This document shows, in pieces, positions 1 through 64,000 of a DNA stretch of 64,000 nucleotides. Position numbers and translations under genes: made by a program. The first letter of the stretch is position 1, and each line of letters opens with the position of its first letter. The stretch is from Bacteroides eggerthii. GTDB lineage: Bacteria; Bacteroidota; Bacteroidia; Bacteroidales; Bacteroidaceae. The DNA is taken from NCBI RefSeq assembly GCF_025146565.1, contig NZ_CP102258.1, positions 4,142,510 to 4,206,509 of the forward strand. Direction: 5' to 3'. The notes below the pieces were generated by a model, which was given only the letters and a program-made list of their open reading frames with translations, did no database searches and had not been told where the DNA came from.

Positions 1-2828
1 TTGCTGGAATTGGCAATGTCCAACACATTCTTATTCTGCAAAGCAGTCTTGGTATTGGTCAGCTTGGTAGCATTGAACACATCGTTGCCAAAGCTGTAAG
101 TCAGGAATATGCTCAAATCAAAATCTTTGTAAGTGAAAGTATTGTTAATACCACCGTAAAACTTCGGATAAGCATTACCGATCACCGTTTTGTCATTCTC
201 TGTAATTTTATTGTCCTCGCTGCCGTCTACATTCTTGAATTTCCACATACCCGGTTTTACATCCGTCTTTTTACCGGAATAAGGTACGCCGTCTTTCAAA
301 GTATAAGTCTTTGTAGCCTCATCATAATCAAAATCAGATACCTGATACAGCCCGTCTGTTACATATCCGTACATTTGTCCTAACGGCTGATTAACACCGA
401 TAATGTGTGTATTTTGATTATAGCCGAAGCTGGCTTCCCAAAGTTGTACATCTTCACCTGTCAGCTTCTTCACTGAGTTTTTGTTGTGCGACAAAGTGAC
501 AGCTGTATTCCAAGTGAAATCTTTAGTCATAATGTTGGTAGAATTGATAGTAAGGTCAATACCCTTATTTTCCGTTTCACCGGCATTAATAACCATGCTG
601 TCATAACCGGAGGATGTGGGCAACTTAGCATTCAGCAACAGGTTGCTACTGCGGTTTATATAAAATTCCGGAGAGATAGTCAAGCGCTGGTTAAAGAAAC
701 CAAAGTCCAAACCGAAGTTAAATGTTTTGTTAGCTTCCCATTTCAGGTTGGGATTAGGTATCTGCTTAGAAACATAGCCAGGTTGTGTAGAGTCGCCATT
801 AGGATAAGTAACAGAAGTCAACATAGGCAGACTCACATAGCTGTCAATACGGTTATTACCAGCCATACCATATCCCAAACGAACTTTCAAGTCGGAAAAT
901 ATATTCAGGTTCTTAATGAACTCTTCTTCGCCCAAACGCCATGCAGCAGAGAATGCCGGGAAGTACCCCCACTTATTATTCTTACCGAACTTAGAAGAGC
1001 CATCGGCGCGGAATGACGCTGTAAACAAGTATTTGTCTTTGAAACCGTAATTGAAACGTGCAAAGAAAGAGAGAAGCTTATCATCATAATTCTCGGAAGA
1101 TGAAACAGCAGTCGGCAAACCAAGTGAAAGGTCTCCCAAACCGATATCATCATTCGGGAAGTTGGCAGCAGCAGCCGAGAAGCTACGATTCCAACGGTTA
1201 ACATATTCTTGACCAAGCATGGCAGTTATATCGTGCCCCTTGCCGGCCCAGTTATAATTCAAAACATTTGAAGTTTGGAAACTACTGTTTTCTATATTCT
1301 GAATGCTACCATTGATGCTTGAACGTTTAGCCGTTATAGACTTGTCGCCATAGAAAGTATCGTTGCGGCGTGTCTGATAGCGCATACCCGTCGTGTTACG
1401 GAATGAAAGCCCTTTAATCAACTTCAAAGTAAAGCCTCCGTTAGCCTGGAATGTGCGATATTCACGATCTTTAGTCTCTTCGGCAGCAGAGAGCAGAGGG
1501 TTCTGCATCACATTACCGGTATCATCTACCAATAGCGGGTCTTCATCACCCAATAACAAATCATCAGTACCATTGATACCTACCATCGGACGATACTGCA
1601 AGATATGTTGCATCTTGTTGAAACGGTCACCACCTTCGGAAGTACCCATTCCATAAATTTTCATCTGGTCATAGCTAATACGAGCAGTAATACTCAAACG
1701 ATCATTCAGCTTATGGTTCATGTTGAATGAGATATTGTGCTTCTTATTACCGCTATATACCATAGCTCCTTCTTCATCGTAATAAGAATATGCCAAATTA
1801 TAGTTCAATTTATCTGTTCCTCCTGAGACACCCACACGATAATTCTGTGTCAAGGCCGTACGTCCTAAAGTTTGATCTTGCCAGTCTATACCTGCACGAT
1901 TGGCATAATTGGCATCAATATCGGCATACTTACCATACAGTGCTTCGAAGTTTGCGACAGCTTTGTCCAAATCTTCTTGCGTACTGTTCTTGGCCGTAAA
2001 GGCGCTATAATAACGACGTTCATAATCAAGCAACGCAAATTCCCTTGTAGAAAGTACATCCAGCTTCTTTGCCACTTTCTTGAAGCCCACATAACTATCG
2101 AAAGTCACGGTAGCCTTGCCTTCTTTGCCTCCACTCTTAGTTGTTATAACCACAACACCATTGGCACCACGAGCACCATAAATAGCCGTAGCAGAAGCAT
2201 CCTTCAAAATGTCGATAGTTTCAATTTCTGCCGGATCAAGGGTGGACATTCCGTCTTCACTCGGAAAACCATCAATGATATAAAGAGGTTCATTGCTTTG
2301 AGTAATGGAAATACCTCCACGAACACGAATTGAAATAGAAGCTCCCGGCGCCCCTTCACTCTGCATAACCTGAACACCGGCCATACGTCCGGCCAACGCT
2401 TGAGTTATATCACTTGTCGGAACTTTAGAAAGTTCTTTACTGTTCACAGAGGCTACTGATCCCGTTAAGTCTTTACGTTTAACGGTAGCATAGCCAATTG
2501 CAACCACTTCTTCCAACATTACGGCATCAGCCTTCAAGGTTACATCAATTACACTTCTACCATCAACTTTTACTTCTTGGGAAGTCATACCTACATACGA
2601 AAACACCAATACATCTTTCGATGCATCATTTACTTTCAAAGAATAGTTACCATTCACATCCGTAACCGTTCCTACACCGGCGGCACCTTTAATAGTCACA
2701 CTACCACCGATTACTTCATATCCTTCGCTATCAATGACTTTTCCAGTTACAGTCAAACTTTGTGCATATGCAGACATACTCACAAAGACGAGGATAAACA
2801 TTAAAAATAATTCTTTTAATTTGTACAT
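1..2828 (-). CDS. SusC/RagA-family TonB-dependent outer-membrane transporter (partial, C-terminus off window)
   Basis: Outer-membrane porin expected to import oligosaccharides in TonB-dependent fashion together with a SusD lipoprotein. About 942 codons read leftward and run off the window edge, so the end of the barrel and the stop are missing; no SusD partner is in view and it probably lies beyond position 1. A signal peptide is followed by a carboxypeptidase-regulatory-like domain (about residues 22-105), then the plug with EEVVAIGYATVKRKDLTG and the family hallmark DILKDASATAIYGARGANG near residue 210, then beta-barrel sequence. The start at 2828 is the first ATG of the frame and is followed by a hydrophobic leader. 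An HTCS-type promoter lies just upstream. This is probably the import gate of PUL 1, serving the lyase-like protein, sulfatase and KdgF-like cupin. Substrate is inferred only from neighbours. Confidence 0.95.
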   Translation of the reverse strand, partial: MYKLKELFLMFILVFVSMSAYAQSLTVTGKVIDSEGYEVIGGSVTIKGAAGVGTVTDVNGNYSLKVNDASKDVLVFSYVGMTSQEVKVDGRSVIDVTLKADAVMLEEVVAIGYATVKRKDLTGSVASVNSKELSKVPTSDITQALAGRMAGVQVMQSEGAPGASISIRVRGGISITQSNEPLYIIDGFPSEDGMSTLDPAEIETIDILKDASATAIYGARGANGVVVITTKSGGKEGKATVTFDSYVGFKKVAKKLDVLSTREFALLDYERRYYSAFTAKNSTQEDLDKAVANFEALYGKYADIDANYANRAGIDWQDQTLGRTALTQNYRVGVSGGTDKLNYNLAYSYYDEEGAMVYSGNKKHNISFNMNHKLNDRLSITARISYDQMKIYGMGTSEGGDRFNKMQHILQYRPMVGINGTDDLLLGDEDPLLVDDTGNVMQNPLLSAAEETKDREYRTFQANGGFTLKLIKGLSFRNTTGMRYQTRRNDTFYGDKSITAKRSSINGSIQNIENSSFQTSNVLNYNWAGKGHDITAMLGQEYVNRWNRSFSAAAANFPNDDIGLGDLSLGLPTAVSSSENYDDKLLSFFARFNYGFKDKYLFTASFRADGSSKFGKNNKWGYFPAFSAAWRLGEEEFIKNLNIFSDLKVRLGYGMAGNNRIDSYVSLPMLTSVTYPNGDSTQPGYVSKQIPNPNLKWEANKTFNFGLDFGFFNQRLTISPEFYINRSSNLLLNAKLPTSSGYDSMVINAGETENKGIDLTINSTNIMTKDFTWNTAVTLSHNKNSVKKLTGEDVQLWEASFGYNQNTHIIGVNQPLGQMYGYVTDGLYQVSDFDYDEATKTYTLKDGVPYSGKKTDVKPGMWKFKNVDGSEDNKITENDKTVIGNAYPKFYGGINNTFTYKDFDLSIFLTYSFGNDVFNATKLTNTKTALQNKNVLDIANSS

Positions 2829-2874
2829 AATAAATAAATCTAAGGTTCTACGTTAGAAATAATTTTTTCGGCAG

Positions 2875-2981
2875 CAAACATACTGCAAATGCAAAAAAAA
2901 GTGTAAAAGTATTGTTTTTATTCATCACACTTTTACACTTTTCAAATGCTATTTTTGTATAGAAAAGGACATTTTTGTATA
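2875..2981 (-). promoter_or_regulatory. Promoter of susC-1 with HTCS-type direct repeat
   Basis: In gene orientation a TATGTTTG box (2882-2875) matches the Bacteroides -7 consensus TAnnTTTG, predicting transcription from about 2868 and a leader of about 40 nt. Upstream is a perfect direct repeat TATACAAAAAT (2981-2971 and 2961-2951), period 20 bp; its ACAAAA cores start 96 and 76 bp before the box. The same layout is seen before the lyase-like gene and at both PUL 2 promoters. Binding by the HTCS encoded at 4701-8747 is inference. Confidence 0.6.
2897..2942. repeat. Perfect 14-bp inverted repeat between operator and -7 box
   Basis: AAAAGTGTAAAAGT (2897-2910) is the exact reverse complement of 2929-2942, with an 18-nt loop. 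It lies between the HTCS-type direct repeat and the -7 box of susC-1, overlapping where the -33 region should be. It could be an operator for a second regulator. As DNA upstream of the predicted start it would not be transcribed from that promoter, so a terminator role is less likely. Confidence 0.6.
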
Positions 2982-3094
2982 AAAAAACGGCCTACGAACA
3001 TGTATAAAGCCGATTCTAAATATCAAGCGACCAGCGCCAGAGTTACCCATTTTTTGTTAATAAAACAAATTTAACGACTAAGCCTACCCCTGTT

Positions 3095-3553
3095 TTATTT
3101 CAAAAAATCAGCTCTCATAGGAGCAAAACAATCTATAAGTACACCAGGTTCCAAACAAACACAGCTATGCAAAATATCAGGCTCAATATAAATGCCGTCA
3201 CCAGCTTTCACTATCTTCTTCTCATTTCCTACCGTAAATTCGAATTTTCCACTTGCCACATAAGTTGTTTGTGTATGATAATGAGTATGAGGAGTTCCTA
3301 TAGCTCCTTTTTCAAACTTCACTTTCACCAACATCACTTGTCCGTCGTATCCCATAATCTGACGAGTAACACCCGTACCTGCCGGTTCCCATGCCTTTTC
3401 TCCACTAATAAAAGTTTCACTGCGCGTTTTTCTTACCGGTTCACAGGCTGTCTTGCCGTTCCCTTCTTGTGCAGCATATATTCCAGGGAACATAAATAAA
3501 GAAAAAACAATTAAACACACATACATTTTCCAATCTTTTGCTTTCATAATCAA
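3095..3553 (-). CDS. Secreted KdgF-like cupin (unsaturated uronate processing)
   Basis: Single-domain cupin of 152 residues with a signal peptide (about residues 1-28), so probably periplasmic. Metal-ligand candidates are H89, H91, H93, Q95 and H129; the HTHYHTQ arrangement with Gln in place of the usual cupin Glu, and the C-terminal FAPMRADFL, resemble KdgF proteins. KdgF converts 4,5-unsaturated uronates released by polysaccharide lyases and unsaturated glucuronyl hydrolases to the linear keto form in pectin and alginate breakdown. It is the last gene of a leftward group (lyase-like, HTCS, epimerase, cupin), 26 bp after the epimerase. The neighbouring lyase-like protein fits this role. KdgF is normally cytoplasmic, so export is unusual. 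A general cupin with another substrate cannot be excluded. Confidence 0.75.
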   Translation of the reverse strand: MIMKAKDWKMYVCLIVFSLFMFPGIYAAQEGNGKTACEPVRKTRSETFISGEKAWEPAGTGVTRQIMGYDGQVMLVKVKFEKGAIGTPHTHYHTQTTYVASGKFEFTVGNEKKIVKAGDGIYIEPDILHSCVCLEPGVLIDCFAPMRADFLK

Positions 3554-3579
3554 GTCTTTAGTTTGATAATTATTTAAGT

Positions 3580-4695
3580 TTATAATGTTTCAAATTTATA
3601 TATAGTCGTTTGACGATAAGTTTCTCCCGGCAGCAACACAGTAGTAGGGAATTGGGCATGATGAGGGGAATCTGGGAAATGTTGCATTTCGAGACAAAAT
3701 CCAAAATATTTTCTATAACACAAACTGTCAGCAGCTTTCAAATAACTCAAATCAGAAGCAGGAGTATAAAACTGCATTCCCGGTTCTGTGGTATATGCTT
3801 TCAATACTCGACCAGAAACCGGATCAACCACTTTGGCAGCAAGCGCTAAAGTATCCAATGCTTTGTTGAGTTTATAATTGATGTCATATCCTTTTCCTAG
3901 CTGTTCAACATGGTGTTTTATAGTTCGCAGAGTACTAAAATCGTATTCTGTTCCTGCTACCGGCATAAGTTCACCTGTTGGCACTCCCGTAGAATCTACC
4001 GGTGTGATAGAATCTCCCATAATCATATAACAATGATTTAAGACCGACTCTTTACATCCGGTCAAATTAAAATAGCTGTGATTAGTCAGATTTATTACAG
4101 TAGGTTTGTCTGTCGATGCAATATAGTCCAAAATTACCTCATTGTCATTAGTGAATTTATAGGCTAATGACAAGTTGAGATTGCCGGGAAACCCGCCTTC
4201 CATATCGGGACTGAGATACTTAAAAACAACCACCGCGGTATCTTCCGCTATATAGCATGTATCTGTTTCAAAAACTTGCAGATTAAATCCTTTTATACCC
4301 CCATGAATGGAATGTCCCTTATTATTTCTATCTAAATAGTAAATTTTATCATCCAGCCTGAACTCCGCATTTTTAATTCTGTTGGCAAAACGTCCTACCG
4401 TAGCACCAAGTTTAGGTTGCCTGCCCCAATAATAGCGCAAACTGTCGAGCCCCAAAACGACCGGTTCAAACACCCCGTTTCTATCCGGTGCAGAAACATA
4501 CGCTAAAGAAGCTGCATAATTTGTCACTTTAATAGTCATTCCATTCTTATTCACTATTTTAATCAGTTCTACGGGCTTACCCTCATATCGCAAACTATCC
4601 TCCTTTGTTATGGAGAATCCGCACATACTTGTTTGTCCCCACAAAGCGAGTGAAATCCAAACCTGCATTATAAACAAAACAATCCGCTTATCCAT
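3580..4695 (-). CDS. Secreted aldose 1-epimerase (GalM family)
   Basis: Mutarotase of 371 residues interconverting alpha and beta anomers of free sugars. GalM features seen: GRFANRI near residue 100, SIHGG near 130, the NHSYFNL segment holding a catalytic His near 205, and FCLEMQHFPDSPHH near 335, which holds the general-base Glu. A hydrophobic leader (about residues 1-25) points to the periplasm, as for other PUL-encoded epimerases. It starts 5 bp after the HTCS stop and ends 26 bp before the cupin, so it is probably co-transcribed with them. Its likely job is to equilibrate sugars released by the PUL enzymes before uptake; the specific sugar is unknown. Confidence 0.9.
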   Translation of the reverse strand: MDKRIVLFIMQVWISLALWGQTSMCGFSITKEDSLRYEGKPVELIKIVNKNGMTIKVTNYAASLAYVSAPDRNGVFEPVVLGLDSLRYYWGRQPKLGATVGRFANRIKNAEFRLDDKIYYLDRNNKGHSIHGGIKGFNLQVFETDTCYIAEDTAVVVFKYLSPDMEGGFPGNLNLSLAYKFTNDNEVILDYIASTDKPTVINLTNHSYFNLTGCKESVLNHCYMIMGDSITPVDSTGVPTGELMPVAGTEYDFSTLRTIKHHVEQLGKGYDINYKLNKALDTLALAAKVVDPVSGRVLKAYTTEPGMQFYTPASDLSYLKAADSLCYRKYFGFCLEMQHFPDSPHHAQFPTTVLLPGETYRQTTIYKFETL

Positions 4696-4700
4696 GACAG

Positions 4701-7700
4701 TTATGCATTATTCTTTCCATATTCCGTAGGCAGGCATCCCATATACTTCTTAAAACGCGCGGCAAAATAAGAAGGAGTATTATATCCCACCATAAAACTA
4801 ATTTCCGAAACAGAATATCTGCCTTCTTTCAGCAACTGGCATGCACGATTAAACCTGATTTTATGAATAAAGTCTATCGCCGACTTACCGGTAATCGCTT
4901 TCAACTTCAAATGGAGATTAGAACGGCTCATATTCATTTCCCTGGCAAATTGTTCCGTTGAAAACTCTACATTATCCATGTTTTTCTCAATCACTGATAT
5001 GGCTCTTCTCAACAGTTCCTCGTCCATTGTATTATTTGCCAATTTCTCCGGTTCTACTTCGGTAGTATTAGAATAGCGTTCAAAAACACGATAACGCGTA
5101 CGTAACACATTCTGAATCTTTGTTTTCAAGATCGGCATAGAGAAAGGCTTAGGAATATAGTCATCTGCTCCAACTTGAAGCCCTTCCAACTGATATTTTG
5201 TATCAGCCTTTGCCGACAGCATATATACAGGAATATGGCAAGTTCGTATATTTTGCTTAATCGCTTTACACAATTTGACTCCATCCATTACGGGCATCAT
5301 AACATCAGTAATGACTAAATCAACCTCTTGGCCTTTCAATATATCCAAGGCTTTCTGCCCATTGTCTGCTTCCAATAAATTAAAGTCGCTTGACAAACCA
5401 CTCACCAAATATTGCCGAAGTTCCTGGTTATCATCCACTACTAAAATCTTTCCCCGTTTTTCTTTTTCTCCGTCTGCCAACGCGCTTGTTTCCAGCAGTT
5501 CTTCATCATCAATATAAACATCATGTGCATTTGTATAATATGCACGCTGCTCTTTGGCCCCCTTTTCTTGCGCAAGCAGTTCCTCAGAAGTATACATAGA
5601 CTTATCCTGCGGTATATAAATGGAAAACGTAGAGCCTTCGCCCACTTTGCTTTCCAGAGTGATATGCCCATGATGCAGTTCTACCAGACGTTGAACCAGC
5701 GACAAGCCTATACCGCTTCCTTCATGTCCACTTTCCGCCTGATAAAAACGCTCAAATATTTTTTTCTGCTTTTCCGCCGGAATACCGACACCCGTATCAA
5801 TCACTTGCAAAACAAGATTATTATCTTCTTTATAAAGACGTACGGTAATGCACTCTCCTTTTTCCGTATATTTAAAAGCGTTTGAAAGCAAATTATTTAC
5901 AATCAAGTCCAAATAGGTCTCATCAAAGAGCAACTCTTCATCTTGCAATTCCGTATATAAATTATAATCTATATCCTTCCTTTTCGACAAGTTCTCATAA
6001 TTCAAGAAACAGTTCAAGACTTTCTTATAAGCATTAGCATATACCGGTCTCAATTCAAAAATACCCAATTCAGCGCGACGATAATCCATTAACTGATTGA
6101 CCAAATGCAACAGGCGGTTCGTATTACGCTGAATATATGACAATTTTTCATGTTCCCAATGGCCTTTAATACGTTCAATAAGTTCCTGCAATGGGGCAAC
6201 AATCAAAGTAAGAGGAGTACGAAGCTCATGAGAGATGTCAATGTAAAAGCGGATTTTCATCTGGCTGATTTCCTCTTGTTTCTCTTTATCCAAGCGCTCC
6301 ATCAGAATCTCAGCCTGCATATTCTTGCGCAACCAAAAGAAGCGCAAGACACCAAACAATAGCCCCGCGCACAAAATAATGAAAATAGAAATAGCCCACC
6401 AAGTACAATACCAAACCGGAAGTACCCGTATATGAAGAATTGCAGGCTCTTCACTCCATTTTCCATCATTATTGGCAGCTTTCAAAAAAAATGTATAATC
6501 TCCTGCCGGTAAATTTGAGTAGGAAACTAAATTTATATTATCTTGGCTGTACCACGAGTCGTTGTATCCTTCCAGCTTATACGCAAAAGTGTTATGCTTT
6601 CCAGCAATATAGTTTGAAACCACGAATGAGATAGAAAAAGAGTTTTGGGAGGAGGTCAATGTTATATGATCCTCGTTTTCTATACATTTTTTCAAAATTC
6701 TTGTTTCATCACCAGGCAATACTTCCTTATTGGATACATATAATTTATTTATAAATGGTCTCGGAGAATACGGATTATCAATAAGCGTTTCAGGCCGAAA
6801 CGAAGTAATTCCATTAATCCCTCCAAAAAGCATGTTCCCATTATTAATTCGACAATAAGAACCGGCATTGAACTGATTACTCTGCAAACCGTCCACGATA
6901 GTAAAATTACGTAATTTTCTGCTTCCGGGGGTCAAACAGCTCAATCCTTGGTTTGTACTTATCCACAAACGCCCGTAACTATCTTCCAGAATGCCATAAA
7001 TAACATTACTGGGCAGTCCATCAACCGTTGTGTACTGCAATAATTCTTTAGCATTCTCCTTCAAGCCAAAAAGTCCATTACGTGTTCCAACCCATATATA
7101 TCCGGATGTAGATTCACAGAAACAGTTTATAAACGATTGCTTCAATATAGGAGCGATATCATATTCCGTATTAATTGTCAAAGAAGTGCCTGTTTGATTA
7201 TAAATAGTAAGTCCCATTTCCCCTCCTGCCCAAATACGTTTCTTAGAATCCCGGAACAATACACTGTTGGATTCTTGCAAACGCTTTCCTTTGCTATCTT
7301 TATCAACCGTCTGAAAATGGTTACCAGCTATATCATAATGAATTAGAGTACCCAATGATGCAATCCAAAGCCCTCCATGCCCATCCGATAAAATAGAATA
7401 AATATTATTACTAGGCAAATCACTGTTTTGAGTATTGAAAAAACGTTGGTTTCCTGTCCTACGATTCAGTACTATCATTCCACCCGCATGAATTCCAACA
7501 TATATATTATCATGCAGTTCATCAACATACACCGCCTTTATATCTTTAAAAGATACCTCTTTTGACAAGTCGGAATTCTGCAAATAGTATTTGTATGTTT
7601 TTGAAGCGCTGTCGTAAAAATTCAGGCCACCTCCATTAGTGCCGATCCACAGATTCTTTGCATTATCCTCCACTATACAGCTGACTACATTATCACTGAT

Positions 7701-8747
7701 GGAATTGGCAAATGGAACATGCTTAATATGCTGAAAACGATTGCACAAAGGATGATAATAGTTCAATCCTCCCCAATAAGTGCCCAACCACATTCCTCCT
7801 TGCGAATCCATAAAAATACTACGTACAGAATTCTGTGACAGACTCCCCTCCTGTATTGCAGAATTTCTCACCGACAAAAAGCGATCTTTACCTCCTTCGT
7901 AAATATTCAAGCCCCCATAAGTGCCAACCCACAATCTGTTTTCCTGATCTACGGCCAAAGAACGCACATAGTTTGAATTCAGACCGGAATATCCGTCCTC
8001 ATGTCTATAATTCTTCAGTTCCTTGGATTTAGTATCATACATGTATAGCCCTTCACCTTCCGTCGCTATCCATATCCGGGTGAACATCTGACAAAAGACA
8101 GAATGTATACGGGTTGCTTTCGGCATATCCACCAACTTTTCCAAAGTTCCATTTGCCAAAGAATAGACATAAAGTCCTTTCTCCACTCCTATGTAAATCT
8201 TATCACTTTGACGAACCATAGCAGTAGGTCTCAACAAATGTAGCGGATGAGGTAACGTATCATTCAGAATACGTTCCTTCCCTATATCAAAAAGCAATAC
8301 TCCACTGGTTGTACCCAACATCAGATAGTCCTTATTCATCGGTGCTATGCATGTGACAGTAGCTTTATAACCATTTTCTTTATAAAAATAATTCGAGAAA
8401 GTATCTTGGTCCCGATTATAAAGAGAAAAACCCTCTCTGGTACCAATCCATACTCTACCGGAATCATCAACTGTTACACAACGACTAATGTCGCAAGCTA
8501 TGCTTTGAGGATTCGCATATTGATGACGATAGACTGTAAAATTGTAGCCATCGTATTTATTGACTCCATCGTAAGTCGCAAACCACAAATTTCCTTCTTT
8601 GTCCTGATTAATACCAAATATCGTGCAATGTGACAGGCCTTCTTCCAATCCGATATGCGTAAAACGTATACCGTCCAGATTATTGGCATACCCGATACAT
8701 GTAAATAATACTCCAAAGAATGTTAACAAAGGCCGAAACGTTTTCAT
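4701..8747 (-). CDS. Hybrid two-component regulator (HTCS): periplasmic propeller sensor, kinase, receiver, AraC DNA-binding domain
   Basis: One-protein signalling system of 1348 residues. Order: signal peptide; two seven-bladed Reg_prop propellers (about 25-690) with repeated W(I/V)GT..GL blades; Y_Y_Y domain (about 695-770); transmembrane helix (about 776-800); HisKA with DISHELRTPLTLI (His near 838); HATPase with NLLSNAFKYTEKG and GVGIPAEKQ; receiver with DLVITDVMMPVMDG (Asp near 1147); AraC-type HTH (about 1245-1348). HTCS proteins bind a breakdown product of the target glycan in the periplasm and activate the PUL. It lies between the lyase-like gene and the epimerase on the same strand. 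Candidate operators are the ACAAAA direct repeats before susC-1 and the lyase-like gene. Confidence 0.96.
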   Translation of the reverse strand: MKTFRPLLTFFGVLFTCIGYANNLDGIRFTHIGLEEGLSHCTIFGINQDKEGNLWFATYDGVNKYDGYNFTVYRHQYANPQSIACDISRCVTVDDSGRVWIGTREGFSLYNRDQDTFSNYFYKENGYKATVTCIAPMNKDYLMLGTTSGVLLFDIGKERILNDTLPHPLHLLRPTAMVRQSDKIYIGVEKGLYVYSLANGTLEKLVDMPKATRIHSVFCQMFTRIWIATEGEGLYMYDTKSKELKNYRHEDGYSGLNSNYVRSLAVDQENRLWVGTYGGLNIYEGGKDRFLSVRNSAIQEGSLSQNSVRSIFMDSQGGMWLGTYWGGLNYYHPLCNRFQHIKHVPFANSISDNVVSCIVEDNAKNLWIGTNGGGLNFYDSASKTYKYYLQNSDLSKEVSFKDIKAVYVDELHDNIYVGIHAGGMIVLNRRTGNQRFFNTQNSDLPSNNIYSILSDGHGGLWIASLGTLIHYDIAGNHFQTVDKDSKGKRLQESNSVLFRDSKKRIWAGGEMGLTIYNQTGTSLTINTEYDIAPILKQSFINCFCESTSGYIWVGTRNGLFGLKENAKELLQYTTVDGLPSNVIYGILEDSYGRLWISTNQGLSCLTPGSRKLRNFTIVDGLQSNQFNAGSYCRINNGNMLFGGINGITSFRPETLIDNPYSPRPFINKLYVSNKEVLPGDETRILKKCIENEDHITLTSSQNSFSISFVVSNYIAGKHNTFAYKLEGYNDSWYSQDNINLVSYSNLPAGDYTFFLKAANNDGKWSEEPAILHIRVLPVWYCTWWAISIFIILCAGLLFGVLRFFWLRKNMQAEILMERLDKEKQEEISQMKIRFYIDISHELRTPLTLIVAPLQELIERIKGHWEHEKLSYIQRNTNRLLHLVNQLMDYRRAELGIFELRPVYANAYKKVLNCFLNYENLSKRKDIDYNLYTELQDEELLFDETYLDLIVNNLLSNAFKYTEKGECITVRLYKEDNNLVLQVIDTGVGIPAEKQKKIFERFYQAESGHEGSGIGLSLVQRLVELHHGHITLESKVGEGSTFSIYIPQDKSMYTSEELLAQEKGAKEQRAYYTNAHDVYIDDEELLETSALADGEKEKRGKILVVDDNQELRQYLVSGLSSDFNLLEADNGQKALDILKGQEVDLVITDVMMPVMDGVKLCKAIKQNIRTCHIPVYMLSAKADTKYQLEGLQVGADDYIPKPFSMPILKTKIQNVLRTRYRVFERYSNTTEVEPEKLANNTMDEELLRRAISVIEKNMDNVEFSTEQFAREMNMSRSNLHLKLKAITGKSAIDFIHKIRFNRACQLLKEGRYSVSEISFMVGYNTPSYFAARFKKYMGCLPTEYGKNNA

Positions 8748-8797
8748 ATAATTAGATATATAATATTATAACATAAAAACAAAGAAACAAAAATATA

Positions 8798-10699
8798 TTA
8801 ATTATATGTGATTTCAATTTGAATTTTCTTATTCTCCCCCTCAGGAAATATCTGTAAAGGAACAAAAGAGAAACCGGGTACAGGATTAAATATTCGACCA
8901 TCTTCATCTGTCGGAGCTACCTTCAACATGCCATTCACGCAGATTATTTCCAATACGCCCTCTTTTTTCTGAAGAAGCATGCCTTTCGAGGTAATATCCA
9001 CTACCTCTGAAGGTGCGGCAATGACCGGCAAAACAAGGCAGGCTGTCAAAGGACAATAATCCACTACTATCGACATGCCCTGTTTGGAGTACACATAATC
9101 CAAAGTCACAGGAAACGCCCCCTGAACCGGTGTCTGCTGGTCAGCGTCCACCAAATGAGTATTGATATGGAAACGATGCTTATCTTTCTCTTGAGTATAA
9201 ACAATATCCGTATCCAAGTCATCCAAATTACTATAAATAGTTCCATACTGTACCATTTCAACCCGCGGTGTTCCACTCATTATATACTTTCTGCTATTAC
9301 TCTGCATATTAGGCGCTTCTATCAGAGCATACCGGTTTGTTGTAGCGGCAAAGACCGGACCGGCCTGTTCGTGCCACAACAGAGAAACAGCTCCTCCCAT
9401 CGGGTGAGTGCCCTTTACCTTATATTCAGCATCAAAACCGGTACACGTGGAACGCCATGATCCTTCTGCAACCAGCCAAGTACGAATATCTTGGAAATAC
9501 TTCACTCCATAAGCATTATCGCGTGGCAGTGACTTGTATTGTGGTGCTTTGACAGGTGGAAGCTCAAGAAAAGCGGTCAGAGCCTTGGCATGACCAAAAG
9601 TATGATGAATACAAGCCGGAATTCCCGAAGCCTGATAATCACGTCCGGCATGAAGCAATCCGTTATTTGTCGATTTCTTCAGTAATCGTATATTGCGCCG
9701 AATAGCTTCCAGATACTCCGGGTGTTGTTCTGCCATAGCATAATAACCACCCATGAAACCATCGCTCGTACGTCCGCCCCAATATGTCCACTTAAAACTG
9801 CGTGTCCCCCAACTATTATCCCACGCACCATCAGGCAACATAAATTCCAAGTGAGTATTCATGGAACGTTCCACAATAGAGAGCAGTTCCCGGTCGTTCA
9901 CCATAAGCGCATAATAGGCCAGATTAGGCAAAGACTCTTCTATATTATAGCCTAAATCCACAGGAAGACAGCCATTCTTAGTAGGTGTCCATATCTTAGG
10001 TCCTTCACCGTATAAAAAAAAGTCGTTTACTGTAAAAAATTTCTTCAAATCCGAAGCCACAATCCGGGCTTCTTCCTTGAAATCCGGACGGTTAAACATC
10101 TCGCCAAGAGCCTGCAAGGCATATGTCACCGAGGCTGAATAGTTCACATTATTCAAGCGCTTCATGTTCCCCTGCATACGGCGACTGTACATCTGAGGAT
10201 TCTTCATCATAAATTCGCCAGCTTCCAACAATTGTTTTTTCCAATGATTACAGGTAGAATCATCCAGCAAATGCCCATGATAATGCACTGCCTCATATAA
10301 AGCGATAGCCGCAAATACAGTCGTTCCACTCCAGTCTGACACATGTACATCGTTCATCCATGAACCATCCGGACGATGCACATTCTCCATCCATTTCATA
10401 AGCTTCTTGGCGGCAAGCAAATATTTATCATCGCCGGTTTTGTGCGCTAAATACATCAGAGGGAGAACCGTATCTCCTATCCGCCCATGAATACGAGCGC
10501 AGGCAGGACAAAGAAAACCTCCGTCAAGCGCAGGATGCAATCCTTCACATTGGTAAGTCAGCAGAGTATCTACCCACTCCATCAACAGTTTTTCCGCATC
10601 ATTACGCAGGGATTTATCAGAATAAACAGGATTTCCGGCACATACTCGTCCCGAGAAAGAGAGCGCAAACACAAACGCCACAAAAAAAATGTTTCTCAT
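8798..10699 (-). CDS. Secreted alpha-toroid protein, candidate polysaccharide lyase of unassigned family
   Basis: Secreted protein of 633 residues. Residues about 20-400 are helix-rich with repeated W/Y-G-containing segments (CPACARIHGRIGD, DGSWMNDVHVSDWSG, DGAWDNSWGTRSFKW, ACIHHTFGHAKAL) of the kind seen in (alpha/alpha) toroids; the rest looks beta-rich, like the sandwich domains that follow the toroid in many lyases. Conserved-looking His, Tyr and Asn (NYSASVTYALQALG; ACIHHTFGH) could be catalytic, but I cannot assign a CAZy family. The sulfatase, KdgF-like cupin and SusC context suggests cleavage of a sulfated uronate glycan. The start at 10699 is preferred over an ATG at 10723, because the -7 box at 10735-10728 would put transcription start at or after 10723, and MRNIFFVAFVFALSFSG is a standard leader. 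Confidence 0.6.
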   Translation of the reverse strand: MRNIFFVAFVFALSFSGRVCAGNPVYSDKSLRNDAEKLLMEWVDTLLTYQCEGLHPALDGGFLCPACARIHGRIGDTVLPLMYLAHKTGDDKYLLAAKKLMKWMENVHRPDGSWMNDVHVSDWSGTTVFAAIALYEAVHYHGHLLDDSTCNHWKKQLLEAGEFMMKNPQMYSRRMQGNMKRLNNVNYSASVTYALQALGEMFNRPDFKEEARIVASDLKKFFTVNDFFLYGEGPKIWTPTKNGCLPVDLGYNIEESLPNLAYYALMVNDRELLSIVERSMNTHLEFMLPDGAWDNSWGTRSFKWTYWGGRTSDGFMGGYYAMAEQHPEYLEAIRRNIRLLKKSTNNGLLHAGRDYQASGIPACIHHTFGHAKALTAFLELPPVKAPQYKSLPRDNAYGVKYFQDIRTWLVAEGSWRSTCTGFDAEYKVKGTHPMGGAVSLLWHEQAGPVFAATTNRYALIEAPNMQSNSRKYIMSGTPRVEMVQYGTIYSNLDDLDTDIVYTQEKDKHRFHINTHLVDADQQTPVQGAFPVTLDYVYSKQGMSIVVDYCPLTACLVLPVIAAPSEVVDITSKGMLLQKKEGVLEIICVNGMLKVAPTDEDGRIFNPVPGFSFVPLQIFPEGENKKIQIEITYN

Positions 10700-10727
10700 A
10701 TTATTTAGTATTATCAGATTCATTTTT

Positions 10728-10911
10728 CAAAAATAGAACATTCCGGCAACATATTGCCGTTATTTTCTCCAATACACCACAACATACGTTTACCGATTCC
10801 ATAATTTTGTTGAATCTTCATCAATTTTGTTGAATATTTGTATGCCAAAACAATATTGGCAGTTTTTTAAACACATCAGGCATGCTTATCAGAGCAAATG
10901 CCCTATCTTAG
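10728..10911. promoter_or_regulatory. Divergent promoter region of lyase-like gene and sulfatase with shared direct repeat
   Basis: Leftward promoter: TATTTTTG at 10735-10728. Rightward promoter: TATCTTAG at 10904-10911, one mismatch to TAnnTTTG. Between them is a direct repeat AATTTTGTTGAAT (10803-10815 and 10823-10835), period 20 bp. Read leftward its ACAAAA cores start 95 and 75 bp before the lyase -7 box, as at susC-1. The repeat is nearly equidistant from both -7 boxes. A 6-bp palindrome with a 4-base centre, CGGCAACATATTGCCG (10744-10759), overlaps the leftward -33 region. Confidence 0.55.
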
Positions 10912-10939
10912 CAACCGTTACTAAAAAACTAAATATAAC

Positions 10940-12907
10940 ATGAAAAACTTACCTTTACTCATGTGTACTGCTTTTTGCGGGCTGAATGCCGTCCAGGCTG
11001 ATGCTGCAGACAACAAAAAGGATGAAAGGCCCAATATTCTTTGGCTTACTTTTGAAGATACCAGCGCTTACGAATTCGGTTGTTATGGTAATAAAGGCGT
11101 ACACACCCCAAATGCGGATAGTCTAGCCGTTCATGGCATACAATTTATGAACGCATGGTCAGTGGCTCCGCAAAGTTCTGCTGCACGCTCGTCACTTATC
11201 ACCGGCTGCTACTCCTCAAGCTACGGAATGGATGTCCATCCGGTTCCATACGACACTCCGGAAAACATATTCTTCCCTCAATGGCTACGGGAAGCCGGAT
11301 ATTATTGCACTAACAACAGCAAAACGCATTACAACTCCACCACAGACAATAAAAGTTGTTGGGACGAATGTACCCCTAAAGCATCCTACAACAGTACTAA
11401 ACGCGGTAAAGACCAACCATTCTTCGCTGTGTATAACACAGTGACCTCACACATGGGACGTATCCGTACTTTCCACACTGATGGACGAAGAGATTATACA
11501 ACGGAAGGTATTTATCCTGAGCTTCTCACCCTGCCTTCCTACGTACCCGACTTGCCCGAAGTGCGTTCCGACTATGCCGGCCACCTGGAAGCCGTACAGG
11601 ATGTAGACACTTGGTTGGGATTTTTTCTGAAAGATCTGAAAGAAAAGGGATTGGACGACAATACGATTATCTTCTTCTTCAGCGATCATGGCGGTTGCGT
11701 CCCGCGCGGCAAAGGATATTTATATGAAAGCGGTTTGAGAGTCCCCATGATAGCCTACTTTCCACCCAAATGGCAACATCTGGCTGGAAAGAAAGCATCC
11801 GGTAAAGAATATTCTTTGGTGAACTTCACCGATTTAGGCCCTACCGTACTTAGTCTTGCGGGAGTAAAACCGCCTAAGCACATGCAAGGCAAAGCTTTAT
11901 ACGGGAAATATGCATCCGATGAAAAACGGGAAATTCAGTTTGCTCTGGCTGCCAACCAACTACATCATTTTATGCCTGTACGTGCCGCCACCGACGGACG
12001 TTTCAAATACATCCGTAGCTATATCCCCTATCGTCAATTTGCCCTGCGCAATTATTATCAATGGGGTATGCCGTCCAATAAGGCATGGGACACGTTGGTA
12101 TTAGGCGGTCACAATACCAATCCCGACTGGGCACAAACTTTCAACGCCCACCCGGCCGAAATGTTGTTCGACCTTGAAAAAGATCCAGGCGAACTACATA
12201 ATTTATCCGACTCTCCCGAATATGCGGAAGTCCTGGCAAAAATGCGTAAAGCCCTTTCTGACCATATCCGTTCTACAAAAGATTTAGGATTTTTCATGCC
12301 CACTTCCCGCGTAAATACAACATTATACGACAAAGTGCGCAAAGAAAAATATCCCTTGAATGAACTATATAACCTTGTAGAGTTAGCCGGTACAGCTAAA
12401 GCAAGCGATGCCTCTGTATTCGAGAAAGCATTATCCAGCCAATACCCGGAAATGCGTTATTGGGCATCCGTAGGTTTAGCGCAACTTGGAATCAAAGGAG
12501 AGTTACAAGTTTGTCCTCCAACCTTGCTTACCCTGATGAACGATGCCGACCCATATATAGCCTGCGAAGCAGCCTATGCTGCAGCCTATTTGGGAGAAAC
12601 ATCCAAAGGCATCGAGCGTCTAAATCATCCGGCAAAAGAAGCTGACAGAAAAGTCGGTTACTCTTTACTGGAATGTTTGTCCTTGGACAAAACTATGCAA
12701 CCTGCCATCCGCACTCATCTGGCAGACCTGAAAGAGAAGGCCGAAATTCTTCCTCGCAAAGCAAATGAAGATGCCGGGCTAATGGCACGCGGCATTTTGG
12801 TCAACCTCGGTGAGATGAATATAAAGGACCTGCATGGCCCCGAATCCTATAAATTAGGATTGAAACTGAATCATGGACGCAGACCCATGGTTCCGCTTCC
12901 AAACTGA
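10940..12907 (+). CDS. Sulfatase, Ser-type formylglycine enzyme with C-terminal helical-repeat extension
   Basis: Periplasmic sulfatase of 655 residues hydrolysing sulfate esters from a glycan. Residues 30-42 (RPNILWLTFEDTS) carry metal ligands. The active-site motif is S79-S80-A81-A82-R83 followed by SSLITG, the (C/S)-x-(P/A)-x-R pattern with Ser, so it needs an anaerobic radical SAM maturase (anSME) rather than the aerobic enzyme. FFFSDHGG near residue 250 supplies further metal ligands. After about residue 480 a helical, HEAT-like extension (YWASVGLAQLG, ACEAAYAAAYLG) is present, found in some carbohydrate sulfatases. A cleavable leader is present. It diverges from the lyase-like gene across 240 bp and converges on the MATE gene. 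The sulfated position it attacks cannot be read from sequence. Confidence 0.93.
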   Translation: MKNLPLLMCTAFCGLNAVQADAADNKKDERPNILWLTFEDTSAYEFGCYGNKGVHTPNADSLAVHGIQFMNAWSVAPQSSAARSSLITGCYSSSYGMDVHPVPYDTPENIFFPQWLREAGYYCTNNSKTHYNSTTDNKSCWDECTPKASYNSTKRGKDQPFFAVYNTVTSHMGRIRTFHTDGRRDYTTEGIYPELLTLPSYVPDLPEVRSDYAGHLEAVQDVDTWLGFFLKDLKEKGLDDNTIIFFFSDHGGCVPRGKGYLYESGLRVPMIAYFPPKWQHLAGKKASGKEYSLVNFTDLGPTVLSLAGVKPPKHMQGKALYGKYASDEKREIQFALAANQLHHFMPVRAATDGRFKYIRSYIPYRQFALRNYYQWGMPSNKAWDTLVLGGHNTNPDWAQTFNAHPAEMLFDLEKDPGELHNLSDSPEYAEVLAKMRKALSDHIRSTKDLGFFMPTSRVNTTLYDKVRKEKYPLNELYNLVELAGTAKASDASVFEKALSSQYPEMRYWASVGLAQLGIKGELQVCPPTLLTLMNDADPYIACEAAYAAAYLGETSKGIERLNHPAKEADRKVGYSLLECLSLDKTMQPAIRTHLADLKEKAEILPRKANEDAGLMARGILVNLGEMNIKDLHGPESYKLGLKLNHGRRPMVPLPN

Positions 12908-12927
12908 TAAGCTGGGCAACAACGTTG

Positions 12928-14286
12928 TCATCTCCCTTGAGCCTGTACCCTAAATTTTCGAAATTGCCACACCAGCATTGTCCCCGCTATCAGACTGGCC
13001 AGCAGATCGGAGATAGGCATGCTATACCAAACTCCTGCTGCACCGAAAAAGCGAGGTAAAATCAACAGACAAGGGAGCAACACTACCATTTGGCGGGTAA
13101 GGGAAAGAAATATCGCCTTACTCGCCATTCCTATACTTTGGAAGAAATTAGCCGTAACCATTTGAAAGCCGATAATAGGGAAGAACATCACCACAATGCG
13201 CAACCCCTTTGCCGAGAGCTCTATAAGTTCGGCATCCGATGTAAAAATACCGACTACCGTATCCGAAAACAACATTCCTATAATAAAGCCGAAAGTCGTC
13301 ACCCCGGTAGCATAGATAATCGTCAGTTTCAATGTCTTGGTAACACGTTCATATTGTTTGGCTCCAAAATTATAGCCTGCAATAGGTTGCATTCCCTGGT
13401 TTAATCCCATTACAATCATCACGATAATGAAGACCAGCCGATTGACGATACCAAAAGCACCGATAGCCAAGTCACCGCCATACTTCTTCAATCCTTGATT
13501 AATAAGAATCACGATGAAGCATGCCGCCATGTTCATCAAAAACGGAGACATGCCAATGGCCAACGAATCAAAAACAATTTTACGTTTCAACCGGAAAATA
13601 CCACGATGAAAATGTAACAGTTCTTCTTTACTGCTGAATATCCAAAGCTGCCACATCAACGATATAATCTGCGCCACAATCGTTGCGATCGCTGCTCCGC
13701 GAATACCCCAGCCAAAACCGTAAATAAATACGGGGTCAAGTATCGTATTAATAATCACCGTAGCGATAGTGGCATACATGGCCTTCTGTGGATGCCCCGA
13801 AGAACGCAGTACCGCGTTCAATCCCAGATAGAGATGCGTAATAGTATTCCCAAGAAGGATAATATACATATAGTCACGTGCATACCCCACCGTCTCGTCA
13901 CTGCCACCGAAAAAGTAAAGGATAGGATCAAGAAAATCCATGACTATCACCGTAAAAGCCACTCCAAGCAGAATATTCAATACAAACACATTGCCCAAGA
14001 CGCGCTGCGCAGTATCGTAGTCTTTCTGCCCAAGCTTGACAGAGATCAATGTAGCAGCTCCCACGCCCACCAACGACCCGAAAGCCGCCGCAAGGTTCAT
14101 TAAAGGAAAGGTCAATGCCAATCCCGAAATAGCCATTGTGCCCACACCATGCCCGATGAAGATACTGTCTACCATGTTATATAAGGAAGATGCTGTCATA
14201 GCAATGATTGCCGGTACAGCATACTGCATCAATAATTTTCCGATATTCTCTGTACCCAACGCTGTGGGAGTTTTTTGTCCTACCAT
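12928..14286 (-). CDS. MATE-family multidrug/Na+ efflux transporter
   Basis: Inner-membrane antiporter of 452 residues with about 12 transmembrane helices in two related halves; GLALTFPLMNLAAAFGSLVGVGAAT and GLNQGMQPIAGYNFGA are typical of the NorM/MepA-like branch. It exports cationic drugs or metabolites in exchange for Na+ or H+. The start at 14286 is preferred over an upstream in-frame TTG at 14313 because a perfect -7 box occupies 14318-14311, so the longer form would begin inside the promoter. Substrate unknown. It stands alone, convergent with the sulfatase. Confidence 0.93.
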   Translation of the reverse strand: MVGQKTPTALGTENIGKLLMQYAVPAIIAMTASSLYNMVDSIFIGHGVGTMAISGLALTFPLMNLAAAFGSLVGVGAATLISVKLGQKDYDTAQRVLGNVFVLNILLGVAFTVIVMDFLDPILYFFGGSDETVGYARDYMYIILLGNTITHLYLGLNAVLRSSGHPQKAMYATIATVIINTILDPVFIYGFGWGIRGAAIATIVAQIISLMWQLWIFSSKEELLHFHRGIFRLKRKIVFDSLAIGMSPFLMNMAACFIVILINQGLKKYGGDLAIGAFGIVNRLVFIIVMIVMGLNQGMQPIAGYNFGAKQYERVTKTLKLTIIYATGVTTFGFIIGMLFSDTVVGIFTSDAELIELSAKGLRIVVMFFPIIGFQMVTANFFQSIGMASKAIFLSLTRQMVVLLPCLLILPRFFGAAGVWYSMPISDLLASLIAGTMLVWQFRKFRVQAQGR

Positions 14287-14310
14287 ACTTTTTACCTTTT
14301 TTTGAGGGCG

Positions 14311-14318
14311 CAAATGTA
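14311..14318 (-). promoter_or_regulatory. -7 box of the MATE gene (TACATTTG)
   Basis: Exact match to TAnnTTTG in leftward orientation, 25 bp before the ATG at 14286. Predicted leader about 18 nt. Confidence 0.6.
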
Positions 14319-14416
14319 CTCAAAATTCGGCAGGTGAGCAAAAAACGTTCCACAGAGTACACAAGCTATGCGACGAATAAATTCCTCTAAAGATTCGCTT
14401 TCTGAAAAATGTTTCG

Positions 14417-14424
14417 TATTTTTG
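14417..14424 (+). promoter_or_regulatory. -7 box of lysS (TATTTTTG)
   Basis: Exact match to TAnnTTTG, 27 bp before the chosen lysS ATG. It supports the start at 14452 and a leader of about 20 nt. Confidence 0.6.
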
Positions 14425-14451
14425 TCCCCAAATTGAGTGAATTATAGCGAA

Positions 14452-16176
14452 ATGAACGTATTAGAACTAAGTGAACAAGAAATCATTCGTCGCAACAGCA
14501 TGAATGAACTTCGCGCGATGGGCATCGAGCCCTATCCCGCAGCAGAGTATGTAACCAACGCTTTCTCTACCGATATCAAAGATGAATTTAAAGACGACGC
14601 CGAACCGCGCCACGTATCTGTAGCCGGACGCATCATGAGCCGTCGTGTTATGGGAAAAGCCTCTTTTATTGAATTACAGGACTCAAAAGGACGTATCCAA
14701 GTATATATTACCCGCGATGACATCTGCCCGGACGAAGATAAGGAAATGTATAATACCGTATTCAAACGCTTGCTTGATTTAGGTGACTTCATCGGCATTG
14801 AAGGCTTTGTATTCCGCACCCAAATGGGTGAAATCAGCATCCATGCCCAGAAGCTAACCGTACTTGCCAAGAGCATCAAACCGCTACCTATCGTAAAATA
14901 TAAGGACGGTGTAGCTTACGACTCTTTTGACGATCCGGAATTGCGTTACCGCCAACGTTACGTTGACCTCATTGTAAACGACGGTGTTAAAGAAACATTT
15001 CAAAAGCGTGCCACAATTATCAGGACTATGCGCGCCGCACTGGATGAAGCCGGCTATACGGAAGTGGAAACACCGATTCTCCAATCCATTCCCGGCGGAG
15101 CAAGTGCTCGTCCTTTCACTACACACCATAACTCACTAGATATGGATCTCTACCTGCGTATCGCCACCGAGCTTTACCTGAAAAGACTAATCGTAGGCGG
15201 TTTTGAAGGTGTGTACGAAATCGGAAAAAACTTCCGCAACGAAGGTATGGACAAGAACCATAACCCGGAATTCACTTGCGTGGAATTGTATGTGCAATAT
15301 AAAGATTACAATTGGATGATGGGCTTCACCGAGAAGCTGCTTGAGCGTATTTGCATTGCTGTAAACGGAGGAACGGAAACAACGATTGACGGCAAGACCA
15401 TCAGTTTCAAGGCTCCTTACCGCCGCTTGCCTATCTTGGATGCCATCAAGGAAAAGACCGGCTATGACCTCAACGGCAAGAGCGAAGAGGAAATCCGTCA
15501 GATATGCCGCGAACTGAAAATGGAAATTGACGATACCATGGGCAAAGGCAAGCTGATAGACGAAATCTTCGGTGAATTCTGTGAAGGTACATTCATACAG
15601 CCTACATTCATCACCGATTACCCGGTGGAAATGAGTCCGCTGACCAAAATGCACCGCAGCAAACCGGGACTGACCGAACGCTTCGAGCTGATGGTGAACG
15701 GCAAAGAACTGGCAAACGCATACAGCGAGCTGAACGATCCTATCGATCAGGAAGAACGCTTCAAAGAACAACTGAAACTAAGTGAAAAGGGCGATGACGA
15801 AGCTATGTTCATCGACCAGGATTTCTTGAAAGCATTGCAATACGGTATGCCTCCGACATCGGGTATCGGTATCGGTATAGACCGTCTGACTATGTTGATG
15901 ACTGGTCAGCCGTTTATTCAGGAAGTGTTGTTCTTCCCGCAGATGCGCCCTGAAAAGGTAACTCCGAAAGACGCGCCTGCCAAATTTATGGAACTGGGTA
16001 TCCCTGAAGAATGGGTTGCAGTCATTCAGAAGGCAGGCTACAACATGGTTGGTGACATGAAAGACGTAAATCCGCAGAAGTTGCACATGGACATTTGCGG
16101 CATCAATAAAAAATATAAATTAGAACTGGCAAATCCGACTGTGAAAGATGTAGAAGGTTGGGTTGAGAAAATCTAA
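14452..16176 (+). CDS. lysS: Lysyl-tRNA synthetase, class II
   Basis: Charges tRNA-Lys with lysine in the cytoplasm. 574 residues. An N-terminal OB-fold (about 55-165, [21 protein letters not shown]) binds the anticodon. The class II core follows, with motif 2 ([25 protein letters not shown]) and motif 3 ([14 protein letters not shown]). About 70 extra residues at the C-terminus (helical, from [17 protein letters not shown]) exceed the E. coli enzyme and seem usual for this phylum. The start at 14452 ([10 protein letters not shown]) is preferred over an in-frame GTG at 14437. It is first in the lysS-gpsA-pgi run, with 3 bp to gpsA. Confidence 0.98.
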
Positions 16177-16179
16177 GAA

Positions 16180-17175
16180 ATGAAGCTACCCGGTAAAATA
16201 GCCATTATGGGCGGAGGAAGTTGGGCCACTGCCATTGCCAAAATGGTATTGGCTCAAGAGGACACTATAAATTGGTATATGCGGCGTGATGACCGCATTG
16301 CCGATTTTAAGCGGCTTGGTCACAACCCTGCCTATTTGACGGGCGTCAAGTTCGATACAAAACGTATCAATTTCAATTCAAACATCAACGATGTAGTCAA
16401 GGAGTCAGATACACTAATCTTTGTCACTCCTTCTCCTTATCTGAAAGCTCATTTGAAGAAGCTGAAGACAAAAATCAAAGACAAATTCATCATCACAGCT
16501 ATTAAAGGTATCGTACCTGACGACAACATGATCGTGTCGGAATACTTCACGAAGGAATACGGTGTGCCGACCGAAAACATTGCTGTGCTGGCGGGTCCCT
16601 GCCACGCAGAAGAAGTTGCACTTGAACGTCTCTCCTATCTGACGATAGCCTGTCCCGACATAGACAAAGCGGACAAATTTGCCCGCCGTTTGGCCAGTTC
16701 ATTCATCAAGACCTCCGTCAGTAATGATGTAGCCGGTATTGAGTATGGCTCTGTACTCAAAAATGTATATGCCATTGCCGCCGGTATATGCAGCGGCTTG
16801 AAATACGGCGATAACTTCCAGGCTGTACTCATGTCCAACGCCATACAGGAAATGAACCGTTTTCTCCAAACCGTCCATCCATTGAACAGAAGTATCAGTG
16901 ATTCTGTTTATTTGGGTGATATGCTGGTGACAGGATATTCCAATTTCAGCCGCAACCGCACGTTCGGTACGATGATAGGAAAAGGATATTCCGTAAAAAG
17001 CGCTCAAATTGAGATGGAAATGATAGCCGAAGGTTACTACGGAACCAAGTGTATCAAGGAGATCAATAAGCACTATCACGTGAATATGCCGATATTGGAT
17101 GCTGTGTATAACATTTTATATGAGCGTATCTCACCAATGATTGAAATTAAGTTACTGACCGACTCTTTCCGCTAA
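16180..17175 (+). CDS. gpsA: Glycerol-3-phosphate dehydrogenase [NAD(P)+]
   Basis: Reduces dihydroxyacetone phosphate to sn-glycerol 3-phosphate for membrane phospholipid synthesis. 331 residues. The N-terminal Rossmann motif is IMGGGSWATAIAKM (about residues 9-22). LAGPCHAEEVAL near residue 140 and the region with GIEYGSVLKNVYAIAAGICSGLKYGDN near 190 hold the substrate-binding and catalytic Lys typical of the family. It begins 3 bp after lysS and 57 bp before pgi, and is probably co-transcribed with both. Confidence 0.97.
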   Translation: MKLPGKIAIMGGGSWATAIAKMVLAQEDTINWYMRRDDRIADFKRLGHNPAYLTGVKFDTKRINFNSNINDVVKESDTLIFVTPSPYLKAHLKKLKTKIKDKFIITAIKGIVPDDNMIVSEYFTKEYGVPTENIAVLAGPCHAEEVALERLSYLTIACPDIDKADKFARRLASSFIKTSVSNDVAGIEYGSVLKNVYAIAAGICSGLKYGDNFQAVLMSNAIQEMNRFLQTVHPLNRSISDSVYLGDMLVTGYSNFSRNRTFGTMIGKGYSVKSAQIEMEMIAEGYYGTKCIKEINKHYHVNMPILDAVYNILYERISPMIEIKLLTDSFR

Positions 17176-17232
17176 TAATAATGCGGGAAGAGACAGGGCA
17201 GACGAAATACAGTATTTAAAATCTATAATATT

Positions 17233-18570
17233 ATGATTAGTTTGAACATTGAAAAGACTCTTGGATTCATTTCCAAAGAAAACGTTTTCGCCTACGAATC
17301 TCAAGTAAAAGCCGCACAGGATGCATTGGAAAATGGTACTGGTAAGGGTAATGACTTTTTAGGCTGGTTACATCTCCCCTCTTCCATCACACAAGAACAT
17401 CTGGCTGACTTGAAAGCTACCGCACAAGTATTGCGTGATAACTGTGAAGTAGTGGTCGTTGCCGGAATTGGCGGGAGCTACCTCGGTGCACGTGCCGTTA
17501 TCGAGGCTTTGTCAAACAGTTTCACTTGGTTGCAAGACAAGAAATCCACTCCGGTTATTCTGTATGCAGGACACAACATCGGTGAAGATTATTTGTATGA
17601 ACTTACCGAATACTTGCAAGATAAGAAATTCGGTGTTATCAATATCTCCAAATCAGGAACCACAACTGAAACGGCTTTGGCTTTCCGCCTACTGAAAAAG
17701 CAATGCGAAGACCAACGCGGTAAAGACATGGCAAAAAAAGTCATCGTTGCCATTACAGATGCCAAGAAAGGCGCTGCTCGTGTTACGGCAGACAATGAAG
17801 GTTACAAATCTTTCATCATTCCCGATAATGTAGGCGGACGTTTCTCTGTACTTACCCCGGTAGGCCTGTTACCCATCGCAGTAGCAGGTTTCGATATTGA
17901 AAAGCTGGTAGCCGGCGCAACGGCCATGGAAAAGCTTTGCGGAAAGGACGTTCCATTTGCTGAAAATCCGGCAGCTATTTATGCAGCCACCCGCAACGAG
18001 CTTTATAAGCATGACAAGAAAATTGAAATTCTCGTAAACTTCAACCCCAAACTGCATTATGTAAGCGAATGGTGGAAACAGCTTTATGGAGAATCCGAAG
18101 GTAAAGAAAACAAGGGTATTTTCCCGGCAGCCGTAGATTTCTCCACCGACCTACATTCTATGGGGCAATGGATTCAGGAAGGCGAACGCACCATTTACGA
18201 AACTGTAATTTCAGTGGAAAAAACCAACCATAAACTGGAAGTTCCAAGTGATGCCCAGAATTTGGACGGACTGAATTTCCTCGCCGGCAAACGTGTGGAT
18301 GAAGTCAACAAAATGGCAGAATTAGGAACACAGTTGGCCCACGTAGACGGTGGCGTACCCAACATACGCATCGTCATCCCTGCATTGAATGAAGAAAGTA
18401 TCGGCGGACTGCTGTATTTCTTTGAAAAAGCATGCGGTATCAGTGGCTATCTTTTGGGTGTCAATCCATTCAACCAACCGGGTGTCGAGGCTTACAAGAA
18501 AAACATGTTCGCCCTATTGAACAAACCGGGTTACGAAGAAGAATCCAAAGCTATTCGGGCAAGACTGTAA
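17233..18570 (+). CDS. pgi: Glucose-6-phosphate isomerase
   Basis: Interconverts glucose 6-phosphate and fructose 6-phosphate in glycolysis and gluconeogenesis. 445 residues, the shorter bacterial form. Visible SIS-domain features: [16 protein letters not shown] near residue 80, [18 protein letters not shown] near 140, [15 protein letters not shown] near 200, and the C-terminal [22 protein letters not shown] hairpin terminator follows the stop, closing the lysS-gpsA-pgi unit. Confidence 0.98.
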
Positions 18571-18586
18571 ATAACCAACTATATCC

Positions 18587-18644
18587 AAGGTGTCAAAACT
18601 AAACCAGGCTATTAATAGCAAGTTTTAGTCTTGACACCTTTTTC
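18587..18644 (+). terminator. Intrinsic terminator after pgi
   Basis: AAGGTGTCAA (18587-18596) pairs with TTGACACCTT (18631-18640). The stem continues inward as ACTAAA with TTTAGT, and T residues follow. Confidence 0.75.
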
Positions 18645-18758
18645 AAAACACATTGCTCGGAAATAGGATCCATATTCCGCAATCCGGCTTTCAACACCAA
18701 CAGAGGTGCTTCAGAGAAGATACACACATCACCGACAATAACAACAAACCTACATACT

Positions 18759-21700
18759 ATGAGCACACCGATACTCAAAAAAATCCATAGCCTCTGCTTA
18801 TGCTTACTTTTCATTCAACCTATATTCGCCCTATCGAATAAAAGTTCCCATAACCTTCTGATCATCAATTCATATAACGAACAAGCCGCATGGAGTAACA
18901 GTATTATCGTGCCCATTATGCAAGAAGTGGGGAAAATGTCGAACACCAGTGCCTATGTGAGCCACTTGCACTCCATTCTTATTAAAAACGACTCCCTTTA
19001 CCAGCATTCCGTAAACACGTTATTCCAACGCTATGAAAACACCAAACCCCACTCTGTCGTACTGATAGGCAACATGGCGTTTACTTTACGTGACAGAATC
19101 AAGGAAGAATGGGGAGATATCCCCATCATTTTGTGTGCCGGACGGGATAGCTACACCTCGCCCCGGTATAACTATCCGGAGTATGAATCGGCAGAAATAC
19201 CGAAAGACTCCATCTTTTCCATCTCAGGGCTCAAAGACAAATATAATTTCACTTTCATACTATGCCCTACTTATTGCAAGGAAACCATTGACATGATGAT
19301 GAAGATACAGCCCGGCATAAAAACATTTATTTTTGCCGCTGACAAACTTTTCATCAACAGGATACACGAAAAAGAGATTAAAAGTTACCTATCATCCAGC
19401 TACCCGAACATTGAGTATAAACGCATCTATCCCAATTCCAACCCTGCAGTACCAAACTTGAGAAAGTATCTGCTGACCAATGAAGACCCTACCGTAGGAA
19501 TGTTATTCGGTTCCTGGTTCTGCGTAAGGGAGAATCTGTTGGGACATCTCATCACAATGTCAACGGAAGATTATCGTTTCATTATGTCGGCCAATAAAGG
19601 AGTTTTTACACTAAGAGAGTCCTTCCTCGCAGAAGGCGGTTTCATCGGAGGATACTTCTACGACAATGATGCCACCATAAAGCACTTGTTGCAATGCCTT
19701 CGTAGTATCATCAACGGAAGAGAAGCGCGAGACATCCCATTCTATACTCCCGAAAAGAGCTATCCCGTTATTGATTATAATGCACTGAAACAACGGGGGA
19801 TGTCAGAAAAGCTTTGCCCACCCAACACCCTATTTATCAACAAACCGCCCACGCTATGGCAACGATATAAGTTACAAATTAGCATCTGCCTGTTGATTCT
19901 TTCAGTACTGGGCATCGTCTCATACATAAAACATAAATTTCAGCAGAAAGAAATCATGTTGTTAAGAAGCCATAACAAGCTTCTTGAGAACATGCCCGTA
20001 TTCTACGTGCAGGAACAGGTAATGTTCAATGAAAATGGTATTCCCGAAAGCATGCGCTACATCAATGCCAACATCTTGTTCAAAGAGTTATTTTGCTCCA
20101 AGCAAAAGCAGGAACAAGTCAATTCAAGCATGTTTCCTCACCAGACGGAAGAGTATTTTATGCAATTTGCCAGAATTGTTTTTCAAGAAAGAAGGTCGAT
20201 TGTATTCACCTACTATTTTGAAGAGCAGAACGCCTTCTATGAGGTAATAATACGTCAAGCCGCTGAGGAAAATCTAATAGACATTTTTGGCGTAAATACC
20301 ACTACCCTACACCAGACACAGGAATTGTTACGAGCCGCCAACAATAAACTGGCATTGGCACTAGACATCGCACATATCATCCCTTGGCATTGGGACCTGC
20401 AGAAGCATGCCATCACCTGTGATGCCAACCGTTCTCCTTTCGAACTTGCCACCGGTGTAAAGGATGAACGAGGAGTACGGATTATCCACGAAGCCGACTA
20501 CTTCAACAACATACACCCTGATGATGCAGAACGGATAAGAGACGACTACCAAGCACTCATCTTAGGCAGAGTAAAGGCACTGAAAGAAGAGTTCCGCACC
20601 GTCATCAAAAAAAATGGCAAAGAATACATCAACTGGGTAGAGGCGCGCGCCGTAGTGGAACAGAGGAATGAACAGGGACATCCTATCTCACTCATCGGAT
20701 CCCTACTTATCATTACCGACCGCAAGCGGAACGAACAGGAACTCATAAATGCCAAAAACCGCGCCGAAGAATCAGACCGGCTGAAGTCAGCTTTCCTTGC
20801 AAACATGAGCCACGAAATACGTACGCCACTCAACGCAATCGTAGGCTTCTCCTCCATACTAGCCACAGCGGAAGAAGAGGAAGAAAAAAGTGAATATATC
20901 AATATTATAGAGAACAACAACCAACTACTTCTGCAACTTATCAGCGACGTATTGGACATTGCCAAAATTGAAGCCAGTTCACTGGACTTCAACTATTCCA
21001 GCCTTGATCTGAATGTTTTAATGAATGAGTTGGAAAGCACCGCCCTTATGCGCATTACCTCTCCGGATGTATGCCTTGAAATGATCCCGGACAGTGACAA
21101 CTGTTGGGTGATTACCGAACGTAACCGCCTGTCTCAAATCATCATCAACTTACTGAACAATGCCATTAAGTTCACACAAAAAGGTAAAATCACCTTCGGT
21201 TACAAACTGCAAAAAGAGAAAATCTATTTTTATGTAACCGATACAGGATGCGGTATTCCGGCAGAAAAACAAGATAAAATTTTTGAACGTTTCATTAAGC
21301 TGAATAACTTTGCGCAGGGAACCGGATTGGGCCTTTCTATATGCAAAAGCATAGTAGATGCCATGGGCGGGGAAATAGGAGTAGACTCCAAAGTAGGAAA
21401 TGGAAGTACTTTCTGGTTTACACTTCCCTACCATACAGGCACCGCAAATGAAAGTACAGACAAGCCCGTTGAACTATCTGAACTCTCCAAAGACAAACAA
21501 ATAACCATACTTATAGCTGAAGATGACGAAAGCAATTACCGGCTCTTTCATTCCATTTTGCAAAAAGATTTTCAACTAATTCATGCACGCGACGGAAAAG
21601 AAGCAGTCGAGCTATATTCCCTTCATCATCCAAACCTCATCCTAATGGATATCAATATGCCCAATATGAACGGATATGAAGCTACTCACCAGATACGAGA

Positions 21701-21869
21701 GTTATCGAAAAGCATACCAATCATCGCAGTTACGGCATACGCCTATGCTTCGGACAAACAAAAAATAATGGAAAGCGGATTCACAGGTTATATGTCCAAA
21801 CCACTCAACGCCCGAAAGCTGCAAGATGAAGTATCAGCCACCCTCAAGAAATGCTTCATTTTTACATAG
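18759..21869 (+). CDS. Membrane hybrid sensor histidine kinase with ABC-binding-protein-like sensor domain, PAS and receiver
   Basis: Signalling protein of 1036 residues. Order: signal peptide; periplasmic domain (about 30-355) resembling substrate-binding proteins (LLIINSYNEQAAWSNSII, VVLIGNMAFTLRD, GMLFGSWFCVRE); transmembrane helix (about 371-388); two PAS-like regions (about 400-660, NWVEARAVVEQRNEQGHPISLIG); HisKA with ANMSHEIRTPLNAI (His near 686); HATPase with NNAIKFTQKGK and GTGLGLSI; C-terminal receiver with LILMDINMPNMNG (Asp near 966). There is no DNA-binding output, so signal must pass to a separate phosphotransfer protein or regulator. It converges on another PAS kinase with only 17 bp between stops. 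Ligand and target are unknown. Confidence 0.92.
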   Translation: MSTPILKKIHSLCLCLLFIQPIFALSNKSSHNLLIINSYNEQAAWSNSIIVPIMQEVGKMSNTSAYVSHLHSILIKNDSLYQHSVNTLFQRYENTKPHSVVLIGNMAFTLRDRIKEEWGDIPIILCAGRDSYTSPRYNYPEYESAEIPKDSIFSISGLKDKYNFTFILCPTYCKETIDMMMKIQPGIKTFIFAADKLFINRIHEKEIKSYLSSSYPNIEYKRIYPNSNPAVPNLRKYLLTNEDPTVGMLFGSWFCVRENLLGHLITMSTEDYRFIMSANKGVFTLRESFLAEGGFIGGYFYDNDATIKHLLQCLRSIINGREARDIPFYTPEKSYPVIDYNALKQRGMSEKLCPPNTLFINKPPTLWQRYKLQISICLLILSVLGIVSYIKHKFQQKEIMLLRSHNKLLENMPVFYVQEQVMFNENGIPESMRYINANILFKELFCSKQKQEQVNSSMFPHQTEEYFMQFARIVFQERRSIVFTYYFEEQNAFYEVIIRQAAEENLIDIFGVNTTTLHQTQELLRAANNKLALALDIAHIIPWHWDLQKHAITCDANRSPFELATGVKDERGVRIIHEADYFNNIHPDDAERIRDDYQALILGRVKALKEEFRTVIKKNGKEYINWVEARAVVEQRNEQGHPISLIGSLLIITDRKRNEQELINAKNRAEESDRLKSAFLANMSHEIRTPLNAIVGFSSILATAEEEEEKSEYINIIENNNQLLLQLISDVLDIAKIEASSLDFNYSSLDLNVLMNELESTALMRITSPDVCLEMIPDSDNCWVITERNRLSQIIINLLNNAIKFTQKGKITFGYKLQKEKIYFYVTDTGCGIPAEKQDKIFERFIKLNNFAQGTGLGLSICKSIVDAMGGEIGVDSKVGNGSTFWFTLPYHTGTANESTDKPVELSELSKDKQITILIAEDDESNYRLFHSILQKDFQLIHARDGKEAVELYSLHHPNLILMDINMPNMNGYEATHQIRELSKSIPIIAVTAYAYASDKQKIMESGFTGYMSKPLNARKLQDEVSATLKKCFIFT

Positions 21870-21886
21870 GTCCGATCACCATAAAT

Positions 21887-23470
21887 TCAGCATAAACAAG
21901 GAAGCCATACATAGAATGTGCTTCCTTTCCCATATTCGGACTCCACCCAAATCTCACCTCCCATCTGATTGACGATGGACTTGCATATAGGTAGTCCCAA
22001 GCCTGTGCCCTGAATGAAAACATTTAACTTCTTGAACCTGTCAAACACTTCCACCAGATTTTTCTCTTCAATACCCAACCCAGTATCTTCCACATAAATC
22101 TGCACGCCGTCATTTTTACGGGCATATCCCATTTTAATATATCCCTGTCCGGTAAACTTAGCAGCATTGGTTATCAGATTACCGATAACCTGCGTCAAAC
22201 GTTCCCGGTCGGTTTTGACCATTAAAGTTTGAAGAGGGTTTTCACAAATAAACTCTACTTCCGGATTACTCACTTTTTCCCTCATCAAGACAGCAAGCTC
22301 ATCGAACATTGCCGAGAAATCAAATTCATCGTTTTTAAAAGACATATTATCCGAATCCAGCATCGATAGGTTCAGCACGTCTTCAAAAAGATTCAGCAAC
22401 AAGTTATTATTAAGACTGATAATACGGTTATATTCATCCCGGTCCGTTTGATTTTCAGCCTCTGCCATGAGCTGTGAAAAACCAATAATCGAATTCAGCG
22501 GCGTCCTGATCTCATGACTCATATTAGCTATAAATTGCGCCTTCAACGTATCTGCCTGCTCCGCCTTGCTCAAAGCATCACGCAATTGCTCCATCATCTG
22601 GTATTGCAAAGTTACATCGTTTCCCACACACACCAACAATTTCTTCCTTTTGAAAGTGAAGGAAAATTTTATGGTTTGCAAATGAGTATGTGTACCCCGG
22701 TCGGGAGAAGTAACAATTTCATGAATCAACATAGGGTCACTCTCTTCACAGGAAGTAGCCGCTACATCATCTTGCCTGTATTTGTCAGCCTCTTCTTTCG
22801 GAAAAATATCGTAATCAGTCTTGCCTATCAACAGTTCTTTGGGCATATTACACATCTGCTCAAACTTTTGATTGATAATATAAAAACGATAATCATCCTC
22901 TATATCCTTAATAAGAATAGCGGATGGTAACTTATGAAAAATGGCTTTCATCATCTGATGCGCTTCCTGCTCATCTTTCATGAGACTTTCCATCATTCTT
23001 TCTTTTTGAATATGCTCCGTTATATCGTAAGAGACGCATACCAACAACTGATTTCCTTCAGAAGTTTCTACATACGATTTAGTCGTTTGCAATATAATCT
23101 TCTCCTCTCCCTGAAAATGCACCATTTCACGCAATGTAAAATCTCCTCTCATGCTCACTGTCGCTTCATCGTCCCTGCGATATTTCTCTGCCTCTTCAAG
23201 TGAGAACAAGTCATAATCTGTTTTCCCTATAACCTCTTGGCGCGATAAATGTTGTATGGAGCAGAAAGCATCATTAACTCTGTAATAGCGAAAACCATTT
23301 GTTACATCCTTTATAAAGATTATTGCCTGCATCTTATCTATCAGATGCTGAGAAAAAGAATTCAAAGAGCGATTGGACTCCAGTAGTTCCATTTTTCTTT
23401 TCAGCACGCTTAGTTCTTTTTTCAATTGCACATTTTCTCTCTCTAAATTCAGTCTTTCCTGTATGTTCAT
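21887..23470 (-). CDS. Soluble PAS-PAS sensor histidine kinase
   Basis: 527 residues with no transmembrane segment, so probably cytoplasmic. Order: short N-terminal coiled coil (about 5-40, LNLERENVQLKKELSVLKRK); two PAS domains (about 45-160 and 180-300) with similar halves (GKTDYDLFSLEEAEKYRRDD and GKTDYDIFPKEEADKYRQDD), suggesting an internal duplication; HisKA with ANMSHEIRTPLNSI (His near 323); HATPase with NLITNAAKFTGQG and GTGLGLPICKSIV. No receiver or output domain is attached. Convergent placement beside the hybrid kinase may mean functional pairing. The stimulus may be a cofactor bound in the PAS domains; none can be named. Confidence 0.92.
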   Translation of the reverse strand: MNIQERLNLERENVQLKKELSVLKRKMELLESNRSLNSFSQHLIDKMQAIIFIKDVTNGFRYYRVNDAFCSIQHLSRQEVIGKTDYDLFSLEEAEKYRRDDEATVSMRGDFTLREMVHFQGEEKIILQTTKSYVETSEGNQLLVCVSYDITEHIQKERMMESLMKDEQEAHQMMKAIFHKLPSAILIKDIEDDYRFYIINQKFEQMCNMPKELLIGKTDYDIFPKEEADKYRQDDVAATSCEESDPMLIHEIVTSPDRGTHTHLQTIKFSFTFKRKKLLVCVGNDVTLQYQMMEQLRDALSKAEQADTLKAQFIANMSHEIRTPLNSIIGFSQLMAEAENQTDRDEYNRIISLNNNLLLNLFEDVLNLSMLDSDNMSFKNDEFDFSAMFDELAVLMREKVSNPEVEFICENPLQTLMVKTDRERLTQVIGNLITNAAKFTGQGYIKMGYARKNDGVQIYVEDTGLGIEEKNLVEVFDRFKKLNVFIQGTGLGLPICKSIVNQMGGEIWVESEYGKGSTFYVWLPCLC

Positions 23471-23600
23471 AGTGGATGTATTAGAACAATGATATACCTA
23501 ATAAATAGTAAAGTTATGAAATAAAATCAATAAATCTGTAATTTCAATACATAAATGACAATATTCCTATTTTTTTCAAAGTTTGAATACAGATTTTGTG

Positions 23601-23608
23601 TAATTTTG
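23601..23608 (+). promoter_or_regulatory. -7 box of the HAD phosphatase gene (TAATTTTG)
   Basis: Exact TAnnTTTG match 22 bp before the ATG at 23630. It rules against the longer frame that opens at 23555. Confidence 0.6.
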
Positions 23609-23629
23609 TGCCCTATACAACAACAAATT

Positions 23630-24361
23630 ATGTTTGAAGTCGCTATTTCCCGTTATCTGAAACACCATGGGCACTCTGACATTCGGTTGAAAGCCGTACT
23701 TTTCGATATGGACGGTGTACTTTTTAACTCCATGCCCTATCATGCCGACGCTTGGCACAAGGTCATGGAACGTCGCGGCCTGCATCTAAGTCGTGAAGAA
23801 GCCTACATGCACGAAGGACGTACCGGAGCAGCAACAATCAATATCGTCTATCAACGCCAGTACGGACAGGATGCCACTCCCGAACTGATAGAAAGTATCT
23901 ATGCAGAAAAAAGCGCAGAATTCAACAAGCATCCCGAGCCTGGACGCATGCCCGGTTCCTGGGAAATATTACAGAAAATAAAAGCAGAAGGATTAACTCC
24001 CATACTGGTAACCGGTTCTGGTCAACACTCTTTACTGGATCGCCTTGCCCACAATTTTCCCGGCATGTTCCAACGTGAACATATGGTGACCGCCTTTGAC
24101 GTAAGATATGGAAAGCCCAACCCTGAGCCCTATCTCATGGGACTGGAAAAGGCCGGGATAAAGGCCAATGAAGCCATCGTCGTTGAAAATGCTCCTATCG
24201 GTGTACAAGCCGGAGTAGCGGCGGGGATATTCACGATTGCCGTCAATACCGGTCCATTGGATGCACAAGTGCTATTAGATGCAGGAGCCAATTTATTATT
24301 TCCATCAATGCAGGCACTCAACGAAAATTGGGAAAAATTACAGCAAGCATTAATCCCATAA
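23630..24361 (+). CDS. HAD-superfamily sugar-phosphatase-like hydrolase (beta-phosphoglucomutase branch)
   Basis: Cytoplasmic hydrolase of 243 residues. HAD motif I is FDMDGVLFNSMPYH near residue 25 (first Asp nucleophile, second Asp acid/base). Motif II is LVTGSG near 126, motif III is the Lys in RYGKPNPEPY near 163, and motif IV is VENAPIGVQAG near 183. A helical cap lies between motifs I and II, as in phosphoglycolate phosphatase and beta-phosphoglucomutase-like enzymes. Substrate is probably a small sugar phosphate but cannot be named. The start at 23630 follows a -7 box. A hairpin terminator lies about 75 bp downstream. Confidence 0.88.
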   Translation: MFEVAISRYLKHHGHSDIRLKAVLFDMDGVLFNSMPYHADAWHKVMERRGLHLSREEAYMHEGRTGAATINIVYQRQYGQDATPELIESIYAEKSAEFNKHPEPGRMPGSWEILQKIKAEGLTPILVTGSGQHSLLDRLAHNFPGMFQREHMVTAFDVRYGKPNPEPYLMGLEKAGIKANEAIVVENAPIGVQAGVAAGIFTIAVNTGPLDAQVLLDAGANLLFPSMQALNENWEKLQQALIP

Positions 24362-24437
24362 AAGTAGCAATCCAACAATCGTAAATGATTTGCTGATCAA
24401 CTTTCTGTAGCCCACAAACAAACAAGGAGCAAATAAT

Positions 24438-24480
24438 AAAGCCCATAGTTATCTATTTGCAAGATAATTACAGGCTTTTC
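24438..24480 (+). terminator. Intrinsic terminator downstream of the HAD gene
   Basis: AAAGCC (24438-24443) and TTATCT (24449-24454) pair with AGATAA (24462-24467) and GGCTTT (24473-24478), giving a two-part stem followed by T residues. Confidence 0.55.
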
Positions 24481-24779
24481 TTTCAGTAATGCCATTGCGA
24501 TCCGAGCAAACCTATAGTATACAATGATATCAAACGCTCTCTACGAAAGACTTTTATAATGCTCCCTTCGGAGAAGGATCTATTATAATTTTTAAAAGAG
24601 GCATCTACGCATAAAGGCAACACCTCCTTTATAGGTCCTGCATTTCTAAATTACCTGCTTCCTTTCAGGTTCTATATATAAATAATGAATATTGGCACAC
24701 TAAGTCAGATGTTGCTTATTCAGCCCCCCATAAATAAACATTTATATAAACATAGATCAGTCACTAATATAATTATATT
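24481..24779. other. Gene-free interval before the GH115 gene end
   Basis: No open frame with coding character on either strand. It contains small stems (CTCC-CTTC-GGAG near 24560; ACCTG/CAGGT near 24653-24675) but no recognised RNA family. It may be untranslated or decayed sequence. Confidence 0.4.
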
Positions 24780-24815
24780 AAAAAATAGGATTCAAGTATA
24801 AAACTCGAATCCTAT
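24780..24815 (-). terminator. Intrinsic terminator after the GH115 gene
   Basis: Leftward, just after the GH115 stop: ATAGGATTC (24785-24793) pairs with GAATCCTAT (24807-24815), followed on the minus strand by a T-rich tract. Confidence 0.65.
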
Positions 24816-24821
24816 AATTTT

Positions 24822-27800
24822 CTATTTATACAAAATAGTAGATAGTGGCTTTTCTTCTATAGTTGTAATGCTGTGTTGCTTGGATGGTGCTCCTAAATAA
24901 CTCGGCCGACTGTTATCCGGATTCACCACAATCTTTTCCAATACAATTTCAGGGTCAACCATATAAACTTTCAGTGTATGGAATCCCGGTTTCTCCACAT
25001 CTATTTCTACATCCAACCAGCGTATATTATCAAATACTTCATTTCTTAAATACATGCCTTTACCGCTTAGGCCCAAAGTACTTTTAGTGGGGAGTGCTTT
25101 CAATACTTTTGATAGAGCAAGGTTTTGGGAATTGTATTCTTCAAAAGTATCGACAAAACCTTTTCGAGCATCCAGTACTATGGGCTTTTTTTCATCTATG
25201 CCTACCGCTATGCGGAGTCCGCGTGCCGGATTGACATCTTGGGTAGGTAAAATACCTAAAGCTACTGTTGTTTTTCCTGCCGAAGGAAGGTATATCTTAT
25301 ATTCCAGACGGGCAGCTTTCTTGTGTGTCAATGTGCTGGACGCCGTCACTGGCGTTATTCCCATGCAGCCTTTGCCTCTACCCAAATCCGGAATAAAGAC
25401 CCAAGCTGCCTGTTTCCCTGAAATGTTGGCATTATAAGCGTGTGCCGGTATGGAGAATTCGGAATGGGCCAGTGTTCCAAAGAACGTCTCTTTGCTATGG
25501 GGGAGTGCTGTGTTGACAATCGTTACTTTTACTTCTGCTTTACTCTTGCCGCATACTATTTCTACATTTCCTTCTACCGTACCTTGTGGTGCTTTGGACC
25601 AGTCAATGGAAACATGCAGGCGATTGTCCTTAGCTGCTTTGCCCTCGGACTCATCTACCTTTATCCACGGTTGGGAGGTGAGAACTGTATATTCAATTTC
25701 TCCTACTCCACGATTGAAAACCTCTATATAATGAGTCTGATTGTTCAGGGCATCGAACACTGGCAATGAAAGCTGTTTTGCCATAAGTGGCCAGGCTGCT
25801 TCGCTGCCTTCCACCGCAACACCGAGACTTGGAGAACCCAGCGGATTCACCATTGACAGTTCAGGTAATTCATTGTCCTTGGGCATATACCATTTCGTAT
25901 AGCCAATATGTTTGTCAGACATCATATGTTTCCATTTTCCGTTGGCTGTTTCATTATTGTAGCGATGACTTAAATGCCAGTCGAGATTGAATAATTCTTT
26001 TGCGCGGTCTGCATAATCATTGGCACTGACACGCCCTTGTTTTGCATATAAACGATTTTTGCCGACTGAAAGATAGATCTCAGCCACTCCGGCAGAGGCT
26101 TTCACCGGATAGAGTACCAATTGATAATAAGCATCTTTGGCTTCTGGTGATAGTTTGTGTTCCAGTTCCTCGGCTTTTACTGTAAGTTCCTTCCATGCGG
26201 CCAACATACGGTCGGCTTCATGGTAATTGACAATGCTGAACACATCGGGAAGTTGCACTTCCGCTTTGCGTAACAAGTTATATTTGGTGTACTTAGATAC
26301 GATATCGGCTATTTCTCCGGCATATTCTTTCCCAAAAATGTGTCGTGCCCAATCTATCATATAATCTTTTGTTTTATCCGCCGGTATAGCGTCGGGATTC
26401 CACGCATAACGCATAATGAAATCGATTGGAAGTTCTTTAGGCTTGATATCACCTACATTGACCACCCAAAGGTCATCGATGCCCGATTGATATGCCAGAT
26501 GGAGCTGTTCGCGTAATTTAGGTATGGTAGTCGTGGTAACCCACCGGTCATTCCATGGACCACCGTTCATGTCTATGTGGTAATACAATCCCATCCCTCC
26601 CTTGCGTTTCTTTTCTTTGTCGGGACCTGTACGCCGAATATACCCCCAGTTGTTATCGCAGAAAAGCAGCATTACATCATCGGGTACTGTAAAACCAGCA
26701 TCATAATACCGTTGCACTTCGGTGAATATAGCCCATAGCTGGGGGATCTCAGACGGTTCTTTTCCATACACCTCTTTTAATACCTGCCGCTGACCTTCTA
26801 TAACTTTTTTCAGTACCTGCATATTAGCCTCATCGCCTTCCTTGCTCATCGCCACGTCTCCATCACCTCTCATACCGATAGTTACGACATTTTCGAAGTT
26901 TTTATTCCGTTCCATACCCTTACGGAAAAAGTTATCAAGCCGTTCTTTGTTTGTCTTATAGTCCCAAGGACCTACTTCTTCTTTTCTTCGGGTGTATTCT
27001 TTATGGGCGCGCATCATTGGTTCATGGTGGGAGGTTCCCATGACAATTCCGTACTCATCGGCCAAAATCGGATTCATCGGATCATCTTCGTTAAATGCAC
27101 TTGCCCACATGGCGGGCCAGAGGTAGTTAGCCTTCAAACGTAACAACAGCTCAAAAAGATGTACATACATCTTGGAGTTGACGCCACCAAATTTTTCGGT
27201 AGCCCAGTTGCCGAAGGAAGGCCACTCGTCATTAATAAAGATGCCCCGGTATTTCACCTTAGGTTCGCCTGATTCGTAATAGCCGGATTTGATATAGGCA
27301 GACTTGCGCTTTTGCACAGGAGCATCTGCCCACCAGTACCATGGGGAGACACCTAATTGCTGTGAAAGTTCATAAATACCATATATGGTGCCTCGTTTAT
27401 CACTGCCGGCAATGACCAGCCCTTGTCGGATGCCGGGACTCGGATTTTCAACAGTTGCTATTACAAAGCTTTCCCATTTCCCTTGCAAGTTCCGAAGCTT
27501 TATCTTGCCGGAAGCGGCGAGAGCATCTATAACCTTGCTTTTTCCTAACGTTCCGATTATGATTTCGTACTTCCCGGAAACGGTATCGGCAGATACATTG
27601 GTTTTTGCACCGGTCACGCGTTCGATGTCTTTGTGTAAATCGTTGATAGCACGAATTACTCCTTTATAATCATGTGAATCGTAACGGATGGTTGCACATT
27701 CCCGGTGGACGTCTACCACAGGAAAATCTTTAATAGCAGTAGCATAGTCATGAACAATAGGAGGGATGACACTCATTGTTTGTTGTGCATTGAGCGACAA

Positions 27801-27851
27801 GTCACATGCAAACAAGAATAGTATCCCTAAACAAAACATCTTTTTTTTCAT
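24822..27851 (-). CDS. GH115 alpha-glucuronidase, secreted
   Basis: Exo-enzyme of 1009 residues removing (4-O-methyl-)alpha-glucuronic acid side chains, known from glucuronoxylan. A signal peptide (about 1-22) is followed by an N-terminal GH20-like domain, then the catalytic barrel with VKYRGIFINDEWPSFGNW near residue 200, LKANYLWPAMWASAFNEDDP near 240 and GMGLYYHIDMNGGPWNDRW near 420. These are landmark GH115 segments, with acidic residues and a GTSHHEPMMRAHKEY loop that line the uronate pocket. C-terminal beta domains bring it to the usual family length. It is the last gene of the leftward fucosidase operon, separated from GH29 by a pseudogene. The HTCS element before GH29 probably controls it. 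Confidence 0.93.
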   Translation of the reverse strand: MKKKMFCLGILFLFACDLSLNAQQTMSVIPPIVHDYATAIKDFPVVDVHRECATIRYDSHDYKGVIRAINDLHKDIERVTGAKTNVSADTVSGKYEIIIGTLGKSKVIDALAASGKIKLRNLQGKWESFVIATVENPSPGIRQGLVIAGSDKRGTIYGIYELSQQLGVSPWYWWADAPVQKRKSAYIKSGYYESGEPKVKYRGIFINDEWPSFGNWATEKFGGVNSKMYVHLFELLLRLKANYLWPAMWASAFNEDDPMNPILADEYGIVMGTSHHEPMMRAHKEYTRRKEEVGPWDYKTNKERLDNFFRKGMERNKNFENVVTIGMRGDGDVAMSKEGDEANMQVLKKVIEGQRQVLKEVYGKEPSEIPQLWAIFTEVQRYYDAGFTVPDDVMLLFCDNNWGYIRRTGPDKEKKRKGGMGLYYHIDMNGGPWNDRWVTTTTIPKLREQLHLAYQSGIDDLWVVNVGDIKPKELPIDFIMRYAWNPDAIPADKTKDYMIDWARHIFGKEYAGEIADIVSKYTKYNLLRKAEVQLPDVFSIVNYHEADRMLAAWKELTVKAEELEHKLSPEAKDAYYQLVLYPVKASAGVAEIYLSVGKNRLYAKQGRVSANDYADRAKELFNLDWHLSHRYNNETANGKWKHMMSDKHIGYTKWYMPKDNELPELSMVNPLGSPSLGVAVEGSEAAWPLMAKQLSLPVFDALNNQTHYIEVFNRGVGEIEYTVLTSQPWIKVDESEGKAAKDNRLHVSIDWSKAPQGTVEGNVEIVCGKSKAEVKVTIVNTALPHSKETFFGTLAHSEFSIPAHAYNANISGKQAAWVFIPDLGRGKGCMGITPVTASSTLTHKKAARLEYKIYLPSAGKTTVALGILPTQDVNPARGLRIAVGIDEKKPIVLDARKGFVDTFEEYNSQNLALSKVLKALPTKSTLGLSGKGMYLRNEVFDNIRWLDVEIDVEKPGFHTLKVYMVDPEIVLEKIVVNPDNSRPSYLGAPSKQHSITTIEEKPLSTILYK

Positions 27852-27914
27852 AAAATTATTTTTTATTTATTGGTAAATTAATACAAACTCAACAAATTGC
27901 AACTATCTATAAAT

Positions 27915-28339
27915 TTAGTAATTAGCAAAGTGAGATTTCAGTTTGTTCTTCTCAGCGCATATCTCATCGCCGTATGCCGTACACAGGGACTTGAGAAACA
28001 CGACAAAGTTGGTAAAAGGATATACCTTTACTCCCACCTTGTGAAACTTAGCGAGCTGTTTGTCTATGTATTTCGCCCGCTGCTCTATCCACTGCCTTTC
28101 CTGCCTATCTTTTATAAGTTCCTTTTTACATTGTCGTATGTAATAGTGAAATTGACGTGCCAGTGTGTCACCGCTCCGCTGAATTTCTAGCTTTCTAAAA
28201 ATTCCGGATCATTATATTTTGTAACATACGGTTTCTCGCCAGAAGTGTTATGTACCATGTCAAGTACATATTTCATTTTCTCTTGATCATTGGTTATTAT
28301 TAATATAACCATAGGAATAACTGACAATATTATTTTCAT
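27915..28339 (-). pseudogene. Frameshifted and truncated N-terminal part of a secreted glycan-active protein
   Basis: A leftward frame of 50 codons opens with ATG at 28339, 24 bp after the GH29 stop, with a hydrophobic leader then MKYVLDMVHNTSGEKPYVTKYND, and stops at 28187. A second frame (28208-27915), shifted relative to the first and lacking an ATG, continues with coding-like sequence (RQWIEQRAKYIDKQLAKF, VGVKVYPFTNFVVF, YGDEICAE) and stops at 27915. The two pieces read like consecutive parts of one N-terminal region of a larger enzyme. I infer a PUL gene reduced to its first 130 or so codons, with at least one frameshift and loss of the 3' part. Family is not identified. An opposite-strand frame here looks like a shadow. 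Confidence 0.5.
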
Positions 28340-28363
28340 ATTATCGTTTGTATAAAAGATGAG

Positions 28364-29980
28364 CTACTTTGATATTTTCAAAACAGGAGCAATGGCATTT
28401 GTGACTATTGGCAACTGTATTTCAAGCCCATTGTCTGTCTGCACGACTTTCAGACAACCATAACCGAGCAGTTCCACTGTGGTGATGTTTTTCTTGAAAT
28501 GGGGATTACCTTTGGCGAGAGACCTCACGACTACTTTGCCGTCTTCAGGCCATCCGAGAGGGGTGACGTAGAGATATTTCTTCGTCTGGTTGAAACGGAT
28601 GTCAGCTGATGTCATATTGCTGTACATACCGTCGTTGAATCCCTGAGCCTTAAGCTTGATGTCAGACTCGGCAACTGGACCTTCGCCGAACCTCACCCAC
28701 GGACGGGTATTGAAGATGCTTTCCTTATTTACTGTCATCCAAGCCTCTATGCCATCAAGTATAGCAGCCTCTTTCTCGTCATACGTACCATCGGCACGCA
28801 GAGGAATGCTAAGTAAAAGGTTGCCGTTTTTACTAACTATATCAATGAGTTGTTTTATAACCTCCGTTGCACTCTTGTAGCTACCACGCTCATAGATGCT
28901 GGTATTATAGTGCCAGTTTCCAAGGCAGTTGCATGTCTGCCAAGGCTCTTCGACAATCTCATTGGGCGCACCACGCTCCACATCCCATGTGAGGGCTTCG
29001 CGCTGTTCGTCGTTGAGCATCTTACCAAACATCACAGCACGCGGATTCTTATTGTAGAAATGCGATGCAATCTTCAATCCGCAGTCACTGATGTCATGAA
29101 AGGGCGCAACGGTGACGTCAAAGTAGATGAGGTCGGGATTGTAGCGGTTGATAGCGTCGAGAGTACGGTCATAAAAGTTGGTGACATATTCAAGTGTAGG
29201 TAGACAGGCTCCGCCACTCCATGCCCACTGTACGTGCACACGATTGTTTGCCCAAGACTTCTCACTCATGGGATGGTTTTGCGCATAGAGATCCTGCGGA
29301 TCGTAACCTTCCCACCATTTGCCCTTTCCATCGGCTTTGGTCAGTTTGCCGTCGTAATGTATACCCGCTTTAGGTCCGTTTATGTCGTAACGCTGTGCAG
29401 GCTCATACCACAACCATGCGTGGTCAGCGTGGAAACTAATGCCAAGAGGCAAACCATACTTCTTTGACGCTTTTGCCCATCCGGCAATCAAATCCTTCTT
29501 CGGCCCCATATTCACAGAATTCCATGGCTGATATTTCGAATCCCAAAGGTCGAAGTTGTCGTGGTGGTTACCGAGGACAAAGATATATTGTGCTCCGAGG
29601 CGTTTGTATCTTTCCACGAGTTTGTCAGGATCCCATTTTTCTGCTTTGAAGAGTGGAAGAATATCCTTGAATCCCACCTCTGATGGATGGCCATAATGTT
29701 CTTTATGATAATTGTAAGCGTATGTGCCTTCTTTATACATATTGCGTGCCATCCAGTCGCCCGAACCTTCCACGCACTGCGGTCCCCAATGAGCCCAGAT
29801 GCCGAATTTGGCATCGCGGAACCATTCCGGAGTCTTGTGTTTTCTGAGTGATTCCCACTGCGGCTTATACTGTCCCTCAACCATCTGCTCTTTCTCATTA
29901 GTTACAGGTACCTTGTATTCCTGTGCCCATGCTCCTGCTGCGCAAACAGCAAAAAACAAAACAATCAAATAAGTCTTCAT
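28364..29980 (-). CDS. GH29 alpha-L-fucosidase, secreted
   Basis: Retaining exo-fucosidase of 538 residues with a signal peptide (about 1-19). GH29 landmarks: WFRDAKFGIWAHWGPQCVEG near residue 55, the double-His GNHHDNFDLWDSKYQPWN near 137, SFHADHAWLW near 183, and NPDLIYFD near 287 whose Asp is the expected nucleophile. A C-terminal beta domain follows. The acid/base Glu is variable in this family and cannot be fixed by eye. It is first in the leftward operon GH29 - pseudogene - GH115, about 118 nt after a predicted start within an HTCS-type promoter. It probably removes fucose from the glycan imported by SusC/SusD of PUL 2. Confidence 0.92.
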   Translation of the reverse strand: MKTYLIVLFFAVCAAGAWAQEYKVPVTNEKEQMVEGQYKPQWESLRKHKTPEWFRDAKFGIWAHWGPQCVEGSGDWMARNMYKEGTYAYNYHKEHYGHPSEVGFKDILPLFKAEKWDPDKLVERYKRLGAQYIFVLGNHHDNFDLWDSKYQPWNSVNMGPKKDLIAGWAKASKKYGLPLGISFHADHAWLWYEPAQRYDINGPKAGIHYDGKLTKADGKGKWWEGYDPQDLYAQNHPMSEKSWANNRVHVQWAWSGGACLPTLEYVTNFYDRTLDAINRYNPDLIYFDVTVAPFHDISDCGLKIASHFYNKNPRAVMFGKMLNDEQREALTWDVERGAPNEIVEEPWQTCNCLGNWHYNTSIYERGSYKSATEVIKQLIDIVSKNGNLLLSIPLRADGTYDEKEAAILDGIEAWMTVNKESIFNTRPWVRFGEGPVAESDIKLKAQGFNDGMYSNMTSADIRFNQTKKYLYVTPLGWPEDGKVVVRSLAKGNPHFKKNITTVELLGYGCLKVVQTDNGLEIQLPIVTNAIAPVLKISK

Positions 29981-30104
29981 TTTTTTATATATAAAGATTC
30001 TTTTTACGATCCATTTTCTTTGTATCCAAACCAGTCGAAGTCGGCATAATTTAAATGTTTTATTGGGATTTATTCTCGGTCATTTTATATTGTCTTGCTG
30101 CTAA

Positions 30105-30213
30105 CAAAGATAGAATACGTAAAATTAGATTAGATTAACAGATATACTTAATTCATCATTTTTTATAACCACGCCTATATTTATGTACTATATTCATTCA
30201 TTTTTGTCACATT
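30105..30213 (-). promoter_or_regulatory. HTCS-type promoter element A (before GH29 operon)
   Basis: 109-bp element, leftward. It ends in a TATCTTTG -7 box (30112-30105). ACAAAAAT and ACATAAAT repeats start at 30207 and 30186 (95 and 74 bp before the box, period 21). Hand alignment with the copy at 34395-34503 gives 92 of 109 identities without gaps, including a 32-base identical block (30182-30213) and conserved TTATAAAA, GAATTA and ATATCTGTTAATC. The predicted leader to the GH29 start is about 118 nt. The remaining sequence from 29981 to 30321 shows no gene. Confidence 0.75.
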
Positions 30214-30321
30214 ACTCAATACCAACAGCAAACTATCCCCTTTTTTTTAAGATAGGAAGAGTAGTTTGTGTTCTAAAAGAAAAATGAGTAATATTAGAAA
30301 GTGTGTGTGTTTTAAATAATG

Positions 30322-33300
30322 TTACCTGTTTCTATTTGATTGTGCATATTCCATAGGAGAAAGGCCATACACTTTCTTAAAGGCGCTTGAAAAATGTGTC
30401 TGACTGGTAAATCCTACCGCATAAGCTATTTGGGTTATTGAAAGATCTTTATTTTCTAATAACACGGTAGCTTGTTGAAGGCGCAGATTGCGAATAAAAT
30501 CGCTAGGAGCGGTTCCTGTCATTTCCTTCATACGTCGGTGCAAATGAGTACGACTGATCCCGATTTCTTGCGTAAGCATCTCTACATTAAGATTAGGGTT
30601 GCTCAAGTTCTCATTTATAATGTTCATAATACGTTCCATCAATGCCTCATCGTTTCCTTGCAATTCGACCGGGGCTATTTTCCCTTCCTGAGTCTGACTA
30701 CCCGAATACTTTCCTTTTAGCCGCACACGATTAGCTATCAGATTGGTTATAAGCACCATCAATTCTTCCGTATTAAAAGGCTTGCATAAATACCCGTCCG
30801 CTCCTTGTACCAAGCCTTCAATCCGGTTGGAAAATTCAACTTGAGAAGTCAGCAAAATAATGGGGATATGACTAGTATTAGCATTCTTTTTCAATTCTTT
30901 CAGCAGTTGGATGCCATCCATATTGGGCATGATAACATCTGAAATGATTATGTCCGGTTGTTGAGTAATCGCTTTTTTCCGTCCTTCTACTCCATCTATA
31001 GCCACATCTACATGATAATATGCAGCCAGGTTGTCTTTTAAAAAGCTCCGTAGTTCATCATCATCATCAATTACAAGAACACTATAATTAGTCTTTCTAT
31101 ATTTTACTTTTTCCCGGGATGGATGGTAAGGAATATATTGGTCTGCCATTACGCCATGTGGAACCAAACCGGTTTCCACCTTTACCATTTCTTCCTTTTT
31201 CAAATGTTTGCACCCCAAAGGGAGGTGTACCACAAAACGGCAACCTTGAGTATCCGTCCTATTTTCAGCAAAAATGATACCATGATGCAATTTCACAAGC
31301 AGTTGGCATAGGTTTAATCCGATGCCGAAACCCAAGGAGTGCATAGTATGGCTACCATCGCCTTGATAAAAACGATTGAAGATTTTTTTCAGTTCTTTTT
31401 CATTCACTCCCTTGCCCGTATCTGAGATAGAAATCTCCATATACTTTTGCAAAAGGCCGGAGCTTTTCGGATTACTGCCGGTTTTTACTTCTATGCAGAT
31501 GACACCATTTTCAGGCGTATATTTAAAAGCATTTGAAAGCAGGTTGACCAGCACCTTATCAAAATTATTCGGATCAATCCACACCGTTGGAAGTTTTTCC
31601 GGAAATTTTGTTTCCAAACTGATTTTTTTCAGGCGTGCCTGCTCTGCAAATACAAGAAGCAGTTCATTGACAAACGACCGGATATCAACCTCCTCACAAA
31701 GAATAGGCATCTGGCCTTTATCAATCTTCCGTACATCAAGCAACTGATTAATAAGGTTTAAAATACGGCCGGTATTATACTTGATTGTTAACAGCATTTT
31801 ATTAATATCCGGCTCACACTGCATTCTCTGCAATTTCTCCAGCGGACCGAGGATAAGAGTAAGCGGTGAACGTATCTCGTGTGCAATATTGATAAAAAAC
31901 TGCAACTTCATTTCACTAATTTCCTCCTGTTTTTTCCGTCTGTAAACTGTATATAACAAATAGCCGGCACAGATAACCAACAAAATATAAACAATTTTGG
32001 CACCAGTACTCAGATACCAAGGCGGGATAACATGAATCCGTACGGATCTTATCGGTGAATGAAATCCATTTTCGCAAGCACGTATTTGGAGGGTATAATT
32101 CCCAGGAGCCAAATGGTGGTATTGTATCCGGTTTTCGCCAGGCTGTGTCTTATTCCAGTTTTCATTGAATTCCTCAAGCCGATATTCATAAAGGACATTT
32201 CCAGCATCACGAAAGTCCATTGTTGAGACCATGAATACGAATGTATTATCCATATAAGAAAGATTGAAACAATCAGCATGGACCAATTCTGTATCAACGA
32301 CCCGTTTATTTCCCGAGCATGTCTCCATAGTCACTTTCTGATCCCGAATATACATATCGGTAATGAAAGGTGGAGTGTCCGGTTTTATTAACTGAATATC
32401 ATCAGGATTAAAGCCGGTAATTCCCCTATTTCCTCCGAAATAAATTTTTCCTTTTTTACTTTGAGTATAACGTCCTTCTAAATATACCTTTTCTTGCAGT
32501 CCATTCCCTGTATAATAGTTAACAACTTGTTTTCCGTCTACAAGGATATGGCAAATTCCCTGTATGGTGCTACACCATAAATTACCATGTTTATCCTGCA
32601 CTAGTCCACAGATAACATTATCTGGGAGTCCCTGTTCAGTAGTGATAACCGAATATTGATTGTTTTGGGGATTATAATGAACTAGCCCATTCTTAGTACC
32701 CATCCAAATCGTATGGTCCTTTCCTTCAATAATTGTATAGAAAGAACTGGACTTTATTTCTGGTTCAAAAGGTAAGTCTAGAAATCTTTCGTTCCGGGTA
32801 TCATAACAGCTTATATTTCCAAAATGTCCGAACCAGATTCTATCTTCAGAATCGCATAAAATAGAAATGATCCAATAATTTGTAATATTATTTTCTCCTT
32901 TAATAGGATTCTTCCTTGAAAGTAGTTGATACTTTCCCGTAGGCAAATGATATTGCAAAATACCCTCTCCTAAAATAGCTGCATACAAATTTTTATGCTT
33001 ATCTTCTGTAATACATCTTATGCTGAAATCCCCCTGTAATGGATATTTCAATTCCAACTTTCCTTTTTTTCGATTAAACGAATACAGTCCTTTTCCATTG
33101 ATTCCCACCCAAAACACACCGTCACTATCTTCAAACATTGAAAAGACAACCCCATCCGTATAAATATGGCGGGAGATATTACCATTACAATCCAGTTGAT
33201 AAATACCATTATCTTCAACAGAACACCACATAGTATCTGTTTTATCGCAATAGAGCGCATTGAGCCATCCCGGCATATCGGAAAGCATGATGGGCTGGTT

Positions 33301-34296
33301 CCAAAAAGAAAAAAGCAATGGTTTATGAGGCAGCATCAGAAAGCCCTGGTATAAACATCCAATCCATAAGTTCTGCTGTTTATCTTCGAAAAGGCTACTA
33401 ACCTTAGCCTGATTGATATTTATAAATGAGCTTTGAATGCCATCTGCATCTGTAATTTTCTTGTCTCCACGCTTTATGCAAGTGATTCCCTGTCCATAAG
33501 TACCCAGCATAATGTCTCCATTAGCAGTGATTACAACAGAATGGAAACGGATATTCTTCTTTTTTCCGGAATAAGGAAACGGCACAAGCTTGTCGTTTTC
33601 TTGATCCCACAAGAAAACAGTTTGTGCGGTAACCATAAAAACCCTCCGGTCATAATCTTCGAGTATATTACGCACAGCCATATTATTTAGCGGATATATT
33701 TTTTCTTCCTGACCGGTGGAATCGATACGGACTATGCCTTGCCGGTCAGTTCCCAGCCAGAGTTGTCGCCGGCTGTCTTCAAAGAGGCAAGTTACAAAAG
33801 GCGGATGAAAAAGTTTACTTTCAGTTATAACAGGATGTGCCACCATTGTTTGAATGTCCACGGAAAAAATGCCCACATCAGATACATTACATAAAATTTC
33901 ACCCGTATTCCGTTGAAAGATACCGGTAATTCGCCCTTTTGCCTTTATAGTATGGAGAGTGACTGTCTGGAAACTGTCTTTTTCCGGAAGGTAACGTTGC
34001 AAGCCGTTGGCTGTGCCTATCCAAAGATTATTTTCATCATCAATATATAAGGAGTGAATTTCATTATCGGCCAATGAAGTGGAATCTTGTTTTGCATGAT
34101 AATAAGACACAAACTGCGAACCGTCAAATCTGCGAAGTCCGTTTCTTGTACCAATCCATAAATAATTGTTTTGATCCTGACATAATACATTTATACATTG
34201 GCTGCCTATTGTTGCTTTATCGTAAAAGATTGCATTTTGTGCAAATACTGATTGTGTAATACAAAGCAATAAAAATATCAGTTGCTTTTTTATCAT
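30322..34296 (-). CDS. Hybrid two-component regulator (HTCS) of PUL 2
   Basis: 1324 residues with the same plan as the PUL 1 regulator. Order: signal peptide (about 1-19); Reg_prop propellers (about 25-670; LWIGTRNGLRRFDG, LWLGTDRQGIVRID); Y_Y_Y domain (about 680-755); transmembrane helix (about 764-784); HisKA with NIAHEIRSPLTLI (His near 805); HATPase with NLLSNAFKYTPENG; receiver with DIIISDVIMPNMDG (Asp near 1119); AraC HTH at the C-terminus (about 1220-1324). It lies between two near-identical promoter elements, A on its downstream side driving GH29 and B on its upstream side driving susC, the arrangement expected of a local activator. It is probably triggered by an oligosaccharide from the same glycan. 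Confidence 0.96.
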   Translation of the reverse strand: MIKKQLIFLLLCITQSVFAQNAIFYDKATIGSQCINVLCQDQNNYLWIGTRNGLRRFDGSQFVSYYHAKQDSTSLADNEIHSLYIDDENNLWIGTANGLQRYLPEKDSFQTVTLHTIKAKGRITGIFQRNTGEILCNVSDVGIFSVDIQTMVAHPVITESKLFHPPFVTCLFEDSRRQLWLGTDRQGIVRIDSTGQEEKIYPLNNMAVRNILEDYDRRVFMVTAQTVFLWDQENDKLVPFPYSGKKKNIRFHSVVITANGDIMLGTYGQGITCIKRGDKKITDADGIQSSFININQAKVSSLFEDKQQNLWIGCLYQGFLMLPHKPLLFSFWNQPIMLSDMPGWLNALYCDKTDTMWCSVEDNGIYQLDCNGNISRHIYTDGVVFSMFEDSDGVFWVGINGKGLYSFNRKKGKLELKYPLQGDFSIRCITEDKHKNLYAAILGEGILQYHLPTGKYQLLSRKNPIKGENNITNYWIISILCDSEDRIWFGHFGNISCYDTRNERFLDLPFEPEIKSSSFYTIIEGKDHTIWMGTKNGLVHYNPQNNQYSVITTEQGLPDNVICGLVQDKHGNLWCSTIQGICHILVDGKQVVNYYTGNGLQEKVYLEGRYTQSKKGKIYFGGNRGITGFNPDDIQLIKPDTPPFITDMYIRDQKVTMETCSGNKRVVDTELVHADCFNLSYMDNTFVFMVSTMDFRDAGNVLYEYRLEEFNENWNKTQPGENRIQYHHLAPGNYTLQIRACENGFHSPIRSVRIHVIPPWYLSTGAKIVYILLVICAGYLLYTVYRRKKQEEISEMKLQFFINIAHEIRSPLTLILGPLEKLQRMQCEPDINKMLLTIKYNTGRILNLINQLLDVRKIDKGQMPILCEEVDIRSFVNELLLVFAEQARLKKISLETKFPEKLPTVWIDPNNFDKVLVNLLSNAFKYTPENGVICIEVKTGSNPKSSGLLQKYMEISISDTGKGVNEKELKKIFNRFYQGDGSHTMHSLGFGIGLNLCQLLVKLHHGIIFAENRTDTQGCRFVVHLPLGCKHLKKEEMVKVETGLVPHGVMADQYIPYHPSREKVKYRKTNYSVLVIDDDDELRSFLKDNLAAYYHVDVAIDGVEGRKKAITQQPDIIISDVIMPNMDGIQLLKELKKNANTSHIPIILLTSQVEFSNRIEGLVQGADGYLCKPFNTEELMVLITNLIANRVRLKGKYSGSQTQEGKIAPVELQGNDEALMERIMNIINENLSNPNLNVEMLTQEIGISRTHLHRRMKEMTGTAPSDFIRNLRLQQATVLLENKDLSITQIAYAVGFTSQTHFSSAFKKVYGLSPMEYAQSNRNR

Positions 34297-34319
34297 AGTT
34301 TATAGATTTTTTCTCACGA

Positions 34320-34327
34320 CAAAGTTA
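34320..34327 (-). promoter_or_regulatory. -7 box of the PUL 2 HTCS gene (TAACTTTG)
   Basis: Exact TAnnTTTG match leftward, 24 bp before the ATG at 34296. No ACAAAA direct repeat sits at the expected distance in this orientation, suggesting constitutive expression of the regulator. Confidence 0.55.
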
Positions 34328-34394
34328 TGTCTTTTAAAAAACAAACTGCCTTCCTACACCTAAAAAAAAGGATAAATTGCTATTTTTTTTGAAT

Positions 34395-34503
34395 AATGTG
34401 ACAAAAATGAATGAATATAGTACATAGATGTATGCATAGTTATAAAAGCTGACGAATTAGACATATCTGTTAATCCATTTTAATTTCACGTTCTCTATCT
34501 TTG
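34395..34503 (+). promoter_or_regulatory. HTCS-type promoter element B (before susC-2)
   Basis: Rightward copy of element A. ACAAAAAT starts at 34401 and ACATAGAT at 34422 (95 and 74 bp before the box), and TATCTTTG lies at 34496-34503. Spacing and conserved blocks match element A exactly. Confidence 0.75.
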
Positions 34504-34866
34504 TAATACAATAAAACACCAAGCAAACAGAAATTAAAGATGTAAGTATTTCTTAGTGAGAATAAAAATAACGAGTTAATTAATCAACTATAACATTTTA
34601 AACATGAGACAGACATAATTTTCACACATTCATTAGATGATTACGTGATACAGAATCTCTGCCATACGAGATTTTGTTTGTTCTTTAACAATATTGTTAA
34701 TTTATTTATATTTACACCAAAATTCACCTATAAAAAGTTTAACAATATTATTTCCTCTATTTCCTTGATGAAGCATATTTTATCATGGAAATTATGTAAC
34801 ATTTTATAGTGACAAAAATGTTACATAATATATATTTTTATATTAACTAAGTTTTTTTAATTAACG
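34504..34866 (+). other. Long AT-rich leader of susC-2
   Basis: If transcription starts near 34510 the untranslated leader is about 355 nt, far longer than the 20-120 nt predicted elsewhere in the window. It contains a 6-bp stem AATCTC/GAGATT (34654-34673) followed by a T-rich stretch, which could attenuate transcription. No leader peptide is evident. Confidence 0.45.
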
Positions 34867-37800
34867 ATGAAAAACACTATTTTTTATTTTAAACAATTGA
34901 TATTGTCATTTTTGCTTTGTTTTGTAGCAATATGGGCAAATGCGCAAAATCAAGTTGTAAAAGGTACAGTAAAAGATGTTTTAGGAGAAGCTGTGATTGG
35001 TGCCAACGTAACTGAAGTTGGTACTACTAATGGTACTATTACAGACATTAACGGTGATTTTTCTTTGAATGTTTCTCCCAAAGGAAAACTTCGAATTTCT
35101 TTCATTGGTTATCAAGTACAAACCGTAGATGTTGCCGGACGAAAAAGTTTGGAAATAGTATTAAAAGAAGATACTGAAACTTTGGATGAAGTGGTAGTGG
35201 TAGGTTATGGTACTGCCAAAAAACGTGATCTTACAGGAGCTATCACTCAAGTGAAAGCCGAAAATTTGATGGCTACTGCACCTACTAATATACAAGAAGC
35301 TTTACGAGGTAAGGCTGCGGGTGTTATGGTAGCTGGTGGAGGACTGAATGATACACCTATGATTCGAATTCGTGGAAACCGTTCTATTTCAGCCAGCAAT
35401 GAACCTTTGTTTGTTATAGATGGTGTACCTGTAAATGGGGGCTCTGATGTATTAAATCCCTCAGATGTTGCATCCATTGAAATTTTAAAAGATGCTTCAG
35501 CTACAGCAATTTATGGAGCACGCGGTGCCAATGGTGTTATTTTGGTCACTACTAAAAAAGGTGAAGTTGGAAAAGTTAATGTTGAGTACAATGGATACCT
35601 TTCCATAGGTAAGGTGGACGAGTATCGTCGTGTACGCAATGGAGCAGAATATTTGGAATATTTACGTGAAGCAGACCGTAATTATATATATGATGGCGAA
35701 GGCGGTTATTCTATAGATCCTAGTTGCACTTATCCTTCTATGACTCCTAATTGGGAATATGATCAAAGATTGGAATATGTAGGTTCACGCGATATTTCTG
35801 GGTATGTTTTGGAGTCTGTAAAACGTGCATGGGAAGGTGGAACATATGATCCGTCAAAACTACGTACTTTTGACTGGCAAGGTGCTGGTATGCGTGATGA
35901 AACAATTTCGCAGAACCATAATATTAGTATTCGTGGTGGAAACGAAAACACCAAAGTCTTCATTTCAGGTTCCTTTATGGACAATAAGGGTATCACGCCG
36001 CGCTCTTATCGTAAGCGCTATACGCTACGTATGAATTTGGACCAAAATTTAGGCAAATATATTACCATGGGAGCTACAACCAATTTTGCTTATTGGGAAT
36101 ATTTCAATGGTACCGGAGTTGGAGGTAATTGGAATCCTCTTGGCACCCCGTACTATTCTCCAGGTGGTAGTGGTGATTATGGTGTAGGGGGTGATATTAC
36201 TCAAGATGGTGACCCTGCATTGGGATTAGTACCTCATCCAACTGGTGAAGGAATGCTATGGAATCCTTTTTATGATTTTACGGGAACAGAAGGTAAGACT
36301 AAAAGAAACCGTATTGATGCTACTCTTTATGCCATGATTAAACTGAATAATGGTTTATCTTATCGTGTTAATTTTGGTACTGATTATTATAGTGGACAAG
36401 AACAAATGTTCTATGCTAAAGCATCAACTTCACAAGGATTTGGTAATGCTAAGGCCGAGCAAAAAGCAGTTTTTGATAGAGGTTGGACTTTGGAACATAT
36501 TCTTTCATATGCCAAAACCTTTGGACAACATAGTCTGAATCTAACAGCAGTACAATCAGCCCAAAAATTTACACAGGAACCTCTTACCGCCAGTGGTGTA
36601 GGTATTCCTTTGGAATCACAGTTATATTATAATCTAGGTAGCGCTACGACACAAGGCGTTACCAGTAATTTTACCCAATGGACCTTGATGTCATGGATGG
36701 GGCGTGCAATTTATGGTTTTAAAGATAATAGATATATGGTAACGGCTTCTTTACGTTATGATGGTTCTTCTCGGTTAGCCGATGGGCATAAATGGGTAGC
36801 TTTTCCATCAGTAGCCGTTGCATGGCGTATTTCTGATGAATCATTTATTAAAGATAATATTAGTAATATTAGCAATTTAAAACTTCGTTTTGGTTATGGT
36901 AAGACTGGTAACTCTGCTGTTAATCCTTATGAAACAGTTGGAAAAATCAGTAGCAGTCGTTATACGTGGGGGAACATAGGAGCTTTAGGTTATGCACCAA
37001 GTTCGCTTTCTAATAAAGTATTAGGTTGGGAAACAACCGGACAGTATAATGTAGGTCTAGATTTTGGATTTTTCAATGGGCGTATTTCTGGTAGCATTGA
37101 GTGGTATAAACAAAATACGTATGACTTGTTGATGCCACGTGCTCTTCCAGAAGTCTCAGGCTTTGGCAGTATTACAGAAAATGTTGGAGAGACTGAAAAT
37201 AAAGGTCTTGAAGTTACATTAGAAACAGTAAATTTCCAAACAAAAGATTTTGCTTGGACTACTTCACTGCAATTTGCGACCAATAAAGAAAAGATTGTAA
37301 AATTAGCTAGTGGATTAAAAGAAGATGTTGCCAATATGTGGTTTGTTGGTCATCCTGTAGATACTTTTTATGATTATGTAAATACGAAATACGTGTGGGG
37401 ATATTCTAAAGAGGATATGACAGAGATGGCAAAATTCAATGCTAATGGACATTCGTATAAACCTGGTGATTTACGTTTTGTTGATTTAGATGGTAATTAT
37501 AAAATTGATGCTTATGACCGAACTTTTCGTGGACAGAAAATGCCTAAATGGACAGCTGGTATGGGAAACACATTCCGTTATAAAGACTTTGACCTCTATA
37601 TCTTCATGTACGGTATGTTTGGGCATACTATTTATTGTGATCCGGGAGTAGGTCACGACGGTCGTATGAATACTCGTTATGCAGATTATTGGACGCCAGA
37701 GAATACTCAAACCCAATTCAGGAAACCTTCTAAGGGGGATGCTGATCAACCTAATAGAGAGGCTTATTGGTATAATAAAGGAGATTTTGTTCGTATTTCA

Positions 37801-38028
37801 GACATAACTTTGGGTTATAGTCTTCCGAAAAGTATCATTAAATATGCAGGATTGGAAAGGGCACGTTTCTATGTACAGTTACAAAATCCTTTTACTATAA
37901 CAGGTTATCCTAATAATGACCCGGAAGGTTCTGTTAAGGCAGGACGCACATGGGATCGTAAACAAGAAGCATATAGTGATCCAATAACGATGAGAAATTA
38001 TATATTTGGTATTAATCTAACTTTTTAA
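34867..38028 (+). CDS. SusC/RagA-family TonB-dependent outer-membrane transporter
   Basis: 1053 residues, full length. Signal peptide (about 1-26), carboxypeptidase-regulatory-like domain (about 30-105; GEAVIGANVTEVGTTNGT), the DEVVVVGYGTAKKRDLTGAI segment near residue 107, plug with EILKDASATAIYGARGANGVI near 203, then a 22-strand barrel ending in a terminal aromatic (INLTF). It forms a lidded import complex with the SusD-like lipoprotein encoded 17 bp downstream. Codons are strikingly A/T-ending compared with the lysS or asnA regions. Transcription is expected from element B. Cargo is probably the glucuronic acid- and fucose-bearing glycan handled by GH115 and GH29. Confidence 0.97.
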   Translation: MKNTIFYFKQLILSFLLCFVAIWANAQNQVVKGTVKDVLGEAVIGANVTEVGTTNGTITDINGDFSLNVSPKGKLRISFIGYQVQTVDVAGRKSLEIVLKEDTETLDEVVVVGYGTAKKRDLTGAITQVKAENLMATAPTNIQEALRGKAAGVMVAGGGLNDTPMIRIRGNRSISASNEPLFVIDGVPVNGGSDVLNPSDVASIEILKDASATAIYGARGANGVILVTTKKGEVGKVNVEYNGYLSIGKVDEYRRVRNGAEYLEYLREADRNYIYDGEGGYSIDPSCTYPSMTPNWEYDQRLEYVGSRDISGYVLESVKRAWEGGTYDPSKLRTFDWQGAGMRDETISQNHNISIRGGNENTKVFISGSFMDNKGITPRSYRKRYTLRMNLDQNLGKYITMGATTNFAYWEYFNGTGVGGNWNPLGTPYYSPGGSGDYGVGGDITQDGDPALGLVPHPTGEGMLWNPFYDFTGTEGKTKRNRIDATLYAMIKLNNGLSYRVNFGTDYYSGQEQMFYAKASTSQGFGNAKAEQKAVFDRGWTLEHILSYAKTFGQHSLNLTAVQSAQKFTQEPLTASGVGIPLESQLYYNLGSATTQGVTSNFTQWTLMSWMGRAIYGFKDNRYMVTASLRYDGSSRLADGHKWVAFPSVAVAWRISDESFIKDNISNISNLKLRFGYGKTGNSAVNPYETVGKISSSRYTWGNIGALGYAPSSLSNKVLGWETTGQYNVGLDFGFFNGRISGSIEWYKQNTYDLLMPRALPEVSGFGSITENVGETENKGLEVTLETVNFQTKDFAWTTSLQFATNKEKIVKLASGLKEDVANMWFVGHPVDTFYDYVNTKYVWGYSKEDMTEMAKFNANGHSYKPGDLRFVDLDGNYKIDAYDRTFRGQKMPKWTAGMGNTFRYKDFDLYIFMYGMFGHTIYCDPGVGHDGRMNTRYADYWTPENTQTQFRKPSKGDADQPNREAYWYNKGDFVRISDITLGYSLPKSIIKYAGLERARFYVQLQNPFTITGYPNNDPEGSVKAGRTWDRKQEAYSDPITMRNYIFGINLTF

Positions 38029-38044
38029 TCAATAAATAATAAAT

Positions 38045-40117
38045 ATGAAAACTCATTTCAAGCATATACTCATTGTAGGCCTGTTAGGATTTAGCCTAAC
38101 TTCGTGTTCGGATTTCCTAGATGAGAAAGGTTATAATGCAGACTACAGTCATTATGAGACAGCGGCAGGTGTAGAGTCTCTTGTTGCATCATGTTATCAG
38201 AATGGACGTAGTATGTTCTCTACATCTAACACCCCTTCAGGTATCATTTTCCAAGAGATAGGTACGGATATGTATACTATTGGTGGTGATGGAGGTACAG
38301 ATTTTGCTCTCTATACCTCTACGATGAATCCCTCGAATGAAACTTTCTCAGCTTTTTGGACCAGTTGTTATAATGGGGTAGCACGTGTCAATTTAGGATT
38401 ACAATATCTTGCTTCAAATACAGAAATGAAAGAAGATATAAAAAATATTCGTGAAGGAGAATTAAAATTTTTACGTGCATATTACTATTCAGTATTAGCG
38501 ATTCATTATGGCGATTGCCCACTAGTGTTAGAACCAGTAGATCAACCGACATTTAATTTTACACGTGCACCTCAAAAAGATGTTTGGAAGCAAATTATAG
38601 ACGATGCTACTGATGCTTATAATTTGTTACCTTGGGCAGATGCCGAAGGTAAGGTAACCGGAGATTATGGACGTGCAAGTAAGGGTGCAGCTGGTCATCT
38701 GTTAGCAAAAGCTTATATGTTTCGTTATAGTCAGAAATGGGCAGGTAGCCAGTCCGATACTCATATGAATGAAGAACGAGGGGGCGAGAATACAGATCTT
38801 GACAAGGCGATTGAATATGCAAGTGCTGTATGCCATTTCGGTGCTGAAGCTGGAAGTGGAAGTTTACATAACTTAGCTCCAGATTATTCTGACTTATGGC
38901 GTTTTGACCCTAAGACAGGTGGTCCTACTCCTGATGACTATGCAGGTTCTGAAGTATTATTCAATATTCAATTCTCTACTGATCATTTTTATAATAATCA
39001 ATTAGCTACGGATGTGAATACAGGAGGAAACTGGCTTCATATGATGTTTACTAGCCAGGCAGAAGGTATGCCTCTGAACACTGTAAACGGAAATGGCTCT
39101 GAAACAGTAAAATGGGGCATAAGCAATGGTATTGGACGAGATCTTATAACAGGACGTCCTTGGAGAAGAGCTTCACCTACTCCCTTTCTATACGAGGATA
39201 ATGGATTGTATGGTCCTCAATATTATAAGAGTAATAAACATGGAAAACTAATAGATGCACGCTTATATAAATCACATATTTGGGTATATTATTGTAATTC
39301 TGAACCGAATGTTCCTTGGGAGAGTTTTTCTAATGCAGTTGGTAATTTTGATCCTATTAATATTGGAAAAATAAAAGGTGAAAATCGTTATACTATAGGG
39401 GATACTGCAATTGTATTTTCTATGGAAGACGTAAATAAGCGTTTTTCAACAGGAACAAGATCTGAAAAATTAGCTTATGCACGCGCTATAGAACCATATT
39501 GGTATATACCGATGCAATCAATTAATAGGCCAGGATTGAATGAAAGAGGGGATCGTGATGGTATTAGAAATACTTATCCTTCATTGATTAAATATTTAGA
39601 TAGTCGACGCACATCGGCTAATGATCAAAGTGGTTATCGCGATTATTTCTGTTATCGTTTAGCTGAAACATATATCATATTGGCGGAGGCGTTTGCCTTG
39701 AAAGGAGATTATGCCAATTCAGCTGCTGCTTTGAATATAGTACGTGAACGTGCAGCATGGAAAGAGGGTGAAATGAAAACGCCTAATTTTTATAAATATG
39801 ATGGTGGAGATCCTGCAGACATTAGCAAATCTACTATTGAGGATATGAAAGTATCGGCTGATTTTATAAGCCAAATGGATGAAGAAGAAAAACTTATATT
39901 TTTCTTAGATGAATATGGACGTGAAATGGAAGGCGAATTGCATCGTTTTGAACAATTAGTTCGTAATGGCGCAGATTTCTTTGTGAAAAGAATAAAAGAA
40001 CGTAATGAACTTGCTAGAGAAAACATAAAACCTTTCCACCGTTTCCGCCCTATTCCACAAAAACATATAGATCGTTTGGAACCAGCTGATCCAAATCCAC
40101 AAAACTATGGTTATTAA
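38045..40117 (+). CDS. SusD/RagB-family surface glycan-binding lipoprotein
   Basis: 690 residues. Lipobox LTSC with C21 as the lipidated residue, so it is an outer-membrane surface lipoprotein. The N-terminus SDFLDEKGYNADYSHYETAAGVESLVASCYQ and the C-terminal YRLAETYIILAEAFALKGD helix pair are typical of the TPR-like SusD fold, and the ending PIPQKHIDRLEPADPNPQNYGY is a standard SusD finish. It binds glycan and caps the SusC barrel. Like susC-2 it is A/T-rich in third positions. A strong hairpin terminator follows, so the oxidoreductase cassette downstream may need read-through or its own promoter. Confidence 0.97.
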   Translation: MKTHFKHILIVGLLGFSLTSCSDFLDEKGYNADYSHYETAAGVESLVASCYQNGRSMFSTSNTPSGIIFQEIGTDMYTIGGDGGTDFALYTSTMNPSNETFSAFWTSCYNGVARVNLGLQYLASNTEMKEDIKNIREGELKFLRAYYYSVLAIHYGDCPLVLEPVDQPTFNFTRAPQKDVWKQIIDDATDAYNLLPWADAEGKVTGDYGRASKGAAGHLLAKAYMFRYSQKWAGSQSDTHMNEERGGENTDLDKAIEYASAVCHFGAEAGSGSLHNLAPDYSDLWRFDPKTGGPTPDDYAGSEVLFNIQFSTDHFYNNQLATDVNTGGNWLHMMFTSQAEGMPLNTVNGNGSETVKWGISNGIGRDLITGRPWRRASPTPFLYEDNGLYGPQYYKSNKHGKLIDARLYKSHIWVYYCNSEPNVPWESFSNAVGNFDPINIGKIKGENRYTIGDTAIVFSMEDVNKRFSTGTRSEKLAYARAIEPYWYIPMQSINRPGLNERGDRDGIRNTYPSLIKYLDSRRTSANDQSGYRDYFCYRLAETYIILAEAFALKGDYANSAAALNIVRERAAWKEGEMKTPNFYKYDGGDPADISKSTIEDMKVSADFISQMDEEEKLIFFLDEYGREMEGELHRFEQLVRNGADFFVKRIKERNELARENIKPFHRFRPIPQKHIDRLEPADPNPQNYGY

Positions 40118-40153
40118 CAGTACAGGTATAAAGATCATATCTCAGGGGTAACA

Positions 40154-40200
40154 CTTCGACATGCCGTTCTCGTATTCTGAGAACGGCATCTTGAAGTTTT
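40154..40200 (+). terminator. Intrinsic terminator after susD-2
   Basis: ATGCCGTTCTC (40161-40171) pairs perfectly with GAGAACGGCAT (40179-40189) around a 7-nt loop. Outer CTTC/GAAG pairing extends it and TTTT follows. Confidence 0.8.
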
Positions 40201-40494
40201 TAAATGACATATAGTAATTTACAAACGCTCCAATTATGGCCATAAAAAGGTAAAAGCAAATGACACCTATTCATAATATATATTCAAAAGCTCTTGAAGA
40301 AAAGCTCTAATATTAAAGTACCCATCAGAATGATGGATAGGATAGTCTTAAATTAGAGGTAAAGAAAAATACCATCAAGAAATATGGAATTATGCATTAT
40401 AGGAGTCTTTTGCATATTTATCATAGCATAATATTTTTTAACATAATTACTATTCAAATAAACGACCTTATTAATTTTTACAGATACCTAGATT
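40201..40494. other. Interval before the oxidoreductase cassette
   Basis: AT-rich, no gene. I find no exact TAnnTTTG box and no ACAAAA direct repeat here, so the promoter of the downstream cassette is not identified. Confidence 0.4.
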
Positions 40495-41787
40495 ATGAAA
40501 GATGCATTGATTAACAGGCGGGAGTTTTTGAGAAACTTAGGAGTTATAGGTGCGGGCGCCTTATTGTCCATGAGTCCATGGCTTTCTGTTTTTTCAGAAG
40601 TTGTAGAGACATCGGGTGAAAAATGCCGTCTGGCGATTATAGGTACGGGGTCAAGGGGACGTTTCCTGATGAGTTTTTTGTTGCAGAATCCTAAGGTGGA
40701 GATTGTTGCATTGTGCGACATATATCAACCTTCTATGGAAAAAGCATTGAATCTGGTTCGGGAAGCCAAGGTATATACAGATTATCGGAAAGTCTTGGAA
40801 AATAAGACTGTTGATGCGGTATTGGTGGCCACTCCTCTTAATCTCCACTGTCAGATAGTGCTGGATGCTTTCGATGCGGGGAAGCATGTTTTTTGTGAGA
40901 AATCGATAGGCTTTACTATGGAGGAATGTTTTCGCATCTATAAGAAGCATATCAGTACAGGCAAAGTGTTTTTCACAGGACAACAGCGGCTGTTCGATCC
41001 ACGCTATATCAAAGCAATGGAGATGATTCATGCAGGCACTTTCGGTGAGATAAATGCGATCCGTACATTCTGGTACCGGAATGGAGATTGGCGAAGAGAA
41101 GTACCTTCATCAGATCTGGAGCGTCTGATCAATTGGCGTTTATATCGTGAATATTCTAAAGGACTGATGACAGAACTGGCCTGTCATCAGCTGCAGATCG
41201 GGAGCTGGGCGTTGCAAGAGTTACCGGTTAAGGTAATGGGACATGGGGCAATAACTTATTGGAAGGACGGCCGGGAAGTATATGATAATGTAAGTTGCAT
41301 ATATGTGTTTGAGAATGGAAAAAAAATGACATTCGACTCTGTTATCTCTAATAAGTTTTATGGTTTGGAGGAACAAATCATGGGCAGCCTGGGAACAATA
41401 GAGCTTGAAAAGGGTAAATACTATTTCGAGAATGTCCCACCTGCACCCGGTTTTTTGCAGATGATCAATGAATGGGAAAATAAGGTGTTTGATTCCCTGT
41501 CTTTTGCCGGAACTAGCTGGGCTCCCGAAACAGCAAATGGGAACAATGGGGAATTCATCTTAGGTGAAAGGCCTAAGTCGGATGGTACATCCTTGCTGCT
41601 GGAAGCTTTTGTAGAGGCAGTTATTACCCGAAAACAACCCAAGCGTATAGCCGAAGAAGGCTACTATGCAAGTATGCTCTGTTTACTGGGTGACCGGGCC
41701 TTGCAAGAACAACGCACCCTTAGCTTTCCTGATGAATATAAAATAGATTACTTAAATCATCATTCTAAAGCAGATAAACAAATATGA
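40495..41787 (+). CDS. Tat-exported Gfo/Idh/MocA-family oxidoreductase (1)
   Basis: 430 residues. A twin-arginine leader (NRREFLRNLG then a hydrophobic stretch, about 1-35) implies export in folded form with its nicotinamide cofactor bound. The Rossmann motif is AIIGTGSRGRFLM near residue 47 and the family signature is HVFCEKSIGFTMEE near 132. The C-terminal alpha/beta domain carries TELACHQLQIGSWAL, where His may act in catalysis. Members oxidise sugars or glycosides, often at C3. With the second oxidoreductase and DUF1080 protein it resembles the oxidation-elimination glycan cleavage cassette described in Bacteroides thetaiotaomicron (BT2156-BT2160 region, from memory). Which of the two enzymes oxidises and which reduces is unknown. 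Its stop overlaps the next start by 4 bp. Confidence 0.9.
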   Translation: MKDALINRREFLRNLGVIGAGALLSMSPWLSVFSEVVETSGEKCRLAIIGTGSRGRFLMSFLLQNPKVEIVALCDIYQPSMEKALNLVREAKVYTDYRKVLENKTVDAVLVATPLNLHCQIVLDAFDAGKHVFCEKSIGFTMEECFRIYKKHISTGKVFFTGQQRLFDPRYIKAMEMIHAGTFGEINAIRTFWYRNGDWRREVPSSDLERLINWRLYREYSKGLMTELACHQLQIGSWALQELPVKVMGHGAITYWKDGREVYDNVSCIYVFENGKKMTFDSVISNKFYGLEEQIMGSLGTIELEKGKYYFENVPPAPGFLQMINEWENKVFDSLSFAGTSWAPETANGNNGEFILGERPKSDGTSLLLEAFVEAVITRKQPKRIAEEGYYASMLCLLGDRALQEQRTLSFPDEYKIDYLNHHSKADKQI

Positions 41788-42041
41788 AAGACACACTCAT
41801 CACTGCACACCGGAAAAAGGTGGAACTGCTGACTTGGTTGGTATGTTTCGTTATGGCCAACTTATTGAATCTGTATGCAATTATTGCTTATAAGACTTCT
41901 TTTCTGGAGGTGCTAACATCCTTTTTTTACGTCATTATGTTTTCGTGCGTGCTTTATGTAATATGGAGTGTATTACGTCTCGTCATTTACGGAGTGCGAA
42001 CCTTTCTTGTATTCCTCAAAAATAGAACATACAATAAATAA
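41784..42041 (+). CDS. Small two-helix membrane protein in the oxidoreductase cassette
   Basis: 85 residues; family not recognised. Two predicted membrane spans (about 15-36, LLTWLVCFVMANLLNLYAII; and about 44-72, FFYVIMFSCVLYVIWSVLRLVI) with a short basic tail. The start ATG overlaps the stop of the upstream oxidoreductase (ATGA), and the next gene begins 21 bp after its stop, so it is translationally coupled within the cassette. It may anchor or help the exported oxidoreductases, or feed them electrons; this is speculation. The tight overlap supports a real gene. Confidence 0.75.
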   Translation: MKDTLITAHRKKVELLTWLVCFVMANLLNLYAIIAYKTSFLEVLTSFFYVIMFSCVLYVIWSVLRLVIYGVRTFLVFLKNRTYNK

Positions 42042-42062
42042 CTTAATAAATACTGGAAAAAT

Positions 42063-43484
42063 ATGACAACACGAAGAGACTTTCTAAAAACAATGACAAT
42101 GGCTTCTGCAGGACTGGCACTGGGAACGGGAGATCTGTTGGGAGCTCCTATTTCTGTATCGCAAAGAAAAGCTGCAGCAGATAAGGTGAAGATCGCTTAT
42201 GTGGGTATTGGAAATCGCGGTGAGCAAATTATTGGTGACTTTGCCCGTACGGGTATGGTAGAAGTAGTAGCTTTATGTGATGTTGATATGGGTGCCCCCC
42301 ATACTCAAAAAGTGATGAACATGTATCCGAAGGCGAAGCGTTTCCGCGATTTTCGTCAGATGTTTGATAAGGCTGGCAATGACTTTGACGCTGTGGCTAT
42401 AGCCACCCCCGACCACTCCCACTTTCCTATCACCATGCTGGCTTTGGCATCCGGTAAGCATGTCTATGTGGAAAAGCCTCTGGCGCGTACATTCTATGAG
42501 GCGGAACTGCTTATGCAGGCTGCATTGAAACGTCCTAATCTGGTAACTCAGGTAGGAAATCAAGGGCATTCGGAAGCCAATTATTTCCAGTTTAAGGCTT
42601 GGATGGATGCGGGTATAATCAAAGATGTGACTGCTGTGACTGCACACATGAATAACCCGCGCCGTTGGCATGGCTGGGATTCCGGTATTTATAAACTTCC
42701 ATCAGGGCAGCAGCTACCCAATGATATGGACTGGGACACATGGTTGGGAGTTGTCCCATACCACGAATATAATAAGGATTATCATTTGGGACAGTGGCGT
42801 TGCTGGTATGATTTTGGCATGGGATGCTTAGGTGACTGGGGAGCGCATATTCTAGATACGGTTCATGAGTTCTTAGAGCTGGGCCTGCCATATGAAGTAT
42901 CAATGCAATATGCTAACGGGCATAACGACTATTTTTTCCCTTACTCTTCTACCATTCTCTTCCGTTTTCCACAGCGTAAAGGAATGCCGCCGGTAGATAT
43001 CACCTGGTATGATGGTTTGGATAATTTACCTCCCATTCCGGAAGGCTATGGGGTGTCAGGCCTTGATCCCAATATTCCCAAAACAAATCAGGGAGACACA
43101 CCGGCTGCCAAATTAAACCCGGGAAAGATTATTTATACAAAAGACCTGGTTTTTAAAGGAGGAAGCCATGGCAGTACTCTTTCTATTATACCGGAAGAAA
43201 AAGCAAAAGAAATGGCAGGCATACTTCCTGAAATACCAAAAAGTCCATCAAATCATTTCGAAAACTTTTTATTGGCTTGCATGGGACAGGAAAAAACTCG
43301 TTCTCCATTTGAAATTAACGGAGTGCTGAGCCAGGTCTTCTCATTGGGAGTAATAGCACAGCGTTTGAACACCAGACTGTTCTTTGATTCACGTATGAAA
43401 CAGATTACAAATAATGAATTTGCCAATGCGATGCTGATTGGAACACCTCCTCGTAAGGGTTGGGATGAATTTTATAAATTATAA
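42063..43484 (+). CDS. Tat-exported Gfo/Idh/MocA-family oxidoreductase (2)
   Basis: 473 residues, a second family member with its own twin-arginine leader (TTRRDFLKTMTMASAGLALG). Rossmann motif AYVGIGNRGEQII near residue 45; signature HVYVEKPLARTFYEAE near 137; GMGCLGDWGAHILDTVHEF near 258 contains the likely catalytic Asp/His pair. The sequence is clearly different from the first oxidoreductase, so the two may catalyse opposite or successive redox steps on a glycoside. It lies 27 bp before the DUF1080 gene and belongs to the same transcription unit. Confidence 0.92.
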   Translation: MTTRRDFLKTMTMASAGLALGTGDLLGAPISVSQRKAAADKVKIAYVGIGNRGEQIIGDFARTGMVEVVALCDVDMGAPHTQKVMNMYPKAKRFRDFRQMFDKAGNDFDAVAIATPDHSHFPITMLALASGKHVYVEKPLARTFYEAELLMQAALKRPNLVTQVGNQGHSEANYFQFKAWMDAGIIKDVTAVTAHMNNPRRWHGWDSGIYKLPSGQQLPNDMDWDTWLGVVPYHEYNKDYHLGQWRCWYDFGMGCLGDWGAHILDTVHEFLELGLPYEVSMQYANGHNDYFFPYSSTILFRFPQRKGMPPVDITWYDGLDNLPPIPEGYGVSGLDPNIPKTNQGDTPAAKLNPGKIIYTKDLVFKGGSHGSTLSIIPEEKAKEMAGILPEIPKSPSNHFENFLLACMGQEKTRSPFEINGVLSQVFSLGVIAQRLNTRLFFDSRMKQITNNEFANAMLIGTPPRKGWDEFYKL

Positions 43485-43511
43485 TGTTACTTATTTAATA
43501 AATATACTGGT

Positions 43512-44852
43512 ATGAAAAGAGTTTACTTATTGCTTTTGTGCTTGTTTTCTGTTTTGGTTATACAGGCTCAAAACTGGGAATATATTTTTAATGGCAAGAA
43601 CCTGAAAGGTTGGAAAAAACTGAATGGGAAAGCTGAATATAAAGTTATGGATGGTACGATTGTGGGGATCTCAAAGCTGGGCACGCCTAACACTTTCTTG
43701 GCTACTCAGGAGCAGTATGGTGATTTTATCTTGGAATTTGATTTTAAGATTGATGAAGGGTTGAACTCCGGTGTACAATTGCGTAGTGAAAGCAAGAAGG
43801 ATTATCAAAAAGGCCGAGTGCATGGCTATCAATTTGAGATTGATCCTTCCGAACGCGCCTGGTCGGGAGGTATTTACGATGAGGCCCGTCGTAATTGGCT
43901 TTATCCGCTGACTTGGAATCCGCAGGCCAAAACAGCCTTTAAAAGTAAGGAATGGAACAAAGCACGTGTTGAAGCGTTTGGCAACTCCATTGCCACGTGG
44001 ATAAACGGAGTTCCATGTGCCAATATTTGGGATGACATGACTCTTTCAGGCTTCATAGCCTTGCAGGTACATGCTATTGCCAGTGCAGCTGATGAAGGGA
44101 AAACTGTCCGTTGGAAGAATATACGTATTTGTACTACCAATGTAGAACGCTATTTGACTCCAGTCAAAGCACCGGAGATTAATGTGATTTCTAACACTCT
44201 TTCTCCAGATGAAGTAAAAAATGGTTGGACACTTCTTTGGGATGGTAAAACCTCGGAAGGTTGGCGGGGTGCAAGAATTGATGCCTTCCCTAAGAAAGGT
44301 TGGGTCATGGAAAATGGTATTCTGAAAGTCCTAAAAAGTGGCGGTGCGGAATCAGCAAATGGTGGTGATATAGTGACAGAGCAAGAATATAAGAACTTTA
44401 TTCTTAAAGTAGATTTTAAGATCACTGAAGGAGCTAACAGCGGTATAAAGTATTTTGTTAATCCGGGCATGAATAGGGGAGCCGGATCGGCTATCGGATG
44501 CGAATTTCAGATATTGGACGATGACAAACACCCTGATGCAAAATTGGGAGTGAAAGGAAATCGACAATTAGGTTCACTTTATGATCTGATTCCAGCTCCG
44601 GCAAATAAGCCTTTCAATAAGAAAGATTTTAATACAGCTATGATTATTGTGAGAGATAATCATGTGGAGCATTGGCTGAATGGAGTGAAGCTAATAGAAT
44701 ATACCCGTCAGAATGAAATGTGGAATGCTTTGGTAGCATACAGTAAGTATAAAAACTGGGAGAATTTTGGTAATTCGGAATATGGGAATATTTTGCTGCA
44801 AGACCATGGAGATGAAGTATGGTTTAAAAATATTAAAATTAAAGTGTTGTAG
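43512..44852 (+). CDS. Secreted protein with two DUF1080 domains (3-keto-disaccharide hydrolase/lyase-like)
   Basis: 446 residues. Sec signal peptide (about 1-19, ending VIQAQ). Two related concanavalin-like domains, about 20-215 ([17 protein letters not shown]) and about 235-446 ([17 protein letters not shown]). Each has an FIL.(F/V)DFKI.EG.NSG(V/I)(Q/K) core and a late W..(R/I)(V/I)...(N/D) strand, so the gene is an internal duplication. DUF1080 proteins cleave glycosides already oxidised at C3, by elimination or hydrolysis, next to Gfo/Idh/MocA enzymes. Here this would cleave a linkage that GH115 or GH29 cannot. It ends the cassette and is followed by a terminator. Confidence 0.88.
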
Positions 44853-44871
44853 TTAATTTTATATACATAGA

Positions 44872-44907
44872 AAAAGGTAAGTTATTAATTTGGGTAACTT
44901 ACCTTTT
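44872..44907 (+). terminator. Intrinsic terminator after the DUF1080 gene
   Basis: AAAAGGTAAGTT (44872-44883) is the reverse complement of 44896-44907, with a 12-nt loop and a terminal T-run. Confidence 0.8.
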
Positions 44908-45171
44908 CACTATTTATATAGAATAAGAATGTCTGACTGTTTCAAGTAATAACTCTTTAGAACAAAAGCGCATTACTAACCCTTATTTTGGTAAATTAGT
45001 TGAAAGGAAGTGATCTATCGCGGCAGTTACGGATAGTGAACTACGGCTCGTTCATCATAAGCTATTCCAACCTAATTATCAACACATTACAACTACTCTA
45101 ACTAGCCAGCAAATACAGAAACAGAAGCTAAAAATCCTTTTACTACCCGTATTAAAAAATAATACAGATAT
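44908..45171. other. Gene-free interval between PUL 2 and tRNA-Arg
   Basis: No supported open frame. It lies against the 3' end of a tRNA gene, a common integration site, but I see no repeat of the tRNA end and no integrase. Confidence 0.4.
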
Positions 45172-45211
45172 AAAAAATCCCTAATAATCTACTGATTATC
45201 AAGGATTTTTT
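45172..45211 (-). terminator. Terminator of tRNA-Arg
   Basis: AAAAAATCC (45172-45180) pairs with GGATTTTTT (45203-45211). An inner TAATAATC/GATTATCA pairing lengthens the stem. It begins 1-2 nt after the tRNA 3' end on the minus strand. Confidence 0.7.
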
Positions 45212-45212
45212 G

Positions 45213-45285
45213 TGACCCCGGTGCGATTCAAACGCACGACCTTCAGAACCGGAATCTGACGCTCTATTCACTAAGCTACGGAGCC
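45213..45285 (-). tRNA. tRNA-Arg (anticodon CCG)
   Basis: 73-nt cloverleaf on the minus strand. The acceptor stem GGCTCCG pairs with CGGGGTC (two G-T wobbles). The anticodon stem-loop is TCAGA-TTCCGGT-TCTGA with anticodon CCG. The T-arm has GTGCG-TTTGAAT-CGCAC and the discriminator is A. The 3' CCA is not encoded. It reads CGG codons. Confidence 0.93.
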
Positions 45286-45466
45286 TTAATTCGAGTGCAA
45301 AAGTAGAAAAAATCTCGGCATATTCCTAATGTTCATCACTTTTTCTATCTAGCAACATTCACTTTCTATATTATTATTTTGAGAGCACTACACGAGCACA
45401 TATATACATTTTGTTATTTTTTCGTTCAAAATAGCATCAATCATCAATATTATTTCTATCTTTGCC

Positions 45467-45474
45467 GAACAAAT
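45467..45474 (+). promoter_or_regulatory. -7 box of asnA (TATCTTTG)
   Basis: Exact TAnnTTTG match 26 bp before the asnA ATG. Confidence 0.6.
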
Positions 45475-45500
45475 TAACAAATGACATATAAATAAAACCT

Positions 45501-46538
45501 ATGAGTTACCTGATAAAACCCGAAGGATATAAACCTTTATTAGACTTAAAACAAACTGAATTAGGCATCAAACAGATTAAGGAGTTCTTCCAGTTGAACC
45601 TTTCATCCGAACTTCGTCTGCGTCGCGTCACCGCCCCTCTCTTTGTACTGAAAGGCATGGGTATCAACGACGATCTGAACGGAGTAGAGCGTGCCGTTTC
45701 CTTTCCTATCAAAGACTTAGGCGATGCACAAGCCGAAGTAGTGCATTCACTTGCCAAATGGAAACGCCTGACGCTTGCCGAATACCATATAGAATCAGGA
45801 TACGGAATCTATACCGACATGAATGCCATCCGCGCAGACGAAGAATTAGGCAATTTGCACTCTCTATATGTAGATCAATGGGACTGGGAACGTGTAATTA
45901 CCGACCAAGACCGTAACGTTGATTTCCTAAAAGAGATTGTCACCCGCATTTATGCTGCAATGGTCCGTACAGAATACATGGTATACGAAATGTACCCACA
46001 AATCAAGCCCTGTCTGCCACAGAAATTACATTTCATCCATGCGGAAGAACTCCGCCAGATGTACCCCAACTTAGAGCCGAAATGTCGTGAGCACGCCATT
46101 GCCAAGAAGTTTGGTGCTGTATTTATCATCGGCATCGGCTGCAAACTGGGCGACGGCAAAAAGCACGACGGGCGTGCTCCGGATTACGATGATTACACAA
46201 CCTCTGGACTGAACGGACTCCCCGGACTAAACGGCGATCTACTGTTATGGGACGATGTCCTGCAACGCAGCGTTGAATTATCATCAATGGGTATTCGCGT
46301 AGACAAGGAAGTACTTCTACGCCAGCTCAAACAGGAAGGTGAAGAGAAGCGTATGGGGCTTTATTTCCACAAGCGCTTAATGGAAGACGCACTGCCACTT
46401 TCCATCGGTGGAGGCATAGGACAGTCCCGGTTATGTATGTTCTACTTACGTAAAGCACACATCGGAGAAATACAAGCCAGCATCTGGCCCGAAGACATGC
46501 GCCGGGAATGTAAGGCACACAACATACATCTCATTTAA
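45501..46538 (+). CDS. asnA: Aspartate-ammonia ligase (asparagine synthetase A)
   Basis: Makes asparagine from aspartate, ammonia and ATP in the cytoplasm. 345 residues, similar to the E. coli enzyme (330). The class II synthetase-like fold shows ELRLRRVTAPLFV near residue 35, KWKRLTLAEYHIESGYGIYTDMNAIRADE near 90, LSIGGGIGQSRLCMFYLRKAHIGEIQASIWP near 300. The start follows a -7 box. The stop codon falls inside the left arm of a long inverted repeat that probably ends transcription. Confidence 0.97.
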   Translation: MSYLIKPEGYKPLLDLKQTELGIKQIKEFFQLNLSSELRLRRVTAPLFVLKGMGINDDLNGVERAVSFPIKDLGDAQAEVVHSLAKWKRLTLAEYHIESGYGIYTDMNAIRADEELGNLHSLYVDQWDWERVITDQDRNVDFLKEIVTRIYAAMVRTEYMVYEMYPQIKPCLPQKLHFIHAEELRQMYPNLEPKCREHAIAKKFGAVFIIGIGCKLGDGKKHDGRAPDYDDYTTSGLNGLPGLNGDLLLWDDVLQRSVELSSMGIRVDKEVLLRQLKQEGEEKRMGLYFHKRLMEDALPLSIGGGIGQSRLCMFYLRKAHIGEIQASIWPEDMRRECKAHNIHLI

Positions 46539-46632
46539 ATATTTCACCACAGAGTATACAAAGTACCGCAGAGTTTTTTAATACACTTGACAAAACTCTG
46601 CGGTACTTTGTATACTCTGTGGTGAAATATTT
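46537..46632. repeat. Perfect 41-bp inverted repeat between asnA and ung
   Basis: Arms 46537-46577 and 46592-46632 are exact reverse complements with a 14-nt loop. The arms contain CACCACAGAGTATACAAAG and TACCGCAGAG segments. The left arm starts in the asnA stop codon, and the right arm ends 2 bp before the presumed ung -7 box (TATCTTAG, 46634-46641). It would form a very stable hairpin in asnA mRNA and may act as a terminator. A CCACAGAGTACACAA segment near 14350 resembles part of one arm, so this may be a mobile or family repeat. Confidence 0.85.
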
Positions 46633-46668
46633 GTATCTTAGCACCCTAAATCACCAACACTTCCAATT

Positions 46669-47331
46669 ATGAATGTTCAAATAGAAGATAGCTGGAAAAC
46701 ACATTTGCAGCCTGAATTTGATAAGGATTACTTTTATAAGTTAACGAATTTTGTCCGCGAAGAATACGGCAAGAATACTATATACCCACCGGGTAAATTA
46801 ATATTCAACGCATTCAATCTATGTCCTTTCGATAAGGTAAAAGTAGTGATTATAGGCCAGGACCCGTATCATGGCCCCGGACAGGCGCATGGACTTTGTT
46901 TTTCCGTAAATGACGGTGTTCCTTTCCCTCCCTCTTTAGTAAATATCTTTAAAGAAATCAAAGCTGATACCGGAGCAGACGCGCCACCTACCGGTAATCT
47001 GACACGTTGGGCGGAACAAGGTGTGCTATTGCTCAATGCCACCCTCACTGTACGCGCCCATCAAGCCGGTTCTCACCAAAATCATGGTTGGGAAACATTC
47101 ACAGATGCCGCCATCCGTATCCTTGCCGAAGAGCGGGAGCACTTGGTATTCATTCTATGGGGAGCTTATGCACAACGGAAAGGCGCGTTTATCGACCGCA
47201 ACAAGCATCTGGTATTGACATCAGCACATCCTTCTCCGCTTTCCGCTTACAACGGTTTTTTCGGCAACAAACATTTCAGTAAGGCCAATGACTATTTGAG
47301 GGCACATGGCGAAGAAGAGATCAAATGGTAA
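46669..47331 (+). CDS. ung: Uracil-DNA glycosylase, family 1
   Basis: Removes uracil from DNA, starting base-excision repair. 220 residues, usual length. The water-activating motif VIIGQDPYHGPGQAHG has catalytic D65. HPSPLSAYNGFFG near 187 is the leucine-loop/His motif, and FSVNDGVPFPPSL near 82 stacks on uracil. It stands alone, ending 9 bp from the stop of the convergent lptD. Confidence 0.97.
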   Translation: MNVQIEDSWKTHLQPEFDKDYFYKLTNFVREEYGKNTIYPPGKLIFNAFNLCPFDKVKVVIIGQDPYHGPGQAHGLCFSVNDGVPFPPSLVNIFKEIKADTGADAPPTGNLTRWAEQGVLLLNATLTVRAHQAGSHQNHGWETFTDAAIRILAEEREHLVFILWGAYAQRKGAFIDRNKHLVLTSAHPSPLSAYNGFFGNKHFSKANDYLRAHGEEEIKW

Positions 47332-47340
47332 AATAATAAA

Positions 47341-50073
47341 TCAGTACCACTGAATATTACTCTGGGTCTGGCTTCTTTGTTCCCATTTTAAGTCTTGCAA
47401 AATACTTGCATTGGCACGAATGGTAAAATTGTAGTATTTCCACTGCCCAAAAGGAGAAAGGCTGGCCGACATGCTGAAACAGTGAAGATCGCGCGTTATA
47501 TTAAAGGTGGTCTGCACAATCTTCTTAGCTTCAAAATCATAACCGGAATTAAAACTTACCGCCCATTTATTAGACAGTTTTATATTACCGGAAGCACTCA
47601 AGTTGTGAGTATAACGATAGGGATAGCGCATTTTCTTACGGTTGATAGGCTTACTACGATCTTCAGAGATATTAAAGCTGTAATTGAAGTTCAGAGACCA
47701 TGGCATCTTGAATACTTGATACCCGTCGGCATCAACGGCCGCCTTTTCCACTTTCTTTTTAGGAATACCGTTTCCATCAGTATCAGTTTCCGCACCCTCC
47801 TCATCCGAAGCAGCTTCCTCTTCTTTCTTCTTATCGGAGTCTCTAGTACCGCTTAACTTCTCTTTCCATTTTTTCCACGTATCATTATTAAACGTATAAC
47901 TGAAAGAAGAGCCATAACCTTGGAATATACCGAAACGCCCGTAAGACCATTCCGTACGGTCATTATCAACAACGTTACCATTCTCATCGAATTTATAACC
48001 GTATGTCTTGAACGAAGAACTCATGCTGAATGTATAGTTCTTACTCAGTTTCAGACGAAGATTCAATCCAAGATCACTCCAGGGGCGCGTTGCAGCAGCC
48101 ATATTATAACTGATATTGGCCCCCAGTTCATCAATCAGACTAACCTTCTTTACCGTATCCTTCTTACTGCTATAATATTTCATCTCCAGATTATTGGAGA
48201 TGCTGAAGGTTATGTTTCCTTGCTTACCTCTTCCCGGAACATCAAATGCTTGTCCCGAATACGGAGAATAAATGACCGTATCGCGTCTGCCGTCCGCATA
48301 ATTCTTAATGTAAGAATCATAATAGCCGTAACGTGAAGAACCAAAATCCGGAGCGGCGCTTATGCTTACCGATGGAGTTATGACATGACGGATCTGTATC
48401 TTCTTTTTAGGAAAGAAAATCGGATTATACATACCGTATATCTTCGTATTGATACCCAGACTAGCATTATAATTATACACACGATGAAAACCGTAAATCG
48501 TATCAGTAGCCACTTCCCTACCGTTCGTACCATAGTTCGGGTCCCAGTCTTTCATCACCTTACGCGTGTACCAACGTTCTGTATAGCTGACGGAGGGAGT
48601 TACATTAAAATACTTGAACAAAGTAAAGGTAGCGCTGACCGGTATTTCATGCTTCATACCATTCTTCCAGTCCTTTATCAGGTTGGATTTAAACAGCAGA
48701 TTATCTTTTGTCTGGATGCTATTAGTCAAACGGCCCGTATACCGTACTGAAATCTTCTCATACCATCTCTCCTCGCCTGCCGCTTTTTTACGCTTGAAGG
48801 GATAGATCGTAGATAAAGAAATATTCAAATCAGGCAAAGTAACATTAACCGAAGAGTCCCTCATAGTCTGAGCGATATTAGTAGTTGCCGCTACCGTCAG
48901 CTTTCTATCAAAAAAATAACGGGAATAACTGATACTTGAAGTTTTCGTATTCTGCGACATAGCATTCGAGTTGTACATGTTTCCAATATTAGTACGCTCG
49001 TAACTGCTGGTCGCAAAATTCACACTGGCAGAAAATGTTTGATTCGGATTGGCCTTCGCATCCTGCCTGTGAGACCAGACAATCTTGAAATCTTTGGCGA
49101 CAGAGTAGTCCGGCAGCCCCTTATCACCGGTCTTGGTCACCTGATAACTCGCCTGGAACAAACCGGAGTATTTATACCGTTTAATATAATTGGATTCAGC
49201 ATTCAATGCCCATGAGCCTTTCGTAAAAATGTCGGCCCTCAACTTTAAGTCCATCTTATCACTGATAGCAAAATAATATCCGCCGTCCGTCAGACCGAAA
49301 CCACGACTGGAGTCATCCATGTATGTAGGCATAAGGAAACCGGATGAATAACTGCTCGAAAACGGGAAAAAGAAGAACGGCACAGCAAGCGGCAAAGGAA
49401 CATCCTCCACCACCAGATAGGCAGGTCCCGTTACAACATTCTTTTTAGGACGTACTTTCGCATAAGTCATCTGCATATAGAAGTGAGGGTGCTCATGGTG
49501 GTCGCAGGTTGTGTACCGCCCGCTTTTCATATACAGTTCGTCATTAGCCCCCTTCTTTGCATTGTTTCCGGTAACATATCCTTCTCCTTGCTGACTGACC
49601 ACATTACTGATCACCCCCTTTTTGCTCTTGAAGTTATAACGGATCGTATTGGTCTCATACGGAGTTTCGCCATCTTTGAAAACCGGAGTTCCCGTCTTCA
49701 CGCCTAAAGAATCTTCCACTCCATGAGCATATACAGTACTGCTGTCCATATTCATGGTGATAACATCAGCAGCCAGCTCTATCTGTTGATAATTTACTTT
49801 TCCCTGTCCGTACAAATGCGCATACCCGCCTTGGGCAAACACGATAGAGTCATTTGCCTCATAGGTGACCGGTGCGTCCAAAGGCTGTTTCTTCTTCTCG
49901 GTAACAGCCAATGTATCTACTTGCAAAGAATCTCTCCGCAAAGAGTCCGTTTGCAGTCTTTCGGGCGGCACAACACCTCTCCGACGACGTTGCGAAGCAG
50001 CCTCACCGGAAAGAAGGAGTAAGACAAATAGTAGTATGAATGATATGAATGTATTTGCTTTCAATGGCGTCAT
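47341..50073 (-). CDS. lptD: LptD-like LPS-assembly outer-membrane protein (OstA family)
   Basis: Inserts lipopolysaccharide into the outer leaflet. 910 residues with a signal peptide (about 1-27), then an OstA/LptA-like beta-jellyroll region (about 70-200; YEANDSIVFAQGGYAHLYGQGKVNYQQIELAAD), then a large beta-barrel with LVVEDVPLPLAVPFFFFPFSSSYSSGFLMPTY near 225 and alternating aromatic strands to the end. A Lys/Glu-rich insertion (about 735-770) probably forms a loop. The family is divergent in Bacteroidota, so I rely on overall architecture. It has its own -7 box (50107-50100) and follows the HD and GT39 genes on the same strand. Confidence 0.88.
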   Translation of the reverse strand: MTPLKANTFISFILLFVLLLLSGEAASQRRRRGVVPPERLQTDSLRRDSLQVDTLAVTEKKKQPLDAPVTYEANDSIVFAQGGYAHLYGQGKVNYQQIELAADVITMNMDSSTVYAHGVEDSLGVKTGTPVFKDGETPYETNTIRYNFKSKKGVISNVVSQQGEGYVTGNNAKKGANDELYMKSGRYTTCDHHEHPHFYMQMTYAKVRPKKNVVTGPAYLVVEDVPLPLAVPFFFFPFSSSYSSGFLMPTYMDDSSRGFGLTDGGYYFAISDKMDLKLRADIFTKGSWALNAESNYIKRYKYSGLFQASYQVTKTGDKGLPDYSVAKDFKIVWSHRQDAKANPNQTFSASVNFATSSYERTNIGNMYNSNAMSQNTKTSSISYSRYFFDRKLTVAATTNIAQTMRDSSVNVTLPDLNISLSTIYPFKRKKAAGEERWYEKISVRYTGRLTNSIQTKDNLLFKSNLIKDWKNGMKHEIPVSATFTLFKYFNVTPSVSYTERWYTRKVMKDWDPNYGTNGREVATDTIYGFHRVYNYNASLGINTKIYGMYNPIFFPKKKIQIRHVITPSVSISAAPDFGSSRYGYYDSYIKNYADGRRDTVIYSPYSGQAFDVPGRGKQGNITFSISNNLEMKYYSSKKDTVKKVSLIDELGANISYNMAAATRPWSDLGLNLRLKLSKNYTFSMSSSFKTYGYKFDENGNVVDNDRTEWSYGRFGIFQGYGSSFSYTFNNDTWKKWKEKLSGTRDSDKKKEEEAASDEEGAETDTDGNGIPKKKVEKAAVDADGYQVFKMPWSLNFNYSFNISEDRSKPINRKKMRYPYRYTHNLSASGNIKLSNKWAVSFNSGYDFEAKKIVQTTFNITRDLHCFSMSASLSPFGQWKYYNFTIRANASILQDLKWEQRSQTQSNIQWY

Positions 50074-50099
50074 TAACTAATAGTTTACGCTTGAAAGGG

Positions 50100-50107
50100 C
50101 AAAAGTA
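50100..50107 (-). promoter_or_regulatory. -7 box of lptD (TACTTTTG)
   Basis: Exact leftward TAnnTTTG match 27 bp before the ATG at 50073. Confidence 0.55.
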
Positions 50108-50152
50108 CGTAATTTATACGGATAATCTCCCTTTTTAAAGAAATTTAGATTG

Positions 50153-50689
50153 CTACAAAAACAGTTCACACCAATGATCAAAGCGTTGTAAACCGGCTTC
50201 GCCATAGCGTTGTAAACTTTTTCGTGCTTTCTCTACGCTTTTTTCCTGCTCCAAATGCGTCTTAGAGTAAAACTTATCGGCAAAGCAAATTACTTGTTCC
50301 TCCATGCTCACCGGAAGCATATCCCGGTGGGGAACGGGCAGGTCCTGCTTAACGATATCTTCCAACGAAAGACCGGCTCCGGTATGCCTCTCACAAACCA
50401 GTGCATGACGAGAATAGCCTTCCGAGCGCACCAAATCCGCTCCTAAATAGCCATGGCAAATATAAGGTTTATCTCCAAAGCAATAAATTCCCTCAGCATT
50501 CGTCAGGAATATACCTATATCATGCAACATAGCTGCTTCATACAGAAAGTCTCTGTCCAAAGATAATTCAGGATGATTATCGGCAATCCACAAAGCTTTG
50601 TCGGCCACAGAACGGCTATGAGTCAGCAAAATATGCTTCAGCTCGTTCTCTTCCGGATAATATTTATCAATCAATTTTATAGAAGGCAT
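50153..50689 (-). CDS. HD-domain phosphohydrolase-like protein
   Basis: 178 residues. Metal-dependent HD fold: HILLTHSRSVADKALWIADNHPE near residue 20 supplies the first His, AAMLHDIGIF near 52 is the HD dyad, and CHGYLGADLVRSEG near 78 and HALVCERHTGAGLS near 95 complete the pattern. This small single-domain group is often annotated as a phosphohydrolase acting on nucleotides or other small phosphates; substrate unknown. Its ATG lies 1 bp after the GT39 stop, so the two are translationally coupled. Confidence 0.85.
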   Translation of the reverse strand: MPSIKLIDKYYPEENELKHILLTHSRSVADKALWIADNHPELSLDRDFLYEAAMLHDIGIFLTNAEGIYCFGDKPYICHGYLGADLVRSEGYSRHALVCERHTGAGLSLEDIVKQDLPVPHRDMLPVSMEEQVICFADKFYSKTHLEQEKSVEKARKSLQRYGEAGLQRFDHWCELFL

Positions 50690-50690
50690 C

Positions 50691-52406
50691 TTATTTTCTG
50701 CTGAATTTATAAACTATCACCTTTTTACGCATATCGCAGCTACGCAGTGGAGTACGATAAACCTCATCAAGCCGGTATGCATTCTGGTTATTCTGCAAGA
50801 ACTTCTCCTGCAGTTCGTCTATCACCAATACATACCCTTCTGCAGGGTGCAACATGTCAAAGATACGCACACGATCACCCAAATAATAGTTTATGCTATA
50901 AAACTTCACCCAGTCTCCATATGAATATACCGGTTCTTCCGGCTCAAGATCATTCAGGCGGACCGCCAGATGCTTATCCGACTTCACAGCCAAAACGGTG
51001 GGCTGATAAACTCCATCCAATGCCACAAAAATACATAACATACATCCCGCCACACCATATAACAACGGTCGTGCATCCGCACACTTCAAGAGTGTATAGA
51101 GCAGGCAGGCGGCAGACATCAACGGCAAGAAAACAATCAGCCATTTCGAAAACGAAAGCGGCACCGTCTGCAAAGCATTCATAAATGCAATGTTTTCGGC
51201 AGCATGTCGGCCTGTTCCCCAAATGCTTTCAGGAACCAAGCCTAAACGTACAGTGAAGAAAGTAACGGTGAGCAACACAGCCAATGCAGCAAAAATCCAT
51301 GCAGAAATTTTAAATACTTTTGCACCACGCTGCACCAACGCCAATAAGTATTCGGCAAGCAGCACCCCCATGAACGGGTAGATAGGCAACAAATACACGC
51401 TACGCTTGCTCTTAGGGATACAATAAAAGATGAAGATAGTCAGAATCACCACCCATATAAAAAGCTGCAACGGTGATTGAGAGCGGAATTTATCCCACAC
51501 TTTTTTTAAGCGTTCACCAACCGAATCTCCCTCCGGCAGCACATGCATTTCTTTCCATTTCAGTCCAAACAAGGAAACAAGCAGCACCAAAGTCCAAGGA
51601 ATCCACCCCCAAATCAGAGTGAGAAAGTTGTACCATAAAGGATTTTCGTGTGACTCATATGACATTTTCCGGAAAAAGCGACCGGTATTCTCTTCCAACA
51701 TCAAATTGACAAACGGCTCCCCTCCCTGCTGATAAGCAGCCCAGAACCAAATACCCAAAGGTATAAGAGATAATAATCCGATGCCCAATAATGAAAAGAA
51801 AGCCTTTCCGAACGAACGTCCGCGCAATAGCTGATAGATACCGATACACAGACAAGGGAAAATAGATCCAACCGGCCCTTTTGTCAATGTAGCGCACGCC
51901 ATCAGCAAAACAGCCAGCCAAGGACCCCCCTTGCAATTCTTTTCATCCCAGCGGAAAAGCAGACACAACGAGATTACGATAAGGGAAACTTGCAACATAT
52001 CCAGCCGGCAAGCCACTGCTGCACGATGTACCTCAAAAGAAGATAGAAGCAAAATAGAAGTCAGGAATGCCGTCTTCACATTTTTCCGTTTGGCAACGAA
52101 GCTGAAGAATACCAATTGCATGGCAAGAAAAGCAAGCGCCGACGGCATACGTGCCGAAAACTCCGATACTCCTCCTAAAATTGACGATATAACAGCTATT
52201 GTCCAATAAAGGAAAGGCGGTTTATAGGCTATTTCTACTCCGTAATTCATCGGAAGTATCCAGTTGCCACTCTCCAACATGGTGTACGCCACTATCGCTT
52301 CACGCGGCTCCCCTTTTGAATAGAATATGGTTTCTCCTAAAAAAGGGACCAACACGAGTACACTCAACAGTGCAATGAACCAGAACGCTATCTTTTTATC
52401 TGACAT
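50691..52406 (-). CDS. GT39/ArnT-like membrane glycosyltransferase
   Basis: 571 residues with about 12 transmembrane helices. The N-terminal periplasmic loop FYSKGEPREAIVAYTMLESGNWILPMNYGVEIAYKPP is characteristic of the ArnT/PMT superfamily, with Glu and Lys residues for lipid-carrier and acceptor handling. These enzymes move a sugar from an undecaprenyl carrier to lipid A, protein or another acceptor in the periplasm. Divergent neighbours encode a GtrA-like flippase and a GtrB-like transferase, consistent with a surface-sugar modification module. The sugar is unknown. Confidence 0.88.
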   Translation of the reverse strand: MSDKKIAFWFIALLSVLVLVPFLGETIFYSKGEPREAIVAYTMLESGNWILPMNYGVEIAYKPPFLYWTIAVISSILGGVSEFSARMPSALAFLAMQLVFFSFVAKRKNVKTAFLTSILLLSSFEVHRAAVACRLDMLQVSLIVISLCLLFRWDEKNCKGGPWLAVLLMACATLTKGPVGSIFPCLCIGIYQLLRGRSFGKAFFSLLGIGLLSLIPLGIWFWAAYQQGGEPFVNLMLEENTGRFFRKMSYESHENPLWYNFLTLIWGWIPWTLVLLVSLFGLKWKEMHVLPEGDSVGERLKKVWDKFRSQSPLQLFIWVVILTIFIFYCIPKSKRSVYLLPIYPFMGVLLAEYLLALVQRGAKVFKISAWIFAALAVLLTVTFFTVRLGLVPESIWGTGRHAAENIAFMNALQTVPLSFSKWLIVFLPLMSAACLLYTLLKCADARPLLYGVAGCMLCIFVALDGVYQPTVLAVKSDKHLAVRLNDLEPEEPVYSYGDWVKFYSINYYLGDRVRIFDMLHPAEGYVLVIDELQEKFLQNNQNAYRLDEVYRTPLRSCDMRKKVIVYKFSRK

Positions 52407-52434
52407 ATATTTCCGTTTTTATATTTTCACGCTG

Positions 52435-52472
52435 CAAAAATACGAATTATTCTATAACAATACCTAACTTTG
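52435..52472. promoter_or_regulatory. Divergent -7 boxes for GT39 and GtrA genes
   Basis: Leftward TATTTTTG (52442-52435), 29 bp before the GT39 start. Rightward TAACTTTG (52465-52472), 28 bp before gtrA. Both match TAnnTTTG exactly. Confidence 0.6.
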
Positions 52473-52499
52473 CCGACTCAATGATAGCGTAAAACCAAA

Positions 52500-52877
52500 A
52501 TGAAGCAATTAAGAAGACTCCCTGAATTTATACGTTTTGTCCTGGTAGGCGTTTTTGCAACCGCCTTGCACTATGGAATCTATTTTTTGCTGCAGAAGTT
52601 CATCAATGTCAATATAGCCTACACCCTTGGCTATGCCTTCAGCTTCATCGCCAATTTCTATCTTACCGCCTACTTTACGTTCGGTAAAAAACCGTCATGG
52701 GGAAAAGCGTTCGGTTTCGGCGGGGCTCATTTGTTCAACTACCTTTTGCACATTGGATTACTGAATACATTTCTTTGGCTTGGCCTTTCCAAGACCACTG
52801 CCCCTGCTCCGGTGTTCGCCATAGCCATTCCGGTAAACTTTTTATTAGTACGCTTTGTTTTTAAGCACAAAGGCTGA
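52500..52877 (+). CDS. GtrA-like membrane protein (putative polyprenyl-sugar flippase)
   Basis: 125 residues with four transmembrane helices. FIRFVLVGVFATALHYGIYFLL at the start and the YTLGYAFSFIANFYLTAYFTF segment near residue 50 are classic GtrA. Family members are proposed to flip undecaprenyl-phosphate-sugar across the inner membrane. The GtrB-like glycosyltransferase starts 98 bp downstream from its own promoter, as in gtrAB systems for surface-glycan decoration. Confidence 0.92.
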   Translation: MKQLRRLPEFIRFVLVGVFATALHYGIYFLLQKFINVNIAYTLGYAFSFIANFYLTAYFTFGKKPSWGKAFGFGGAHLFNYLLHIGLLNTFLWLGLSKTTAPAPVFAIAIPVNFLLVRFVFKHKG

Positions 52878-52935
52878 TATTTTTCAATTGATCATGTTTT
52901 TAAAGCAATTTTGTTCAATACTTCTTTAAAAATAA

Positions 52936-52943
52936 TATATTTG
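52936..52943 (+). promoter_or_regulatory. -7 box of the GT2 gene (TATATTTG)
   Basis: Exact TAnnTTTG match 32 bp before the ATG at 52976. Confidence 0.55.
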
Positions 52944-52975
52944 CGAAGCATTTATTATACATACACATTTGTGAA

Positions 52976-53923
52976 ATGAAAAAAGTAACCTTACTGATTC
53001 CCGTCTACAACGAGGAGGCCATGCTTCCCACTCTATATCAACGCCTGATAGAACTTATCAATCGCAACAGTGCCTATGAATGGGAAATTTTATTTATAAA
53101 CGACGGTAGCAGCGACAGAACGCTCGAAGTGATCCGCCGGCTCAGGCAAACGGACAGCAGGGTGAACTTTGTAAACCTCTCACGTAACTTCGGCAAGGAA
53201 ATCGCTATGCTGGCAGGCTTCGACTATGCCACCGGAGACTGTTGCGTGGTAATGGATGCCGACTTGCAGGATCCTCCCGAATTGGTAGATCAGATGTTGC
53301 AATACTGGGAAGAAGGTTACGACGACATTTACGCCAAGCGTCGCAATCGCGGCGAAGAAAGTTGGATGCGCCGTCGGTTATCGCTTGCTTTTTATAAGCT
53401 CCTTCAAAACATGAGCCGGATAGACATCTTGCCGAATGTAGGCGACTTTCGCCTGCTTGACCGTCGTTGCATACTGACATTAAGACAGTTACGCGAGCAA
53501 GAGCGATATACAAAAGGGCTGTTCTGCTGGATAGGCTACCAAAAGAAAAGCATAGAGTTCGACCGCGGTGACCGCCTTGCCGGGCACTCCTCCTGGAATT
53601 TCTTCCAATTGCTCAATCTAGCGATTGAAGGAATTACCTCTTCCTCCACCGCCCCCTTGCGTATTGCCACCGTATGTGGTATCATTTGTTCCATTTCCAG
53701 CTTCATTTACGCCATCTATTTCCTGATAAAGACCGTCATATACGGCGACCAAGCAGCCGGTTTCCCCACTTTGATAGTGGTTATCTTGTTTCTGGGCGGC
53801 ATCCAACTCTTTTCATTGGGAGTCATCGGGGAGTATATAGGACGCATCTTCAAAGAAACCAAAGGACGCCCTGCTTATATCGCATCAGACTACAATGAAA
53901 AAAAACTGGGATATGATGAATAA
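52976..53923 (+). CDS. GtrB/DPM1-like family 2 glycosyltransferase with two C-terminal membrane helices
   Basis: 315 residues. GT2 fold: LLIPVYNEEAMLPTLYQRL near residue 5; INDGSSDRTLEVI near 40; metal-binding CVVMDADLQDPPELV near 90; RRNRGEESWMRR near 121. Two transmembrane helices at the end (about 228-250 and 260-285) are typical of undecaprenyl-phosphate glycosyltransferases of the GtrB/YfdH/ArnC group. It would load a sugar onto undecaprenyl phosphate for flipping by GtrA and transfer by the GT39 enzyme. The arsenic island begins just downstream. Confidence 0.94.
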   Translation: MKKVTLLIPVYNEEAMLPTLYQRLIELINRNSAYEWEILFINDGSSDRTLEVIRRLRQTDSRVNFVNLSRNFGKEIAMLAGFDYATGDCCVVMDADLQDPPELVDQMLQYWEEGYDDIYAKRRNRGEESWMRRRLSLAFYKLLQNMSRIDILPNVGDFRLLDRRCILTLRQLREQERYTKGLFCWIGYQKKSIEFDRGDRLAGHSSWNFFQLLNLAIEGITSSSTAPLRIATVCGIICSISSFIYAIYFLIKTVIYGDQAAGFPTLIVVILFLGGIQLFSLGVIGEYIGRIFKETKGRPAYIASDYNEKKLGYDE

Positions 53924-53957
53924 CAACTAACTCTTTACGAAAGAAATCAAGATTCCC

Positions 53958-54006
53958 TTTTTCTTTTCTTCCACAACTGATAACTATTGATTATATTTTG
54001 CCACAT
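53958..54006. repeat. Left 49-bp imperfect direct repeat bounding the ars island (attL-like)
   Basis: The minus strand reads as the tail of the BASS transporter (WQNIINSYQLWKKRKK) and then runs into a different ending, while no transporter body lies here. It matches 60245-60293 at about 38 of 49 positions, including identical TTTTGCCACA at the inner edge and a shared TTCCACAACTG. I read it as the displaced original 3' end of that gene. Confidence 0.65.
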
Positions 54007-54326
54007 ATTATATATTATTCGGTGTATAAATTTGATTATCAACAAATAAGCCCACCAATTACTAATAGTGGGTAACAAAATAGTAACAAAAAAAACGAAG
54101 AAATTCGCTTAGTGGTGGGCTTCATGGACAAAGGTAACAAAGACAGCCAACCACAAAAACAAAACTGGCGAAAAGAGAAACAATCTTTTTCTTTTCGCCG
54201 GCACTTATCTTGCTGTCGATGCAAATGAGTTTAGTCCGTTTTGGATATATAAACAAAGAGATAAACTTAAACTCGATTTCCAGCTAACCGAAAAAAAACT
54301 TAATTTATTTTGCCATGTAAAATATA
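54007..54326. other. Left end of the ars island: repeats and hairpins, no gene
   Basis: Three GTAACAAA copies (54072, 54083, 54134) are present. A 10-bp inverted repeat AAGCCCACCA/TGGTGGGCTT (54048-54057, 54113-54122) encloses two of them. A second hairpin GGCGAAAAGA/TCTTTTCGCC occupies 54167-54176 and 54190-54199. These look like recombinase arm sites or a transfer origin, but no recombinase or relaxase gene is visible. Confidence 0.5.
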
Positions 54327-54344
54327 GTTCGTAGTTTTGCGAAC
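54327..54344 (+). promoter_or_regulatory. ArsR operator 1
   Basis: GTTCGTAGTTTTGCGAAC, an 18-bp imperfect palindrome 25 bp before the arsR start, similar at 14-15 positions to the site at 54720-54737. Probably autoregulatory. Confidence 0.7.
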
Positions 54345-54369
54345 AACAAACAAGAAAGGAGATATAAAA

Positions 54370-54696
54370 GTGAAAACTAAGCAGTACACAGAGGAACAGG
54401 AACAGATGGCTCGTTTTGCTAAAGCTATGGGTCACCCGGCGCGGATGGCAATTCTTAGTTTCTTAGCTAAACAAGAAAGTTGTTTCTTCGGAGATATTCA
54501 CGAAGTACTACCCATTGCTAAAGCAACCGTTTCGCAGCATTTAAAAGAACTGAAAGATGCAGGGTTAATTCAGGGGGAAATAGAAACACCGAAAGTTCGG
54601 TATTGTATCAACCGAGAGAATTGGGAACTTGCCCGTAAATTATTTGCTGCATTTTTGGGCGATTGTAAATGTACAGGTACATCGTGCTATGGATAA
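54370..54696 (+). CDS. arsR: ArsR-family arsenic-responsive repressor
   Basis: Dimeric winged-helix repressor released by As(III). 108 residues. HTH region [26 protein letters not shown] near 42-67. Candidate thiol ligands include C38 and a C-terminal cluster ([12 protein letters not shown]), not the E. coli ELCVCDL motif, so the metal site is of a different type. The start is GTG at 54370, preceded at 8 nt by AGGAG, an unusually strong Shine-Dalgarno for this phylum; an upstream in-frame TTG lies inside the operator. First gene of the island, with operators before and after it. Confidence 0.93.
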
Positions 54697-54719
54697 CAGC
54701 ACCTTTTTTTGAGAAACAT

Positions 54720-54737
54720 GTTCGTAGTTCTACGAAT
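54720..54737 (+). promoter_or_regulatory. ArsR operator 2, before the distal ars genes
   Basis: The TTCGTAG-TT-CTACGAA core is a perfect palindrome (54721-54736) between arsR and the thioredoxin-like gene. It implies a second ArsR-controlled promoter for the seven downstream genes. Confidence 0.7.
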
Positions 54738-54773
54738 TACGATTAGCATATTAACTTTATAATTGAATAGAAA

Positions 54774-55007
54774 ATGGAAATCAAAGTATTAGGAACTGGG
54801 TGTTCAAGCTGTAAAGCATTGTACGAAACCACAAAACAAGCTATTTCAGAACTGGGCTGCGATGCAACTCTAATTAAGGAAGAAGATTTATTAAAAATCA
54901 TGGAGTATAATATTTTAAGTCTCCCGGCTTTGGTTATTGATGGCAAAGTCATATCTGCTGGAAAAAGATTATCCTTATCAGAAGTGAAAGAATTGATAAC
55001 TAAATAA
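54774..55007 (+). CDS. Small thioredoxin-like redox protein of the ars operon
   Basis: 77 residues, the MTH895/TM0996-like thioredoxin fold. The redox pair is C10-x-x-C13 in GTGCSSCK, and a cis-Pro region SLPALVIDGK lies near 50. It is likely cytoplasmic, perhaps donating electrons in arsenical reduction or arsenite handling. A comparable small gene occurs with arsF and arsG in the Bacteroides vulgatus ars operon as I recall it, where names up to ArsG were used; I do not assign a symbol with confidence. Confidence 0.85.
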   Translation: MEIKVLGTGCSSCKALYETTKQAISELGCDATLIKEEDLLKIMEYNILSLPALVIDGKVISAGKRLSLSEVKELITK

Positions 55008-55017
55008 ATTATTTACT

Positions 55018-55461
55018 ATGAAGAAGTTATTTTATCTACTGATTGCAACAATCGTTTTAATTTCCTGTGGTAATGGTTCAAAGAATAAAACAGAAACCAG
55101 TATAGCAAAAGAAAATCAAACTAACCGTGTTGAAGTTCTATATTTTCACGGTGCGCAACGTTGCATAACCTGCCGGGCAATAGAAGCCAATACGGTAGCT
55201 CTTTTAGATAGCCTTTATTCCAAAGAACAGGCGGACGGTAAAATCATCTTTAAGGTGATAGATATATCCAAAAAGGAAAATGAACAAATTGCAGATAAAT
55301 ACGAAGTTACATGGTCGTCTTTGTTTGTGAATGGCTGGAAAGACAGTAAAGAGAATGTAAATAACATGACGGAGTTTAGTTTCTCCAATGCAAGAAATGA
55401 ACCGGATAAATTTAAAGAGGGAATAAAAAACAAGATTGACGAATTACTAAAAACATTGTAA
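55018..55461 (+). CDS. arsF: ArsF-like thioredoxin-fold lipoprotein
   Basis: 147 residues. Lipobox LISC with C17 lipidated, so it is anchored in the envelope facing the periplasm. Thioredoxin-like domain with C49-I-T-C52 in YFHGAQRCITCRAIE. Databases label such proteins nitrophenyl compound nitroreductase subunit ArsF, linked to reduction of aromatic arsenicals such as roxarsone; how well that role is established I cannot judge. Placed 10 bp after the small thioredoxin and 1 bp before the DsbD-like membrane protein, a natural electron-transfer partner. Confidence 0.82.
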   Translation: MKKLFYLLIATIVLISCGNGSKNKTETSIAKENQTNRVEVLYFHGAQRCITCRAIEANTVALLDSLYSKEQADGKIIFKVIDISKKENEQIADKYEVTWSSLFVNGWKDSKENVNNMTEFSFSNARNEPDKFKEGIKNKIDELLKTL

Positions 55462-55462
55462 G

Positions 55463-56170
55463 ATGGACTTTCTTCAATCACTATTAGACAATAGTTCTAT
55501 TCCTGCTATTACAGCCTTTATCTTAGGGATTTTAACGGCAGTTAGCCCCTGCCCTTTGGCTACCAATATAACAGCAATAGGCTTTATCAGTAAGGATATA
55601 GAAAACCATCACCGTATATTCATAAACGGATTGCTTTATACATTCGGCAGAATAGTAACTTATACAGCACTTGGATTTATTCTTATTCCTATTCTTCGTG
55701 AAGGGGCAAGTATGTTTATGGTTCAAAAGGCAGTCAGTAAATACGGTGAAATGTTAATCGCTCCGATTTTAATTATTATCGGAATATTCATGCTTGATAT
55801 TATAAAACTGAATATACCGAAAATCAATATCGGCGGAGAGAGTTTAAAGAAAAAAACTAAAGGTAGTTGGGGAGCTTTGCTATTAGGAATTTTATTTGCA
55901 CTCGCCTTTTGTCCTACAAGTGGAGTTTTCTATTTCGGTATGCTTATGCCTTTGTCAGCAGCAGAAACAGGCGGGTATCTTTTACCTGTAATTTATGCTA
56001 TTGCTACGGGGCTACCTGTAATCCTCGTTGCTTGGATATTGGCGTATAGTGTTGCCGGATTAGGCAAGTTTTATAACAGAGTACAAATCTTTGAAAAATG
56101 GTTTCGCAAAATTGTTGCTATCCTCTTTATTGCGATAGGAATTTATTATGCGGTCATTCTTTATCTATAA
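55463..56170 (+). CDS. arsG: ArsG-like CcdA/DsbD-type membrane protein
   Basis: 235 residues with six to seven transmembrane helices. Two membrane-embedded Cys segments, AVSPCPLATNITAIGF (about residue 30) and ALAFCPTSGVFYFGML (about 150), match the CcdA/DsbD disulfide-relay plan. Some annotations call it an aromatic arsenical efflux permease; the Cys layout and the adjacent thioredoxin-like proteins instead suggest passing electrons across the inner membrane to ArsF. Both readings remain open. Confidence 0.82.
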   Translation: MDFLQSLLDNSSIPAITAFILGILTAVSPCPLATNITAIGFISKDIENHHRIFINGLLYTFGRIVTYTALGFILIPILREGASMFMVQKAVSKYGEMLIAPILIIIGIFMLDIIKLNIPKINIGGESLKKKTKGSWGALLLGILFALAFCPTSGVFYFGMLMPLSAAETGGYLLPVIYAIATGLPVILVAWILAYSVAGLGKFYNRVQIFEKWFRKIVAILFIAIGIYYAVILYL

Positions 56171-56199
56171 ACAATGTATTAATTAAAATAAAAGACAGT

Positions 56200-56526
56200 A
56201 TGAAAACGATAGAAATTTTTGACCCGGCAATGTGTTGCCCTACGGGTTTGTGTGGAACAAATATTAATCCTGAATTAATGAGGATAGCCGTTGTTATCGA
56301 AACATTGAAAAGACAGGGTGTTGTTGTTACCCGTCATAATTTGCGGGACGAACCGCAAGTTTATGTAAGTAACAAGACTGTAAACCAATATCTTCAAAAG
56401 AATGGTGCAGAAGCACTGCCTATTACTTTGGTGGATGGTGAAATTGCAGTCTCTAAAGATTATCCCACAACCAAACAAATGAGTGAATGGACGGGGATTA
56501 ATTTAGACTTGATTCCCATTAAATAA
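56200..56526 (+). CDS. arsD: ArsD arsenite metallochaperone
   Basis: 108 residues. Delivers As(III) to the ArsA ATPase. The three essential cysteines are in place: C12-C13 and C18 in FDPAMCCPTGLCG. Thioredoxin-like fold with PITLVDGEIAVS near 80. The start is ATG 56200; the longer frame from 56098 overlaps the upstream gene. ArsA starts 27 bp downstream. Confidence 0.96.
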   Translation: MKTIEIFDPAMCCPTGLCGTNINPELMRIAVVIETLKRQGVVVTRHNLRDEPQVYVSNKTVNQYLQKNGAEALPITLVDGEIAVSKDYPTTKQMSEWTGINLDLIPIK

Positions 56527-56553
56527 TCGTTGAACAAATTAATATACAGAATA

Positions 56554-58266
56554 ATGAAAGCATTTAATTTATCCGATATAGAACTAACTAAATACTTATT
56601 TTTCACCGGAAAAGGTGGAGTAGGAAAAACATCTATCGCTTGCGCTACGGCAGTGGGATTAGCTGATAAAGGGGAGAAAATTCTTCTTATCAGTACAGAC
56701 CCGGCTTCTAATCTGCAAGATGTTTTCAATCAGACCTTAAACGGACATGGTACAGCTATTTCAGAAGTACCGGAGCTGACGGTCGTAAACCTTGACCCTG
56801 AACAAGCAGCAGCAGAGTACAGGGAAAGTGTGATTGCACCTTTCAGGGGGCAATTACCTGAAAGCGTTATTCAGAATATGGAAGAACAACTTTCAGGCTC
56901 TTGTACGGTAGAAATCGCTGCCTTTAATGAGTTTTCAGACTTTATCACCGATGCTGATAAAGCAAAGGAATACGACCACATTATTTTCGATACAGCACCT
57001 ACCGGACACACATTGCGAATGTTGCAACTTCCATCGGCATGGAGTACATTTATTAGCGAAAGTACACATGGCGCATCTTGTTTAGGACAATTATCAGGCT
57101 TGGAAGAACGAAAGGGTATCTACAAACAAGCGGTTGAAACATTGTCCGATACAAACGCAACACGGTTAGTGTTAGTTAGTCGTCCTGAAATAGCCCCATT
57201 GAAAGAAGCTGCCCGTTCTTCGCATGAATTACAATTGTTGGGAATTAAAAATCAGCTATTGGTGATAAATGGCATTTTGCAACAATTAGATGAAGCGGAC
57301 AATGTATCACAACAGCTGCATGACAGGCAGCAAAAGGCGTTACAAAGTATGCCTGTTGCAATATCTGAATATCCCATGTATAGCGTTCCTTTACGTTCTT
57401 ACAACTTATCGAATGTTGCTAATATCCGCCGTATGCTGTATAGTGACAGCCTTACGGATAATTCCTGTTATCAGCCCATCACCGATGCTAAAAGTATAGA
57501 CGAATTGGTAAATGACCTCTATACCTCCGGCAAGCGTGTAGTGTTTACAATGGGAAAAGGTGGTGTAGGGAAAACAACTTTAGCTACTGAAATAGCCCTA
57601 AGATTAACAAAGCTCGGCGCAAAAGTTCATCTTACCACCACTGACCCGGCAAATCACCTGAACTATGATTTTGCCATCAAATCAGGTATTACAGTAAGCC
57701 ATATAGACGAAGCGGAAGTATTAGAAAAATACAAGAACGAAGTTCGTAGCAAAGCAGCCGAAACTATGACTGCCGAAGATATGGAATATATAGAGGAAGA
57801 TTTACGTTCACCATGTACGCAAGAAATCGCCGTATTCAAGGCTTTTGCCGAAATTGTGGATAAAGCGGAAAATGAAATTGTAGTGATTGATACTGCACCA
57901 ACCGGACACACTTTGTTGCTTTTGGATGCAACCCAAAGCTATCACAAAGAAGTGGAACGTACACAAGGAGAAGTAACCGGGGCAGTAGCCAATTTATTAC
58001 CTCGTTTGCGCAATCCAAAGGAAACGGAAGTGGTAATTGTCACTTTACCCGAAGCCACACCTGTATTTGAAGCGGAACGCCTACAAAAGGATTTGCAGCG
58101 TGCCGGGATTAACAACAAATGGTGGGTGGTAAATGCCTGTTTGTCATTGACAAATACGAAAAATTCATTTTTGCAAGCAAAAGCGCAAAGTGAATTGACT
58201 TGGATTAATAAAGTAGAAGAATTGTCAAAGGGCAATACTGCCCTGATTGAATGGAAAAATTTATAA
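56554..58266 (+). CDS. arsA: ArsA arsenite-stimulated ATPase (two-domain)
   Basis: Drives As(III) efflux with the membrane pump. 570 residues in two related ATPase halves with P-loops GKGGVGKTS (about 19-27) and GKGGVGKTT (about 334-342), each followed by a DTAPTGHT switch motif (about 147 and 447). Cys residues near 117, 176 and 421 fall where the three metal-binding cysteines of E. coli ArsA (113, 172, 422) are. The start ATG 56554 is preferred over TTG 56530. The pump here is ACR3, not ArsB; ArsA-ACR3 pairing is known in anaerobes. Confidence 0.97.
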   Translation: MKAFNLSDIELTKYLFFTGKGGVGKTSIACATAVGLADKGEKILLISTDPASNLQDVFNQTLNGHGTAISEVPELTVVNLDPEQAAAEYRESVIAPFRGQLPESVIQNMEEQLSGSCTVEIAAFNEFSDFITDADKAKEYDHIIFDTAPTGHTLRMLQLPSAWSTFISESTHGASCLGQLSGLEERKGIYKQAVETLSDTNATRLVLVSRPEIAPLKEAARSSHELQLLGIKNQLLVINGILQQLDEADNVSQQLHDRQQKALQSMPVAISEYPMYSVPLRSYNLSNVANIRRMLYSDSLTDNSCYQPITDAKSIDELVNDLYTSGKRVVFTMGKGGVGKTTLATEIALRLTKLGAKVHLTTTDPANHLNYDFAIKSGITVSHIDEAEVLEKYKNEVRSKAAETMTAEDMEYIEEDLRSPCTQEIAVFKAFAEIVDKAENEIVVIDTAPTGHTLLLLDATQSYHKEVERTQGEVTGAVANLLPRLRNPKETEVVIVTLPEATPVFEAERLQKDLQRAGINNKWWVVNACLSLTNTKNSFLQAKAQSELTWINKVEELSKGNTALIEWKNL

Positions 58267-58270
58267 GAAT

Positions 58271-58699
58271 ATGAAGATTTTAATCCTTTGCACTGGTAAC
58301 AGTTGCCGTAGCCAAATGGCACACGGTTTCTTACAGTCATTCGATAAAAACATGGATGTCTTTTCAGCAGGAACAAAACCTGCTGAAAAGGTTAATCCGA
58401 TGGCGGTAAAAGTTATGTCTGAAACAGGAATAGACCTTACCAACCATACCCCTAAAAACGTAAGCCTGTATTTAGGGCACGAATGGGACTATGTGATAAC
58501 GGTATGTGGTGGCGCAAATGAAAGCTGCCCTATGTTTACAGGCAAGGTAAAAAACAGATTACACATTGGATTTGATGACCCATCAGAAGCGACCGGGACA
58601 CCGGAGTTTATAAATAGTGAATTTCTTCGGGTACGGGATGAAATAAGAATGCGTTTCTATGATTTTTACCTGCAAGAATTAAAACCGCAATTAAAATAA
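58271..58699 (+). CDS. arsC: Arsenate reductase, thioredoxin-coupled (LMW-phosphatase fold)
   Basis: Reduces arsenate to arsenite for export. 142 residues. The P-loop C7-T-G-N-S-C12-R13-S is the LMW-phosphatase CX5R motif, and the relay pair C79-x6-C86 (CGGANESC) matches the thioredoxin-linked S. aureus type. Asp in GFDDPSEATG near 104 is the general acid. The start is ATG 58271, 4 bp after the arsA stop. Confidence 0.95.
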   Translation: MKILILCTGNSCRSQMAHGFLQSFDKNMDVFSAGTKPAEKVNPMAVKVMSETGIDLTNHTPKNVSLYLGHEWDYVITVCGGANESCPMFTGKVKNRLHIGFDDPSEATGTPEFINSEFLRVRDEIRMRFYDFYLQELKPQLK

Positions 58700-58711
58700 A
58701 AGGCAGTCATT

Positions 58712-59761
58712 ATGGAAAAGAAACAAGGAATTGGATTTTTTGAAAGATACCTGACTATTTGGGTAGCCTTGTGTATCGTTATCGGGATAGCCATCGGACA
58801 ATATCTTCCGGCAATACCGCAAACATTAAGCAAATTTGAATATGCCAACGTATCTATACCTGTGGCTATTCTGATTTGGTTAATGATATATCCCATGATG
58901 TTGAAAGTAGATTTTCAGAGTGTCAAGAATGTTGGCAAACGTCCGAAAGGGATTGTCATTACTTGTGTGACGAATTGGGTGATAAAGCCTTTCACCATGT
59001 TTGGAATAGCTTATCTATTCTTCTACGTTATTTTCAAGTCATTAATCCCTGCCGGATTAGCCGAAGAATATTTAGCCGGGGCAGTTCTGTTAGGTGCTGC
59101 ACCCTGTACGGCGATGGTGTTTGTATGGAGTCATTTAACCAAAGGGGATGCAGCTTACACATTGGTGCAAGTGGCAGTCAATGATTTAATCATATTGGTT
59201 GCTTTCGCTCCTATCGTTGCGTTTTTATTGGGTGTCGGTGGCGTTTCTATCCCGTGGGACACATTGATACTCTCGGTTGTATTATTTGTTGTCATTCCTC
59301 TTTCTGCCGGAATAGTAACCCGTATAATGGTTATCCGGCGCAAAGGAATAGACTATTTCAATACCGTCTTTGTCCGCAAGTTCGATAACTATACAGTTGG
59401 CGGATTGCTATTAACGCTTATCATCCTGTTTTCGTTTCAGGGGGAAACGATACTGAACAATCCGCTGCATATCGTCCTGATTGCCGTTCCGCTTGTGCTG
59501 CAAACAGTTCTGATATTCTTTGTTGCCTACGGTTGGGCGAAGTGGTGGAAATTGCCCCACAATGTTGCTGCACCTGCCGGAATGATTGGAGCAAGCAATT
59601 TCTTTGAGTTGGCGGTGGCAGTGGCTATTTCTCTTTTCGGCTTACAGTCCGGTGCTGCACTGGCTACCGTAGTGGGCGTATTAGTGGAAGTCCCGGTAAT
59701 GCTTATGTTGGTAAGAATAGCTAATAATACAAAAAGTTGGTTTCCTGAAAAGTTATCGTGA
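58712..59761 (+). CDS. arsB: ACR3-family arsenite efflux transporter
   Basis: Inner-membrane arsenite exporter of 349 residues with ten transmembrane helices (BASS superfamily). The conserved GAAPCTAMVFVWSHLTKGD (Cys near 131) and GASNFFELAVAVAISLFGL (Glu near 295) carry the residues essential in ACR3 proteins. It is last in the ars operon, which ends with a possible hairpin near 59858-59895. Databases often use the symbol arsB for this protein although it is ACR3-type. Confidence 0.95.
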   Translation: MEKKQGIGFFERYLTIWVALCIVIGIAIGQYLPAIPQTLSKFEYANVSIPVAILIWLMIYPMMLKVDFQSVKNVGKRPKGIVITCVTNWVIKPFTMFGIAYLFFYVIFKSLIPAGLAEEYLAGAVLLGAAPCTAMVFVWSHLTKGDAAYTLVQVAVNDLIILVAFAPIVAFLLGVGGVSIPWDTLILSVVLFVVIPLSAGIVTRIMVIRRKGIDYFNTVFVRKFDNYTVGGLLLTLIILFSFQGETILNNPLHIVLIAVPLVLQTVLIFFVAYGWAKWWKLPHNVAAPAGMIGASNFFELAVAVAISLFGLQSGAALATVVGVLVEVPVMLMLVRIANNTKSWFPEKLS

Positions 59762-59857
59762 AATTCTATTCAATTAATAGATTACTGTGGCTGAAACCAT
59801 TAGGTAATATTCTGTTTAAAAGGGAACTAACTTAATACAATTTTTAATTAACCATCT

Positions 59858-59895
59858 AAGAGAGCGTCTAACAAGCAAAAGTTAAACACTCTCTT
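59858..59895 (+). terminator. Possible terminator of the ars operon
   Basis: AAGAGAG (59858-59864) pairs with CTCTCTT (59889-59895), inner GT.TAAC-type pairing is partial, and a T-rich tract follows at 59901-59909. Confidence 0.4.
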
Positions 59896-59907
59896 GCCAC
59901 TTTGTTT

Positions 59908-60060
59908 TTATAAATTCATTCCTTTTACTTTTTTGGTGGATTGCCGAATTGATGGTTTTAGGTTTTGATAAAGTTTATTGAATTGTTCCTTAAACCAGTC
60001 AAAAACATTTTTCCCGTTGATACATTGACCTCTTGTTTCTTCTTCACCATACTTATCTTT
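59908..60060 (-). pseudogene. 3' fragment of an unrecognised gene at the right end of the island
   Basis: A leftward frame of 50 codons without an ATG, ending at 59908. It reads as a basic, helical C-terminus (ETRGQCINGKNVFDWFKE, then KLYQNLKPSIRQSTKKVKG). It resembles the tail of a mobilisation or plasmid protein, but I cannot name it. It may be what remains of the island's mobility module. Confidence 0.4.
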
Positions 60061-60064
60061 TTAT

Positions 60065-60135
60065 TTTGTTACCGATGGCAAATATAGATGTTTTTTTGTT
60101 ACCCAATAGCATTTAAGTAACAAACTGGTAACAAA
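60065..60135. repeat. Cluster of four GTAACAAA/TTTGTTAC octamers at the right end of the island
   Basis: TTTGTTAC occurs at 60065-60072 and 60095-60102, GTAACAAA at 60117-60124 and 60128-60135. The same octamer occurs three times at the left end (54072-54141). The arrangement resembles arm-type binding sites of a tyrosine recombinase. Confidence 0.55.
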
Positions 60136-60228
60136 ATAAAGGAATTTATAGGCAAACACAGGAAAGCAAGCAAAACAAAGGGAACACGATAAACAAAAGA
60201 CAAATCACTATATTTCAGTTATTTATAT

Positions 60229-61185
60229 TTAATTTTTCAACTCTTTCTTTCTCTTTTTCCACAACTGCCAGCTATTAATAATGTTTTGCCACAGTACATA
60301 CGATCCCGGCCCCACAGAAGACAGCGGATTCAAATACGTATAAGACATCCAAATGGCAAGAACTGTGTTTTTCTGCCCCAACGCCTGCCCGCCACTGATA
60401 CGATCATTGTAGTGTCCGCCAATTTTTTTTCCCAGATAGAATTGAACACAGCAGGTTATCAAACCGGCCAAAGCAATCAAGACTTCCACAAAAACCGGAG
60501 CGTCGCTATTCGCCAAAGAACGCACAGTCTGCCCAGACACAATGGCAAGCGCCACTGCCCACAAATAGAAAGCGGCATCGTGGAATTCAAGCAAATACCG
60601 ATGCACCTTTTTGACAAACACCCGCAGAAACCATGCAATAAAAAAAGGCAGAAGCAACAATGGGAACACCTTACTCAATATTTTCAGGAAAGCTGCAAAA
60701 AAAGTTATATTGGCATGCGGTTCAACCCAAGGAAACACCAACGGAACAGCCACCGCTGCCAAAAGATTAGACAACAATGTATAGGTAGTAAGGCTTGATG
60801 CACTCCCACCCAACTTACCGGTAATAACCGCAGCGGCAGTGGCCGTAGGGCAGATAAGGCATACCATAGCCCCCTCAAAAACTTCCCGATACATCTCCTC
60901 CATAGGGCAGCATACCAACAAGGCGGCAACAGCCAGGCACGAAACTGTCTGAAACAGCAACAACCACCCATGCCATGCCTTCGGTTTCAGCTCATGCACC
61001 TCCACCTTGCAAAAGGTAAGTAATAATTGTGCAAAAATCAACGTTGGAGTGAGCAGGGCTATCAGCCCGTTCAAACAGGGTTTAACCGGTGCCAACAAAG
61101 GAACTCTTGCAAAGAAGAAGTATCCTGCAGTGCCTGCAAGCATTGCTAAAGGCAATGTCCAATTCTTTATGAAACGAAGAAGCAT
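60229..61185 (-). CDS. BASS-family (bile acid:sodium symporter-like) transporter
   Basis: 318 residues with nine to ten transmembrane helices in the BASS fold (CLICPTATAAAVITGKLGG near residue 112; FYLGKKIGGHYNDRISGGQALGQKNTVLAIWMSY near 250, holding the GQ/N sodium-site region). Such carriers move bile acids, pantoate, keto acids or other organic anions with Na+; the substrate here is unknown. The last 15 or so codons overlap the right repeat of the island and are duplicated, with a different ending, at 53958-54006. The island thus seems to have inserted in the gene's 3' end and supplied a replacement tail. Confidence 0.9.
   Translation of the reverse strand: MLLRFIKNWTLPLAMLAGTAGYFFFARVPLLAPVKPCLNGLIALLTPTLIFAQLLLTFCKVEVHELKPKAWHGWLLLFQTVSCLAVAALLVCCPMEEMYREVFEGAMVCLICPTATAAAVITGKLGGSASSLTTYTLLSNLLAAVAVPLVFPWVEPHANITFFAAFLKILSKVFPLLLLPFFIAWFLRVFVKKVHRYLLEFHDAAFYLWAVALAIVSGQTVRSLANSDAPVFVEVLIALAGLITCCVQFYLGKKIGGHYNDRISGGQALGQKNTVLAIWMSYTYLNPLSSVGPGSYVLWQNIINSWQLWKKRKKELKN
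60245..60293. repeat. Right 49-bp imperfect direct repeat bounding the ars island (attR-like)
   Basis: It lies inside the 3' end of the BASS gene and matches 53958-54006 at about 38 of 49 positions in the same orientation. The identical TTTTGCCACA at 60284-60293 is the likely crossover side. Confidence 0.65.
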
Positions 61186-61213
61186 ACCTATGTCTACCTA
61201 TTAATTTTGCGTA

Positions 61214-61221
61214 CAAAGTTA
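61214..61221 (-). promoter_or_regulatory. -7 box of the BASS gene (TAACTTTG)
   Basis: Exact TAnnTTTG match leftward, 29 bp before the ATG at 61185. Confidence 0.55.
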
Positions 61222-61300
61222 CGGATATTATTAACAAGTATGTCCGTCGCGGAAAATAAATAAGGAGAAAGATTTGAATAAGCGGGAGATACAGCAATTT

Positions 61301-61330
61301 TAGTTCGTTAGGCATTTGTCTAACGAACTA
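61301..61330. repeat. Perfect 11-bp inverted repeat upstream of the BASS gene
   Basis: TAGTTCGTTAG (61301-61311) pairs with CTAACGAACTA (61320-61330) around 8 nt. Neither side has a T-run, so a protein-binding site is more likely than a terminator. It lies about 80 bp upstream of the BASS -7 box. The rest of 61186-61522 shows no gene. Confidence 0.6.
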
Positions 61331-61498
61331 TTCGCCACTAACCGCAAACTAAAAGCAAACATAGAAAATCTATAAATTTTGCAAACACTAAGACTAAATC
61401 TCCCTAAAAAGAAGCTGTTACAGATAAAACTTGAAAGCAAAGTGTGAGTTTTCTATAAAATTACATTACTTTTGCAGAGCGATAATAGACCTTTGCGC

Positions 61499-61506
61499 TA
61501 TCTTTG
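61499..61506 (+). promoter_or_regulatory. -7 box of the amidase gene (TATCTTTG)
   Basis: Exact TAnnTTTG match 16 bp before the ATG at 61523. It excludes the longer frame opening at 61472. Confidence 0.6.
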
Positions 61507-61522
61507 CGACGATATTTTTAAT

Positions 61523-62743
61523 ATGAAACTATACAGACGATACATATTATATATAAATATTTGCTTGGGACTGCTCATTTCACCCTTTTGCAGCAGCAGT
61601 GCCGAAGCAAAAGATTTTGTTGTCGTTATTGATGCCGGACATGGCGGGCACGACCCTGGCGCTGTCGGCAAAATCTCCAAAGAAAAGAATATCAACTTAA
61701 ACGTTGCACTCAAACTCGGCAAACAAATTCAAAAGAACTGTCCAGACGTAAAAGTCGTATATACCCGTACGCGAGATGTTTTTATCCCCTTGGACCGTCG
61801 TGCAGAGATAGCCAACAACGCCAAAGCAGACTTGTTCATTTCGATTCACACAAATGCATTGGCTAAGAACCGCACTGCTAAAGGCGCTTCTACATGGACA
61901 TTAGGTCTTGCCAAATCGGATGCCAACCTCGAAGTCGCCAAACGGGAAAACTCGGTGATTCTCTACGAAAGCGATTATAAGACACGCTATGCGGGGTTCA
62001 ATCCTAATTCTGCCGAATCGTATATTATTTTCGAATTCATGCAGGATAAGTATATGTCGCAAAGCGTACACCTGGCCTCACTCGTACAAAAGCATTTCCG
62101 TAATACTTGCCGCCGGGTGGACCGAGGCGTGCACCAAGCTGGTTTTTTAGTACTGAAAGCCAGCGCCATGCCCAGCATTCTGGTTGAACTGGGTTTCATC
62201 TCCACCCCTGAAGAAGAACGTTACCTGAATACAGATGCAGGAACCACAACTCTTGCCAACGGCATTTTTCGCGCTTTCCTTACCTATAAGCGAGAGCAGG
62301 AAATCCGTCTGAACGGAAGTAGCCAGACCATTCTACCGGAAGACCTGCCGGAGGAGAAAGATACGACTCCTGCCGGCACAACGCCGAATGCAACAGAAAA
62401 GACAGTCAGACAAGACAGCAACTCCACACCCCGGCGCACAGAAAAAAACGCTGTTGCGCAAACAGAAGACAACGCCCCGGTGTTCAAGATACAAATACTC
62501 ACATCTTCCCGCCCATTGGCAAAAAATGACAAGCGATTGAAAGGATTGAAGAACGTGGATTATTATAAAGAAGGCGGCCTGTACAAATATACGTATGGTG
62601 CATCCTCCGATTACAATAAGGTATTACGCACCAAACGCTCAATTACGGCACAATTCAAGGACGCTTTCATCATAGCTTTCAAAAACGGCAAAAAGGTGAA
62701 TGTGAACGCTGCCATCAACGAATTTAAAAATAAAAAGAAATAA
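61523..62743 (+). CDS. N-acetylmuramoyl-L-alanine amidase (amidase_3), secreted
   Basis: Cleaves the MurNAc-L-Ala bond of peptidoglycan, typically at division. 406 residues from ATG 61523. Leader (about 1-29), then a zinc amidase domain (about 31-260): VVIDAGHGGHDPGAVG (His and the following Glu/Lys region), DLFISIHTNA near 110 (second His) and ILVELGFISTPEEE near 225 (catalytic Glu). A Pro/Thr/Ser-rich linker leads to a C-terminal SPOR-like domain (about 320-395; FKIQILTSSRPLAKND, VDYYKEGGLYKYTYG) expected to bind denuded glycan at septa. It starts a two-gene unit with the MCE protein, 13 bp downstream. Confidence 0.93.
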   Translation: MKLYRRYILYINICLGLLISPFCSSSAEAKDFVVVIDAGHGGHDPGAVGKISKEKNINLNVALKLGKQIQKNCPDVKVVYTRTRDVFIPLDRRAEIANNAKADLFISIHTNALAKNRTAKGASTWTLGLAKSDANLEVAKRENSVILYESDYKTRYAGFNPNSAESYIIFEFMQDKYMSQSVHLASLVQKHFRNTCRRVDRGVHQAGFLVLKASAMPSILVELGFISTPEEERYLNTDAGTTTLANGIFRAFLTYKREQEIRLNGSSQTILPEDLPEEKDTTPAGTTPNATEKTVRQDSNSTPRRTEKNAVAQTEDNAPVFKIQILTSSRPLAKNDKRLKGLKNVDYYKEGGLYKYTYGASSDYNKVLRTKRSITAQFKDAFIIAFKNGKKVNVNAAINEFKNKKK

Positions 62744-62756
62744 ATAGAATAACATC

Positions 62757-63650
62757 ATGAAGTATATTACCAAAGAAGTCAGAATAGGAATTGCAGGAAT
62801 AGCTGCTCTCTGTATATTAGTATATGGTATCAATTACCTGAAAGGTATCAATATGTTTAAGCCTTCCAGTTATTTCTATGTCAAATTTCAGAATGTCAAC
62901 GGACTTACCAAGTCTAGTCCTGTCTTTGCCGACGGTTTTCGTGTAGGCATCGTACGCGACCTGTACTATGATTACAGCCAGCCCGGAAAGGTAATTGCCG
63001 AAATAGATGTCAACACCGACTTGCGTATTCCCAAAGGCAGTACGGCGGAACTGGCAGCAGAAATGCTGGGCGGCGTCAAAATGAACCTGCTCCTTGCCAA
63101 CAATCCCCGCGAGAAATACCAGATAGGAGATACAATTCCCGGTACGCTCAACAACGGAATGATGGAAAAAGTTGCCGCCATGATGCCGCAACTGGAAAAG
63201 ATGCTGCCTAAGCTGGACTCTATACTCGGATCTTTAAATACGGTATTGGCAGATCCGGCCATCCCCACCACTCTGCATAATGTACAGACTCTGACAGCCA
63301 ACTTAGCAGTGACCAGTGGACAGCTGCAAACATTAATGAACAAGGACATTCCCCAACTTACAGGCAAGCTGAATACTATTGGGGATAACTTCGTACTTAT
63401 TTCAAATAACTTGAAAGAAATAGATTATGCAACAGCCATGCAAAGCATAGACTCCACATTGGCTAATGTAAAAATGATTACAGATAAATTAAACCGAAAG
63501 GATAATACTGTCGGATTATTGCTGAACGATCCGTCACTCTACAATAACCTGAATGCCACAACAGCAAATGCAGCGAGCCTATTAGAAGATTTAAAATCAC
63601 ACCCCAAACGCTACGTTCATTTCTCTTTATTCGGTAAGAAAGATAAGTAG
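62757..63650 (+). CDS. MCE/MlaD-family lipid-transport protein
   Basis: 297 residues. An N-terminal membrane anchor (about 9-28, GIAGIAALCILVYGINYL) is followed by the MCE domain (about 37-115; YFYVKFQNVNGLTKSSPVFADGFRVGIV; GGVKMNLLLAN), then a helical coiled region. MlaD proteins form hexameric rings that move phospholipids between inner and outer membranes with an MlaEF ABC transporter; no mlaE or mlaF is adjacent. Probably co-transcribed with the amidase. Confidence 0.92.
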   Translation: MKYITKEVRIGIAGIAALCILVYGINYLKGINMFKPSSYFYVKFQNVNGLTKSSPVFADGFRVGIVRDLYYDYSQPGKVIAEIDVNTDLRIPKGSTAELAAEMLGGVKMNLLLANNPREKYQIGDTIPGTLNNGMMEKVAAMMPQLEKMLPKLDSILGSLNTVLADPAIPTTLHNVQTLTANLAVTSGQLQTLMNKDIPQLTGKLNTIGDNFVLISNNLKEIDYATAMQSIDSTLANVKMITDKLNRKDNTVGLLLNDPSLYNNLNATTANAASLLEDLKSHPKRYVHFSLFGKKDK

Positions 63651-64000
63651 GAATTACGCTTATATAGATTTTGTCTAAATAGCAAAGCTTATTTATCCAA
63701 AAAGGAAAAACCCTTGATAAGTCTATGTACAAAGTAAAAAAGGGGTTTATATCTACTCCGCTTTTGGAGAGGAGCAGCCCACGAAAACAGCATTATCTTA
63801 CTATATTACAAGCTGTTATACAAAAACAATAGTATATATAAAGGGGGAATTTTCACATATTCCGATAAGTAGCTGAAAGTAAAGAGATTATTGTTTTATT
63901 GAGAAACACAAGAAAAAAGAGATTTGTTTTTCTCAAATAAGATTACCAATTTTGCAAACGTAGAAGTTTTGCTTAATTAATAAATGTATCAGTAACCGTT
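63651..64000. other. AT-rich gene-free interval at the window end
   Basis: No open frame is supported. It contains a possible hairpin (AAACCC near 63706 with GGGTTT near 63745), a CTCC/GGAG stem near 63756-63770, and two 9-mers fitting the DnaA-box consensus TTATNCANA: TTATCCAAA near 63693 and TTATACAAA near 63815. The upstream region of a gene beyond the window is the simplest reading. Confidence 0.35.

Follow-up and report, generated by a model that had tools for sequence, protein, structure and literature searches.

Does a single operator serve two PULs that each have a regulator of their own, and how is such an operator placed with respect to the promoter? The question is raised by the final 64 kb of the 4.2 Mb single-contig genome of Bacteroides eggerthii, the whole stretch of DNA analysed here and called the window below. 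It contains two PULs, each with one hybrid two-component regulator (HTCS). Among the regulators of gut Bacteroides, HTCSs form a major class; open-access texts do not work out how they activate promoters. An initial annotation had read both PULs as sharing one operator, an ACAAAA direct repeat about 95 and 75 bp before a TAnnTTTG box, with the HTCSs as its binders. Our comparisons of sequence partly support that interpretation and suggest a larger array, in which four half-sites would stand in fixed register to the box.

The two PULs and their regulators

The genes needed for the argument are as follows.

4701..8747, minus strand: HTCS-1, a hybrid two-component regulator whose sensor is most similar to PDB 4a2l; it probably binds the PUL-1 sites
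8798..10723, minus strand: 641-aa PUL-linked gene, behind the second operator
28364..29980, minus strand: GH29 gene
30322..34296, minus strand: HTCS-2, a hybrid two-component regulator from a second DNA-binding clade; it probably binds the PUL-2 sites
34867..38028, plus strand: susC-2

HTCS-1 and HTCS-2 each combine a sensor propeller, a histidine kinase, a receiver and an AraC-type HTH. The sensor of HTCS-1 aligns with PDB 4a2l at 900 bits; we take this entry to be BT4663, a heparin sensor, and by this similarity the HTCS-1 sensor is of the heparin-sensor type. The closest named match to HTCS-2 comes from B. propionicigenes (80% identical). The DNA-binding domains (DBDs) of the two regulators are 31% identical. 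PDB 12aw_A, a solved structure that covers the receiver and DBD of a hybrid two-component protein, matches HTCS-1 at 199 bits and HTCS-2 at 189 bits and is usable for modelling the array described below.

The 641-aa gene, counted as PUL-linked by its position only, had been labelled lyase-like. Searches of Pfam, NCBIfam and PDB sequences lent this label no support: they returned no match to the protein, with a Pfam set lacking PF25840 and PF25841, the two families carried by its homologues. Among 8000 sequences scored, 2626 were relatives at E <= 0.001, and the names displayed for relatives were hypothetical protein or a signal-domain label.

Four promoters base by base

Slot positions are given in bp before the start of the TAnnTTTG -7 box and are read in gene orientation.

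2966..2978, minus strand: susC-1 slot 1 (-96), ACAAAAATGTCCT
2946..2958, minus strand: susC-1 slot 2 (-76), ACAAAAATAGCAT
2924..2936, minus strand: susC-1 putative slot 3 (-54), GTAAAAGTGTGAT, weak, within a hairpin-forming inverted repeat
2903..2915, minus strand: susC-1 slot 4 (-33), ACAATACTTTTAC
2875..2882, minus strand: -7 box of susC-1, TATGTTTG
10818..10830, minus strand: 641-aa gene slot 1 (-95), ACAAAATTGATGA
10798..10810, minus strand: 641-aa gene slot 2 (-75), ACAAAATTATGGA
10777..10789, minus strand: 641-aa gene slot 3 (-54), ACGTATGTTGTGG, weak
10756..10768, minus strand: 641-aa gene slot 4 (-33), AGAAAATAACGGC, without the C
10728..10735, minus strand: -7 box of the 641-aa gene, TATTTTTG
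30195..30207, minus strand: GH29 slot 1 (-95), ACAAAAATGAATG
30174..30186, minus strand: GH29 slot 2 (-74), ACATAAATATAGG
30153..30165, minus strand: GH29 putative slot 3 (-53), ATAAAAAATGATG, weak
30133..30145, minus strand: GH29 putative slot 4 (-33), ATATCTGTTAATC, weak
30105..30112, minus strand: -7 box of GH29, TATCTTTG
34401..34413, plus strand: susC-2 slot 1 (-95), ACAAAAATGAATG
34422..34434, plus strand: susC-2 slot 2 (-74), ACATAGATGTATG
34443..34455, plus strand: susC-2 putative slot 3 (-53), ATAAAAGCTGACG, weak
34463..34475, plus strand: susC-2 putative slot 4 (-33), ATATCTGTTAATC, weak
34496..34503, plus strand: -7 box of susC-2, TATCTTTG

The placements in the initial annotation proved exact to the base (96/76 at susC-1, 95/75 at the 641-aa gene, 95/74 at both GH29 and susC-2), and the repeat period of 20 or 21 bp, two helical turns, was seen at all four promoters. 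The positions of the ACAAAA repeat thus hold throughout, but its letters do not, the second core being ACATAA or ACATAG in both PUL-2 promoters. The full ACA is absent from slot 4 of the 641-aa gene and of both PUL-2 promoters. Since the susC-2 and GH29 promoters are identical at 86 of 103 positions, we treat them as one duplicated case.

Two further features lie among these sites. On the minus strand at susC-1 (2890-2950), an inverted repeat lying between the box and slot 2 can fold into an A+T-rich hairpin of 17 pairs (z -5.35), which is followed by a run of T; the arms are kept at loci L191, L196 and L222. The hairpin may end transcripts arriving from the HTCS-1 side, or it may be a further operator; a scan for terminators in the susC-1 promoter called none under its criteria. 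Upstream of the sulfatase gene (10940, plus strand), a TAATTTTG box on the plus strand at 10802-10809 faces that gene and overlaps slot 2 of the divergent 641-aa-gene operator, and both directions may therefore compete.

A preferred distance to the box

How special is this arrangement? The pattern proposed in the initial annotation matched the B. eggerthii genome five times, against none for the backwards pattern; four matches lie in the window and the fifth, outside it, precedes a GH88-type gene, so that all five stand before PUL or PUL-linked genes. In 149 of the 158 genomes of the genus, the pattern gave 68 matches and its backwards version 25 (hand tally). Because this pattern fixes the distance to the box, the distance was set free in a second search of the 149 genomes, in which ACAAAA repeats of period 20-21 were followed by TAnnTTTG over 31 gap values. 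It returned 86 rows, and the backwards control 34 (hand tally). Twenty rows were left out as copies of one conserved 93-bp sequence, which falls within a 210-aa open frame in the 6 loci where the script located it; the 66 rows kept include orthologues. Forty of these 66 place the repeat 95-97 bp before TAnnTTTG, with the nearer core at 75-77 for period 20 and at 74-76 for period 21, and the other 26 are scattered elsewhere. A search with the period set free gave 133 rows against 62 for the backwards control (hand tally); 37 had period 20-21 (hand count), and ten rows came from a single, unrelated family of repeats in G142.

The genes behind the on-peak rows are mostly those of PULs. Judged by the longest open reading frame starting within 900 bp, with calls that rest on Pfam and BLAST and with three rows assigned through an orthologue rather than a scan of their own, 31 of the 40 were PUL-type (SusC, GH88, heparinase II/III, PL8, sulfatase, GH95, glycan-binding proteins and relatives of the 641-aa protein), 4 ambiguous (esterase, sugar transporter) and 5 not PUL-type; the boxes were mostly strict. 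Off the peak, a PUL-type frame followed in 6 of the 20 rows examined out of 26. The susC-1 and 641-aa-gene operators are kept before orthologues in other genomes, and the susC-2 operator is kept in B. propionicigenes, where blocks near -95, -74, -55 and -34 can be read by eye.

Further elements at -33 and -54

Forty on-peak promoters, overlapping with the 40 rows above and not identical to them, were aligned on the box and reduced to 29 groups at 62% identity, which are not fully independent, several being formed by promoters of 641-aa-gene orthologues. An ACA emerged at -33, outside the search pattern (A in 27/29, C in 20/29, A in 25/29), together with R at -25 and A at -24, as expected from the half-site consensus ACAAAAnTRAwAG; a C at -53 stood out less strongly. 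Scored in leave-one-out fashion, the profile of the upstream half-site reached z 10.6 at -33, 4.0 at -54 and 3.0 at -35. The array appears to consist of four half-sites in steps of about 21 bp, at -95, -74, -54 and -33.

A search that used the upstream half-site only, over 538 kb of HTCS-1-clade neighbourhoods, arrived at the same register. It yielded 53 pairs. A box followed 34 of them at 95-97 bp and 4 overlapping sub-pairs at 75-76 bp, and 15 lacked a strict box within 60-150 bp. In the control, 259 kb around the genome's other HTCSs, there were 7 half-site pairs and no box. Eight boxless pairs were viewed by hand; a one-mismatch box lies at 96-97 in four (L274, L272, L268, L277), none was seen in L273 and L036, L037 has one elsewhere, and the eighth is a sub-pair. 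ACA stood at -33 in 9 of 11 promoters unrelated to the training set. Five of the 11 had been seen previously; the six previously unseen ones had ACA in five cases and ACG in one. Three of the loci with a one-mismatch box (L272, L268, L274) carry four, or almost four, ACAAAA-like copies before 868-aa genes, and the final copy precedes that box by 33 bp; the L272 product scanned as DUF4962/heparinase-like. Of 472 boxes in HTCS-1-clade loci, 41 had a four-slot score above 10, a count that includes training promoters, orthologues and one promoter counted twice, as against 0 of 260 boxes beside the genome's other HTCSs and 0 of 2360 shuffles.

Outside the genus, a search of 399 genomes of the family, each at least 80% complete, gave no comparable peak among the matches listed. 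The first motif, that of PUL-1, had at least 11 on-peak rows there, with ACA at -33 in 3 of the 11 listed and in 3 of 4 in genus g12.

Regulator clades and the generality of the lattice

Which regulators accompany these sites? Among 20 neighbourhoods fetched, 10 contained an HTCS, and all 10 belonged to the HTCS-1 DNA-binding clade, whose DBDs are 65-95% identical to that of HTCS-1. Three further HTCSs of the B. eggerthii genome fall in this clade (two at L036, one at L040), and the 12 others recovered, like HTCS-2, have DBDs at most 41% identical to that of HTCS-1. From co-occurrence with HTCS clades it is likely that the PUL-1 sites go with HTCS-1 and the PUL-2 sites with HTCS-2.

A promoter of the HTCS-2 clade in the same genome (L051) appears to carry TGTAAC-like copies at 21-bp steps, the last at -33; these positions were recorded before 80 further HTCS neighbourhoods from five genomes were fetched. 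The 80 neighbourhoods and 14 own loci, minus three HTCS-1-clade loci, provided 308 promoter-like and 1330 coding boxes. Repeats of 21 or 22 bp preceded 47 of the 308, a figure in which divergent promoters can count one repeat twice, against 14 of the 1330. Averaged over these other clades, the lag-21 signal peaks near -61/-40 and not at -95/-74, so a strong upstream pair is a feature of some clades only. In held-out loci, 30 of 54 TGTAAC-like hexamers fell on 12 of 135 positions, around -100, -79, -58 and -37, the one-base windows having been chosen after the histogram; the coding control gave 14 of 155 on the same positions. These slots are the ones seen with the HTCS-1 clade: AC then falls at about -96, -75, -54 and -33. 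A hexamer on this lattice was present in 6 of 6 held-out HTCS-2-like loci versus 5 of 68 others.

The letters of the last slot change with the regulator clade. Of 13 HTCS-2-clade promoters picked on slots 1-3 alone, 11 carry G at -36 and 11 carry C at -32 in slot 4, and the best TGTAAC match there is at -37; G at -36 occurs in only 3 of the 29 HTCS-1-type groups. The flanking bases, initially noted to differ between the PULs, do differ by regulator. Because the regulators of PUL-1 and PUL-2 belong to different DNA-binding clades, what had been called one operator is better termed one spacing lattice with two motifs.

Variants of the arrangement were also encountered. The SusC promoter at L047 (box at 11829, plus strand) has four TGTAAC-like copies at -92, -70, -59 and -37, with the upstream pair off the lattice and 33 bp between the pairs. 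On the minus strands of L311 and L053 (reverse-strand box positions 10844 and 11632), four copies spaced by 21 bp carry other motifs, TCTGAT-like and TCYACA-like, beside HTCSs of other clades, in the same or a shifted register.

Discussion

We propose the following model as the probable explanation of these arrays. Each would be an HTCS operator of four same-direction half-sites about 21 bp apart, at about -95, -74, -54 and -33 and in fixed register to TAnnTTTG, occupied by two dimers with a class II-like contact and paired as PUL-1 with HTCS-1 and PUL-2 with HTCS-2. The comparisons above show the spacing, the register, the last slot, the change of slot 4 with clade and the co-occurrence with HTCS clades. 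The stronger upstream pair would recruit one phosphorylated HTCS dimer, and the weaker downstream pair would take a second dimer cooperatively. The last half-site, at the position expected for the -33 sigma element, could then let the regulator contact RNA polymerase in the manner of AraC-family class II activators. Slot 4 extends from -33 to about -21 of the box start, and TTG is depleted there (1 of 29 array promoters versus 20 of 76 other boxes); as array promoters are nearly devoid of TTG at -33, the bound regulator may stand in for the sigma contact.

Would a plain two-site operator suffice, with other factors binding at -54 and -33 or with these elements being remnants? In the published model a dimer occupies two sites spaced by about 21 bp (PMC3878776, PMC6874557, as far as their open text goes), slot 3 is weak across the set at the z of 4.0 given above, and many promoters have only two strong-looking copies. 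Slot 4, however, bears the half-site letters of its own clade, and several promoters have three or four strong copies on the lattice, which makes this reading unlikely. The -33 element might instead be a core-promoter signal for sigma or RNA polymerase, unrelated to the HTCS. It keeps a stricter distance to the box than the upstream sites do, and other promoters also show a slight excess of AC at -34/-33 (10.5% and 7.8%, against 2.4-6.8% nearby). We set this explanation aside as improbable because ACA at -33 is rare in other promoters (2.7% of 295); the letters flanking -33 also vary with the regulator clade, so that slot 4 looks like a regulator site and not a general promoter element. That the layout was copied by shared promoter ancestry and not selected, as the likeness of the susC-2 and GH29 promoters and the orthology of some of the 29 groups might suggest, was already unlikely for PUL-1 and is overall very hard to credit, since groups below 62% identity have the same columns in common and two clades with different letters have the same spacing.

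Does the four-slot model reach beyond these two clades? We speculate that a single four-slot lattice of 21-bp steps, fixed relative to the -7 box, is common to HTCS promoters in general, with clades differing in letters and strong slots, that the membrane-anchored HTCSs act as dimers of dimers, and that slot strength sets how easily a PUL is switched on. Because the averaged lag-21 signal peaks near -61/-40 and the proposal goes beyond the two clades described, we advance it tentatively, with slightly more doubt than confidence. If true, the promoter of an unstudied PUL could reveal both its regulator and its responsiveness. For the present clades, a fixed four-slot register would provide a concrete model of activation, make operators and likely start sites callable from sequence, help to match regulators with targets and offer a design rule for glycan-inducible promoters.

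Comparison with known systems

Operators of Bacteroides HTCSs, including HTCS_Hep (BT4663) and HTCS_Hya (BT3334), were predicted by Ravcheev et al. (2013, PMC3878776), whose text describes tandem sites on average 21 bp apart and bound by a dimer. The present sites share with them the direct repeats about 21 bp apart, the location before HTCS-linked PUL operons and the clade-dependent motif, and they display the two-site repeat, the proximity to PUL genes and HTCSs and the conservation before orthologues typical of such operators. In its accessible text that model has two sites, and promoter register and -54/-33 sites are absent from it. The idea of an HTCS-type operator is therefore retained as far as tandem sites two helical turns apart and co-occurrence with HTCSs are concerned, whereas the array appears to have four half-sites and not two, the last of them, at -33, directly adjoining the core promoter. 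Neither four slots nor a fixed promoter register was found in searches of the open literature. For BT4663, binding of a phosphorylated receiver-DBD fragment to the regulator's susC promoter has been reported (PMC11253607). The main Bacteroides promoter, that of sigma-ABfr, is described with -7 and -33 elements in PMC7366714; the array promoters share its TAnnTTTG -7 box but are nearly without TTG in the -33 region.

Soluble AraC-family activators offer a further comparison. A four-site arrangement occurs at melAB. MelR and RhaS are described as binding the upstream half-site more strongly than the downstream one, and the same has been suggested for MtlR (PMC4514859). As in the arrays described here, their direct-repeat half-sites lie upstream of the -35 region with the upstream one stronger; MelR, RhaS and MtlR, however, are soluble and act at sigma-70-type promoters, whereas the HTCSs are membrane-bound and would act at a promoter of the TAnnTTTG type.
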